NCBI GenBank assembly: GCA_021904315.1 | Contig: CM038923.1 | Span: 19,412,038 to 19,476,037 of the forward strand | Length of the DNA: 64,000 bases | Direction: 5' to 3' | From: Sphagnum magellanicum | Taxonomy: Eukaryota > Streptophyta > Sphagnopsida > Sphagnales > Sphagnaceae | Part shown: piece by piece, positions 1 to 64,000 of the stretch | Numbering within the stretch: position 1 is the stretch's first letter | Layout of the letters: each line of letters begins with the position of its first letter | The notes under the pieces: generated by a model | Databases searched by the model: none | Told to the model about the DNA's origin: nothing | What the model saw: only the letters and a program-made list of their open reading frames with translations | Made by a program: the position numbers and the translations under genes

Positions 1-2480
1 TATTTTCAATTTTTTTAATGACACATTCATGGTAGTAATTTAAAAAAAAATTGTGCTAAAATTCATAAATAATTTAAATGTGGCAACTAACTACCCTAGG
101 ATAAAAAAAAGTCTAATTATGACCAAATTTTTTTTCATAATTATTTTAAGAAATGACGATTTTTTAATCAAAGGAATAAACAATAAATTATTCCCATAAA
201 TTATTTTTTCTCCTTAACTCAAATCACCAAGAAAAAAAGGTTGTTCATAATGTGTTGATGATCCAAGGTAAAAGATGTAATGTATATAAAAAAAGTTGTG
301 AATTCAAATCCCATAATTCCAATGGATAGTACTTTTTTATTTTTCTCCAATCACATCTCTCATGTGTTTTTGTCTATCCATGAACTCGTATTTTTATTTT
401 GTAACCCTCCCTTCCATTAAAAAACCAAAAGACTTATAACATATGATTAGACAATAGAATTTTAGTTTGAATGGGCTTCTAGGATGCCTTGGGCACAAAA
501 CATTTTCATTGGATATGAAATCTTGCGTGTTGTGAAGTGCAAAGTGTGTTCTACCGTCAAAACTTGGAAGCCATAAGCTATTGTTGCTAACTTTTTAACT
601 AAATTTTGTTTTAAAGCATGAGGGGAAATATAAATTAAGAAGGATTTGCCCTAGTATAAGGTGAAAAAAAAAATATTACACCAAATATTGTTGGCACAAA
701 TAGAATTTAACCCAATACAAAGTTCAATAGCATGTTTACTATAATAAAATAGGTCAATGACAACACTTGAATTAAGAAAATGAAAAAAAGAGTTCAATTT
801 TTCACCATTTTCACATTTTGAAAGTTGGGCATCATGTCCTTGTGTATGAAAATACAAAATCCATAAATGCATTGGTGCCATACATTGAAACTTTATGGCA
901 AATATAATGATATCATCTTTATGTGTTCCTCTTTGAATGTAACTCACATAAACATCAAATTTTAAATGTGTGATTGATCCTAGCCCAAAACATGTAAGTT
1001 TCATTTTTTTGTGTTATGCTAATTATGTGACAATTTGGATCATCCAAAGTACATTGTGTAAGAAGGGACTTTCACAAGTCTTGACCCATCTTAAGCTACA
1101 TACTTTCCCTTCTTATGCATCATGATATTTGTATGTATATAGGCTCATAATAACCCTTGTCCCATGTTTTAAAATGGGCAAAACCCATGGGTGGGGGACA
1201 CTCTTGACATGCAAGGTCAAACTCAACTAACAGTTCATGTTACACCCTTTATTTTGAAAATGTCCCTATAACACGATGTAATTAAACTATTACCTATGTA
1301 ATTACTTCATGGTTAAGTTTGGTGATTTACTTGTTAGTTGAATTTCATAATTTAATTATGATTTGGTTATAGTTTTAATTGATGTGCTTGACTCACACAT
1401 GATAATTCATGTGAAAAGTCGTGTGAAAAGTTTTTTGCACATTAATGTGCATTAATTCACATATAATAATTCATGTGGAAAGTTTTTTCCACATTAATGT
1501 GCATGTTGATTCACATGAAGAACCATGTGATGTGTAGACTTTAGGAAATTTCTTATTTAGTTTCTTTTTGGTTAGTACATAAATGAGTGTTTACAACCTT
1601 TGAAAACACCTTCACTTGAGGAAAACAAGTTGTTGTATGAAGTGCAAAGCTTCATGAAATAGAATTGTGAAAGGGATTAAGATTTTAGTCTTGAATAATT
1701 TTGGCATAATTTATGTGTGTGTGAAATCCATGTTAGGAAAATGGTGTGGCATATTAATTATACATATAAAATAAAAAGGTAAGAGAATATTTATGCAAAC
1801 AAAAACATAAAGTTCTATAGTTATGTAATAAACATACATAGTTTCGATCCTAAATTCGCTTGTGATTTGCACCTTTGCCACCCCACCTAGAGGACTTACC
1901 CTACACAAACAACTTGTGTTTATATGAATATGGGTTCCACTTATTTTTCATTTTTATGGAATATCATTTGCTTAATTAAATTGCCAAGTTGATTTTAATT
2001 TAATTTTTTGCCAAGTTCACATCCATTTCATGAGCTCACCAAGTTCATAAGTCCACATCACCAAATTGTTGATTGCACATTGCCAATTTGCTAACTCCAT
2101 ATTGTTTATAAATTACATGGCCAATTCACCAAATTTAGCAGACCACTTGAAAGGCTCTTCAAATTACCTTACAGGCTACCCAATGCCTGAAATCCATTTG
2201 TTTGCTACCAAACATTCTACACCAAAAGTGAATACTACCCAATTTTCACCAATTCCCAAATTTTAGAAGAGGGCTCAACCCTTTGTCTTTTTTTTCGTTC
2301 TATTTATGGTGGATTTCATAGTTTTTAAAAACTTAGGAAGAACTTTTCAAATAACCTTTAAAATGTTTTTGGAATGGCATTTTGAGAGGAATTTGAAAAG
2401 TTTGAAACTCCAATTTTGTGCTTGTGGTCAATCTTTATAATCAATGTGGAATTTAAGCCGCTTTGAATGAGATTTAAGAC
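1..2480. other. AT-rich stretch without a recognisable gene
   Basis: Very AT-rich DNA with homopolymer runs. The open frames on both strands are short (under 120 codons), low in complexity and match no family I recognise. The only internal structure seen is the short tandem repeat near 1.4 kb, listed separately. Confidence 0.6.
1395..1530. repeat. Short tandem repeat of about 55-62 bp, two and a bit copies
   Basis: A unit running from a 'cacat' start through 'aattcatgtg', an 'aagtttttt' run and 'cacattaatgtgcat' occurs twice in a row and begins a third time. The copies differ by small indels. The unit is rich in short palindromes such as 'cacattaatgtg'. Confidence 0.55.
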
Positions 2481-2489
2481 CATGAAATT

Positions 2490-2790
2490 CATGAATGATA
2501 TTTCATAAATGTTCATTTAGAATATGGAATACAATCTGTTTGGTTTTGAAAAGTTCATTTTAGTTGTGTCACAAGTCCACTTCACCAAATCACCAAACCA
2601 AATTGATTTTATTATCAAATCACAAAGTCCAATTGTGAAGTGTATGTTGCCAAATCCACCAATCTCGATAGTTCATTTTATATGATTCTGTGATATTATT
2701 GGGTCATTGGGTATTTAGTCCAATTTCCAAATAATTAATGAGCTTTTTACATGATCATGCACCATGTTTCATCTCTACAAGACAAAATAA
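2490..2790 (+). repeat. Direct duplication, unit A, copy 1
   Basis: About 300 bp here align without rearrangement to 14955-15270: both share 'atatggaatacaatctg', then 'tcacaagtccact', 'ccaaatcaccaa', 'atgttgccaaatcc' and 'atgattctgtga' in the same order and spacing. Together with unit B (5930-6400 and 15990-16455) it marks a larger same-orientation segmental duplication in which the interval between the two units is about 2.4 kb longer in this copy. No coding potential is seen. Confidence 0.7.
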
Positions 2791-5700
2791 CAAATCACGG
2801 TTGGGCAAATATTCAAACTTTGTTTTTGTGTTTGGAATGAATACTTCTTTGTGGGGGGAGTTCCAAAGTTTCAAATTTTTTTATGATGGGCCAATCATGG
2901 AAACCCATTGCAAAAAAATAAATCTGAACTTGGAAAGTACCCCCAAATAATTAACATGGATCACATTACATTAATTCATAAAGTTCATCCAAGAAATATC
3001 ATCTATGATTTTATTTTATCCATGAAGTGTAGTTCATTGACCTTTTTATGTTTTGCATGAAAGCTTGGTCAATTTTTTTTGGGGTGGATTTGATAGCTTT
3101 TTTATTTTTCATCATTCCTATGTTCATAAGACTAACTTGCCCAACATTATTCTTGGTTACAAATTTTAATAGGTATATAAAAAGTTATAACATATTTACC
3201 TACACACCTCCATTTGATGTTTTGCACCATTAATTTCAAGACATCCATATATATAGATAGGTGAAATAAATAAATATTTCTTGTATTATGCAACTCTTCT
3301 AATGTTTGCATTAACTTTTTTTTTTAATTCAACTTTTTCTATAGATATCAACAATCTTGTGCCCTACAAATTTGGTATCCTAACAACACAATTCCTTTAC
3401 CAAGTGTTAGGAATAGATGTTAAAGATATGCGTAAAGTGGAAGCTAGTTGGGCACCACTCTTGCCACCTCTTTTTTATCTTTTTCCTTAAGTTGTGTTAT
3501 TTGGATGGTGTCCAAATAAAGGGACCAAAATGGGGGAAACTTAGTATAGGATCCCCAAACTAGGCACAACAATTGTTTTTTTTGGTCAACTACAAGTTGC
3601 CCACCTATGGGGGCTAGAGGGTATGGGGGCCATAGGCCACATGGCTATGTGGATAGTAGTTATATGGCTATTGGCCATGGGTATTGGTAATTGGCAATTG
3701 ATTATGGGTATTGGGTATTGGTTATTGACAAGTGACTATAGGTATTGGTTGGTTATTGGTTATGGGTACATGGCTATGGTTATTGACTATATGGATAGGG
3801 TTAGTCTAGCATTTTACGGTTTGGGGTTAGGACAAGTTTTATGCAAGTTTGAATGTTTGGTTTTTTAGGTTTTAGGGTTGTGTTTTAAACATTTAGGGTT
3901 TAGGGTTAAGGTCTTTAAATATGGTCTGATTTTTAAGGTTTTGAAAATTTGAAACTTAACATGTTTTATGCTTGTGTAGAATATTGGAGTTAAAAATGAA
4001 AATTAAAAGACATAACCATAGACTAAAAATAAAGATGAAAAATGTTGTTTTCATCTCATGTTTTTGTGTATGTAAAACAAGGAAATAAAAAATCAATGCC
4101 AAAAGGTTCGAACCAGATTTAGGTTAGAACTTGTAGATTTAGATTCTCATGGCAAGTAATAAAGAATAGATAATTTTAATATATCTAGTCTTATTTTCAT
4201 TTAAGCACTTGAAAGATGTTTTCTTCAACCTCTTAAAGCAATGATGGTTTTACTTTTACTTCAAGTGATGTAGAGATCCTTAAAGATGTAGATCAAAATA
4301 TCTCATGATCTTCCAAATGATGTCAAGAATGGCTTATAATTCCAATGATTTTTTACTCCACATGAGATGGAGGAAGGGATGGGACAATCCATGGACCTTG
4401 TTGTGATGTTTGGGACATATTGATTACAATGTGAACTCAACACAAGGATTATTCAAGAGTTTAACAAATTTTGTGTTCTAAAAGTTCAATGAATGAGCTT
4501 CTCTTATGATCTTCTAGCATAAGAACCCACATCAGATTCATAGGTAAAAATCTTATTTCATATGTATTTTTAGTTATAAATGAGGTTTGATTTTCAAGTT
4601 TAGGGTTGGGGTCTTAATTTTGTTTTATACGCTTTAGGGTTACCCTTTAGGTTTTCAAGTTTTTATTTTAAGCTTTCAAGTTGATATTAAATGGTTAAAA
4701 GTTCTAATTAAAGTTTAGGGTCTAATTTTCAAGGTTTCACATTAGGGTTTAATATTTCAAGTTTAAAATGAAAGTTTAGTGATTTAAAATTACGGTTAGA
4801 GTTATTTGAATTATTGTTTACATGGTTGTATTCAAAACCAAAATGTTAATTGTTGAAATGATTTAACAAACAAGGTTTCAAATTGTGAACATTGTTTGAA
4901 AGACTCATTAAGAAATCCTTCAACTACAATAATTGTGCAACAATAGAAGATGTTATGATATTTTAGAATGTTTAAAGCATCTCATTCAAGGATTCACCAC
5001 AATCTTATGCCAACCTTTGTATATTTGACAAAAACACCTCATTATTGATGGCCCAATCCATAAACAATTTTCTTATAAATGTTCAATAATGAATGCATTC
5101 TTTTTTTAAAATGTTACAAATGTGTTATTACAAAGCTCAAAATTGGAATTGTTGCACAAACTATTCTTCAAAACACCATGGGTTGTTTCATGCTGTAAAT
5201 CCATAAATCCATGGCACTCATTCCAAAATTGTTGGTTCCAATGTCATCCATTTCCAATGCACTTTCTCCTCAATGTTGCAAACCTCTTTCACGTCTTTCT
5301 TTCCTATACACCTTCATCTTCTCCCTTTACAACTATTTTGGTGTTTCTTGAGTTAATTAAAAAAATAAAAAATCCCTAAGCTCATGCAAGCATGAAGCAC
5401 TTGAGTTTATGTAAGACACATACTTCATTTGGGTTTGCATGGGTAGAAAATTTGACATAAACTTAATTCATGCCAAGTTGAGGATGATTTCTATAGTTTG
5501 AGCCATGTTCGCCTTAAGAGTAGATTTTTGATGTAATACTTCATCCCATCATGTGAACCGAGCAAACATAGACTTCGGTCATTATCCTTGACCAATGTAT
5601 GGACAACTTTATTATTGGTTTTCAAGTTTTTTAGGTTGTGCTCCATAATGAAATCAAGGCAAATTTGGACAAAAGATGGTGCATGAGATTCAACCTTTTT

Positions 5701-5930
5701 GGTCCCCAAGAATCTATTTGGTTCATTGGGAACATGATGAGGAACAACATTGAAAATGTAATGAACCAAAAAAGCTCCAATTGATTTTATATATATCTTT
5801 TTTTTTTCATACTATTGTCAATTTGGGGGAATTGTGAGGGGTAGTATATCAAACCTAGGTGCCAATGTGCTACATTATGGAACATTTTTGGACATGGTGC
5901 ACCCTAGAAATGGGCATTGCAACCCTAGGT
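2790..5930. other. Gene-free interval with low-complexity stretches
   Basis: No gene is recognised. Positions 3620-3790 are a degenerate run of 'attggtat/tatgggta'-like words. Positions 3888-3915 contain two adjacent TTTAGGG words, the plant telomere unit, too few to call an interstitial telomere array. Similar 'tttagggtt' words are scattered to about 4800. Confidence 0.5.
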
Positions 5931-6400
5931 ATTACAAAAAATTTAAGGCATGGGAACAATGAACCAATTTCATCCACCATCTTCTGTCCAAGTAACTTCC
6001 CAACCTCATCATCATTTTGCCCTAGCCACAAATTTTCTTTTTTTTTAACTAGAGAAAATAATTTCCACATCCGCAGATTTCTGTAACAAAATAAAAGCCA
6101 TCATTCATCAGATTTCAAAAGAACAAAAATAAATCAGCATATCTCTACAACAGGTTCCAGAAGGGGTGCAAAAATTATAAAAAATTGTTTTTTTGCTTTA
6201 ATACCTGGTCCATAGCCAGATTTGGCTAAATCTTCTTGTGGATGATGGCCAGTTCGGCTACACCACACACTTGAAAAAAGAAAACCCCGGTGCTCCTGGC
6301 TCCATGAATTTTGGGCCATTGCAAGCGGATTGACGACTGGAATTGTTCCACCAAGAAATGCACAAGCTGTGGTGGTGCAAGAGAGAGAAATTCCTAGGGA
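5930..6400 (+). repeat. Direct duplication, unit B, copy 1
   Basis: Aligns to 15990-16455: shared words in order include 'aaggcatgggaacaa', 'catcttctgtccaagtaa', 'aataatttccacat', 'cctggtccatagccagat' and 'caagaaatgcacaagctgt' (one difference). The other copy lies directly upstream of the PPR pseudogene at 16.6 kb, so this copy may be an orphaned upstream region of a PPR gene of that family. No PPR coding sequence follows it here. Confidence 0.75.
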
Positions 6401-8391
6401 AAGGATGTATCATTGACATTATGAGCACCTAGGAAAAGGTCGTTTGTCAGGCAACTCGAGCGAGACACATTTCATGGAGCAGAAATTTCCCAAGGAGTAA
6501 CCTTGTAAAAGTGGTCCCATTATCCACCTTAGAGGACTGAACTGAACAGAGATGAATGTGGGGAAAGCATGGGTCCTTTTTTCTTTTTCATTTACATTAG
6601 TTAGTGCATCTACAATTATGAACCAATCATGCAAATTAATGCCAAGATTTGGCCCTAATTGGAGATGATTCTAAAATATGTTTTCTTAACTAGAACATGC
6701 AACTCATCTGTGCCCATTCCGCTACTCATATCTCTTGCAAGAGTTTGTTAGTTTGCTCTAGAGGATGTATTCAATAGAATACGACACTATTGAAGATCTT
6801 TCTAATGAGCTAGTTTAAATTTCAGCTGCAAACTAATGTACAGCCAAACCACCATGCCAATTATACTATCCAACATAATGAAACCAAAGAAGAAGACCTT
6901 TAACATAAGTCATTCCTAAGCAACTTGGAGTGAAGATTACAGTAGACCTAGAGCTTTTTGAGGTGCTTGAACCACCCAAACAAAAGACTAGAGTTCTCAA
7001 GTGGCATCTATGAAATGAGCTTTTGGACAAACAAATGACAGAGAGACATGTGATTTAGCACTAGAAATAATTTATTGTGCACATCCTATTCTGTCTTGCA
7101 AAGAGGCCTAGCTGCTGGAACTTCTGGGGCCAATGCACAGTGCTCCAATTCCTTTCCTCTATCCTTCATGCCAAGATTATTTCAGCTGTTGAATTCTGCT
7201 TCTTCTTGGCAGAAAGGGGTAATGGAGCTCTTCACAGACATGGCCATATGTCTTAGGGTCCTTAGTTCGCCACAATGATGGACAGGCATTGCTTGCATGA
7301 AACAGAATTGTGGATCATGAGACTTGATTGCTGATATATTTTTTCTCAAGTTACAAGAATGGGTACCCAAAATGTTTACAGAAATGATATATAGAGAAGA
7401 TGAATTCATGACTTTCAGCCAAAAGGATGTATTATAGCTAAAAGTTCAAGAACAAATTTGTTGTTAAGTTGTGGAACCTTTAATTGCCATTTCTAGCAAG
7501 CATCAATTGTCTGATGAAACTCTAGAACACATCTGCTTTCCATCTTTGCAATGTGCTTGCCAGCTCCCCTTTTTGCAACTTTGAGCTTTTAAATCTCATG
7601 CTTGATATTTTCACAGAAGATGAAAAAGCTTCAATCCTTTATATCAAGCCTGTAAGAATATGTGGGAATTTCTTGCATGCACAGCATATTTCCATAGCTT
7701 TCTTCATTACAAAGGAAATCTTGTAATTCTTTCACAAGAGGTTTCAACTCCTTGACATTGATATTCATCCTGCTACAAAAACTGGATGCAACATTTTCAT
7801 ATGAATGGCACAGTGCTAGTGGTAAGAGGGAGTCAGGACACCAACATTGGTTCAACAATGTGCCAATGCTGCATAATATGACAATTAGGAGGGCAAGCTT
7901 CAAAACTGGTGGGCAATTCTTCCAAGTCATGTAGTATTGGGGAAGAGGCAAAAATGGGGCAAGGAACCTTGTGTTAAATCACTATGTCCATACTATAGTT
8001 GACAAGAAACCAAACCATTTGGTACAATTGGTCATAGGCATAGTCTTGCAGACCAACATCACATGCATATAGTCATGCATACCTTCATCACTACCACATC
8101 CATCAAAGGTGGTAAATACTTGTGCAAATAAAGGCTAGAAAAGTAATGACAGAGAAGGACATTGCAATTCTTGTGACAAAAATTCAATGTAAGGTGTGGT
8201 GACTCTTCTGTCACCTCTTTCTTTTGTTGTCATTTTTGCAACCTTTTGGAGTCCTTGAAGTGGTGAATGTACATCTCCACTGTTCCCTTTCAAAGATCTA
8301 GCCTCAATGTTGTATTGATTTTTTCCCCCGCAACATTGTACAAGACCAAATCACTCCAGCAGCTCTCTCATTTTAGAGCACACAACAGCAA
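6400..8391. other. Interval downstream of the pseudo-hydrolase gene, no recognised gene
   Basis: Less AT-rich than the flank to the left. A minus-strand frame of 106 codons (7631-7951) and a few shorter frames are open, but none shows a domain or splice pattern I can defend. Part of it may be the 3' untranslated region of the gene ending at 8392. Confidence 0.4.
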
Positions 8392-11300
8392 TTACTGAGT
8401 GCTAGAGGAAGCTCCATCAGAGCCACGACCGCTGGGATCCACACTTAGCTCCATCAATGCATTCTTTGGGTTGCCTTTCCAAAGTGTGTCTGTTCCAAAC
8501 TCTTGGAGTGTTCCAATGTTTGACATCTTGTGGTTGATGTAGAGTGTCACCTTGTATGTCTGCAACATTTTGTTACAGTTACACAGGAGCTTTTGTTTGC
8601 CTCGTCCCCATGTCTTAGGATTTGGAGACCATTGGGACTGGGCAACACAAACCAACTCACATACATGCCTTTCCACTCGGAACTCGTATTCGCATGCTTC
8701 ATCTTGACTCAACAAGCCCCAAACACCTTTGAAACATGGATAAACTGTACAGCGCATGCCATGATACTTCGCCTGATCAGATCCATCAGGGAACATGTTT
8801 GTTGGAAGCTCCGGCTGAAAATTGAAATCATACCTTAAAATTGGTGTTGGACCTCCAAGATCATGACACTCTGGTTGAAATCCAGTGCCACTTATGAACT
8901 CAGATGGTGTTTCTGTCACCCTTTGGTTTGACTGCAAAGTTGATGCTAAAGGTTTGGTAAAAGAAGCTGATGCAGAAGCAAAGCCATGGAATCCACCAGT
9001 CACTCCGAATGTGGCTTGAGAAGAAGTGGCTTGTGTCTGCTCCATGAAGGTGTCCTTCAAATCTTGCATTCCTACTAAACTGCTTTCATAAAGTGTTGCA
9101 GCATCACATCCCAAACATTGGAGCGATACATGTAGATGGTTTTGACACCAACCAAAACGTTTTGAGCAATGGTTTACTTGGTCCAGTGAAGTTGTGTTCA
9201 TGCCACAGCTCACATTAATTTTGGACTCTATTGTGTTTGATTGCTGCTTTTCTGTTTTTTTAAACAAAAATGTTAAAATTGGGGTTGTGTAGCTTTTCTT
9301 TAGCTGTTCAGGTATAGGGTCTATGTCACTATCCTCTAGCTGTTCAGGTACAGGGTTCCTATTCCAGACCCCATGTTGATAACCTGTATGAACTGTCACA
9401 AGAACATCCCGTTGGTTATTTTGCTGTATTTCTTTTCCCTTTGCTCCTTGACCTTTGCGATTGTCATCGTCCTCCCCGCCATCACCACCCTGATCCTTGT
9501 CTCCTTCACTAGGAGTATCTGTACCTCCAAGATGACTACCCCCCTCTCCACTAGTATCTCTTGTGCCACTGCCAAGCCCCCTCGTGATTTGCAACCTTGA
9601 TAAGTAATCCCACAAGTTAAATCCCAAGATTCCTGTGCTAGGGTCATTGACACTTTTAGCATGGACCTGCCCAATATCAGACTGATTCTCTTCTATCATT
9701 GTAGTTGTTACACCTCTGACTACTTGGTTGTATACCTTTCCAACATCCACATTTTCCAGGAACTTTTGTATCATGAAAAACATTGCAACTTGTGACAATG
9801 CATTTACATGTGAACCTTGTGGCTTTTCATGATCAGGTGGAGAGATTACCACCTTCTCCATGAAAATTGGGTTTTCAAACAAACTTTCCCCAAGGAACAC
9901 TTCTCCCCATAATCTGGTCCACTCCAATTCAGTGATACCCTCTACAACTATCACATTTTGGCGAGTCAAGGAAACTGTTGCAAAATCAAGTCCCACCCCC
10001 ACAATTTGGGCCATGCTTTTGGCATTTCCAAAGAGAAACTGTATCTTGCCTTCAAGTATCTTCGCAGTAACAATTAGTTTTCCCCCATGTAGAACTTGTG
10101 CCATGTGTGCCATCAATTGCTCCTGTACATCTTCTTGTGGCAGATTTTCTCCAGGTCGCATGTTACAAGCCAATTGTTGAAGCTGCTTGACACTCATAAT
10201 ACTTTGTTCCCTGATGCTAGGAAAGTGAATGGGGACAGTATCATTACCATCTCTACGAAAGGCTTCACTGTCTGAATAGTAACTCTCTCTTTCCCTCTCT
10301 CTTTCCCTCGTCTCTCTTTCGCTCTCTCTTTCCCTCTCTCTTTCCCTCTCTCTCTGCATTTTCTCATTCACAACATCGTCACTCAATGGGGAAATTCCAT
10401 GCACAACATCATTTAGACTGCTCTCAACTTTATGTTGCATAGCAGATTCCTTCATTTTAGGAACCATATGCCATTCATCACTTTCACAGAACCTTGCAAC
10501 AGTGAACTTCAAAATAGCAAGCTTTCTTTCATTCTCAAGCTGTTCACCATCATCAGACTTTTTCGCAACCATGTGCTGCTCAACATCTACACCCACTGTC
10601 GCAAGCATACGTTGGACAATCAAGATCTTGGCCCCTTCAATTCCATTGCGTCGCAAGTATGTGAACTCATTCTCAAACATAGAGTCAGAGTAATTTGAAA
10701 TATCACATGCCGTAGTAATGTTGTCCAACTTTTGTTGAAGGTGTTCTAATATTGCGCGTATAGCCTCAATTGGTACTGAAGCAAGACAAACCAACTTATT
10801 ACCACTTTTGAAATTTCATGTAAACTCTCAAACAACAAAAATTTGTAGATTTAGATTTGTAGCATACATGGATCTTGTTTTACCACAAAAACGAGGTGTT
10901 TGCAATTAGTATTTTCTCCTATACATTAGACAATTAAATGACAGTTAGCCAAAAAAATTATATTGTTTGAAAATGATTTCATCATGTGCTTACAAGGTGT
11001 CAAGCCTTCCTAATTTGAGCAACACTGAGAGTGAAAGTGCCCATTTGTTAGCCTAGGGTTCAAAAGGTCCACATTCCCACTTTTTGACACTAGATAGTTT
11101 TCCAAACATCATGACCATTCTTATAGTTAGACTTGGCATTTGGGGCAACATCACCTTTTTTTGTATGTTGAATTTAGACCACACTTCTCATGTCCAGAGG
11201 CTACAAGACCTGAAGTACTAGCTTTAATTTAACGTTTCTACCAATTTTATTCAGGCTAGAGGTGACCCAATGACGAAAAACATATAGCAACTACAAACAA

Positions 11301-12662
11301 AGAAATGTGATTGATAACGAGATTGTGGGTGCCTCTTCTGTACAGAAACCCTGTCTGCAAGAGGAAATTTGTTGAGCAAACCAATGCTTTTATTGAACTT
11401 GTAGAAGATAGTAGGAAGTTATTGTAGGTGAGAACAAGTGGTACTAGAGCACTTACCACCAATCGACATGATTCCAGAAGCAGATTGTAGCCTCCACTCT
11501 GTTTGCTTTCAGGTTTCCACCGGGCTTGAGGGACAGGGTCTGGCCACATGTCCTCCTCTTTAATCCATTGCCGTGGATCCATTCCCACCACCTATGCATA
11601 ACTCAAGTTCATCAAAATTATCCACAGGTAGAACCATGCACGTAGATGTTGTGGTCCATATAGGAATGAGAATATCAGAGACATATTAGACCACAAGAGC
11701 TTTCCGAATTGTTGTAAGTGCTGTATATACGTACATCTCGTGTGAGGTTCTTTCCGTAGATGGCAGGATTAATGAGTATGCTCCCTTGCGTAATGAAAAC
11801 AGCATAGTTCAGACGGAAACTGAAGGTCCAAACTCTAACACGTTCGATGTGCTCCGACTTCCCCCCGAAAAACTTTTCAATTTTATACCTCTTGAATTCG
11901 TCTCCATATAAGGTAACACCTCTCACATTCCTCACAAATGCCCCTGCCTCTGTGGGGCTGGTCAACACCTCTTCCGTGGCCTTCAGAAACAAGTTATCTA
12001 GCACTAGTGTTCCAAAGCCACGGCCTACCAGCACAAGAGGCTGATGATTCTTGCATAGATCCCATTCGTCCCTGCACAGACACACATCAATGTCCCGGCC
12101 AAAGGACATATGGCCTTAGAATCTAAATTTGTGATCCATTTCATCATTGCTGCTTGATGTACTTGACAAACCAATTGTTTTCCAGTCATCCAGTAATCCA
12201 AAGGGAATCCAATCAGACAGAATGCCCGATCTAAATTCTCTACGTCGTGACAGATGCATACCTGATGACAAGAGCTTTGAAGAGGTCATCGACGACATCA
12301 GCGACACGAGATTGACCAATATTATACGACACGAACAGCACCCGGACGTCAAAGCCTAAGTCAGCGGGTAGCCACTTCTCTGGCCAACACACATCGGGGT
12401 GGCTGCGCTGGGTCCACGCACTCTTCCATTCGTCCGGATCTCGAGGGTAGCTGTGGAAAAACAGAATGTTCATTTCTGTTTTCCGCATGTCTCCAGGAGG
12501 CGGCCATAGCTGATGAACTGCGGTCTGCATTCATGAACATGACTTGTTAATACAAGAAGATCGAAAGTCCAGGAATTTGCTAATAGCGAGCTCATAACAT
12601 AGATCGTGTACAACAAATTCAATCCTGTATCAAGAGTTTATGTAAGTACTCACTACCTGCAT
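8392..12662 (-). CDS. Pseudo-alpha/beta-hydrolase (SERAC1-like) fused to a large unknown C-terminal region
   Basis: Five coding exons give one frame of about 1047 residues: 12662-12657, 12524-12262, 12071-11735, 11591-11457 and 10794-8392. All junctions have GT donors and AG acceptors; the last acceptor has a weak pyrimidine tract. Exons 2-4 (residues 3-247) match the hydrolase module of the gene at 31.6-35.9 kb (VHQLWPPPGD, CWPEKWLP, FVRNVRG), with identical intron phases 0, 2, 0, 0. The nucleophile elbow GHSFGG is GRGFGT here (residues 106-111) and the DANHMDVCKP catalytic-histidine block is absent, so the module should be non-catalytic. Residues 248-1047 form one long exon: an Arg-Glu repeat (about 394-417), an Asp/Gly-rich linker (about 655-700) and a Cys- and strand-rich C-terminus. 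I do not recognise this region. The ATG sits in a six-base first exon, modelled on the related gene. A binding or scaffold role is only a guess. Confidence 0.75.
10282..10355 (-). repeat. Coding GA/CT microsatellite
   Basis: An imperfect CT-rich run on the plus strand that reads on the minus strand as about 24 residues of alternating Arg and Glu inside the long last exon of the pseudo-hydrolase gene. It keeps frame. Such tracts change length easily, so length polymorphism is expected here. Confidence 0.85.
10795..11456. other. Large intron of the pseudo-hydrolase gene
   Basis: About 660 bp between the small fourth exon and the long last exon. A good donor (GTAAGT) follows 11457; the acceptor next to 10794 is weak. 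A second, better-looking acceptor lies about 20 bp further into the exon but would break the frame. No other gene is seen inside. Confidence 0.55.
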
Positions 12663-12667
12663 GATTA

Positions 12668-12925
12668 GCAGCTATGCAGATCGCAGATGTAGACAGCAAG
12701 CTCACGGCAAGCAAAGTATTCCAAACTCTTCCAATGATCTGATTTCACGATGGCGCAGCCCACAAAATCGTCGGTGCTCTTCAACAGATGATGGAATCGC
12801 TTCCTACCGACATGTTGAGCAGCTCTACAGATCGTAGTTGATGTAGGAAGCAAAATCGCACGCAAGAAAGCTGCGTAGTATTCGATCCTCTTCCAGTGAT
12901 CTGATCTCGCAATGGCAGGCTACAC
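12668..12925. repeat. Tandem duplication of about 150 bp in the 5' flank of the pseudo-hydrolase gene
   Basis: Two diverged copies start at about 12668 and 12819. Each carries 'agcagct', a 'cagatcg' block, a 'gcaag' block and 'cttccaatgatctgat' or its variant 'cttccagtgatctgat'. The first copy abuts the proposed start exon, so the duplication probably sits in the promoter or 5' leader. Confidence 0.6.
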
Positions 12926-13041
12926 AATTCTGTTGCGCGTGGCTGAATCTCAGAGGCAAGCCAAGAGAGCTGCAGAAACGTGTAGGAAAGTATGTAACAC
13001 TGGGGTTCGCAGAGAAGTGGCGAAGTTCTTCTCCTCACCTG

Positions 13042-13129
13042 TTTGTAAAGCGTTTCCGAAAATGCGTGGAGAAAAGGAGCCACAGTTTGTAAAGCATTTT
13101 CAAAAACGCGTTGAAAAAAGGACCCCACT
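13042..13129. repeat. Tandem repeat of 44 bp, two copies
   Basis: A unit beginning 'tttgtaaagc' occurs at 13042 and 13086 with several substitutions. It lies about 380 bp upstream of the pseudo-hydrolase start, in a locally GC-richer patch that may be promoter sequence. An open plus-strand frame (12912-13229) covers it but looks incidental. Confidence 0.6.
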
Positions 13130-13229
13130 GGCTCGTTCCACGCTCCTTCCCATATGTTCTTTCATGCTTATCCCTAAAGCATCAGCCTGTAACAGTGCCT
13201 TCCAAAGTTATGGAAGGCACCTCTTTTGA

Positions 13230-14954
13230 TCTCTGTCTATCTAAATTTTTTTGGGGGGACCATCGTCGGCGCAAAAATTAACAGAAAAATGATCTCTCAC
13301 ATCTGCAGCCACTAACAACAAGGGGTGTGTCACACTGTGGCCTTGCTATTTACATTAAAAAATATTTTAAGGCAAAAGAAGAATTATGGAAACTCAAATA
13401 TTTTACCATGCAAAAATATAATCTTTAGAAAATCCTCTAAAAGAAACCAAAGTCCTTCATAATATCAATAACTCTATAACCAATTTGAAGTTTCAACACA
13501 AGCCAAATTTTCATCTTTCAAAAATCCTCATATAAAATTAGACTTATTACCTAGGGGCCAAAATCCATTAAACTACTATACTCTATTGCGAATCTACACA
13601 CAATATCCTTGCATTGGTAGGCAAGGCCAACAAAGTATGGAGTTACATGCTAACACCAAAACAAGCCAATAAAATGAAGATGCAGGGAAAAAAAATCATG
13701 TTTCTTTCTATAGGCAAAGGGTATATTTTTAGACCCTTCCTGGATTTTCAGCGATTGGCTCACTGGCCTTGTCATTCACAATGGGTGCCTCAATTCCAAG
13801 AAGGGTCTAAAATAGACCCTTTCCTTATAGATACAGCACACAGAGAAATTTCTTAAATGTATTGGGAAAGCACCTTATATCCAAGAGTATCCCTCCTAGA
13901 TAAAAAGAAGGATATTACAATACTCCTTAAGAGTTAGAGGCCCTATAAAAATGAGAGGGATCTTACACCTAAATAAAAACCCACCCTGATTGTTATAATG
14001 TATTTAAACAACAATTGTCAAGTGCAAGAACTCAAAAAGGATCTTCGAAGTGGAAGAAATCTTCCATGGTGGAAGCTCAAACCCCATGAAAATGAGGTCA
14101 AGCTCTTATGATGGAAAAGGGTAATGCCCCTAGCCCTTCCTATCACAGGCTACTGCCCTCGTGCCTAGGCACCTCAAAACAAGGAAGGGCCTCTAACCCT
14201 ACCCTTCAGTTTATTAACTAATGAATTGAACCCCAGTGACTAGATGAATTACATGTATAAATTATGCCCAAATGCATTTCAGGTGGATATTGAATGACCC
14301 AACTAAATTAATTTTTTCCTTATGGGTGATTGAAACAATCCCATGAAAGTTCATGTTATTTAGAAATGAAATAAGTTTCATACATGGAATATCACTAATA
14401 TTTTTTCTTTTTTTCTTCATTTGTAAATAGTTCATGTAGATTTTTTCTTCTCCATTAAAAATCATCTAAATCCCATGAATGAACGTCATAAAATATCACC
14501 CATGAATTTCAATGGATGAAATTGCTACATTTTAAGGGATAAAATTTTATGCAATTTCAATATGATATAAAGATTATGTTCATGACATATTTGTTGAGAA
14601 TTTTATTTCATTCACAAAAATTCATCCAAACTTCATTCATGAAATGTCAGTTGTTGTATATATGATGTCATTGCAATTTGGGGGTGGGGTGTAAAGTCTA
14701 ATCTAGTTACTCATCTGAGGGGGGAAAATGTACTAGGTGGTAGGGATTTTGCTAGCCAAATTTTTTGCCCCTGGATAAAGTTAAAGTCCTATCTGATTCC
14801 ATGTTCCCCTCTTGTAAATCATGGATAAAATATCACAAATGAAATTTATATGAATTTTTTTGAGTGGAATAAAATTTCAGATAGCATTTCAGGGATGATC
14901 TTTATTTCATCCCTGCAATATTGTGAAGTTTAATCCTTGAAAGTTCATTGGTTG
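13230..14954. other. AT-rich interval without a recognisable gene
   Basis: Short open frames only. Two 'gaccctt/agggtct' words near 13720-13820 lie in inverted orientation but are too short to define an element. Confidence 0.5.
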
Positions 14955-15270
14955 AAAATTTACAAATGATATTTCATGGATGTTAATATATAATATGGAA
15001 TACAATCTGCTTGGTTATTTTGCGAAGTTCATTGTACCTGTATCACAAGTCCACTTTGCCAAATCACCAACCCAAATTGACTTTACGATTTTATGGAATT
15101 GCAAAGTACACACTTTTCCAATTCCAAAGTGGATGTTGCCAAATCCCCCAGTGGGGATGGTTCATTCCAGATGATTCTGTGACATCACAGGGTCACTAGT
15201 TATCTACTCTGGTTTTGAGATAATTAGTGAACTCTCTGCATGTTCCTGCCATTTGTTTCATCTCCGCAAG
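14955..15270 (+). repeat. Direct duplication, unit A, copy 2
   Basis: Partner of 2490-2790, same strand and word order. It is somewhat less AT-rich than copy 1 and carries a few small insertions. Confidence 0.7.
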
Positions 15271-15989
15271 ATATACCCTAATAACCTTCTTTTAACAGTT
15301 CACCTACACCCATACCATGGTATAAAAAAATCCCAAATTTTGGGCAGCTTCTCAACATTATAGATATATGGTCCTCCAAGAAATTCAGGGTGTCTTTGTC
15401 CAAATTTAACATTTCCCAGGACAGATACAGCCTTGAAGAGGCCTTACTCAAGGAGATGAAGGTTTAAGCTAGGCATGCTTTGCTACCAGCTCAAACATTT
15501 TGAGTTGCCAATAGCATTTCAAGTGTGCACAAGCAACAGTTGAAATGCCATAGAATGTGTGTGTTGCTGGCTGAAACCAAAGCACCAGTCACTAGAGATT
15601 ACGTACAGGTTCAATTTAAAACCAATTTTCACCTTCAAACCCACTGTTGCTAAGTCTATTTCACTCTGTGGGCTGCCAAAATAAGCTTCACGCTGCCCAC
15701 AATTTTTTTAATTTCTGGGCTGTCCAATGCCCCATTTTTTCTAGTCTAATGTAACTTCTGCCCCACAAAATCACACTGTCCCTGAATTGTTTTGAAATTC
15801 ATAGGCTGCCTATACTTTTCCCCACTATCCTTCTCTCGTTCTTTTGAACACATTTTAATAAACACATTGATGTCTGAAATGTGCAATGACATTTCAACTG
15901 TTACAATGGGAACATAGGTTGGCTTCAAATCTACATCATTCATTAAAATGGGTACTGCAACCTTCTTGCAACACCCCCAACATGATGCG

Positions 15990-16455
15990 AAGCTATTGCA
16001 AAATTCAATTCTAATAAGGCATGGGAACAAGGATGGCAATCTCATCCATCTTCTGTCCAAGTAATCTCGGAACCCTGTTGTCATTTCGCCCTAGCAGCAA
16101 ATTTTCACTTCTTTTTTACTTGAAAAAATAATTTCCACATATGCAAAGGATTTCTGTAACATACAAAAGGCCAAAATACATCAGATTTCAAAAGGAAAAA
16201 AATTATCTCTACTACAGGTTCCAATAGGGTTGCCAAAATATAAAAGGATTCTTTTAATGTTTTTTACTTTCATACCTGGTCCATAGCCAGATTTGGCTAA
16301 ATCTTCATGTGGATGATTGCCAGTTTGGCTACACCACACAACTGGAAAAAGAAAACCCCGATGCTCCTGGCTTCATCGATTTACGGCAATTGCAAGGGAA
16401 CTGGAATTCTTACACCAAGAAATCCACAAGCTGTGACGGTCCGAGAGAGATTGCA
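15990..16455 (+). repeat. Direct duplication, unit B, copy 2 (upstream of the PPR pseudogene)
   Basis: Partner of 5930-6400. It ends about 120 bp before the first candidate ATG of the PPR pseudogene (16572), so it probably carries that gene's promoter or 5' leader. The 720 bp between units A and B here contain no recognisable gene. Confidence 0.75.
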
Positions 16456-16571
16456 GTCAAATGGACTTCAGACACTCCAGAGGGAACTGCATTTCCGTCT
16501 ACTTCGGATACTCTTGGATTGTGAAGAGTGAGAGAGAGAGAGAAATTGCCAAGGCTTTTTGAGCAGCAGCG

Positions 16572-19500
16572 ATGTCTTCCTCATCATCTATGCAGCAAGT
16601 TCAATGTCCATGTGCAACATCTAACTCTTTTGAAGGCCACAAAGGCAGCAGCACCAGCTCCACCACCGCATGGAGAAGAGAGAGTTCAACCAGGAGGAGC
16701 TTGCTGCTCCGTGTCTGTGTGCACCGTCGATCCCAATTTACCCATCAACAACTTTTGCAGTACGCCGGGTTTCTTCCCAGAGTGCACCGAATAGAAACTG
16801 AGGCGGCAATCAGAGCTCCCGGCGAATGTAAGCTTTCTTGCGTTGTTCCTCTCTCATCGTGTGTCTACTGTCTGCCTCTCGTGGTTTGTTTGCCGAAAAC
16901 TGTTGATCTGATATCTTCGGAAGCGAATAGAAAGATTGCACACGTTGTATGCGAGATGCAGTACGACCTCAGCGTGACTTCTATGTGATCAAAGTGCATG
17001 ACTCGGAAGGAAGTTTTTCTGCAGTCCCTGGAGGTCACACAGAGACACTGTGGCGAGAGTTCTTTGTGGATCCTTCGCATTGGTGGGACCACAGACCAGA
17101 GAAGGTAACTGAACATCACTCCTGTCAGAGTTCACATGTCAATGGAGCCATAGCTCTAGTTGGTGTCAATCTTGTTGCTCTCTGTTGGTTGTTGCAATCC
17201 TGCCCTGGTCTAAACTTGGCAGAAATTCTTTTCAGGTCCTTTGCACTGGTGGGCTAGTATCAGTCTCCTGGAGAAGATAAGTAAATGAAATATGAAGATG
17301 GAGAAGGTCAGTGTGACTTTCTCTGTTATTATGATACCAATTATGCCAGGATGTGGAGAATACATGGCCGATCAGCTTGACCTGGATTTCTGGTTGTAGA
17401 CAAATGAAAGGTACCCCGATTTCAAACACAAGAAGATCGGAGAAGCACTCTGGATTGAGGACAGACGAAGCCCAGCATGGTGACAGCAGAGATGGCTGCA
17501 ATGGCACTAGGCAAAGTGCAATTGACATTTTTGCATGGAATCAGAAGCTTACAAAACATGAAAAGGATGGGCAACTGGAGAAGGCAATGCAGCTTCTCCA
17601 ACAAATGCAACAAGAAGGAACAAGTCCTGACAAATTCACTTTTGTTCAGGTGATTAAGGCATGTGCTGGTTTAGGAAGACTTGAAGATGGGAGACTTGTT
17701 CATAAACAGCTCATTCAAAGTGGTTACAAGTCCGATGCCTTTGTGTGCAATAGCCTGGTGGACATGTATGCAAAATGTGGGAGCATTGAGGAAGCTTGGA
17801 CAGTGTTTGAGAAGATGCCATCTCAAAATGTTGTCACTTGGACCACCATCATATTGGGACATGTGCAATGTCAGCAAGGGTATTGAAACCATGTGCCAGT
17901 GTGGTTGCGATTGAAGAGGGCAGGTGTGTTCATCAGCAGATCATGCAAAAGTGGTTTGGAGTCTCATGTCTTTGTGGGGAGCAGCTTGGTGGACATGTAT
18001 GCAAAGTGTGGGAGCATTGACGATGCTGGTAATGTGTTCAAGAAGATGTCATCTCGAGATGTGGTTAGTTGCACTGTCATGATATTGGCACACATGCAAT
18101 GCAGGGAATGGCAGGAGGCATTCGAACTATTTGAACAAATGCAATAGGAGGGCGTGCAACCAGACTCTGTTACTTTTGTGGGGGTGCTGAATGCATGTGC
18201 CAGTGTACTTGCCCTCAAAAAGGGCAGCTGTGTTCATCAGCAAACCATTGAACATGGTTTGGAGCCTAATGTCTTTGTGGGGAGTAGTTTGGTGGACATG
18301 TATGCAAAGTGTGGGAGCCTGGAGGATGCTTGGAGTGTGTTGAACAAGATGCCATCTCGAAATGTGGTCACTTGGAGCACCATGATATTGGGACATGTGA
18401 AATGTGGGCAAGGGCAGAAGGAACTTGTACTATTTCAACATATGCAACAGGAAGGTGTGCAACCAGACTCTGTTACTTTTGTGGGGGTGCTGACAGCATG
18501 TCCCAGCATGGTTGCAATTGAAGAGGGTAGGTGTGTTCATCGGGACATTATCGAAAGCGGATTGGAATCTGATGTCTTTGTGGGGAGTAGCTTAGTTAAC
18601 AGGTATGCAAAGTGTGGGAGCATGGAGGATGCTTGGAGGGTGTTCAACAAGATGCCATCCCGAACTGTGGTCACTGGGAATGCCATACTTGGAGGATGTG
18701 CCATGAATGGGCATGGTAAGGAAGCTCTTAAATATTTTGAACAGATGTTTGCAGAAGGTGTACAGCCAGATGATACCACTTTTATTTGTCTTCTGTCAGC
18801 TTGTCACCATGCATGTTTGGTTGATGAAGGCATGCACTGTTACACTTCAATGGTCACTGACTGTATGATTTCTGCAAAGTTGGAACATTACACCTGCATG
18901 GTTGACCATGCTGGTCATGTACAGGAGGTAGAGAATATGGTCATGGCAATGCCCTGGAAACTGCATGTGGCTGCATGGATGGCTTTACTTGGTGCTTGCA
19001 GGATTCATGGTAATGTGGAGATGGCAGAATGTGTTGCCAGACGAATTCTTGAAATGGAACCTGACAATGCTGCTGATTATGGGGTGCCGTCAAACGTCTC
19101 TGCTGCTGCTGGCAACTGGCATCTCTGTGAGAATGTTAAATGTTAGAGAGAGGAAAAGGTGGGATGAAATAGCCGGGTCGCACCTGGATTGAAGTGAACA
19201 ATGAGGTGCATAAGTTTGTTGTAAAGGATCAAGGCACTGCCAGATTATTGAATTCATGCAGATTTGCAGAGGTTGTCAGGGCTCATGCACACTGTGGGGT
19301 ATGTGCCTTTTACAAGATTCATTCTGCATGTTGTGGAAGAAGAAGAATTGGTGTTTCAGTTGTGCCACCATAGTGAGAAACTGGCTATTGCATTTGGGCT
19401 CATCAACCCAGCTCCTAGTAGTCCTCTCCGAATAAAAAAAATCTGTGGGTTTTTAAGATTGCCACATCTCCAAGAAGTTCACCTCAAACATACTAAGGGA

Positions 19501-19615
19501 TGAGCGAATCGCTTTGATGCCTTTGAAGATGGTATTTGTTCGTGCATGGACCTACTGGTAATGCCAGTAATCAGTCTTGTCAATCACTGTGTCAAGTTCA
19601 TTTTGTTTTGAGTAG
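16572..19615 (+). pseudogene. OSB-motif / PPR / DYW fusion pseudogene, copy 1
   Basis: The order is a Ser/Arg-rich N-terminus that could be an organelle transit peptide (16572-16830), an OSB-type PDF motif split over two exons (WREFFVDPSHWWDHR near 17040-17095, then YPDFKHKKIGEALWIED near 17410-17463), a PPR array of about six to seven units (17520-18960; MYAKCGS and GVQPDSVTF recur), E/E+ motifs, and a decayed DYW domain ending in NRF...FEDGICSCMD near 19510-19560. DYW PPR proteins direct C-to-U RNA editing in chloroplasts and mitochondria; OSB proteins bind single-stranded organellar DNA. At least five frame changes and an internal stop (a Gln codon turned TAG at 18145-18147) make it non-functional. 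Plausible donors after 16826 and 17104 suggest it descends from an intron-bearing gene, not a processed copy. Confidence 0.8.
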
Positions 19616-20385
19616 CACGTCTAGTGGTCTGATGTCTTTATGGGGAATAACTTAGTTGACATGTATGTGAAATGTGGGGGCAAAAGGCACTGAAACTATT
19701 TCAATAAATGCAACAGGAAGGTGTGTGACCATTTTGTGGGATTGGTGAATACATGTGCCAATGTCGCTGCACTTGAAGTGGGCAGGTGGGCTCATTATCA
19801 GATCATTCAATGTGGATGAGATTTAGGTGGCTTAGTGGGCAGTAGTTTGGTTGACATGTATGCAGAATGTGGGAATTTCTGAGGATGCTTGGAGATTCTT
19901 CAACAAGATAGCATCTCAAGATGTGGTCACTTGGAACCCCATGATTGGCGCATGTTCAATGGGTGTCCAGATGATGAAAATGCTTCAACATGCCACCCCA
20001 TCTACACAATTAGGCAGCTAGCATTCTCCTACTACTGAAAGGTCCACCAAGAAGATGATTGGCTCCCTGTCTCAAGAGAACAATAATGTCCCATGACTAT
20101 CTTAATCCATGAGGTCAAGGATTCAGTGAATAGTGAAAAGGCCAACTAGGACCCACCAGCCATTGGCTTGGAGGGTTGTTCCATTCCTGGTTGTAGGCAG
20201 GTTGTTAAGTCATCAAGATGCGACTGTCAGTTGGGAACACAAAACCTGCACTTGACTTCAAATTGAGAAACAACAGAATGAGATTTGCCTTTCAAGACAG
20301 TGCGAAGAACTCTGTGTCCTTCAAATAATCAATAATTTCTCCATATTACAAATGATTGACAATATGTACATTATTTTAGTTAGTA
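16690..20385 (+). repeat. Left arm of a large inverted duplication
   Basis: The whole interval, coding remnant plus about 350 bp of 3' flank (20035-20385), is repeated in reverse complement at 42395-45540. The 3' flank aligns closely, for example 'ccatgactatcttaatccatgaggtcaaggattcagtgaatagtg' in two consecutive word blocks. The arms are about 22 kb apart. Confidence 0.85.
19620..20035 (+). pseudogene. PPR remnant downstream of the DYW domain
   Basis: After the expected C-terminal end of the DYW domain the sequence again resembles PPR units in several frames (SLWGITWLTCM near 19640, then EDAWRFFNKIASQDVVTWN near 19880-19940), with many stops. This extra tail is also present, in the same place, in the inverted copy at 42.7-43.2 kb, so it was already there when the segment was duplicated. 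Confidence 0.65.
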
Positions 20386-20408
20386 AACATTTCCACAAAA
20401 AAAAAATA

Positions 20409-20575
20409 CTATCACAACTATTAACAACTTCTCCATACATACTTTAACTCAACCTGAATAAAATTGAGCAATGACCTGATCATTTCCAACAAACTGATCA
20501 CAACTATCAACAACTTCTCCGTACATACACTTTAACTCAACCTGAATAAAATTGAGCAATGACCTCATCATTTCC
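20409..20575. repeat. Tandem repeat of about 85-90 bp, two copies
   Basis: The unit 'atcacaactat...caacttctcc...tttaactcaacctgaataaaattgagcaatgacct' occurs twice with few changes. It sits exactly between the end of the inverted PPR duplication and the truncated TypA gene, so it may mark the rearrangement joint. Confidence 0.75.
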
Positions 20576-20672
20576 ACAAACCGAGTGCCTGTCACAAGAC
20601 CATTAGTAACAGGAAGACTCTGTCAATTTCCACCAAACTGGATTGCGGCAAAAACCTTAAGATATGAATTAC

Positions 20673-21493
20673 CTGATGCCCCCAGATTTGCAAAGAGATC
20701 AAAAACCAAAGTCTCCACCTCTGAACACCTTTGTTCAGTGACTGCCAACAAAAAACACCAGTTTGAGTAAAGGTGGGCCTTCTCTTCAGAAGTGGCCAAA
20801 AGGACACATAAGCTTGAGTGACTGTGGGTGAGAAGAAAACTTTTTTTTCTTATTCCAATACTTGATATAGAAAACTCCTGGCTACAAGAAGCAGGGGGAG
20901 AGGAGAAAATGGCAGAGGGAGACAAAAACCAGAAGGTTGGTCAACTTTATTGAGAAGAAGAATAGGACAAAGACCAAGTTTGAGAGCCTTAGCAACAACA
21001 AACTTGGTCTGTGCTAATGGACCTTCACCAGCATCCACCACCAATACTGCCCCTTCCACCATTCCCACCACTCTCTCCACCTTTGCTCCACAAAAGACAC
21101 ATTGCACAGAACACATGAGAATTGGTATCCTGTCCTTCACATGTTCTTGTTCATCAGATCTCTGATTTACCAGCTTGAATTAACACAATAGATTGCTTGA
21201 TCCCCCCCAACCCTTCTCTCTCTCTCTCTCTCTCTCTCTCCCCCTGTCTCTCTCTGAGAATCAGACTAAGGGATCAGATTCTCTTCCACTACCTCCCAGT
21301 GGTCAATATTGCACACGAATCCTCTGTTTTTTTCTGCAGCCTTGATCTGTTGTATGTCCAAAGATGAGCTTTCCATGGACAATTCAGGCAAGAGATAAGG
21401 AGAGAGAGAAAATCATACCTCCCCACCAAAGTTGGCATGACCAGGAGTGTCCACAACATTCAGCTCCATTCCCTTCCATGTGATTGATGTATA
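20673..21493 (-). pseudogene. Truncated TypA/BipA-type GTPase gene, three exons
   Basis: Three exons in one frame with canonical borders: 21493-21419 (ending [13 protein letters not shown]), 21080-20930 (VERVVGMVEGAVLVVDAGEG...ILLLNKVD) and 20741-20673 (VTEQRCSEVETLVFDLFANL). Intron phases agree. These are the G3 (DTPGH) and G4 (NKVD) motifs of the organellar TypA/BipA translational GTPase, a ribosome-associated factor. The G1 P-loop exon is not found upstream, and everything after the G4 region (domains II-V) is missing: the sequence stops resembling TypA near 20660, next to the tandem repeat and the PPR duplication. The retained exons are undamaged, so truncation looks recent or the rest lies elsewhere. 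A Ser/Phe-rich minus frame at 21739-22035 could be a transit-peptide exon, but this is weak. Confidence 0.75.
21214..21242. repeat. CT microsatellite
   Basis: An uninterrupted CT run inside the first visible intron of the TypA fragment, followed by a shorter run after 'cccctgt'. Confidence 0.9.
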
Positions 21494-22157
21494 CTGCAAC
21501 CAATAGTGCATTTGCCTCAGAATCATCTCTCTCTCTCTCAACCTCTTCTGATCACCTTGTGCATATTGCTTTGTATTAAACCAAGAATATGAGATCCTTC
21601 AAAGCTTCCAAAACAGAATGAACCAAAAACCCTAAATCTTAGACCTGCATGCAGCACCACCTTGCTTGTTACTGGAAGGGCTTAAACCCCAGACAATTGC
21701 AAGAGATTCTGAAATGGAGAACAGCATTGAGAGAGAAATCAATCACGAAACCTGGAACAATTCACAACAGAAGTTCCGATAGAAGAAGATATGCAGACAA
21801 ACCGTAGCAAATGTTTTGAGCTCTGAGGGAGGGTGAGTGGGCTCTGAAATGTCCTACAGTGGAAGCTTGGGAAAACCACTAACTCTTGCACAAGCTTGAA
21901 AAACACAAAGAGAAAATCACAAGAAGGGGATGGACTGCGAAGAGGGATAGAGGCTAAACCTTCACCCGGAAAACCTAAAAACCTGAGGAGCATTTGATCA
22001 TGAAATTGGCCAACATTCTTGCTACAATTTTGCACATGGCTTGAGGGGATTGGGGATATGGGAATGACTCAAACAGTCCAGGCATAGCAAAGCCTTCGAT
22101 GATTGTCGGGAAACACGACGGTCCTGCATATGGCTTGTTGAGCTATGGAGAGGATCA

Positions 22158-22470
22158 CAATGCTCTGCTCTTGAGGTGTGAAGAGACTGCTGCATGCATA
22201 TCAAAAGCTCACATTTACAGTTTCTTCGCAGAATTTTAGCTGCAAAAATGTAAATGTGCATCAAGACACAAGAGTCCTGGGTTTTGGAGATAGAACCATA
22301 AACCTTTGTCCTAGGCTGCTGCCGTGGTCTGCTCTTGACAATGCTCTGCTCTTGAGGTGTGAAGAGACTGCTGCATGCACGCTGAAAGCTCTCATTCACA
22401 GTTTATTTGAAGAGTTCTAGTGGCAAGAACGGGTAGTACATGTGCATCAAGATATAAGAGTTCAGGACTT
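22158..22470. repeat. Tandem duplication of 181 bp
   Basis: The word 'caatgctctgctcttgaggt' starts at 22158 and again at 22339; both copies go on through 'gaagagactgctgcatgca' to 'catgtgcatcaaga'. The second copy is followed directly by the region of the THOC6-like gene, so it probably lies in that gene's 5' part. Confidence 0.8.
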
Positions 22471-22697
22471 AGTAGATGAGAACAATCAACATTGTGATAG
22501 TGTGCCACCAAAATTATTTCTAAATCTGAATGTGAGATTTTTGATAGAGATAAGCACTTTTCTGGAAGGTCTTCTAGTATCTGCTGCTAATGTGGCATGA
22601 TGACATGACATACCAGACGAATTCTTAAGGTGCAGTGTTGGGTCGAAAGAAAAAGGATATGAGAAGGAGGGTGGCTCATTTGATGTGGATTTTGTGA

Positions 22698-25600
22698 CTG
22701 CAGTTGTGGTGATGATGGACGAATTCAAGGTTGGCGATGGAAGGAGGTTCATGCAGCCCTCAGTTGTGAGACCACATCAGGTCAGGAAGGATTCTGAAAT
22801 GCTGTACCTCTAGTTTCCTAGTTTGAAAAGACCTAGATTACAATATGTGATTGCATGGATACATTCTACGATCTTCAGGTTTGGTGAGCGATCAACTTGG
22901 CATTCAACTAGTGAGTTTTTTTTTTAGATGTTAGCACTTGGTGCTTGAACCTTGTCTTTGTTCATGATGATTTTGTCCTGGTGATATCCACATCCCTTGG
23001 CCCATCCATGTCAGCACCTGCTTTGTTCTTCTTTCTTTTTGGATTTGAATTTGACCAGGAAGGAAGCTGCAACCAACCTTAGACTTTCGGAACCCCCGAC
23101 AAAGGTATCATGACTTGATTGCACCTCCGTTCCAATCATTCATGTCCTTTTTGTGTTGTGGGTTTTCCTGTGGATGTGTAATTTCTCCATCTCTATGACT
23201 ATGCAGTAGGTACTCAATGCAATTGTTTGATACTTCAGAATTCATGAATGTACATTTGGCTTGTGTTTAGTCTCAAATTACTAATTATTGAGCACTGACT
23301 TTTAAGGAATTGAGTAGAAATCAGCATATTGCACCAGGTTGATGATTGAAGAAAATTTATCTTCGCTGATTAGCTCTGTTTGTCATCTATGGAATGCAGG
23401 GCTCCATTTAGTGCACTTTGTCCAATTCCAGAGACAAATGCTCTTGCTGCTAATTCTAGGGTACCATACACTTTACCGTTCTGCTGCAGACCTCAGTATG
23501 ATACTAATGAGTTTGTTCATTCTGGTACGGACTCAAAGGTTGATGTATTCTGAGAGTTACAGACTTTGGAGACCCCTACTAGAGTTCTATCTGCAGTGCC
23601 TTTTATAGGGTGCATCTTGTGTATCCATTGCTGTTGTTCAAACAACAGGGTGTATATTGTGCCTCAGTTTTTTTCTTGATCTGGATTTTCTCTTTTCTTT
23701 GGTTGGGTTTCCTCTTTCTCATGATTACTAACTGGTCGATTTGATGTTATCAGATCTGAAATATTCATAACCTTATTCCTGGGTCATCTCTCAGTTTGTT
23801 TCAGGTTATCTTAAATTATAAGTATGGAGCATTTCTCAGTACTTGCGAAGAAATGATTTCATAGGGTGTTTGATTGGGAGCAGACTGGTTGTCTCTTTGC
23901 TGCAGCTGGTGATGGGTGTGCACATGTGTGGGATATGGTAAGCATGTGATGATTCGTAAGTATCTGCTCTGAAATTGCTTTGATTTGGACTCTATGATTA
24001 GTGATAGTCTGATGTGTTCAACCAATTGAGGTCCCAGATATGTACTAATTGAGAGTGGCACACCCATGGTATAACTGGTTGCCTTCAAGATTTTCATCCC
24101 CAGGTTGAAACTTTTGGGTGTGCTGCAGCTCTTCACCAGCAAGCATCTTCAGTGACTGTTTTTTGAAAAAAATTGCTTAGATTATGTTTTCCATTATTGT
24201 GGCTCTGCAGTTTATGATGAAGAAAGTTGCATGGTTGCACAGGAAGCAGGCAAGAATACAATGGTGTGTCAGGGCCACTCTGATTATTTGCACAGTATTG
24301 CTTCTCGGCCATCCCACAATCAGGTGCATCATCCCATCACTCCATTGATTGGGGGGTGGGTGGGGGGTGTTTCTTCTGTGTAATCAAGCCAGACAGCCTT
24401 ATGCTTTGATCATAATGCTTGGCATGGAGTCACTTACTAACTAACCTTCTGGCTTTGCAGATAATCACTGGATCTGAGGATGGGACTGCCAGAATTTGGG
24501 GCAAGTTTTGTTGAGCTCCTTCTTGTCTCTTTCTAGCTTTATGAATGGGCCAAGAGAAAGGAAAGAGCAAGCGGGAGGAAGCCATAGGTGGCAAATGTTA
24601 GTGATAGTATTATAATTAGGTGTTTCTTTTGTAGGTGTAAATTTCTTCTCTTTGAAATCTCGCTCCCACAAAATTATCAACAAGGGATGTTCGCAGTCTC
24701 CTGTGTGGTGGACACAGATTGTCAGAGTGGTGAATGTGTAGCAGCATTGGACCCATGGAATGCAGTGAAGATCAGCAAAAAGCCTGTGGTGAAGTTGCCA
24801 TGGATTAGTTGTTTGTCCCTTGATGCAAGTGAGAATTGGCTGGTAGGTTCACACATACAGGTGGCCAGTATAAAAAGTCTGGGTCTGACTCTGGTTATCT
24901 GATGCTTCTGTTGATTCAAGGGCCCATTAGCTAGTGTTAAGTGTAACATAGGATCAACATTTGTATTCCCTAACCAAACTGGTATCAGCTTGTAATCTAA
25001 GGGCTAGCTTTGGGTCCTAAATACTCTTGACTTATAGGGTCTAGATGTTAGTTTTTGAGCACCTGTAAACTGTTGACTCTTGAGTTGAAAGAAAGCATTA
25101 GCTTGCCAATACTGAGAATCTGATTTTGAATGTCAGTGACTTGACTGATTATTTACAGTCAATATGGTTGTCTCCCAAAAATGAATGATTAGAAAAGGTT
25201 TGGGTGCAGGTTTGTGGGAATGGTGGGCACTCTGAGACTCTTTGGAGACTGCCAGGCCTGGATTGTGTGACACATATCTGCATGCATGCAACCCCTCAAG
25301 CTGTCACTATTGCAAATGACCAGGAGCTCTTTGCACACCGGCCAACTGTGGCCTGGTTTGTTTGCAATTTTGTTAATGATCCTTTTGTCATCTAGTGACC
25401 ATTGATGACAGTAGCTATCACTTAGTAATTTTGCTTTCTATGGTTAGTGGCATAAGATCTGGGAGTGTTGGATGCAGACCATGGTTGCTACTCAACCTAA
25501 TGCAGCTTGAAATTTTCTTCCATGTGGCTGTTTGTACTTGACATGTTTCATTGTATGTGTGCAGATTTTGACAGTGGGAACACAACCCATCTTGTCAAGA

Positions 25601-25969
25601 TGGAGTTTTGGGGGCACCTTACTATCCCAGGCTGTGTGTGCCCCACTGTCTGCCTCTCTGTCTCTGTGCATCCATCCCGGGTAACACATTTGTTTTGCCT
25701 TTGGTGATCTGTGCCTTAGACATTCATGTACCATTGTTTGGGCTTGTAATTTTTCTGTGTTCCACTTCAGTAATCCATTAAGAGCAGTATGAGAAATGCA
25801 TACACTTGTTGCGACATGATAAATTGTCATGAGCTTGCATCATCCATTTTTTGTTCTTAAACAGTTGGGGGATCTTTCTGTACAGTTAACAGCAGTAGCT
25901 GGCTATGGAGGATTGGTGGACATAATTTCGGAGTTTGGGAGCCATCTCTGCACCTTCTGCTGTGGTTAA
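22698..25969 (+). CDS. THO complex subunit 6-like WD40 gene (partial model)
   Basis: Exon-sized islands in order match THOC6 (plant THO6/DWA1), a WD40 subunit of the THO/TREX mRNA-export complex that also bridges to DDB1-CUL4 ligases: CGDDGRIQGWRWKEV (22698), KLQPTLDFRNP (23065-23100), PIPETNALAANS (about 23425), GCLFAAAGDGCAHVWDM (23890-23938), GHSDYLHSIASRPSHNQ (24273-24323), ITGSEDGTARIW (24463-24502), CQSGECVAALDPWNAVK followed by CLSLDASENWL (24719-24841), VCGNGGHSETLWRLPG (25211-25258) and AVAGYGGLVDIISEFG ending in TAA at 25969. Most borders are GT-AG. One intron (24504-24718) fits GC-AG and restores Asp in the WD repeat. The first about 90 residues are not identified, and the joints around 25340-25690 and 25690-25897 do not keep frame in a simple model. 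It may be a diverged gene or an early pseudogene. Confidence 0.65.
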
Positions 25970-27239
25970 TTGCGTCTCCTACAGGAGTTTCAAGCTAATA
26001 AAAGGCTGTCGGGTGCTCACATTACTTGTTGGTTCAACTCCTACTAGTTTATGGTAGATGCTACCCAGACTATTCAACACCCAGTTCTACTGGAGTTCAC
26101 TGTCATTGAGACTTGGAGAACCTGGTAGCTTTCAAAATCTTCAGGGAACAATTGGGACAGCCACAATGCCCATCTTTTGCAGTTGTTTGAAAGTGTCCAT
26201 CGCTGACAGTTATGCAGTAGCCCTGAGGGTTAAGAGAATCAAAATTATGGTAAGTGGAGGAGTTGGCACTAGGTAATGCTTTTCTTCATCATGCTGAGTC
26301 ATTCGTGGTTTTGCCTAGGTAGTGTGAGGAGAAGACAGAGGTTTTACAGGATAGGTTACTGAGTTCAATCTTGGTAGCTCAGTGGTGCTTTCATCTACGA
26401 TTGAGTCGGGACAGATTCCCAATTGATAGTCAGTGCACTGGTGGCTGCTGGGTCACATCATCCACGGTTCTTCACCAATCCTTTTCAAACAGTGTCATTT
26501 GACTTGATGATGGATATTGTGTCTGGTGCTTAGGAGCAATCCAATTCTGTAATCTAAAACCCTTGTAATAAAAAGAGACATGGCAAGTATTTTGGGAACG
26601 TGAAGGAAATTGTATAACCATACTGATACATCAGTGAACACTAGCTTGTAACCAATTGCCTCTACAGTCCAGAGCATAGCTGGTCAATGGATGCATGTAT
26701 CCCTTTGATCATTCAATAAAGTACCTATTATTGAATCACCGGTCATGAAATATTGTGTTTGGTTTTTTGTGAAATTTCTGTTCAGTGAATGGGTTGGATG
26801 GAGAACAGTAATCTTTTGTTGGAAGCACCTTTCTATGTGGCTATGCTTTTGGTAATGGGGTGTGACTTCTAACATTATATGCATACAAATGATCATAAAT
26901 AGGGTGGATTGGAGTTGAGTGGTGCTTTGAGTGTCTGGTTATGGATGTGGTTTGGAACAACATTAGGAAGAGTATTCATGTACAAGCAAAATGGGAGTTT
27001 TGTTATGGGGGATCATTTGGGAATTCTAACAATAGAAAAAGTTGTTTATTATAAAACTATAGCTGATTCTTGGAGGCAGATCATTGATGTGTCAATTTTT
27101 TATTTGTCTCCAGCAGGGCAATCCAGGTGCAATAGCTTGCAACTTTGTACATAACACTTTTATTTAGACATTTTCAAGCTTTTGGTTTGCCCTCCCCTTG
27201 TTTCTCACGATGTAGACCTTTTCCCTCTCTTTTTTCGTC

Positions 27240-27350
27240 CATCTACAAGAAGGCTATGAAACTTTTCATCCATGTACAAGAAAGTTATGAAATTTTTCAT
27301 CCATTTACTAAAAATTATGAAACTCTTCATCTACACACATGAAAGTTATC
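27240..27350. repeat. Tandem repeat of about 30 bp, nearly four copies
   Basis: Units beginning 'catcta/catcca' and containing 'agttatgaaa' start at 27240, 27267, 27298 and 27328. Copies are diverged. Confidence 0.65.
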
Positions 27351-27904
27351 AATTACATTGAATAGCATTTATGGAGAGGGGGGCAACTAATAAGTAGCAT
27401 CTCCCATGTAATTCCTTTGTCACTACCATGGCTCAACAATTACTTGGGACATGTTACCCATTGGTAGCCTCCCTCTCCATCAATATTATCTAGTCCATTG
27501 CAACACAAGCAAAGGAAATGTTCACTAATGATGGTGTATGTGTCACATTAAAGGGCATGCAACCAATCATAAATATGCAAGAATCCTACTAGTTTAACAA
27601 TGCACAAAGATCACCAAAGGTAATTACACCTAACAACAAACAAAATATGGCCTGTCGATCTTAGAAACCAAGGTAACTTAGCGGCACACATATTGCAAAT
27701 TCCTCCAATGGTGTGCACTTGCTATTGCTACCAAAACAAGGAATCAGAAGAACAAGTTATTATTCCTAAACCATTCACTTGGGCACCAAGTCTCTCATTT
27801 CTCACATTCTTTAAGTATGACCTTTGTACCAATTAATTTAGTACATCGACTCTAGTTTTTCCTAAAAATCTTAGTTTGTAGTCTTGAGAACTAGAGCACA
27901 AGGG

Positions 27905-28100
27905 ATATTGATAAATGTGAAAATTGAGAACATACCTATGGAAAAGTAACAACAAACATTAAATGTAAGATTGCATATATGAGCTGTGAAAATTGAACAT
28001 CTAGAAGAGGAAAATTCATAATAGAAATTAGATGTAAGATTGTAAAAACCATACGTGAAAGTTGAAACATCTAAAAGAGGAAAAATCATATCAAAAAGTG
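27905..28100. repeat. Tandem repeat of 69 bp, about three copies
   Basis: The unit with 'atgtaagattg', 'gtgaaa(a/g)ttga' and 'acatcta(g/a)aagagg' occurs at 27961 and 28030, with an incomplete older copy before it. The open minus-strand frame over it (27871-28143) is a repeat translation, not a gene. Confidence 0.65.
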
Positions 28101-28554
28101 AAAATATAATTTTAAAAATCAAATTTGAGAGTGCCAAGTGCATTTGATGAGATAGGGATTAAAATCATAGACAATTTTTAGAATGAAAAGCTCAAAAAAT
28201 TCCTATATTATCAATGGGTCCAACAATTCGAAGTCCCACGTTTGTATGCACCTTGTCCAAAGAAAGGCAGATTTTCAAATATCTCATATTAACCGCACAT
28301 TGAGATTCACACCCACAACTTACACATCAACAAAAAAAACATCAATTTTATGTGAAAGGACTTTTTAGGTTTTTATATTTTAATTTCTTTTATTGAACCG
28401 CTCGAAACATATGTATTCCTCCTATATCCTAACAGAACCAACTGTCTTTACTCTTGGGTTGTGTTTAGAAAAGAGAAGTGCATATCTCCAATGGTGCCAA
28501 AGCTCACGCCCCGTTCTTGTGGGACTAGGAAAAATGGGCCTGTCATCAATCTAA

Positions 28555-28950
28555 ATGTGACTTGCAAACAATGAAACAGCATGTTGGACTACCTAGCATT
28601 TGACAAAGAACATGTTCCCCGAGCTTCAAGTAGATACAAGAAACAAATCTCCATGGACTAGTAGGGTCCTTGCAACAACTAGAAGAGGACAATGGATAAT
28701 TAAAGCCTTGGTAAAAGCTATGGATCTTGTTTGAAACAAGGACGTGTTCATTGAAGAGGGCAAATAGGTAGGTCATGGAACATATCACTGATCTCTTTTT
28801 CTAATTTTTTGAATGACAACGTCTAGAAAGGTTAGGCCAGCATGTGTGCAAATAAATTAGGAGGATGCAACAATAGTTGCTTGGACCTTAGTTATGCAAG
28901 CACATGTTTGTCAATGACCCTGCAACAGCTCAAGATGAAGGTTATGAGCT
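28555..28950 (+). mobile_element. pogo-type (Tc1/mariner) transposase N-terminal fragment
   Basis: Broken frames resemble the N-terminal helix-turn-helix part of plant pogo-like transposases: KEHVPRASSRYKKQI (about 28607), IKALVKAMDLV (about 28700) and DATIVAWTLVMQ (28864-28900), followed by a decayed LQQLKMKV block. Stops and frame changes are frequent. No DDE domain follows. It is related to the longer remnant at 50.4-51.9 kb, which carries the same blocks in the same order. Confidence 0.6.
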
Positions 28951-29751
28951 CACATGAACCAGTACATGTGATATAAGCTTCACATTTAGCCCAAAAACAT
29001 AGGAAGATCGTTTGGGGGTGAGGTCCAACTTTTTGAAAAGCTTTCTCACACATGCAAATTTCATCAATGGCTCATTTTTCTTCATGGATAAACTACTCAT
29101 GAAAAAAACCTCAAACCAAAATGCAAGCACCAAATTAGGGCAGAAGACAGTAATGTACAGGTGAACTTCCCACAGCTCAGAGAAACAACTAGCAAAGTGC
29201 CTGTTCTGTTCTGACTTGTGACTGTGTCCAAGGCATGAATAGGAGAACTGCAAATATAAAGAACGTTCTGCAACTTGATTCTTCTTCAAAGCTAAAACTT
29301 CCTGTTTGTGCATTTGAATGCAAGGACAAAATGTGATAGAGGGAATTGTTCCTTGGTGGTGAACTCCAGAGTGGTTAGAGAGACAGCTACCAAGTTGGCT
29401 GTTGCAAGTTTCGGTAGATTCCGGCCTGAATTTGTTTTGCCTTGAGCACCTGAAGTGAGAGTTAGAGATTGGGAGAGAATGATCCCTGCTGTTGGAACCA
29501 AAATCTGCTGTTGATCTCAGTGGCCAGGGTAAGCATGGGATCACCTGATTGACTTTGGGGTAGGCATTGTTGCTGCAGACCAACCTGGTATGGTTGGAGT
29601 CATCCTCTTCATCAGACAATTGTTTAGACATTATGAGAACAAAGAAGATGCCAGCACAATTTTTCATCTGTAGTTCACGAAAGAGAATATCAGGATTGCT
29701 TGGCTCTAGTTCACCAGTTTGTGTAGATTCATAGTCAGTATGAGAAGCTAC
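28942..29751 (-). CDS. Long open exon, unknown product
   Basis: A stop-free stretch of about 270 codons on the minus strand follows a good acceptor (ttctctcag at 29760-29752). It starts VASHTDYESTQTGELEPS, then MSKQLSDEEDDSNHTRL; the middle is rich in Ser, His and Cys, and the last 80 residues are hydrophobic and less convincing. No domain is recognised. Length alone in AT-rich DNA argues that at least 29751 to about 29200 is coding. It lies about 1.9 kb downstream of the hydrolase-kinase gene on the same strand; no splice link between them is evident. The acidic, Ser/Thr-rich start resembles in style the linker of that gene, but I cannot show homology. It could also be a piece of an unrelated gene. 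Confidence 0.4.
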   Translation of the reverse strand, partial: VASHTDYESTQTGELEPSNPDILFRELQMKNCAGIFFVLIMSKQLSDEEDDSNHTRLVCSNNAYPKVNQVIPCLPWPLRSTADFGSNSRDHSLPISNSHFRCSRQNKFRPESTETCNSQLGSCLSNHSGVHHQGTIPSITFCPCIQMHKQEVLALKKNQVAERSLYLQFSYSCLGHSHKSEQNRHFASCFSELWEVHLYITVFCPNLVLAFWFEVFFMSSLSMKKNEPLMKFACVRKLFKKLDLTPKRSSYVFGLNVKLISHVLVHVSS

Positions 29752-29759
29752 CTGAGAGA

Positions 29760-31641
29760 ACCAAAATCCAGATTAATCCCTTCTAACACAAAATCTGCCT
29801 ACATTGCGGGATGCACCTTCAACTGGGTCTACATGATACCGACCTTGTGCTTTCCACAAGAAAAAATCTTCAAAATTATTGAACTTGATGGACTTTGAAA
29901 GAGCTTGAAAGTAGAACTGCATCATATCCTACGCAATAGATCTAAGTCATGAGATTTTCTCAACATACCAATCAACTTCATTCAAAAGGAAATAACAATA
30001 GGAAACATTCTCACCATGCTTTCTGTAACCTAAGCTCCTCTTCCAGACTACCTGACTACCAATCTAAGAGTGTTGTGCGTGTCAGTGTTGCATGTCAAAC
30101 TTCTTGAATCAAGAAGATAAAAACTTGCCAATTTGCATGTCCCCACTACTTTGAACAAGTCTTATCTCAAGGCATATGGTAAGCATTCTCCAAGCTCATG
30201 ATCGTGCAGTAGCATGTGCTAGATGACTTCCCTCCTGGCATTTCAACTTTCATACAATACCCTGCAGTGAAGAGCTACTAATGCAGCATGATTGTAGTTC
30301 ACAAGCCATATTCATAGCCAGAGAACCTCAACAGGCCAAGTTCAATTGGTTTGCTGACAAACAACTGAGAGTATATGGGTGCATGCAGCTATGGATCAGC
30401 AGCCCCAAAGCTTTTCATGTTTCGGGGAAACCATCCTTTGCAGAAACCTATTCAAGACTTATTCAACTACCCATTCTCATCATAGATTCTATAACCTAAG
30501 GTCCTCTTCCAGATTAACTTGTTATCAACCTAAGAGTGTTTCAATCTAAGATTTCTTGATAAGAACAATTGCAGCTACATGTCAAATGGACAAAGTTTCA
30601 CTTTTGGATTTCAGGGAACTTGTCCTTTCACACATCCTAATAAAGGCTTCACCAAAATTATACAAGTTTAGCAGAGAGAATTTATGAGCTTGTGCAGCTT
30701 TATTCATCAGCCTTAAATTGTGCAGGAAAATTGTTCCTTGAGAAAGTATTTGATGGCTTACAGTATACTATGAAATTGTGAGACCGCAAAATAGGTGCAA
30801 ACATATTGACCCTCAGTCTACAAGATCTTACCATAGTCCGTAGCCAAAGGGAACAATTGCAGAGACGGTTTGATGCATAGAAACAAGCATAGCATGCTTG
30901 GACAAAGTCACTTGATCATGCTTATCACATTAATGCTAAGATTGTGTGAATTCACTACTGCAACCATGCATTTTCTGTGTTGCAGATGATGCATCTTATA
31001 GTCAAACACTCTCTTGATTCCTACCAGTAATTAACACCATTAACTTGAACATGTTCAAAAAGGAAAACAATTCAAATACTTTGTTAGAGTGCAAGTTTGA
31101 CACACCATTATCTTGTATTACAGATCTCTTCCTTAGAGAAGAAGCTCTAGATAGAGATGCAACTTGTGAATAGATTAGAAGGGGCAGAAAGCTCTTGCCT
31201 AATCATATTGCAATGATAGCTGCCTTTGTATGCTCCACTAATCAATTAGGCACAAACTTGAAAGTCAAATTTTCCACTCTATTTTGCACATTTGATGAGC
31301 ATATTTCTCAAACTCAGTGCAATCTTATAGCTATTTGATACAAAGTCAACTTCTTGGAAGTGCTGACATCTATGAGAACAAAATGATGCTTCCTCTTAAA
31401 AATCAGCCCTATTTGCATGATCTGCTCCATGAATTTCATACATAACTCCTCAAACAAGGTGTTAAAAGTACAGCTGTAATACACTTTGGGATGAATTTTA
31501 ACATGAAGGACATGCAATGAAACCTCCAAGTTTAAGATATTCCTGCATGTCAAAACAGCATGCCAGATAGCTTGCATGCCTGTTGTTCACTTGATCTAGA
31601 ATTGTTCATAATCAAAGACCTGCTCATGCAATAGCTCGCTT
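29760..31641. other. Interval between the unknown exon and the hydrolase-kinase gene
   Basis: No recognised gene. Positions 30015-30110 and 30480-30570 share an about 80 bp direct repeat ('taacctaag(c/g)tcctcttccaga' then 'ctaagagtgtt'). An 87-codon minus frame (31314-31577) is unidentified. The part next to 31642 is probably the 3' untranslated region of the kinase gene. Confidence 0.45.
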
Positions 31642-34600
31642 CTAATTCACATCCCATTTGCATGCCAAAAGACTAGATCTGATTTCTTGAAGACTACTGC
31701 AAATAGCTGAGAAATGTGGTCGCATACATGGATCAGGAGCCCAACACTGCTTGATCAGGGAAAGTAATTGTGCAGGGTAATTGCTGTTTGAAGGCAAAAA
31801 TGGCCTTTCATTTTGCGGGGAACTAATTCTTTCCCGCAATCTCACTGGGGGGTAACCAAAAGGGTGCAATTTACCAGAGAGAATTTGCGAGCACAAGATC
31901 GCAAAGCTGTAGACATCAGCTCTTTTGGCAGAAAAACGCCTTGGGTGCCCTTCCTGGTCCTCAAAGGCCTCTGGTGCCCTCCATGCTGCTGCTCCACAAA
32001 TCTGAGAGTGCAACATAGATGAAGAGGTGTTGACCTTTGTCTTTGCCAAACCAAAATCAGCCAACTTCACCTCCACATACCCATCAGCAGAGAGTTCAGG
32101 GTTTGTGTTTGGACTAACCAAGATGTTATTAGGTTTAAGGTCACGGTGCACAACCCCTTGTCCATGCAAGTACTCCATGCCTGAAGCAATCTGTAACATG
32201 ACATCAACAGCTGCTTGAGGTGTGAATGGCTTGTGTGAATCCTTTCGTTCTGCAATGTGCCTTTCAAGATTTGTGGGCATGAGTTCCATCACAATTGAAC
32301 ACTTGGTAGAATCTTGCTGGCAACATATCAATCGTACAACATGTGGATGGTTCAAGCGAACCATGACTCCAACCTCATTCTCAAATTCACGCTTCTGTTT
32401 CTCACCAAAAAGAGGATTGAAGGATTTCTCAGCACATGCCATCCCAAACCATGTGTATTGAGAAACTGATCCGAATGAGCCCTTCCCCAAAAATTCTCCT
32501 CGCTTTGCTTCAGGATCAGAGGCCAAAACGCACCACGGACGCAGTCCCTGTGGTAAGTCATAGACATTCATGACATTCTGCAATCTCCATTGCAGATAAT
32601 CTGCAAAGTTGATCCTTTCTCCTGTTATAGAACCACCAGCATTACTCATCATCAACTGCCGAAGCTCTGCAATGCGTGGATCCCATAACTCTTTATTCTT
32701 CTGAATATCTTGTGCTTTGAGTTGCTCCATTCTTGAATGAACAGATGCCCATGTGCAATTATCAATGTCTTTTCTGAACAACCTTGTGCATGATTGCCAA
32801 TCAATAATGACAGCAACAAATGCACATATGTTATCCATTTCCACAAGTATTGATTTGAGACTCAATGGCTCATCACTGCACTCTTGCACAATCAAGTCTG
32901 CTTTCTGTACAATGCGGAACAACTCTTTGTACATTGGATCAGCCAAAGTTGCACAAGTCTCCCCCATGACATTACATTTGCTGGTCACTATAGTGGAGAC
33001 CATGTACTTGCACTGCAACACATTCACCTGCAGTTTTGAATTTTGACCAAATGTTCTATCATCTAGGTCACATATTGCTGTTAAAATCCTTTCCTTGAAG
33101 ACTTGTGTATTGACAGAATTCAATGAAGTAGCTCCGAATATGAAAGCATCATCAGCACCTACAAAAGCACAATTCAAAGCATGTTGAAGATGTAATGTGC
33201 CATCTATGTGCAAGACTGATCACAAACACACTATGTTCAGTTCTGCAACAAGATTTAATGAACTTCTGCATGTGTGCAGAAAGAACTTCAGCTCATTCTG
33301 GGATGAAGTGGAAAGTCCTTAGTAAAGTTTTGGCAAAAACAAAAGGTCTTGTAACTATGATCCACAACAGTGATTTTCATTACTCCACTCGAATTACCAC
33401 CATCTTCAGTACTTCATGCATAAGCCAAGAAGATGAAACTAGCATGAAGGACATAGATGGAGTACCATCTGGCTGCAAAATTGTGTTTGCCTCAGACTGA
33501 TCACCTTCTGTAGCATTCTCTGGCTCAGAGTACATATCCTCCACCTGTACCTCTTTCATGCCACTCCAGTAGTGCTCTCCGTTCTCATTAAAACCATAAT
33601 TCATGACTTCAATGTTACCTACTCCATTTAAGGCACAAGACAGAAAGGTTAAGATTCTAAAATATGTATCTTACCAGGTAATTATACAACATTTTCAACT
33701 AATGCCACAAACCAAGGAACTTAAGACATGAAACTTACATACATCAAAGTCATCATATTATTGCGCCTTTTAATGAAGAGAAAGTTTTACATGACCGGCA
33801 AATTGATTGTACACTGAGTTAGACATGTGGTAAACTAGGACAGAAAATTATCCTGATACCTTCGCTTGAATTTAGATGCACCATTCCAGGCTGTTCAACA
33901 TTACATATCTGCAAAACCATGTACTCAATTGTTTCATTTAGGATGGAAGCTTCATTGGTCTGAAATCTAAAACAAATGCATGCACACAAAAAACCGAATC
34001 ATCCTCCTTTGAATTAGGATTCATAACATCTTGGCTGATCTGCCGAGTTCCTGTTTCCAATAAAGACTGGTTTCTGTAATGCTGCAACGTTAATGAAATA
34101 TTGAACAAACTAGGTTATTGAAACTCACCATTTGACAAGTAATGATAAATTGTCAAAGGAACCCATAACTGGGATGTTCTTTACTTGGGGGCTTGCACAC
34201 CTAACTAGCTCATTTAAACTCACCTTCCCACAAGTAATGATATATTGTACAAGAAACTTGTAGCTGGGATGTTCTTTACTTGGAGGCTTGCACACATCCA
34301 TGTGATTGGCATCCTCAACCTTGTAAGTCCTATCTCCTGTTTTTTGTGCCGGGATAGAATCCACCAAAATTCCCTAGTCCGGCCATAGAACCCAAAATTG
34401 CACGTGTCAGCGCACAACAACCTCAAGGCATCACAGGTGTTTGGTTTCAAAAAATCCATTTCATCCAACACATGCTTACCACTTCCTTCATTGGCCTGCC
34501 CTCACAAAAAGCACATATATTGATTCTGTTTTCTGCAACAATATTATCAAAATCCACTGATAAATATTCCATATCTAGTTGCCAGGGTGGAATGTTCTCC

Positions 34601-35877
34601 GGTATTCCAGGACGATGCATGCTTCTCAACAACTGGTTCACATATTTAGCAATATTGGTTGCTTGAGCATGCGGAACAGAATAAAAAGCTACCCCTCTCA
34701 CATTCCTCAAAAATACTTCCGCACGCTGCACTGTAGCATTGGACAAGGATTTGTAAGGATTTCGGATGGTTGATGGTGTCTTCAATCCTACAACCAACCT
34801 CCTCAACACCAACCCTCCAAAACTATGGCCTATTAACACAATAGGATGATGCCATTCATACCTGCACAAAACATATTCATTTGCCATACTGTTTCAGGGA
34901 ATACTTAATCAACGTCTACATTCCAAATTAATTAAGTCTATTCAGTTTTGACTGAAATATATCTTGGGACTGCACACCTCCGACATTATACCTAAAGCCA
35001 ATTGTACACTCCTGCACTGCCGCTCTCCTATGCCATTTTCAGACTTCAGAAAGTCAAAGCGCTTTCCACTTCTCAAAGCAAGCTTCTAAACACCAATCTT
35101 TAAAAATAGTGTAATTTACAAATATGGATAATTCAATTAAACCTGCACAATACTCTGCTCTGCTCATTTTTCAGGAAGCGTTGCAACACCATCTATAATA
35201 GCCTGATACATGGTATCACTGATAAGCATACAGAATTTAACACAATTGAGAGATGACCAAATTGTTGGGTTAGAAATCTTATATCTGAAACTTTTAGTTG
35301 CTTTCACATATTTGTGAGTGAAACACTACATTTGCCCAAGCATGCCATTTTGACAATGAAAGTGAGGCCACTTTGTACCTAGAATCCATGAGATTCTGGA
35401 ACAGGTTACGTGCAATCTGCGTTACCATAAAATGAGGGTCGGTTACTATATCTGCACTGTATGATACAGAGAAAATACGCACAGATTCCCCCAAATCAAA
35501 TGGCAACCATTCTCGAGGCCAACAAACATCATCATGCCCTCGTTGCGTCCATGTACTACTCCAGGCATCATTTGCAATTAATTGCAGCCCATGGAACAAC
35601 ACCACATCCAATTCAATGCTTTGCTTGTCTCCAGGAGGAGGCCATAGCTGATGCACTGGCCAATCACTCTGCCACCAAAATTCAACATTCAAGAAATTGC
35701 ACAACAACCAATGTCCAAACCACATCAGCAGCATTTGGAATTTACAGAGCACAGGCCACAAATTGATTTATGAATGTCTTGAAATGAGCAACTAACATAA
35801 AAATACTCAGAAATAGACTACTACAACAGACAAGAAGAATCTGAAAGGTGAAAGGAACTCACAAAATTAGCAGCCAT
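31642..35877 (-). CDS. Alpha/beta-hydrolase (SERAC1-like) - protein kinase fusion
   Basis: Seven exons (35877-35863, 35668-35379, 34861-34480, 34373-34224, 33908-33860, 33618-33466, 33158-31642) sum to 2556 bases, exactly 852 codons with the stop; every junction is GT-AG and phase-matched. Residues 6-279 are a SERAC1-type serine-hydrolase module: PVHQLWPPPGD, STWTQRGHDDVCWPREWLP, nucleophile elbow GHSFGG (Ser115), DANHMDVCKP with the likely catalytic His253. Residues 280-346 are an acidic linker. Residues 347 to about 560 are predicted helical (KELFRIVQKADLIVQEC) and unassigned. Residues about 565-845 are a protein kinase of the tyrosine-kinase-like group: GKGSFGSV loop 571-578, Lys591, Glu608, HRD 684-686, DFG 714-716, APE 741-743, all intact. 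The ATG is in a 15-base exon (MAANF). Both modules look catalytically competent; no transmembrane segment is seen. A signalling or immune role is inferred from the NB-ARC partner of the same hydrolase module at 38.9-40.2 kb. Confidence 0.85.
34107..34294 (-). repeat. 94-bp tandem duplication of an exon end plus its splice donor
   Basis: The last 71 bases of exon 4 of the hydrolase-kinase gene, its GTGAGT donor and about 20 bases of intron are repeated immediately downstream (copy a 34294-34201, copy b 34200-34107). The second copy carries VCKPPSKEHPS coding sequence and its own GTGAGT. The flank after its donor matches the donor flank of the NB-ARC pseudogene (40084 and below) better than copy a does. 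Confidence 0.85.
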
Positions 35878-37985
35878 GATGCTCAAAATAACTCACTGGT
35901 TGTACATAAATTCACGATATGGTAACACTCATAGATAGTATAATCAACTGACAGAACTGCCATTCGACTTTATTTACACAAGCTGAGAGCAACTCAAAAA
36001 ATCCTCAAGCCTGGCGTAAGCAGCTCTCATACGACATAAGAGGGATGTTTCTCAGAAGAACAAGCTTCAATGTTTTAAAGGCTAAAAGAGCGTGTCCGAG
36101 GTCCCATACAAATATAAGCATCCATATTGCTTTCATTCATAAGTAGAGAAAATCCCTGACAAACTTCTGCAGTTACAAATATCATGCACTGTCAGACATT
36201 GTTAAGATTCCCCTCACCTTCGAATCAAACGACAGAGTCAATTTCTCCGACCTCCCAGCTAGCCACACTTAAATATACAACACAAATCTAAAAGCCTCAA
36301 AATATTATTTGGACAAAACCTGACAGTACACACTATTCTGTCCAGCTAGTTTGGATCTGCTGAAATGACTGATAGACATTTGCTGACACTTAAGATTACT
36401 CATTTGCGATCAAAACTCCAGCAATGATTAGGCCATAACCATTACGTGTTCCGCTAAAAGCATGTAAACATAATCCAGACCACTAAATATTGCATCATCA
36501 CGAGAAGTATGCGAAAGGCCAAATGTTGTACCAACAAACATGCGAAACGCCAAAATGCTACACCATCAGGAACAACATAGGAAACGCCAAAATGTCGCCT
36601 CAACACGAACAATCTCTAATATAAAAAGGAAAAGCGATCAAGAGATTAGACACCAAGTCACGCATCATTTTGAACAAGTTCATTTGATCACTCCACAAAC
36701 ATTTTTTTGACAGGAACAAATCACCAATTAAACTACAATGATAAAAAAATGGCAAGCTTAAGTGAAAACAATTGGATATTCACTACTATCGAAGAATTGA
36801 CAAAGATGGAATACTCACAGAAACATTAGACACGACGATCAAGATCCCTTATCGCCATGTAAACCTCCTTGCAACCGTGATACACTGAATACCACTTGCA
36901 ATACCAGTTCAGTTCAATTCAGATTCGTTTGAAGAGTTCTAGCCAATTCAAAAGTATTCGGTGCATGTGCCGTTCCTCCACAGCTAACGGCTCTCATTTT
37001 TTCAGAATTAATAGATAGCAGAACAAGTTCTCCGAAATGCTTTCTGCCACGTAACAGACGATTGCTTAAAATTCTCCCGTCACAAATAGGATAATTGGCT
37101 GGAGATTATTTCACTCTTAACTTGCAACGACGCAACATAGCATAAAGTCCGTAGCTCAGCGACAAATACATAAATAGAACAACGAAAAAATAAGAATGAA
37201 AACAGCAAAGAAAATTACTTTCAGTCCATTCAGCTGGTGGTCTCCTGATCAGATAACCGGACAATTATTGACTCTTCCACAAACAATTACTCTCACGTTA
37301 TGTAAGTGTTCACTAACCACCAACAACTAAAGAACGATGTTGAAAACGAATACCGAAAACAAGATGAAATTCAACAATCTCAAGCACATCAATCGAGACA
37401 TCAATCACAAATGACAACCTCAGAGTTTACGATTAAATTTAACACTTCTATTTTCCTAAAAAATTTCCCGTGCATGAAGTTTTCATCCAGCTTTTGCAAA
37501 CGAAATCAGCACAAAGCAACTGAAAATCCGAGAACCAAATCAGACCCCAAGACTGCAAGTAACGTCCGAAAGCAACTTCTGGAATTGATCTGTTACAAGA
37601 CCACGTGCGTCCAACAAGCAATCAATTCACAACCAACAAAAACTAATGACTCAACGAGTCGATCTACGAGAAAACCACCATTTAGAAGCAGACAGGAGAA
37701 AGTTGACTGCATGCTAGCAGCATAAAAGGGAAATGACTATCTCCTAGGAGTCCTAGGAGATACAGGCTCCAGAGTCAAAAACTATTAGGAAACCTTCAAA
37801 ACACCGAGGCCTGTCAGATACTGACGCCGGACGACATGTTCCACGGGAAACAGAAAAACCATTGAAAATAACTAGTAAAATGCTTTTACCTTGATATTCA
37901 CCTTTCAGTAACGAGTCAAGACCGTATTACATGATCGATCTTCGGTACTCTCCACCGCAGAGCAGACATAACATTTCAGTAAGGC
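35878..37985. other. 5' flank of the hydrolase-kinase gene
   Basis: No recognised coding sequence. The region is AT-rich with scattered GC-richer words and presumably contains the promoter and 5' untranslated region of the minus-strand hydrolase-kinase gene. I see no convincing TATA box at a defensible distance. A 139-codon plus frame (37306-37725) is Gln/Thr/Ser/Lys-rich and unidentified. Confidence 0.45.
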
Positions 37986-37989
37986 TCTG

Positions 37990-38500
37990 TGAAGCTCGAC
38001 CACATGTTTTGTTATAACCTACAAGGCGAGACACTGGGCCAAAAGAACAAGGCAAGCGTGTCTTCTGAAATAAAGAACCAAATTCTGAATTGTAAACAAA
38101 GCTTTATAACACGCAACAGCAATATTCTTATCTGGAAAACAAGCTACAACCGTGCAGGTCAATCCAGCGATAAAAAAGAAGACAGAATGGAGGGGCCGAA
38201 CAAAAGGAAAATGTCAGCGATGAAAATGCAACAGAAAAACATACAAGCTAGAGATACTACCGATACAATATCCATCATACCTATCAACGAAGGAAAATGC
38301 GTCTAAAATACACCTTGGGGAGGTGGAAAACGATGTCAGGTCTTCAACATTTAAAAGAATACATCTTCTTGATACAATTAGTCTCAATTTCTTCAAAATA
38401 ACAAATTAAAAAAAAACTCACAAAAGGGAAAATCTTCTTCAAATCGCTCTTGCATACGGGGCAGAGTCTTGTTGCTACAGAACAGTAATGTTCTCAAGCA
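37990..38500 (+). repeat. Direct duplication, unit C, copy 1
   Basis: Aligns to 46980-47500 in the same orientation: shared blocks are 'agctttataa', 'gcaacagcaat', 'aaaacaagct', 'aggaaaatgtcag/agaaaaatgtcag', 'cttggggaggtgg', 'gtcaggtctt' and 'cagtaatgttctcaa'. A plus-strand frame stays open through most of both copies and aligns residue by residue (GETL, CxQSFI, RKMS). It lies upstream of minus-strand genes in both places, so promoter or leader sequence is an alternative. Confidence 0.7.
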
Positions 38501-38704
38501 TTGGAAACCTGGACAAAGCAACAAAAATATATATATTCATCACTCATGGGACGAAATAATTGCACTGACTAACAACAAAATTAGAAGATTGTAAACTTCA
38601 ATGCTACAATGACAAAACTATGGCTCGCAAAAACAAACGAACTTTGAGAGATGAATATGCACTGTAAAACCATTAGAAGTGAGATCAGTGGACATCTGAA
38701 AATG

Positions 38705-38935
38705 TCCTAGCCGCCGACTGAGGGTAACCCTAGCCGCCGCCTAACACTATCCTAGCTGCCGTCTAATCCTTACTCTAACCGGTTCCTAACCCTAGCCTCG
38801 CCGCTGTCTAACCGTATCCTTGCCGCCGCCTAACTGGAAGCGTACCCGCCGCGTATCCCTAACCCTAGCCACCGCCTAGCCCGGATCTTAGCCACGGCCA
38901 GTCCTAAGTAGCTTCCAGTTCCAAGCCCTAGCTAC
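38705..38935. repeat. GC-rich degenerate minisatellite with 'ccctagccgccgcctaac' units
   Basis: About ten loosely repeated units of some 20-25 bp containing 'ccctagccgccg' or 'aaccctag', an island of high GC in AT-rich DNA directly downstream of the NB-ARC pseudogene. The 'ccctaaccctag' words resemble telomere sequence but the unit is not the plant telomere repeat. Confidence 0.75.
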
Positions 38936-38948
38936 CACTGTTCAATTT

Positions 38949-40237
38949 AACCTAATTATTATAAGGTTGTGAAGGAAATGCTGCAAAGTAAGGAAAACAG
39001 TCCTTCAAGCGCCAGTCATCCCCAGACAGGAGATTATAGCGAAGCTTCAAACGCTCATACAACTTCTCTTCAACACTCCTCTCTTGCAGGCGTGATTCCT
39101 TTAGCTTCTTCAGTAGTGGCTCCCATTCAAATTCAGTTGACGGCTTTCCGATCTTTGCTCTGCCTATAACCTTCAGAGCTAACGGAAGACCTTGGCACTC
39201 CTCAGCCATGGACTGTGCCAGTGCCTCTAATTTACATGGAAAATTGGATGGTGCTCTGAATGCATGCATACAAAAGAGGCTCCAACTATCCTCCTTTAAA
39301 AGAGGAGACATATGCTCTTGGCTTATGTCTGGACTTGCTCCTTCCAATAAAGATAGGTTTCTAGTGCTCAAGAATGTGACACTTCCTTTTCCCTTGGCTA
39401 AGTCAAGTGAATCAAACACCTTGTCTTTCCAAACATCATCCAAAACCAGGAACACTCTTTCCATCTAAACTGAGTGTAATTTGAGCTTGTAATCCTCTGC
39501 GTTCGCATTCAATTCTGGTTTGAGACCCAGTTCTTGACTTAGGCTCCGATATAGGGCCATTATGTCAGGAATTTGCCCCACTGTGCGCCAAATGAATTTC
39601 GCTCCTTGAAAATGGCCATATATCTTTGCGCTCCCATACAGTGCTTGAAGAAGAAGAGTTTTCCCAACTCCACGCATGCCCCATACTCGCACATATTGAG
39701 GAGCTGCATCGCTTCATTCTGAGGTTACCAATGTTTCTACCCTCTTCACATAGCTCTCCAGACCAAGCATTGATTTAGGCAAGTCATGAACATCTTGGAA
39801 AGCTTGATCACATTCTCGTGCCACCTTCAGAATCAACATACAACTATCAAAACGTTAGCCCATTTGTTGCTCAAAGAAAAAATATTAATACATCATTACT
39901 GACTTAAGGTGAATACTCTATACCAGGAAATTTGCATGGGGCATTTACTTTACACTATCATAATTCATCAAAATCTCAAGCATTCTTGCTTACCTCCTAA
40001 CAGAAAAATTTAATTGTATTTTATAGAGTAGGTAATGTTTCAATGTTAACGAAATATCGAACAAACTAGGTTATTAAAACTCACCTGTACACAAGTAATG
40101 ATAAATTGTAGAAGCAACCCGGAGCTGGGATGTTCTTTACTTGGGGGCTTGCACACCTCCATGTGATCGGCATCCTCAACCTTGTAAGAGTTATTTCCTG
40201 CTGATCGTTCTGCCGAGCTAAAATCCACCAAAATTCC
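38949..40237 (-). pseudogene. Hydrolase-module tail plus NB-ARC domain (HNL-type receptor), broken
   Basis: Exon 40237-40085 (GILVDFSSAERSAGN...DADHMEVCKPPSKEHPS) equals exon 4 of the hydrolase-kinase gene and ends in a good donor. The next exon starts at 39825 (VARECDQAFQDVHDL) and encodes an NB-ARC ATPase: P-loop GMRGVGKT (about 39680-39655), kinase-2 VFLVLDDVW (about 39456-39430), GLPLALKVIG (about 39196-39167), and an RNBS-D-like KDCFPYFAAFP ending at 38949. It has one frameshift near 39780, an in-frame TGA at 39716-39714 and a TAG before the kinase-2 block, and it stops before the MHD motif and any leucine-rich repeats. Upstream it is cut at 40.25 kb by an inverted fragment of another gene, so the first hydrolase exons are gone. 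Hydrolase-NBS-LRR proteins are a class reported from liverworts; the LRR part was not found here. Confidence 0.8.
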
Positions 40238-40254
40238 CTAGTCTAGTCATAGAA

Positions 40255-40575
40255 CCCAAATTGCACATTTTACTGGAACAGATTCGAGGATTTTACTGGA
40301 ACAGAATCCAGGTCAGTAGCCAAACTTCATTTCGAGCTTTTCTGCAAATCAAAACTTTCACATCCAGACTTTGAACTTTTGTACAACAATTGGATTAAGG
40401 ACAGTCTGTTATTTCTTTCACGTGCTGATTTTCCAAGTATCGGAACAACAACAGCTCTAAAGAACATCATTGGTGGTGGTGTGTGCAAATTTGATGGTTC
40501 ATCAAGTGATTGCACCCAAATGAAAGGAATTGTACGTTGTCCTAGTTTTCAAGAACCTTCCCCAAAACAGGTTTC
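40255..40575 (+). pseudogene. Fragment of an unknown gene, copy of 45.9-46.2 kb in opposite orientation
   Basis: Nearly the same sequence as the minus strand of 46200-45900: words 'cattttactggaacagattcg', 'cttcatttcgagcttttctgc', 'caattggattaaggacagt' and 'aagaacatcattgg'. Here the frame is interrupted, and about 30 bases containing GAGCAGGAGCC-type sequence of the other copy are missing. The left edge (about 40255) abuts the truncated hydrolase exon, so it marks a rearrangement joint. The product is unknown. Confidence 0.75.
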
Positions 40576-40579
40576 ACTG

Positions 40580-41195
40580 CTCCCATAACTTATTCATCCA
40601 ACATGCATAGGTATGGGGCTTCAAACTTTGAGCTTTGAAAGACTGAGCAGAAGCATATAGTCATACATTTTCCATCTTTCAATTCAATGAGGGATTGCAA
40701 GATTTTTGTTTAGAGGGGGACAAGGGAGAAAATGTCGGACTTGGCAATTCTATGAATGCAGTCCAGCATGGCAGGTACCTCCACACCATGAGATGTACAG
40801 TGCATATTATATGGCTAATATTCTAAAATTTTGGGCTGAGAATTACTGTTTGGTGTAGAGAAGAAATGCTGCTGTTGGTGATGAGACTATGCAGGACTGG
40901 TGGGTTTTCCTTCAGTACAACCTGGGAGCTGACTGCTGATTCACATGAACATGGTGTCCATTGTGGGAAAAGATGATGTAGTTCCAGTCCTTCCCTGGCA
41001 GCAGGAAATATGTGGCGGGTGCAGGCTTTAGAGCAGCAGTGCTCGACGTGGAAAGGTCATCATTCTTGATGGTTCACATTCCATATGTGGGGAACACCCT
41101 CAGAAATTCTGTCATGAGCTTGGCTTGGACTTTGTTTCTAGAGCTACAGATCTAAGAGATTTTACTTAAATATAGACAGTATGAAAAATATTGAC
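40580..41195. other. Interval between gene fragments
   Basis: No recognised domain. A short frame near 41055-41160 (VIILDGSHSICGEHPQKFC) looks coding-like and could be a further exon of the unknown gene whose fragment ends at 40575, but no match supports it. Confidence 0.35.
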
Positions 41196-41197
41196 AG

Positions 41198-41850
41198 GTG
41201 CACAGGCAGTTTCTTAGAGGCAAATTATCTGAAGCTGCTCTTGTAGCAAATTATGTACTGCCTATAATTGATGGGATTGAGATGTCTTTGTGGGGAATAG
41301 ATTGGTGTACATGTCTTTGTGGGAGCATGGAGGATGCTTGGAGACAGAATGGTAGGTTAGCACTTGAGAGAAACTCTCTGGGTTCCTCTATTCCTATGAT
41401 AGCATTTGTTGTGTGGGATGTAGAGAATATGTGGCTGCAGAACAACTTGATCTGGATTTCTAGTTGTAGAGAAATGAAAGGGGCTTGGGTTCTCAGAAAT
41501 AAGAAGACAGGGAAGTTCTATGGCTTGAGGACTCACAATACCCACCATGGGTGGCAGCAGTTACAATGGTGCCCGGCTACATGCAGTTCAACATTTCTGT
41601 TTGGAACAGGAAGAAAACATCTGAAGCATGGGCAACCTCAAGTGATGCAACCTGAGAAGGCAATTTGGGTTTTCAGGATGCCCATACTTGGAGGATGTGT
41701 GTTGTGCACAGGAATGGTAATGAAGCTCTTCAACATTTTGATTGGATAATTGAAAGAACACATACAGTCAAGTCATATCACTATTCTTTGCCTTCTGTCA
41801 GCTTGCAACCATCCAGGCTTGGTTGATGAAGACATGTGCTACTATTCTAT
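41198..41850 (+). pseudogene. OSB-motif / PPR pseudogene, copy 3, internally deleted
   Basis: Pieces of the same family as the 16.6 kb copy: PPR scraps at 41275-41350 (SLWGIDW, GSMEDAWR), the exon preceding the PDF motif (about 41420-41480), a decayed PDF end (EVLWLEDSQYPPWV in another frame, about 41510-41560), a MQFNISVWNRK block matching the start of the PPR array, then a direct jump to the last PPR units (PILGGC, about 41680, and LLSACNHPGLVDE, about 41795). The central array is deleted. Several frame changes are present. It is independent of the inverted duplication. Confidence 0.65.
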
Positions 41851-42390
41851 AATGATCCTCAGACAGGGAAGGGAAAGCGGAGTGCTGTAGCAGTGCATGG
41901 GGACATGATTGTAAAACAAAATAGTATTGTATGGCCAAATGTCAAATTGGCTTTGGAATTTAGGAGTTCCAAGGAATGATTCTCCATTTTAGGCTTAGTA
42001 TATGCAGTTGGGGTAAAATTACAGTCATATGGACCATGCTAGGTGGCAGAGCTTCCATGGAACATTATTTGAGGCATAACAAAATATCATTTTTTTTTCA
42101 TGTAACTTCAATTATAGGTGTTCAAACCAACTTCGTAGTTCAGAAGTGCCCTCCAGGATTGGACGGTTGGTTAAGAAGAATGATGGATAATCAAAATATC
42201 CATTCTAGAAATCATGTGAATGCTGTACATTATAAGAAAACAAGGCAAATGACATCAATGGTACTCATATTGATCATATTAATGATCCAACATTAAGGAA
42301 CAAACATTGGTAAAACAGGTAAAAAAGAAACAGAAGTGACTTTTTTTCATTTACATATTTTAGTATATGGTATAGATGACTTAAATAATC
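41850..42390. other. Interval without a recognised gene
   Basis: AT-rich. A 106-codon plus frame (41976-42296) has no recognisable domain. Confidence 0.45.
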
Positions 42391-42734
42391 TACATATTGT
42401 CAATCATTTGTAATATGGAGAAATTATTGATTATTTGAAGGACACAGAGATCTTCGCACTATCTTGAAAGGCAAATCTGATTCTGTTGTTTCTCAATTGA
42501 AGTCAAGTGCACGTTTTGTGTTCCGAACTGACAGTTGCATTTTGATGACTTAGTGACCTGCCTACAGATCAACCAGGAATGGAACAACCCTCCAAGCAAA
42601 TGGCGGGTGGGTCCTAGTTGGCCTTTTCACTATTCACTGAATCCTTGACCTCATGGATTAAGATAGTCATGGGACATTATTGTTCTCTTGGCACAGGGAA
42701 TCAATCATCTTCTTGGTAGACCTTTCAGTAATAG

Positions 42735-43195
42735 GAGAATGCTAGCTGCCTAATTGTGTAGATGGGGTGGCATCTTGAAGAATTTTCATCATCTGGACAC
42801 CCATTGGAATGTGCCAATCATGGCGTTCCAAGTGACCACATCTTGAGATGCCATCTTGTTGAAGAATCTCCAAGCATCCTCCAAAATTCCCACATCCTGC
42901 ATACATGTCGGCCAAACTACTGCCCACTAAGGCACCTAAATCCCATCAACATTGAATGATCCGATAATGAGTCCACCTGCACACTTCAAGTGCAATGACA
43001 TTGGCACATGTATTCAGCAATCCCACAAAATGGTCACACACCTTCCTGTTGCATTTATTCAAATAGTTTCAGTGCCTTTTGCCCCCACATTTCACATACA
43101 TGTCAACCAAGTTATTCCCCATAAAGACATCAGACTACTAGACATCCTACTCAAAAGACAATGAACTTGACAGAGTGATTGACAAGACTGATTAC
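42735..43195 (-). pseudogene. PPR remnant after the DYW domain, copy 2
   Basis: Counterpart of 19620-20035: the minus strand reads MSLWGITWLTCM near 43130-43095 and further PPR scraps to about 42760. It has the same odd position behind the DYW end as in copy 1. Confidence 0.6.
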
Positions 43196-43199
43196 TGGC

Positions 43200-45540
43200 A
43201 TTACCAATAGTCCATGCACTAACAAATACCATCTTCAAAGTGATTCGCTCATCCCTCAATATTTTTGAGCTGAACTTCTTGGAGGTGTGGCAATCTTTAA
43301 AAACCCGCACATTCTTTTTATTCCGAGAGCACTACTAGGAGCTGTGTTGATGAGCCCAAATGAGATAGCCAATTTTCTCACTATGGTGACACAACTGAAA
43401 CGCCAATTCTTCTTCTTCCACAACATGCACAATGAATCTTGTACAAGGCACATACCCCACATCGTGCATGAGCCCTGACAACCTCTGCAGATCTGCATGA
43501 ATTCAATAATCTGGCAGTGGCCTTGATGCTTTACTACAAACATATGCACCTCATTGTTCACTTCAATCCAGGTGCGACCTGGCTATTTCATCACACCTTT
43601 TCCCTCTCTCTAACATATAACATTCTCACAGAGATGCAAGTTGCCAGCAGCAGCATAGATGTTTGACAGCAGCCCATAATGAGCAGCATTGTCAGGTTCC
43701 TCAAGAATTCATCTGGCAACACATTCTGCCATCTCCACATTACCATGAATTCTGCAAGCACCAAGTAAAGCCATCCATGCAGCCACATGTGGTTTCCAGG
43801 GCATTGCCATGACCATATTCTCTACCTCCTGTACATGGCCAGCATGGCCAAGAAGGTCGACCATACAAGTGTAATGTTCCAACTTTGCAGAAATCATATA
43901 GTGAGTGACCATTGAAGCATAACAGTGCATGCCTTCATCAACCAAACCTGCATGGGGACAAGCTGACAGAAGAGAAAGAAAAGTGGCGTCATCTGGCTGT
44001 ACACCTTCTGCGCACATCTGTTCAAAATATTTAAGAGCTTCCTTACCATGCCCATTCATGGCACATCCTCCAAGTATGGCATTCCAAGTGACCACAGTTC
44101 GGGATGGCACCTTGTTGAACACTCTCCAAGCATCCTACATGCTCCCACACTTTGCATACATGTTAACTAAGCGACTACCCACAAAGACATCAGATTCCAC
44201 ACCGCTTTGAATCATGTCCTGATGAACACACCTACCCTCTTCAATTGCAACCATGCTGGCACATGCTTTCAGCACCCGGAGAAAAGTAACAGAGTCTAGT
44301 TGCACACCTTCCTGTTGCATTTGTTGAAATAGTCCACGTGCCTTCTGCCCTTGCCCACATTTCACATGTCCCAATATCATGGAGCTCCAAGTGACCACAT
44401 TTTAAGATGGCATCTTGTTGAACACTCTCCAGGCATCCTCAATGCTCCCACATTTTGCATACATGTCCACAAAGCTACTCCCCACAAAGACATCAGACTC
44501 ACAACCAGTTTGAATGAGCTGTTTATGAACAACCCTGCCACTTCAAGTGTTCGTAAAGCAGCACATGCCTCAATCACCTGAATAAAAGTGAATTTGTTAG
44601 GACTCACTCCTTGTTGTCGCATTTGTTGGAAAAACTGCATCACCTTCTCCAGTCGCCCATCCTTCACGTGTTTTGTAAGCTTCTGATTGCATGCAAATAT
44701 GTTGAATTGCACTATACCTGGTGCCTTCGCAGCTATCTGTGCTCCCACCCATGGTGAGTTTTGTAGGCCCTCAACCCAAAGTGCTTCCCATGTGTTTCCC
44801 AAATCTGGATACCTTTCATTTGTCAATGACCAGAAATTCAGATCAAGCTGATCAGCCATGTATTCTCCACATCCTGGGAATAAATGGTATCATAAGAACA
44901 GAGAAAGGTGCAGTGACCTTCTCCATCAGCATATTGCATTGACCTACTTTCTCCAGCCCACAACTACTACTCCACCGGTGCAAAGGACCTGAAAAGAAAT
45001 TCTGCCCAGTTTAGACCAGGGCAGGATAGCAACAACCAACAGAGAGAAAAAAGATTGACACCAACAAGAGGTATGGCTCCATTGACATGTGAACTCTGAC
45101 AGGTTTGATGTTCACTTACCTTCTCTGATCTATGATCCCAACATTGTGAAGGATCCCTAAAGAACTCCTGCCACTGTTTCTCTGTGTGACCTCCAGGGAC
45201 TGCAGAAGAACTTCCTGTCAAATGGTGAACTCTGATCACATAGAAGCCAGGATGAGGTATTGCATTTTGCACAGATTGTATCCAGCCTCTCGATTTGACT
45301 GGGACGATATAACTGTAATCAAATCAGGTCGAGATTTTTCAAGAAACAAAACACACGTATTGTTAGAAGAAGGCAGTACATAGAGAGGGACAACATAGGA
45401 AAGCTTACATTTGCCGTGATCTCTGAGTCCCGCCTTTGTTTCTAATCCGTGCAGTCTGGAATGAAGAGCGGTGTACTGCGAAAGCTGTTGATGTGTAAAG
45501 TGGAATTGCTGGTGCAAACTGACACGTAGCAAGAAGATCC
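43200..45540 (-). pseudogene. OSB-motif / PPR / DYW fusion pseudogene, copy 2
   Basis: Reverse-orientation copy of the 16.6 kb pseudogene. Parts in order on the minus strand: N-terminal block (about 45530-45420), PDF-motif exon (EFFRDPSQCWDHRSEK, about 45180-45120), second PDF part (NERYPDLGNTWEALWVEG, about 44820-44765), PPR array (about 44700-43790) with GGCAMNGHGKEALKYFEQM (about 44080-44020), E/E+ and a decayed DYW end near 43230. The array is shorter than copy 1 by about two PPR units. Frame changes and stops are frequent, including a stop where copy 1 reads Ser in the CSC zinc motif of DYW. Several lesions differ from copy 1, so decay continued after duplication. Confidence 0.8.
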
Positions 45541-45554
45541 TCGTCGTCCACCTC

Positions 45555-45900
45555 TCAATGTGGTGATGGATCTGCTCTTTTGTGGTCTAGAACAGACTTA
45601 GACCATGCACTTGCTGCACTCATGATGATGAAGAATTTTTTGCTTGGCAGAAACCTTTGGCAATTGCTGTCACTTCTCAAAATCCAAGAGCATCCCAAGT
45701 TGACCCAAATGCAATTCCCTCTCGAGCGTCCCAAGTCGACCCAAATCCAATCTCTCTTCCACACCACCACTTGCGGACTTGTTGGTGAGACAATTCCAGC
45801 ACCGAACTATGGCCTGCTGCCCCCCGCCTGCCCAGGTTTTCGCCAAACAGCTGCCCGACCAGCATGCAATTATTTCTTTATTTATTTATTTTTCAGATAT
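45555..45900. other. Spacer with a 35-bp tandem repeat
   Basis: Between the PPR copy and the unknown gene. Near 45680-45745 a 35-bp unit ('gagc(a/g)tcccaagt(t/c)gacccaaat') occurs twice. A run of 'tttatttattt' lies at 45870-45890. No gene is recognised. Confidence 0.5.
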
Positions 45901-46640
45901 TGGGAAGGTTCTTGAAAACTAGGAACATACAATTCCTTTCCTTTGGGTGCAAGCACTTGATGAACCATCAAATTTGCACACACCACCCCCAATGATGTTC
46001 TTTAGAGCTGTTGTTGTTCCCATACTTGGAAAATCAGCATCTGCTATTCCAGGCTCCTGCTCAAGTGCCCTGAAAGAAATAACACTGTCCTTAATCCAAT
46101 TGTTGTACAAAAGTTCAAAGTCTGGATGTGAAAGTTTGGTTTGCAGAAAAGCTCGAAATGAAGTCTGGCTACTGAGCTCGAATCTGTTCCAGTAAGATCC
46201 TTTCACCAAAAATTTAGTCACTTTGTTGATGCTCCTGCTGTCTGGGTGCAGACCATGAGACAAGACACCAACGGCCACAAGGCGCTCACTTGGACTTTCC
46301 ACTGTGATTGGCAAACCTCCCATCCAACATAATAGATGAACCCCAGTCATGACAACAACTATCACAGTGGCATGACCCACCAAGAACACCTAACATAGCA
46401 GCAGTAAAAACCAAACGACCAATGATGACAGTAAGCATCCAGTCTACATATTCAGCCCTTCCAAAACTGAAAAAATGTTGATTTTGATGAGTGAATATGA
46501 TGACAGGAGATTCTCCTAATACACGTGAACCAAGGTACTGCCAACAATGACACCCATCCAATTTCAATGACTGGCTCATCAGCACACGTTCAACAAGTGG
46601 ACCTAAGGTGACTTTGGCAGGTCCATCCTGCCTAGAGAGG
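45900..46640 (-). CDS. Unknown gene with a hydrophobic segment, at least two exons
   Basis: Minus-strand exon 46389 to about 45930 follows a good acceptor (ttttactgctgctatgttag) and stays open to a GTATGT donor just before a stop. It begins with a hydrophobic stretch (VGHATVIVVVMTGVHLLCW) and continues with FLVKGSYWNRFELSSQTSF and a Gly-rich block (NIIGGGVCKFDG). An upstream open frame (46640-46400) with LTVIIGRLVFTAAML may be the preceding exon, suggesting one or two membrane segments. No family is recognised. The 3' end is lost next to the inverted PPR duplication. A second copy of the last exon lies inverted at 40255-40575; there it is broken. Confidence 0.5.
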
Positions 46641-46979
46641 CTACAATACCACTCTACGATTGAGTTGTGGAACGCCTACAACAATGAAACATGTTTTACT
46701 ACTTCAAATCTAAGGATGTTTCATGGGAATGCAGGGAATGAAGTAGGGCAATTTGGAACATGAAAAATATGTGTACAACAGATTGGCAAGTGGGGAAAAT
46801 TGATCGGTTGCACAATTTGCATGTTACAAACATTAACACATTTGAAAATAAACCTTTCCATCATTTTTTTTTCCAATTAAGAATTTGGTGAATTTTTCCA
46901 AAATTTCATCAAAATTAGATATCTTACAAATCATCACCACTCTTCTACAACATGTGGTGGGAACTCAATGTCTAACCTC

Positions 46980-47500
46980 TACTCTTTCGGACATCCTCCC
47001 AGGGGAAACACTGGTCGAAAACAGCAAGACGCACAGGACCTCTTCAAACTTCAACAAACCCCCAACTTATGTGAATTGTACACAGAGCTTTATAATATGC
47101 AACAGCAATCTTCACATGTCCAAAACAAGCTGCACGACGTGTAGGGCAATCCGGCGCGAGAAAGGAAGTGACAGAGAGTGGCCGGAGCGAAGAAAAATGT
47201 CAGAAGAGGAAAGTGAAATCAAAAAGTCTACAATCTACAGCTACCACCGAGACAAGAAGCAATTTCTTTCTTGCTGCGCAAGGGAGAAAGCTGCATCTAA
47301 CAGTACCTCTTGGGGAGGTGGAAACGCCGTCAGGTCTTGAAATCTCTAAAGTGTAAAATTTGGTGATAAAATTAGTCGAAATTGCTTGAGAAAAACACAA
47401 ACTTCCCAAATTTTTATTAAAAAGGGGACAATTCGACTGAAAAACGCTCGTGCTTACTGCGCAGGTAGTCTTTCTGGCAACAGCGCAGTAATGTTCTCAA
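46980..47500 (+). repeat. Direct duplication, unit C, copy 2
   Basis: Partner of 37990-38500, same strand and order. An open plus frame runs through most of it (46885-47340) and aligns with the open frame of copy 1. It lies about 0.4 kb upstream of the unknown minus-strand gene, where a promoter would be expected. Confidence 0.7.
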
Positions 47501-47900
47501 CTGTGTATTTTTGTCAATTTTGTGATATCAAAAATTTGGCGAATTTTTCCCAAAAAATAGAAAAATCAATCAAAATTACCAAAAAAAATTTGTTCAAATT
47601 TGTGAAGTAGGTTTATTAGTAATTATGCACAAGAGGCTTTAGCCAAATTGAGCTAGAGTGAGGAGGGGGGCCTTATTGGATCATATTTTTTAAATATAGT
47701 GATTGTAGACTTTTTTTCCTTTCATAATGTGGCAACTTCCATTATAAAAAACACATTTTCCCAATCTTTTTGTTAATTTTTTTTTGTTGCAATTGGTCCA
47801 TGTAATTTTGTGTTTCAATTTTCATTAATCCAATGCAATTGGGGATAGATTTTCACCCACAGTTATAGATGCACCTTTTTTTGAAAGTTTGGCAGTTATC

Positions 47901-48124
47901 GATGCTAGAGGTCTGCAAATATCCATCATGACACAATCTTTAGGTCTATATTGGACGATGCTAGAGGTTTGTATGCATCCATCATGACACAACATTTAGG
48001 TCTATATTGGATGATGCTGGAGGTTTGTAAACATCCATCATGACACAACCTTTAGGTCTATATTGGACGATGTTGGAGGTTTATAATCATCCATCATGAC
48101 ACAACTTTTAGGTCTATCTTGGAC
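47901..48124. repeat. Tandem repeat of 56 bp, four copies
   Basis: Units start 'gatgctagagg' or variants at 47901, 47957, 48013 and 48069; each contains 'catccatcatgacacaa' and 'ttaggtctat(a/c)ttgga'. Period is exactly 56 bp with few substitutions, so the array is young or homogenised. Confidence 0.9.
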
Positions 48125-48499
48125 AATGATTCCATTTTCTCAGGATCCAGAGCCCATATTCGCTCTTGTTCAAGCAAAGAGGCAAGGCTATAGTTGATTG
48201 TTAAGCCATGTATTCATTCATTTCACATTGCACATTCTACTTTCATTTCAATGTTGTGTTTTTGTTTCAATTTGATTCAAACTTTAACATTTAATTTTCT
48301 CATGTGTGAATGTGGACATGGGTTAAACATATTAAGCATGCATCCAGCATGTTGTTTGTTTGGAGGTTAACAAATAACACACATGATGTCATCAGAAACG
48401 TCATGTAGACCCTCGCCTAAGAGAGTGAACATGATGTATGGAAAGAATGGTGGTACACCTTTACATTAAGAACTTCATTATGAGCTGATCTTTACATGA

Positions 48500-49260
48500 C
48501 CCCTATCACAACCCTACTTTGAAAGAATGTGAAGATGATTATCACACTCTCGAAATGGGGACTTGGGAGTCCTTCAGGACTTTCGAAACTTCAAAGTTCA
48601 ATTGCAGGGGTCAAAACACCTCGCATCAGAGTGTTCTTCATATCATTGGAAAGCTTTCGAAACATAGATGTCGAAAATGGGCTCGCATGGTCCATTTGGA
48701 CATATGCAGCACAAGTTAAAGGCATCAAGAAGTGTCGGGAGTCAAACTAGCAGTTTGACTCCCGACCATTAAAAGTCGGGAATCAACCCGACCTCGGTCC
48801 ATGCAAGTAGAGTGTGACACACCATTGGAAAGCTCTCAAGGAGAATTACAAGTTTGCTTCAGACCTCATCCCAATCATAGGCCTGAACAAGAAGTTATGA
48901 TCTTGCAAAGTCCCAAGAGTCTAAACCGAGATAGTTTTGGAATTCTTCCTTGGAAATCCCGGGACAAAAAGCCATTCGGATGTGGGTGCCGCAGAGAGGC
49001 GTAGAGAATACTATATGGTGGAAGGTGGTGGCTTCCCCCAAGTTTGGGCCATGATGAGGTTTGTGAGTCCAAAGTCGCCCGTGGCTTGTCTTAGCACTAA
49101 AGGTGTTTCAAAAAGTGAATTAACCAATTTGTTGGTTGGTTTGATGTAGGTTCGAATAAGTAAGTAAGGCTTATCACTCTTCCTAATCTCATCCCGAAGC
49201 TTCAACATGCCCCTCTACCCTTCTTAGTGTTGAAAATTGGGAGCCTGCCCCGAATTCCTC
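48500..49260. repeat. Repeat-like non-coding segment containing a perfect hairpin
   Basis: GC-richer than its surroundings, with a conspicuous palindrome at 48734-48766 and phrases such as 'ccattggaaagct' occurring twice (about 48650 and 48820). It looks like part of a dispersed element of unknown class, but no ends, target-site duplication or coding domain could be fixed. Confidence 0.4.
48734..48766. other. Perfect 15-bp inverted repeat with a 3-nt loop
   Basis: Arms 'gtcgggagtcaaact' (48734-48748) and its exact reverse complement (48752-48766) are separated by 'agc'. A further 'gtcggga' copy follows at 48775. It would form a strong stem in RNA or single-stranded DNA. Confidence 0.9.
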
Positions 49261-49371
49261 ACAATTCCGTTGTTTGAATAATTTAGACTCAAGGAACTAG
49301 GGAGTGCATCAACCCCCAAGGACTAGGTCTTTGTTGCCAATGTGATAATTACAAACCCGACATAAAAGACA

Positions 49372-49600
49372 ATGGCTACGAATGTCATTAATCGATCACG
49401 AAGTGTAGTTGCAAAACTTAACGCCATTATTAAAATCCACAAATATACAAGGATTCATGACAAGCACCATTTTATTTCAATGGCCATGGAGGTGCATGGC
49501 GCACTTTGGCATGATATAGATCGTTTCATTAAGGAATGTGCTTGTCTTTTCCATAATAGATGATCAAGAGAGATCATTTATCCTTATCTTTTTACATTCA
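49372..49600 (+). mobile_element. Probable retroposon (LINE-type) coding scrap
   Basis: A 63-codon frame (NVINRSRSVVAKLNAIIKI ... MAMEVHGALWHDIDRFIKE) resembles, from memory, the C-terminal part of reverse-transcriptase-bearing non-LTR elements of non-flowering plants, and the following bases seem to continue the match in another frame (SFILIFLHSIFQ). No reverse transcriptase motif is visible, so the family call is tentative. Confidence 0.35.
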
Positions 49601-50425
49601 ATTTTTCAAAGTAGATTTTAATATTGTTTTTCAGCATGTTTAGCCTTTGTATAGAAAGGACGATTAGTTGGAAGGAGATGTTTGTTTTATGCCTTCTATT
49701 ATTATTAGATGTCACGATTTGCATGACTCACTTGCTCTAACATAGTCAAAATATGTCAATGTTATGTAATTCCTTATCCAAAAATAATTTAATACTTTCC
49801 TTTTTTTTAAATGATGATACAAAGTTAGTTTATGAATGTTTATTGTAAAAAGTCAGCACAGGTGACAGATGTCAATCTGTGAGGTTTTTGAAATAATTAG
49901 GAGTGGTGGTTATTTGATTCTGTATTTTTTTCCCCAAAAACCTAAAACCAGTAGTTATGGAAAAATAATCAAGGAATCACCCAATATTGAAATGTTCACC
50001 AAGTGTTACTTTGGACAGTGAGTTCATTATTTTTTGGGACAAATTTGTCAAACATATTTCATTAGAGTTTCAACAACTCAATTGATTTTGTCAAATCTTT
50101 GATGCGGAACATTAGATTTTTGGTAAGATTTTATTTTGTTAGTGGAACGGTACACCCCATTCAATGTGAATAAGATTTCAACTATTTCTTTTTTGTTTGA
50201 GGCATTATCCCTAGGGAGGGAGTGACTTTAGACAAACGAACGGGCAATGAAGGAAAATGATGCAAACATTTCTTTTGCTACATAATTATTACAAAAGCAT
50301 ACACTTTTAATATATCCATATTTAACCAACTTTTTGGACTCTTGGGATGTGTAAATGAGATTGAAGTGTGTACCTCTTATAGGCCTCAAGCGGATTTCAC
50401 CAACTAGTTGGAGAGGGCTAAGGTG
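49600..50425. other. AT-rich interval without a recognisable gene
   Basis: Homopolymer-rich DNA with short frames only. Confidence 0.5.
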
Positions 50426-50429
50426 TAAC

Positions 50430-51900
50430 ATCTAACCATGATATCGAATGTTCCTCATTAGCAATGAAAAAATACAACCAACACCATATAAAGAGATGTC
50501 CTTGCAATATAAACAAAAAAAGCATGAAGCCCAAATTTGAATTTCTACCCCACAATAACAAAACAAATGAATAATTGAATCCTTGGAAAAAACAATGGAT
50601 GTAGTAGAAAATGAACATAGTATTTTAAATAAAACAAGCAAACATTGGCATGTCCCTTTATAACTTTTCTTTAATTTCTCTTTCAAATAATTTGAATCAT
50701 AAGATATGATCAAGGAAATAATGGTCACAAGGTGTGTTCATGGAGGAAGAAGATGTAGCAGTGGTGGTTTGGACATTTGATATGCAATAATGTGAACCTT
50801 CCATATCCTTTTGAGAGCTCAAGATGAAGGTGGTGGAACTTGTTTAGACTAGATCAACCCCTTTCAAAAATAGAATTATTGGGAACTCCTAGTGGTATTG
50901 GTTCAAGCATCAACATCCAAAGTTAAATGTTTAACTTGTGGAAGGACTTCAAGTTTACTAAGAACAAGATTTGACAAGCCAATCTTGTGATTATTTCTAC
51001 CAAACCATGAAAAAACTATACATTCAAAACAAATATAATGAAGATCATATGTGGAATTCAAATGAGATAAGGATTTAGGAAGGGCACCAATCAAGGGCCA
51101 AAGTTTTGGCAGGAAGGGGTTCACATCAGGTTTATAACACCATTCCCAAATCCAAGGAATGGTTGATTATAAACTATGTTGTAAATGCAATAGGAGGTTC
51201 CTTGCCAAGGTTTTACATATTTAGAGGTTATAGGATAAAAGAAAATTACATCAAGCATTGTAAAGAAGGAACATGTATGGTGATGCAAAGGAAAACATAG
51301 ATGACTTCTTTTTTATTCAACAAATTTATATCATTCTTCAATAGGTCAATCTAGGTGGCATCACAAAATGCAATCGAGATCTATTAAATTCTTTAGATGG
51401 ACATGGGTCATTAAAAACAATAGAATAAGCATAGGAATTTAGATTGGACACTATTACATTACCATTTCACACTTTTCATGCATTTAAACCATTAAATATG
51501 AATTGTTTCAAACCTTTCAAAATAGCTTTTTAAAAATATAGGGACAATGCAATGGTAAAAAATAATCACTGCAAATCACTGTAGACTATGTGGACAAGAC
51601 TTTCGACCAATCTTTGTCTAGGAAAAACATTAAGAATGGGTTTGGGAGTGCAAGGATTTGACCATTCAATGCATAGACAATGGATGACAATATCAAACAT
51701 TAGGAACATGTTCCTAATTCCTTCACCCCAACTAAGAAGGCAACTTAATGAATAACATAAAAACATGCAAAAGAAAATTTCAACGTAGCTTGGACAATAA
51801 CTACAATATGGGAAATAAAGGATAGGTTTCATGAGAATTTTGTAGCTAGTTTAAAGGCCCATCCTTCATTGTACATAGGTGTGAACCTTGATGTAGGATT
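50430..51900 (+). mobile_element. pogo-type (Tc1/mariner) transposon remnant with DDE transposase
   Basis: In order on the plus strand: N-terminal helix-turn-helix scraps (MDVVENEHSI near 50590; EEEDVAVVVWTFDMQ near 50742-50790), a CENP-B-like DNA-binding block (ELKMKVVELV near 50815), then the DDE domain: YIQNKYNEDHMWNSNE (51017-51063), NTIPKSKEWLIINYVVNAIG (about 51140-51200), FYIFRGYRIKENYIKHCKEG, LDGHGS (about 51394-51411) and WVDKTFDQSLSRKNIKNGF (about 51585-51640). The usual first catalytic Asp (WNxDE) is Asn here and several stops interrupt the frame, so it is inactive. Terminal inverted repeats were not located. Confidence 0.75.
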
Positions 51901-52224
51901 AGATAATTAGAGGGAGGCTAAGGCTATGGCAAGAGCTCAAATGCAACAAAAGGGACATGTTGCAATGAGGTTGCAACAAACCAAATTAGAGTAACATCTT
52001 GTAGATGGGGAAGGTGTGAAGGGACTTGGATTCCAAAAGGAAAAATATTAAAACAAAACAAACATGATGAAGGGTTCAAATGTCAACATGACAACATAGA
52101 TAAGGCGATGCATTGGGAAGGAGGGGGGTCATGAAGTTCCATGAAACATAATGCATTGCAATTCATTGGTGGTGGGGGGGTGTACACATTCGAACTCTTC
52201 TAAAAGTTTAATTGTAAAAAAAAG

Positions 52225-52860
52225 GGTGGAAACAAGTTTGGGTGAAGGGGGATGTGCAAACCAAAAATGTAACAACAATGCCCATGAATGATGATGATAA
52301 TTGACTTAAAAGATAGGGGGAAATGTTTTCCAATGTTTGAGGTGGCAAGCTCTAATAATGAACCAATACCTAGGAAAGAAAAAAAAATGGATGGGGGGCT
52401 TCTAAAACTAAGCAACCAAAGCAATGCCTTGCATAGAGAGAGGGGTGGTTTGGAGTTGAACAATGAAGGTGCAAAAATAAACAAATATAAAATGGGGGTT
52501 TGGAATTGAACAATGAAGGCACACAAAACAAATAGAAATGGGGGGGGGGGGGGGGGTTTGGAATTGAATGAGGAAGGTGACAGATGACCTACCCAAAAAA
52601 AAAAAAAGTTTAGAATTGAATGATGAAGGTGACTTTCAAAAAGAGAAGGTCTAGAAGTAAGTAATGAACGTGAACAACATGTAGAGTGAAAAAAACAAAG
52701 GTTTCGAGCTAAGCAATGAAAGTGACTTACACAAAACGAGAAAAAAAGGGTCTAGAGTTGAACAATGAAGGCAAGAAAGAAGGAGATAAAGGGTTTGGTA
52801 TTGTACAACAAAGGCAACTTGCACAAAGAAAAAGAAAGAAAGCTTGGAATTGAAAAAACA
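52225..52860. repeat. Degenerate minisatellite of about 45-60 bp units
   Basis: At least eight units with the core 'g(g/a)a(a/g)ttgaa(c/t)(a/g)atgaaggtg' start near 52449, 52500, 52558, 52612, 52660, 52710, 52752 and 52796, separated by A- or G-rich spacers, including 17 consecutive G at 52540-52556. Inverted versions of the core appear just beyond, at 52925-52970. Confidence 0.7.
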
Positions 52861-52973
52861 AAATGCACAAGTAGGACCTTTTTTCTTTCCCTCCTAACCT
52901 TCTTTTATGTGTTGCCTTTGTCATTCAACTCCAAACCTTCTTTTTTTTTCTATTGCCTTCATCATTCAATTGA

Positions 52974-55170
52974 TTATAAATGACATCTTTTCAAACTAAT
53001 GAGGATTCCCACCAAGGAAAAGATCCTTTTAGTTTCTATTTGGGAACCAACAATCATTAAAATCTGATGAACAAAAAACCCAAATTTGAGAATCATGGCT
53101 TCATGTTTCTCCCACCATCGAAAAGGACACTTGATTTCCTTCACATCTACTTGATAATGCCAACAAACCAATAGTTTTCTCTTAACAAGCTTTTTTGTTG
53201 GTTCAATACTCCTTGTTATCATTTGAAAAATATCCAAATGCTATCATCATCCACTTTTTTGTTAGCAAAACCATTATTAAATTCTATCGATGGATGCAAG
53301 GGGTAATAACATTTCATGAACATAGGTTATAATGAAATTGTATCATATTGCTCAATAATTGTTATGCCTTGATCATGACCAATGAAAGAAGACACTAAAC
53401 GAAGAATTTTTAATCTTGTGTCCAACATTAAAGCTAACATATAATGTATTTTTCTTTCATCAAATTTCTTCAAGAAGGAAAGAAAACTATTTATAACTCC
53501 ACAAACCTCTTTTCTAATGTTGGAAGCCAAACAAATCAACTCAAATGCCACATTAGAATCCTCTTCCATTAGGGTCTAAAAAGATGGTGCATTTTTTGGT
53601 TCTTCTTTAAATTTCAAGCTCATGGAAATGGCCAAACGAAGGGCATCATTTAATAACCAATGTCCACTAGATTGGTTTATAACACAAGCAATTATAACAT
53701 AGGGAGAAACAATCAACAAAAAATTGAAAAATATGCCATGTCAAAGGGGGTAGAATTATGGTTGTCATCCTCATTGAACTTTGCATGTTATAACAAAGCA
53801 TTATAGCATTCTTGGACTACAAAGTTTTTTGAAAAAGAATGATTATGTTGGCAAACTTACAAAAAAAACAACAAATGATCATCATTTACATTGTAACAAA
53901 TCTTAACAAAAGTAATAATAAATAAGGAAAAATTAAATTTTTGATGATAATTTTGTTTTAACTTGAGTGTTCAATTTTCTTTGAGGAAGATTGAAATCTG
54001 CATAAGCCTTGTTCCATTCTTATTTTCCTTTCCTCCATTTTTTTGGCCAAGTTATGAATTTCTATAGGTCAAATTGGGCAATTTTGACAAATATATATTT
54101 CAAACCTTTACATATTTTTTCATCAATTGAAGCATACTAACAGGCCTTAGAGAATGCATGGCCAAAATAACTACCCTAAATTTTTTTTGCCAAACCTAAA
54201 ACATCACTACTTACAACAGACTTTAAGGCCAGAGTTATAATATTTAAATTAAATCACACACAAGTAATTATTTTTTTTCTTGAATCATACTTGCATAACA
54301 ACTTAATTAAGTCTTTGGCTAATGCATGCCTAGAGGTATAAGATGCTTGAAAATGCCCAATTGCAATATGTTTTGGTTGCCAATCAAACCCCAAAAAATT
54401 AATAACAAGGACATAAATGTCATAAGCCCCTTTTGACATCCACAAATCAAAACTTGTTGTTACATAATAACAATAATCTACCAAAGCAAGTAGGACATAC
54501 AATTGTTTAAATTTTTCCATTAACTCGGACAAAATTTCTCTTGAAACTATTTCTTAAAAAACAAAACAACCCTTGGACATAAATGTAAATTAAATATTTT
54601 TGACCAGTGGTTTTCAACAAAATGCATGGGAAAATGGTTTTTAACAATTACATGACCTAAACCTTTCGAAAACTACTTTTGCTACACATCATCTTTTTTG
54701 TAAGAATCTTTGGTGGCAAAAAAATTAAAGATAGTGGTTCCATTTACATGAGGTATTTTCTTTGTTGGTTGTTTCTCATAAGGTTCATTTAATAAATTTT
54801 TTACTTCTTCAAAATGTTTTCACAATCATACAATGGTCTGCATAAACATGTTTTTTTAATACAATAATTCCATTTGCATTGTTATCCAATATCAAACCTT
54901 TCCTTGCTTCTATTTTGGCATTTGTTATTAAAATTGGACTTGCATAATAAAACATGTATCTCATCAATTGTGAACACTTAAGATACCCTAGTTTATTGTT
55001 ATTTACATAATAAAATGGCCAACATAATGCATTCATGCTATCATGTATCCATTTTTTTATTTGAATATTCAATTTTTTCAAAATAAATTTCATTTTTTCT
55101 TTCCCCTTGTATGCATTAATGTTTTTTTTATGTTTGTAGACTTGGTTGAATTTCAAACTTTTCTTCCATT
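52974..55170 (-). mobile_element. hAT-superfamily transposon remnant
   Basis: Minus-strand pieces in the order of a hAT transposase: BED-type zinc finger (KGLILDNNANGIIVLKKHV then ADH, about 54890-54820), catalytic-domain start (SFDLWMSKGAYDIYVLVINF, about 54465-54400), middle part (NVAFELICLASNIRKEV; MLALMLDTRLKILRLVSSFI, about 53555-53380) and the C-terminal dimerisation motif (FRWWEKHEAMILKFGF; IVGSQIETKRIFSLVGIL, about 53130-53005). The frame is broken many times and stretches are missing or unrecognisable. Terminal inverted repeats and the 8-bp target duplication were not found. Confidence 0.8.
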
Positions 55171-55610
55171 CTCTCTTCTTCCATTACAACATCATTTAGA
55201 TATATTTCATCATTATTACTTCTTTTTTTTCATTTTGCGATGATTTTCTTATCATCAATTGTGAAATAAAATTTTACCAGATAAATGGCGAAAAAAACCA
55301 AACAATAATAGGCAAACTTCTAAGGTATTAGAAAGAAAATTTATAAAAACATTTACAAAAATGAAGTGCAATGTAAGGTTAAAATGTAAGTTAGAACGTA
55401 ATTGAACTTTAGAATAGAATAACCTTGCAACCAAAAATTGAAAAAAGAAAAATCAAAAGTTAAAACTAAAAAAACTAAGCTAAAAAAAGCCAAAAACTTA
55501 AATAAAACAACAAAACTTTTGAATAATTTTTATAAAAAAAACTACATTATTTTCTTAAAATGACATTTCATGCTCCAAATTTTAAAACTTGCACATGGTA
55601 AGAAGCGGGG
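55170..55610. other. AT-rich spacer
   Basis: A-rich and T-rich runs between the hAT remnant and the G tract; no gene. Confidence 0.5.

Positions 55611-55613
<3 letters not shown>

Positions 55614-55650
<37 letters not shown>
55614..55650 (+). repeat. Poly-G tract, 37 bases
   Basis: Thirty-seven uninterrupted G directly after a G-rich lead-in, in a region otherwise poor in G and C. The exact length is likely unstable or a sequencing approximation. Confidence 0.8.
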
Positions 55651-55651
<1 letters not shown>

Positions 55652-55674
55652 ATACATCACTTCAACAAATAAAT

Positions 55675-56160
55675 AATTGCTAGCAACAACACAAGGCAAG
55701 GAGCAATGAGCATCAACAACATAAGGAGAGGAGAGAGCATTAGTAATGCAAGCCAAGGAATGAACAACAATAATGTAAAGTGAAGAATAAGTAATAGCAA
55801 CAATGCAAGGTGACGAATGAAAAACATCAATGTAAAGTAAAGAATGAGCAATAGTAATGCAATGCGAAGAGTGAGCAATAGAAATGCAAGGCAAAAAGTG
55901 AGTAATAACAACACAAAGAAGGGTGAGATGAATACTTAGTGTGGAACAAATAACAATAATGCAAGGTGAGTAGTGAGCAACAACAATGCAAGGTGAACAA
56001 TGAACAATAACAACATAAGGTAAGCAATGACATAAAGTAAGGACCAAATAGTAGCAACATAAAGCAAGGATCAAGAAGTAACAATGCAAGGTGAGGAGCA
56101 AGCAATAGACATGCAAAGCGAAGAGTAAACAACAACAAAAGAAAGGTGAGGAACAAATGT
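55675..56160. repeat. Degenerate 33-bp minisatellite
   Basis: About fourteen copies of a unit like 'aacaatgcaaggtgaggagtgagcaatag' with period near 33 bp. Because the period is a multiple of three and the minus strand of the unit lacks stops, a long minus frame (55568-56467) full of 11-residue Leu/Cys/His repeats appears; it is a by-product of the repeat. Confidence 0.8.
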
Positions 56161-56164
56161 GAGA

Positions 56165-56200
56165 CAAAACAAAAAAAAAAAAAAAAAAAACAAAAAAACA
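56165..56200 (+). repeat. Poly-A tract
   Basis: A run of A with single C interruptions at the end of the minisatellite. Confidence 0.8.
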
Positions 56201-59200
56201 CACATTAACAAGGTTACAAAGCTTCCTAGGTCCTAGCAAGGTAAAATAGACCAAAAAAATAATCCATCCAAAATCCAATTTAAAAATGAAATAATTTTGT
56301 ATATGGACACAAGAAAGTAGATTCAAAATATTTTGAAGTAAAAATATGAAAACATAGGTCATTACATTTAATTTATGGGAAGTTGGATACAAAGTTTGAA
56401 CAACTTTGGAATCATAAAAATAGGTTGAAAATACATTTGAAACTAATAGGGTCAAAATGGTCTTCAAACCTATTTCATATTAAAAATTTGATATATTATG
56501 ATTATAACATGCAAAATTTGTTAATACATAAGTATATTTTAGGGCCTCATTAATTTGAAAATTTTAAAAATCAATATTTCATTTATATGTACCCCATTTT
56601 GTAAGATTGAACATTTTGTGCAAGTAAAAACATTTTTTTAAATTCTACTTTATTCTATTTTGAAGATGGTGTTTTTTAACATTTTAAATATAAAATGAAA
56701 GATTATCATCATGTTAATAATTATACAAAATAAATTTTCTACTTTCAATACATTAAAAAAAATTCATGACTACTTGTTTTTTTTTTTGACATAGAAGAGT
56801 GAGCCGTCTACTTTACCTTGCTTCCACCCTCTTGATTTTTATATCCCTCTTCATTTGTGGTTTCCCCTAGTTGAACCACCGCTTTAAACCTTAAACCCTA
56901 CATCATTGTTGAAATATATTAAATTGCATGATTCAAATGCATTTTCAATCAAATTAAATAGTTATTTTACCTTTAAAATATGAACGATGTGTAAATCTTG
57001 GGAAAATATTCTAAATTGAAGTTTTTTTTTCTTCATTTGGACAGTATATGAGAAAAATAATAATAATTGAAGTTGATTTTTTTTTTAAATTTTGCAACAA
57101 ACAACATAATAAATATAAATTTATTCATCACATCACATGTATCATGTCAAATGAAGTGATTATATGGCAAAAGCAATAGGTTATCACCTTTTAATCCAAG
57201 GTTCAAACTTTGTTAAAACTTTCATGTGGTCAACAATGTATGTTGATCATATAGTCAACATTGTATGTTGACTATATGTACATAAAATGATTCTTTAAAT
57301 ATACAAAATAAAAGTTCGAATTAATATTAAATAAATCATTAAATTATTCAAATAAATAAATAAAAATAATAAATGTCATGTGGCAATTTCTAATTTGATT
57401 AATTCCAAGTGAATTCACTTGTTCATACCGACCCATCGCCAATCACCAAGAAATGTGGTGAATTCATTAGATTTTCAATCTAATTAATTATTGATGATAT
57501 CGTCTAAATGATTAATGAAACTCCTAATCCACTAAGGATGCAACTTTATTAGTGCACATTGAAATAAAAAGTTGGATGTTAACTTTCTATTTTTTATTCT
57601 TGTACTTCCTTTTCCAAGGTAATTTTGGGTTGTCTATTGTAATTTTTCTACTGCAAGAGATGCCTAAGGCCCACAAGACCCATGACCAATTTCACCATCC
57701 AATTTTCAGTTTGTTTTGGGTTTTGTTAGATAAACCCCAACTTAGTTAGCAAATGAGTGGCTAGTCAACTTTAGAGCTTTAGAGTAATCTTGGAGGAAAA
57801 GATTGTTGCCCACGATTACCTACCTATCTACTTGTTCATGAGGATTTACTTACCTAACTATGACTACTTATTTATTTACTTGTTCACAATTACCAACCTA
57901 CCTTGCAATACCTTCATTCATATACATATTGCATTTTTCTAAGTTTGTCTATATGCACTTCCAAGTTACATTCTACCTCCTCCATCACCTAACTTCACTT
58001 CCAAAGGAACACATGCACCTTCATTGCATTTTCAAGTATGTCTAGCTTGAAGTTCATCATCACTTTTTTTTTGTGTTTTTTCAAGCCTTTGTGCAAAACT
58101 TTAGAACAACCTAAAGCTTCCTCTTTGGCTTGCCCTCGTGTAAGTCATATGAGTTTCAAGGAACATTTAAAGCAACCTAGTAGGCACCTTTCCATTGTAG
58201 GTTCCATTGATGGTCCTCTCCAAGTCTAAGTTGTGGTGTGTTTTATGAAATTTTTGGTTCACCCATGGTTCATATAGTCACCATTTAAATTCCAATTTGG
58301 ATTAATTAATTAATTATTTTTGCATTCCAAATTAAACATGGGAATTAATATTATTTTCACCCCACATGCTATAATCTAAATAAATTCCATGGATTTGAAA
58401 ATGGAAACATAAATAAATCTAGGCCCCAACTAGCAAGTATTTTCCCTTGTGTGTATCACTAGTAAGGGTCAATAGGGTCCAAATTCTTTAAGATGTACGA
58501 AAATCTTGTCACCATGCTCAATCTTTTTTACCTAGTCATTTTACCATGTAATAACACATCTATGGAAGATTATGATGGAATCTAAAATTGTAGTGGTCTA
58601 AAATATGGTAGTTATGAAATATTTGACTATTTTTTATTCATTATTTTTTATGGGGATCTAAATATAAGGTAAAAAAGGACTAGGTCCTATTCATCTTGGG
58701 TGGCACACCTTAAATTTAAAAGAAATTGACCTGACAATTATTAATTTTTTCATCCACCAATGGAGTCTATTCCCCCCCAACAATAATATCTTCCTTATCT
58801 TTAAATTAAAATTCACTAGACTATTTATTGGTGTGGCATATGTTTTGGGTTTAAGTAGGACATGCAAAAACTAGATTTGTTTTTATGGCTTTGAACAATG
58901 ACTATCAAGTTTAAACTTGTTTAAGGTGCCACGGTTGTCAATAATTTAATATTCCAAATACAAGAAAAACAAGGATTATGATGTTATACATTTTTTGTAA
59001 AAAAATTCAAGTAGACCAATTTCTTAACCTTGGGCTATGGAGGATGTTGATGTTCACCTAACTTTAGACAAACAATTTTTTCTTAAGTTGAATGTTATCC
59101 TTTTTGGGACTTGGAATGGGGTTCCATTATTTCCTACATAGGAAATTTTGGAAATTGATGTGTTGCATAATAGGGAAAAATGTATATCCATATTTATGTG

Positions 59201-59960
59201 TGTTGCATATTAGCCTTCTTCAATAGTGAGGATTATTTTGTTATGATTATAGGGGGTATACATGATTAATTAATGTGCATTCAACTATAGTCAATCACTA
59301 GCTTGAATAGAACATTGGACATGATTCCAATCATATTTTAATCAATTCAACTTCTATGCCTTACATTTCTACAAGTTGGGCAAAATGAACATGAATTTTA
59401 TCTAGAAATTTTCCATTGTGGTGTAGTCATGATCCCCCACCAATTCAATTCTAAATTGACAAGAAATTCAACTTGTTGAAGAGTCAAAATGGAATTGTTT
59501 GGTTTTTTAAACATGTAACTCAAACTAATTTTAAAACTCCAAAATTTTATCCTCCATCAAGCCTCTTTGTCTAAGTCCTTTTCCATTCCCATGAATTTTT
59601 TTCTTCCCTCACAAAACACTTAAACTCCACCAACAAAGGGAAAAAGTTGGGTTGTTGAGTTTTTGGGGTGGTAGTTGCTCACTTTGAACCATAAACCACA
59701 TGGGCTAGAGTGAACCAACACCCATTACCACACCATCCATTAAATGCCCATTTATGATTCAATTGTGATGAATTTCAACAATTGAATCAACATTTGGTTT
59801 CATCTTGGTCACCCATTATCCCATTGCAATTCATCCATGCATTCCAAAATTGTTCATACATGCATTGAATATCATTTGTGAATTTTCAATGGATGAATAT
59901 TACATGAATTTTCCATTCACAAGTTTTTGTGGATGAAATTTCAAGGATGAATGATAAATT
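56200..59960. other. AT-rich interval without a recognisable gene
   Basis: Only short frames. A 24-bp tandem duplication ('gtcaaca(a)tgtatgttga') lies at about 57230-57280. Nothing resembles a domain. Confidence 0.5.
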
Positions 59961-59961
59961 T

Positions 59962-60385
59962 CCATGGATGATGAAATTCACTTGATGAAATAAAATTTAG
60001 ATCCATGAAATGTTATTAAAAGTTTTATGTCGTTGATGAAATATAATTCATTCACAATTTGATTTCATCCTTTATGATTCATCCAATTTCCATGGATGAT
60101 GAAATTCACTTGATGAAATAAAGTTCAGATCTATGAAATGTCATTCAAAGTCTTATGTCATTGATGAAATATAATTCATTCATAATTTGATTTCATCCAT
60201 TAAGATTCATCCAAATTCCATGGATGATGAAGTTCACTTGATGAAATAGGTGTTATGAATCTATCCTATCTTAAGTTTAGACCCATGAAATGTCATTAAA
60301 AGTTTTATGTCATTCATGAAAAATAACCCATTCACAATGTGATTTCATCCATGAATATTCCTCCAAATTCCATGAATGAAAATTT
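59962..60385. repeat. Tandem repeat of 128 bp, a little over three copies
   Basis: Units begin 'ccatggatgatga' at 59962, 60090 and 60218, with a partial fourth at about 60371. Each carries 'ttcacttgatgaaata', 'atgaaatgt(t/c)att(a/c)aaag' and 'gatttcatcc'. The third copy has an insertion of about 25 bp. Single related words ('tccatggatg', 'ttcatggatg') are scattered over 59.8-61.0 kb. Confidence 0.9.
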
Positions 60386-60399
60386 GTGAATTATGATTT

Positions 60400-62090
60400 G
60401 TGAATTTGTACTAGATTAATGATAAGACTTTAATGGATCAAATTCAAGATGAAATAAATTTGAATATGAGATATTGTCCAAAAATTTATTTCATTTTTGA
60501 AAGTTCATGTGCGTTGTCATGTTAACATCACTACTTAGTTGGTCTTTTTAAACATGAGGCAAAGGTTACCTTTATTTGTAAATTTTTTTTCACACAACCT
60601 TGTTCTGTTTTATTTTCAAAATGCAAGTAAATAAGTATTTAAAACAATGACTAAGATGTTCATATAAAAAATGATTATGGTGATATGAAGGCCATTGCCT
60701 AATGGTGACCCTACATGATTGTCATTGTTTGATGTGGATAGAAATCATCATCATTGTTCAATGGTAATCAAAAGTAACATCCACCATTACGATAACAACT
60801 AAAAGTGATTTTCACCATTCAATGGCACCAAAAATAGTAGCCATGATTGAATGGTGATAAAAATTGTTGAAATTTTATCTCCAAAATCATGATGACCAAT
60901 TTTGGTAAGTTGTCATAAGAATTGACATTTAAAAAATTCATGGATGATTTGTGATAAATTTAATGAATGATGTTTCATGGATGGTACAAAATTTTGGATG
61001 AAATTTACATCATCATACATATAATCCTACCCTTGGGGAGGCCGCTATTTCTATTTTATGGAACACTTAAGATTTTTAAAAATATTTATTAGTATGCTAT
61101 GAAATAATGATATATCTTAAGTACATTTTCATGATTAATTATAGGCACCCTATTTAAATTTAATTATATTTTTTTCAATATTATTATTGCACCTTATATG
61201 TTTTGCACACATGTTTGAAATAAAATGGAAGTAACTTCCCCATGATCCTACCATTATGGGTGTAGTGATTTAAACTTGACACAATTCTTTTATTAAAACT
61301 ACCATTGCAATGCCAAGTAGGTGGAACATAATGGAAAATAGGTAGAGTATATATGTAATCAAAACCAATTATATATTTTGTTAAAAAAATTTGGTGTTAT
61401 TATTGATCACAAAAGGCCCCAAAAGAATAACAAAATAGAAGTTCTTTTTTGGCCTTAAATCTAAAGTCTTGTGGTCAAAGTTATTTAGACAAGAGGTAAT
61501 GCTTTGATTAAAAAAGAAAAAAATTGCAATGGTTATAGTTGGAACACTTATCAAAAAGTCGAATGACTATTTTTTTTTATTTGTCCTTTTTAAAAAAGGT
61601 TATATTTGAAATTTTCTATTGGCAATGACATTGCCATCCATTAGCAGGCAAATTGCAAATTAAATTTGTGTTATAGTTTTTCTTTGGAGTTTTTTTTTAA
61701 TGTTGTTGGCTACTTTCAAAGGCTCCATAATTCTCTAGTTTCAAACCTATATCTACTTGGGTTTCATGTTAAACTTTGCACTACCAATGATGATGATTTA
61801 TTTTCTATTCGACACAATTCAATTCAATCAATTCTATTTCGAACTAAAACTAAATTCAATTGGACCAATCATTTTAGTTAGAATTAAACTTGTTATAACA
61901 ACTATAGAATGAATAGAACATCTTTATGTGCACTTTTAAAACTTATTTTAATCATAAAATTATGATGAAGGTCACAATGTGGTGGGGTGATGATTCTTAT
62001 ATGACCAAGTTAGGCACTAGTGAATGTAACTCACCACCACCCACAAGCAATAGTCTAGGATCATATTATTCAAAAATAGTTTGGAGATAT
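60400..62090. other. AT-rich interval without a recognisable gene
   Basis: Short frames only; scattered 'catcattcaatggt' words at 60.7-60.9 kb hint at an old degenerate repeat. Confidence 0.45.
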
Positions 62091-62840
62091 TGTAACCAAA
62101 AAGAGAGGGTCCGAAAGCACAACACACTAACCGCCTTCAACGAACCCAGGCGTCCATGTTCTCCTAAAATACTCACACACAATTCAGACCTCTGATAAAA
62201 CACAACACACTAACCAATTACTGACTCTTTCAGACGAGCATCACGAGATCAAAGACATACAAGTGTTTTGCTTCCACACAACAGCAAAACAGGTTTTCAC
62301 AGGATTCATCCCCTGCCTCGCCCATTCACACAGATGCCAGCAAGGGAAACTCTCTTGTTGCATTACAGATTCTGTACATTCCCCGAAAGCACAAGCTTGC
62401 TTTCCATAAAAAATGTTCACAAAATCACCAGAGTCCTAGTGCTCTCTAGTCTCTCTCTCTCCAATTTCTCTGTAGCAGCTTGACCGATTGCTAGGCGCAG
62501 CGAAAAGTTCTAACATTCAGCCAAGCTATCCTCACAAACTAAGTTTTTTCTCCATGCTTCCACAAGGATTACCTCCTCTCTCTCTCAGTGCTCTCTAGTC
62601 TATCCGGCCAAATCTGCTTCTCTTGCCCGCCACCGAGTTTCTTCTTCTCCAAAAATCCGTCACACCCAACCATCCTCCCGTTCTGTTCTCCACTTAGCTT
62701 CTCCATCAAGCCTCCTCCTCCTTTTCCATTTTCGGTGCATCAATGCAATTCCACTCCTCTTCATCATTCGCGCCGCCTTCATTCCTGTACACCTTCTCAC
62801 ACAACCCTCCCTTCTTAGACAGCTGAGTCCCTCAGCTTCA
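62090..62840. other. GC-richer, pyrimidine-rich segment next to the Ty3/gypsy remnant
   Basis: The base composition changes sharply at about 62.09 kb and stays C- and T-rich up to the integrase region. Its position on the 3' side of the minus-strand element would fit a long terminal repeat or untranslated end of that element, but only one copy is in the window, so this cannot be tested here. Confidence 0.3.
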
Positions 62841-62841
62841 T

Positions 62842-64000
62842 CTAGTCTGGTGGAGCATAAAAGATTTGGAGGTCTCGACGATATCTCTCCCATTGGTGAC
62901 CATCGGCATCTTGGATGATGCATAATCGATAACCTTCCTCAAAATCGAGGTTACCCTTTCCATCTGTATGTCCGATGAATTGGTAGGGGCCTTCCCAACT
63001 TGCAATCAGAGCTTTTATTTTCCCTAGCTTCTTCATCTTCACCATCGTCTGGCTTGCAATCAATCCCTCAAACAAATGCTTACCTTTTCTAGCAGCATAG
63101 ACTTTTTTTTGTTGCTTTTGAGCTTGCTCCACATTGAGCAAAACGTTGTTGTGGATACTTGCAATGAGCTCCACTTTCTGCAGAAACTGAGCTGAAGCAG
63201 TTTCCATATCCACACCATCGTCAGTCTCAACAGTTAGGGCCTGCAAGTAGTTGTCTGCCCTCAATCGTGGTGTTCGACCAGTAAGGATCATGAACGGAGA
63301 GAATTTCGTACTCATTTGTATCCCACAGCGGTACCCAAACAGAACCTTGGCCAACTGCTGATCCCAACAATCCATGTTGGCAGGAGTAGCAGCAAGCACA
63401 ATTATACCATGCTTGATGGTCTTAATCATGCGCTCAACCATCCCATTGCACTAAGGCCATTGGGGTGCAATGCGTTGGTGTTGAATAGCATAGTCCCTAC
63501 ACATCACGTCGAACTTTGCAGCCCACTCCCCCCCATTGTTAGTTAGCACGAATTTGGGAACTCCATACCTACAAATTATCTCATCCTCCAAAAACTTGGC
63601 TGCCGTCTTCGCTCCATGGTCAGTAATCACCTTTGTTTCGCACCACTTCGAATAGTGGTCGATGGCCACCAGAATATACTTGTTGCCTGACTTAGTCTCA
63701 GGCAATGGCCCTGTAGTGTCCAGTGCAACTCAATGGAATAAATCACAAATAGGAATGCTTTTTAATTGTTCATCTCCAAATTGGATGCTGCTTGAGCTCT
63801 TCACCAATTGGCACTATTGGCACCCTTTGACCACCGCCTTAACATCTTCAGTTCAATTATGCTAGAAGTACCTTCGTTGAACCTCTGCCAACGTCCGTTG
63901 CTCCCCGAAGTGCCCTAGATCTTCATGCATCCGTCTCACTAGAAACACCCTCTCCTCAGGTTTGGGCACAAGTAACGCTTTGAAGAAAAACTTCTGCTCT
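62842..64000 (-). mobile_element. Ty3/gypsy LTR retrotransposon fossil, integrase region, cut by the window end
   Basis: Old copy of a Ty3/gypsy element on the minus strand. The parts visible are the integrase zinc-binding region (near 63.8-63.9 kb), catalytic core (about 63.45-63.7 kb) and integrase C-terminal region (about 62.85-63.4 kb). It is broken by at least two interruptions. The upstream pol and gag parts lie beyond the window. Age cannot be estimated without both long terminal repeats. Confidence 0.8.

Follow-up and report, generated by a model that had tools for sequence, protein, structure and literature searches.

A hydrolase-headed gene cluster in Sphagnum magellanicum: one receptor head with possibly three fates

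Layout of the cluster and its hydrolase head

Along the minus strand of the window, by which we mean the whole 64-kb stretch of Sphagnum magellanicum DNA analysed here, long open exons lie at about 8.4-12.5 kb (locus A), 31.6-35.7 kb (locus B) and 38.9-40.2 kb (locus C), on the one strand and in the places given by the initial annotation (Table 1). With Sphagnum hydrolase-NLR (Hyd-NLR) proteins as tblastn queries, hydrolase exons were found at A (E 1.6e-17 for exon 1 with P0148) and at B (E 6.9e-43 and 2.7e-67); the match at C was to the last exon of the hydrolase (E 1.2e-21). The hydrolase exons of the loci are thus related, and the proposal that the same exons are used at all three holds for A and B but not for C, which has exon 3 only and two in-frame stops. 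Likewise, of the intron phases 0, 2, 0, 0 that A and B were said to share, the last three (2, 0, 0) were recovered at matching places within and just after the hydrolase, but not the first phase-0 intron: in A an ATG adjoins exon 1 without a break, and at B no ATG-bearing first exon was identified.

Table 1. Features of loci A, B and C, in window positions
Feature	Positions	Strand	Basis
A exon 1, hydrolase head, MQTAVHQLWPPPGD...	12262..12530	-	tblastn 93% to P0003, 91% to P0005; exon model
A exon 2, hydrolase; GRGFG where nearest Hyd-NLRs have GHSFG, no catalytic Ser	11735..12071	-
A exon 3, last part of hydrolase-like head, altered around catalytic His	11457..11591	-
A exon 4, 800-residue region	8392..10794	-	27 homologues; frame check
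B exon 1, hydrolase	35379..35668	-	tblastn, exon model
B exon 2, hydrolase; nucleophile elbow GHSFG	34480..34861	-	tblastn, exon model
B exon 3, last part of hydrolase; catalytic His in DANHMDVCKPPS	34224..34373	-	tblastn, exon model
95-bp tandem duplication of B exon-3 tail and splice donor; copy 2 with in-frame stop	34108..34295	-
NB-ARC relic in B intron, P0150 residues 433-488	33923..34096	-	tblastn 51%, E 1.2e-7
B linker exon K1 (ICNVEQPGMVHLNSSE); its Met could start a separate kinase gene	33860..33908	-	similar peptide in S. fallax P0044
B linker exon K2	33466..33618	-
B exon K3, predicted four-helix bundle and brace, protein kinase with K/HRD/DFG intact	31642..33158	-
C hydrolase exon 3 only	40085..40237	-	tblastn
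C NB-ARC exon, ends before LRR	38952..39824	-	80% to S. magellanicum P0150
Two inverted-repeat blocks (40287-40353, 40423-40538)	40287..40538	-	at expected place of C exon 2

In the available portions of PMC3352924 and PMC11218826, receptors with such a head (HNLs or Hyd-NLRs) are known from bryophytes; the latter mentions hydrolase-NLRs in Sphagnum as well as tests of atypical N-terminal domains in an immune context, and has Hyd-NLRs as immune-receptor candidates, while the former places phase-0 introns inside the hydrolase and between the hydrolase and the next domain. Introns of this type are present in A and B; C has only the one after the hydrolase. Judged by sequence, A, B and (in exon 3 only) C share with HNLs a related head, a putative alpha/beta-hydrolase.

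A protein search with the hydrolase part of B returned 50 proteins of 471-1364 residues, of which 46 have a precomputed NB-ARC domain, one (P0165) an armadillo region and none a kinase domain. The head of B is up to 75% identical to Sphagnum Hyd-NLR heads, and its five best matches in this search, at 72-74% identity, are all from Sphagnum. Furthermore, in a tree of 49 heads of at least 230 residues, B groups with 17 Sphagnum heads of Hyd-NLR type, that of P0165 among them, in a set of 18 (support 99/96), and the seven heads of the A family are monophyletic (100/100) on a long stem of their own (1.97). The loci do share a hydrolase module, one already known from immune receptors.

In Sphagnum fallax, the tags BDL97_17G107600 (P0166) and 17G107800 (P0154), both Hyd-NLRs, and 17G108100 (P0005), a member of the A family, have neighbouring numbers, and BDL97_17G103000 is the kinase P0044. 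From these tags, the window would match a Hyd-NLR region of chromosome 17. Full-length Hyd-NLR queries found no LRR anywhere in the 64-kb window (tblastn, E 1e-3).

Loci A and C

Exon 4 of A lies in a stop-to-stop reading frame of 807 residues (8392-10815) with 27 homologues, and those with a species name are all from Sphagnum: among species-named matches, the 800-residue region is confined to this genus. As the initial annotation had it, this partner lacks a known domain, Pfam giving nothing significant for the region or for P0002. Head and tail occur together in single proteins from five named species of Sphagnum (P0002, P0003, P0005, P0014 and P0025), and BLAST detects the hydrolase head in 9 of the 27 homologues. 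In all ten heads, the window copy included, the nucleophile Ser is absent, its place being taken by GRGFG, GRDFG, GGGFG, GCGFG, GRGGFG or GHEFG; the His region, aligned in six of seven heads, is altered in five; in P0014 there is a His close by. The acceptor of exon 4 that fits the relatives (exon from 10775) leads to a frameshift in the window copy, and an alternative acceptor before 10794, 19 bases upstream, would preserve the frame; the reading is altered in the same way in P0004, which comes from other records.

No NB-ARC was detected at A with the Hyd-NLR queries (tblastn), and a scan of genome contigs with P0003 gave no match. An AlphaFold2 model of the protein, made from P0003 and 25 of the 26 other homologues (P0009 was omitted), reached a pLDDT of only 43.4 and was excluded from fold searches. 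On this evidence, A belongs to a conserved Sphagnum family of predicted pseudoenzymes, in which a hydrolase head is fused to a region without known domains, and it probably serves as a binding or regulatory scaffold.

Locus C carries the NB-ARC partner announced by the initial annotation (Pfam E 4.4e-24), interrupted by two in-frame stops, TGA at 39714-39716 and TAG at 39465-39467. Full Hyd-NLR queries (tblastn) found neither hydrolase exons 1-2 nor an LRR around it, and where exon 2 would be expected lie two blocks of inverted repeat, whose partners are within 45924-46201 (91 and 96%). C is a pseudogene, the remnant of a hydrolase-NB-ARC receptor of the HNL / Hyd-NLR class.

Locus B, one gene or two

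At B, six exons separated by five introns, all GT-AG, form a chain of 846 open codons in frame. The hydrolase occupies three intact exons, whose 822 nt of coding sequence contain no stop and whose splice sites are preserved, and it retains both the nucleophile Ser (GHSFG) and the catalytic His (DANHM) expected of an active alpha/beta-hydrolase. The exon 3/K1 junction agrees in phase 0, which chance alone would give in about 1 case in 3.

The kinase at the other end, likewise announced by the initial annotation, is real (Pfam E 2.7e-46). A search with its reading frame found 2,346 proteins; among the best 120, which are those listed, the named ones are from Sphagnum down to P0093, and a Ceratodon protein (P0105) stands further down. 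In an alignment of 66 of these 120 with the window frame, the latter has K265, HRD at 358-360 and DFG at 388-390, and over the 67 rows the K is present in 66, HRD in 61 and DFG in 64. The AlphaFold2 model from the same 67 sequences (pLDDT 82.6) consists of a bundle of helices at 35-57, 67-85, 94-115 and 131-146, a long helix at 157-191, and the kinase.

With hhalign, the N-terminal part of the window subfamily (22 chosen rows) matched that of other bundle-kinases from the same search (24 chosen rows) with probability 99 and E 4.3e-18 over 170 columns. Moreover, a profile of 13 N-terminal parts (12 of 15 stretches plus the window; P0085, P0126 and P0132 were omitted) found the structures 6ka4 (E 9.8e-6) and 6lba (E 7.3e-4) in matches that span almost all of the profile. 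A designed helical protein ranked between them (E 6.9e-4), but none of the matching stretches of that protein passes alone. The entry 6ka4 is named 'F22L4.1 protein' in the PDB, and we take it to be an Arabidopsis MLKL. In the accessible parts of the sources, 6lba is described as an MLKL structure (PMC10881975), and Arabidopsis MLKLs act in TNL-mediated resistance, MLKLs carrying a HeLo four-helix bundle (PMC9950082). Among the same 13 parts Pfam reported DUF1221 in eight, MLKL_N in one and, weakly, RPW8 in one (E 0.01); the window bundle alone matched no MLKL in the PDB and no DUF1221, MLKL_N or RPW8 in Pfam, and Foldseek and VIA-align on the kinase model gave kinase domains only among the matches listed. 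In two steps, hhalign and the 13-sequence profile, and with the modelled helices, the predicted bundle and brace of the B kinase are thus related to plant MLKLs.

Between the two ends, one intron contains the relic listed in Table 1. The kinase and NB-ARC proposed as partners are indeed there, B having in addition this piece of NB-ARC (34096-33923). Its 174 nt are the only NB-ARC at B and carry several indels; against the NB-ARC DNA of C, 118 of 158 aligned bases are equal with 21 gap columns, and the alignment score of 103 compares with 39 for the best of 200 shuffles. The relic indicates that B descends from a Hyd-NLR.

We tentatively favour, slightly ahead of its division into two units, the reading of B as a hydrolase-MLKL-like fusion, beside the pseudoenzyme family of A and the dead fragment C; on this reading, and just as tentatively, the whole would be a Hyd-NLR (HNL) cluster of Sphagnum whose common receptor head went three separate ways. 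B would have started as a Hyd-NLR and then shed its NB-ARC and LRR, and its three hydrolase exons, with Ser and His kept, would today be joined by in-frame splicing to a kinase gene of MLKL plan that lies downstream. One mRNA would be transcribed, and the product would be a predicted hydrolase-MLKL-like protein of 846 residues, whose activities are all putative. The kinase/brace module may then stand in for the NB-ARC as the switch by which helix bundle and hydrolase are set free and brought into clusters, and an immune or cell-death output could follow.

Two other loci bear on this fusion. The S. fallax kinase P0044 has the last 24 residues of hydrolase exon 3, diverged, in frame before linker and kinase. 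The metagenome kinase P0047 starts two residues after the position of the exon-3 acceptor and runs uninterrupted through 48 residues of exon 3 (81% to the typed exon-3 consensus), linker and kinase, with its junction exactly at K2/K3 of B, which points to a spliced message; whether it comes from genomic DNA with introns lost or from a partly spliced message, exon 3 would have been spliced to the kinase. A scan of viral contigs with P0047 gave one weak match (32%, L001).

The serious alternative, also tentative, divides B in two: a Hyd-NLR in decay, made up of the three hydrolase exons and the relic, and just downstream of it an MLKL-like kinase gene of its own, with its start at K1 or K2; A and C would be as before. 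A Met in K1 could start such a kinase, and different starts are annotated for P0033, P0071 and P0073, which are also Sphagnum kinases of this family. Neither the 120 kinases listed of the 2,346 nor the 50 proteins with a hydrolase head include a full-length hydrolase-kinase protein; among those 120, any piece of hydrolase occurs in only two, as exon 3 only, and in one of these, P0044, just its diverged end is retained. The receptor is broken, as the relic attests, the tail of exon 3 is duplicated, and the terminal branch of B in the head tree is long (0.28 against a median of 0.056). Two observations speak against such a division: the hydrolase is free of stops over its 822 nt, splice sites kept, right beside an indel-ridden relic, and P0044 and P0047 both join exon 3 to the kinase in frame.

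On the side of the fusion, in a comparison with 13 chosen Hyd-NLR heads (12 of them for the NB-ARC part), the head of B keeps 122 of 134 invariant sites and the relic 12 of 19, the most divergent of the 13 keep 135 of 146 (P0161) and 135 of 145 (P0159), and three more distant heads keep 117, 109 and 109 of 135; this measure is weak, since the dead NB-ARC of C still keeps 117 of 134 sites invariant in the 12. In a simulation that left indels uncounted, only 4% of neutral copies were free of stops at 10% substitution, which also counts for the fusion. Between B and C, exon 3 differs by 21 nonsynonymous and 2 synonymous changes, an omega of 0.3 being rejected (p 1e-4) and an omega of 1 not (p 0.11), and it is alike at 125 of 145 ungapped bases, against 111 of 127 in the duplicated tail and intron next to it. 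The comparison with C therefore lends no support to purifying selection on this exon of B: it is no more conserved than its neighbouring sequence and evolves like it, as expected of two units.

The initial annotation had seen here a possible hydrolase-headed immune locus made by exon shuffling; that view, with all three loci functional, we find improbable. The common head, the matching intron phases, the candidacy of Hyd-NLRs as immune receptors and the closeness of the S. fallax tags all agree with it, and the head does belong to an immune-receptor class, as its 46 NB-ARC-bearing relatives attest. But C is dead, which already refutes the view for that locus, A is without the catalytic Ser or a detectable NB-ARC, and B holds only a relic, so that A, B and C are not three working immune receptors. 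Exon shuffling had been proposed in 2012 for the whole HNL class (PMC3352924, in the portion available). For B itself, insertion of hydrolase exons was considered and ranked below the decay of tandem Hyd-NLRs, because the relic favours decay over the movement of an exon module; the simplest account of its pairing is that a Hyd-NLR decayed and either came to be spliced to a kinase gene or just lies close to one. An artefact of assembly or annotation, which the inverted and tandem repeats within the cluster might suggest, is very improbable given the head-tail joins of A in five named species, the exon 3-kinase joins of P0044 and P0047, and the altered frame that P0004 shares.

Relation to known systems

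To our knowledge, neither a substrate nor a route to cell death has been established for the hydrolase heads that moss and liverwort receptors carry. If true, the hydrolase-MLKL-like join would point to a downstream partner, as fused proteins reveal partners in a pathway. The conserved dead hydrolase of A, in the same family, is a natural test of which functions need catalysis. A bolder picture, which we consider doubtful, is that of a single-chain hydrolase-executioner, its head placed under a kinase instead of a nucleotide switch and the NB-ARC bypassed, with A as a possible partner, decoy or brake. Among the titles and abstract openings listed by open full-text searches, a coverage outside which most subscription papers lie, there is no hydrolase-MLKL protein, and the pairing looks new.

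One of the closest known systems is the HNL / Hyd-NLR class of bryophytes as far as its sources were available, with which A, B and C have the hydrolase head in common, C also the NB-ARC, and whose phase-0 introns are alike. Nevertheless, none of the three is a full HNL: a further intron, of phase 2, is present, the C-terminal parts of A and B are different ones, and an intact NB-ARC is present at no locus (stops in C, 174 nt in B, none found in A). The PNLs or Pkn-NLRs of mosses, in the available text of PMC3352924 and PMC11218826, combine kinase and NLR parts as B does; in B, however, the kinase comes after a hydrolase, the NB-ARC is a relic only, and Hyd-NLR queries (tblastn) matched no NB-ARC or LRR downstream of the end of the kinase frame (31642). 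P0165 of S. fallax (BDL97_19G094100) has the same kind of hydrolase head without NB-ARC, its partner being an armadillo repeat region. Finally, plant MLKLs (the AtMLKL family) resemble the B kinase in the predicted succession of four-helix bundle, brace and kinase, as in the profile match to 6ka4 and 6lba; AtMLKLs are pseudokinases, whereas the B kinase has its catalytic residues intact and would carry a hydrolase before the bundle.

Repeats around the degenerate receptor

The inverted repeat blocks listed below flank a stretch of about 5.4 kb that contains PPR-like fragments. These blocks are a possible trace of the rearrangement by which locus C, the dead hydrolase-NB-ARC receptor, lost exons 1 and 2. 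The NB-ARC ORF of this locus is followed downstream, at a distance of about 120 bp, by a degenerate 22-bp repeat.

Repeats and gene pieces in the window
Feature	Position	Strand	Remarks
PPR gene or fragment	17335-19146	+	ORF
Tandem repeats	17884-18770		303 bp
Translation GTPase piece	20850-21179	-	EF-Tu-type GTP-binding domain, E 3e-10
Degenerate repeat	38729-38834		unit CCTCGCCGCCGCCTAACCCTAG
Inverted repeat blocks	40287-40538 and 45924-46201		91 and 96% complementary
PPR gene or fragment	43709-44889	-	

PPR and GTPase sequences

The plus-strand PPR ORF presents an E-motif match. Judged by eye, the ORFs adjoining the GTPase piece, as far as about 21.6 kb, look like more pieces.

Variants of the hydrolase head outside the window

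Among the database proteins retrieved with the hydrolase head of locus B, P0165 (S. fallax BDL97_19G094100) joins armadillo repeats, one more partner, to the same head. In a Hyd-NB-ARC subgroup (P0168, P0183, P0185, P0186 and P0188), the nucleophile elbow reads GHCFG, the nucleophile Ser being replaced by Cys.
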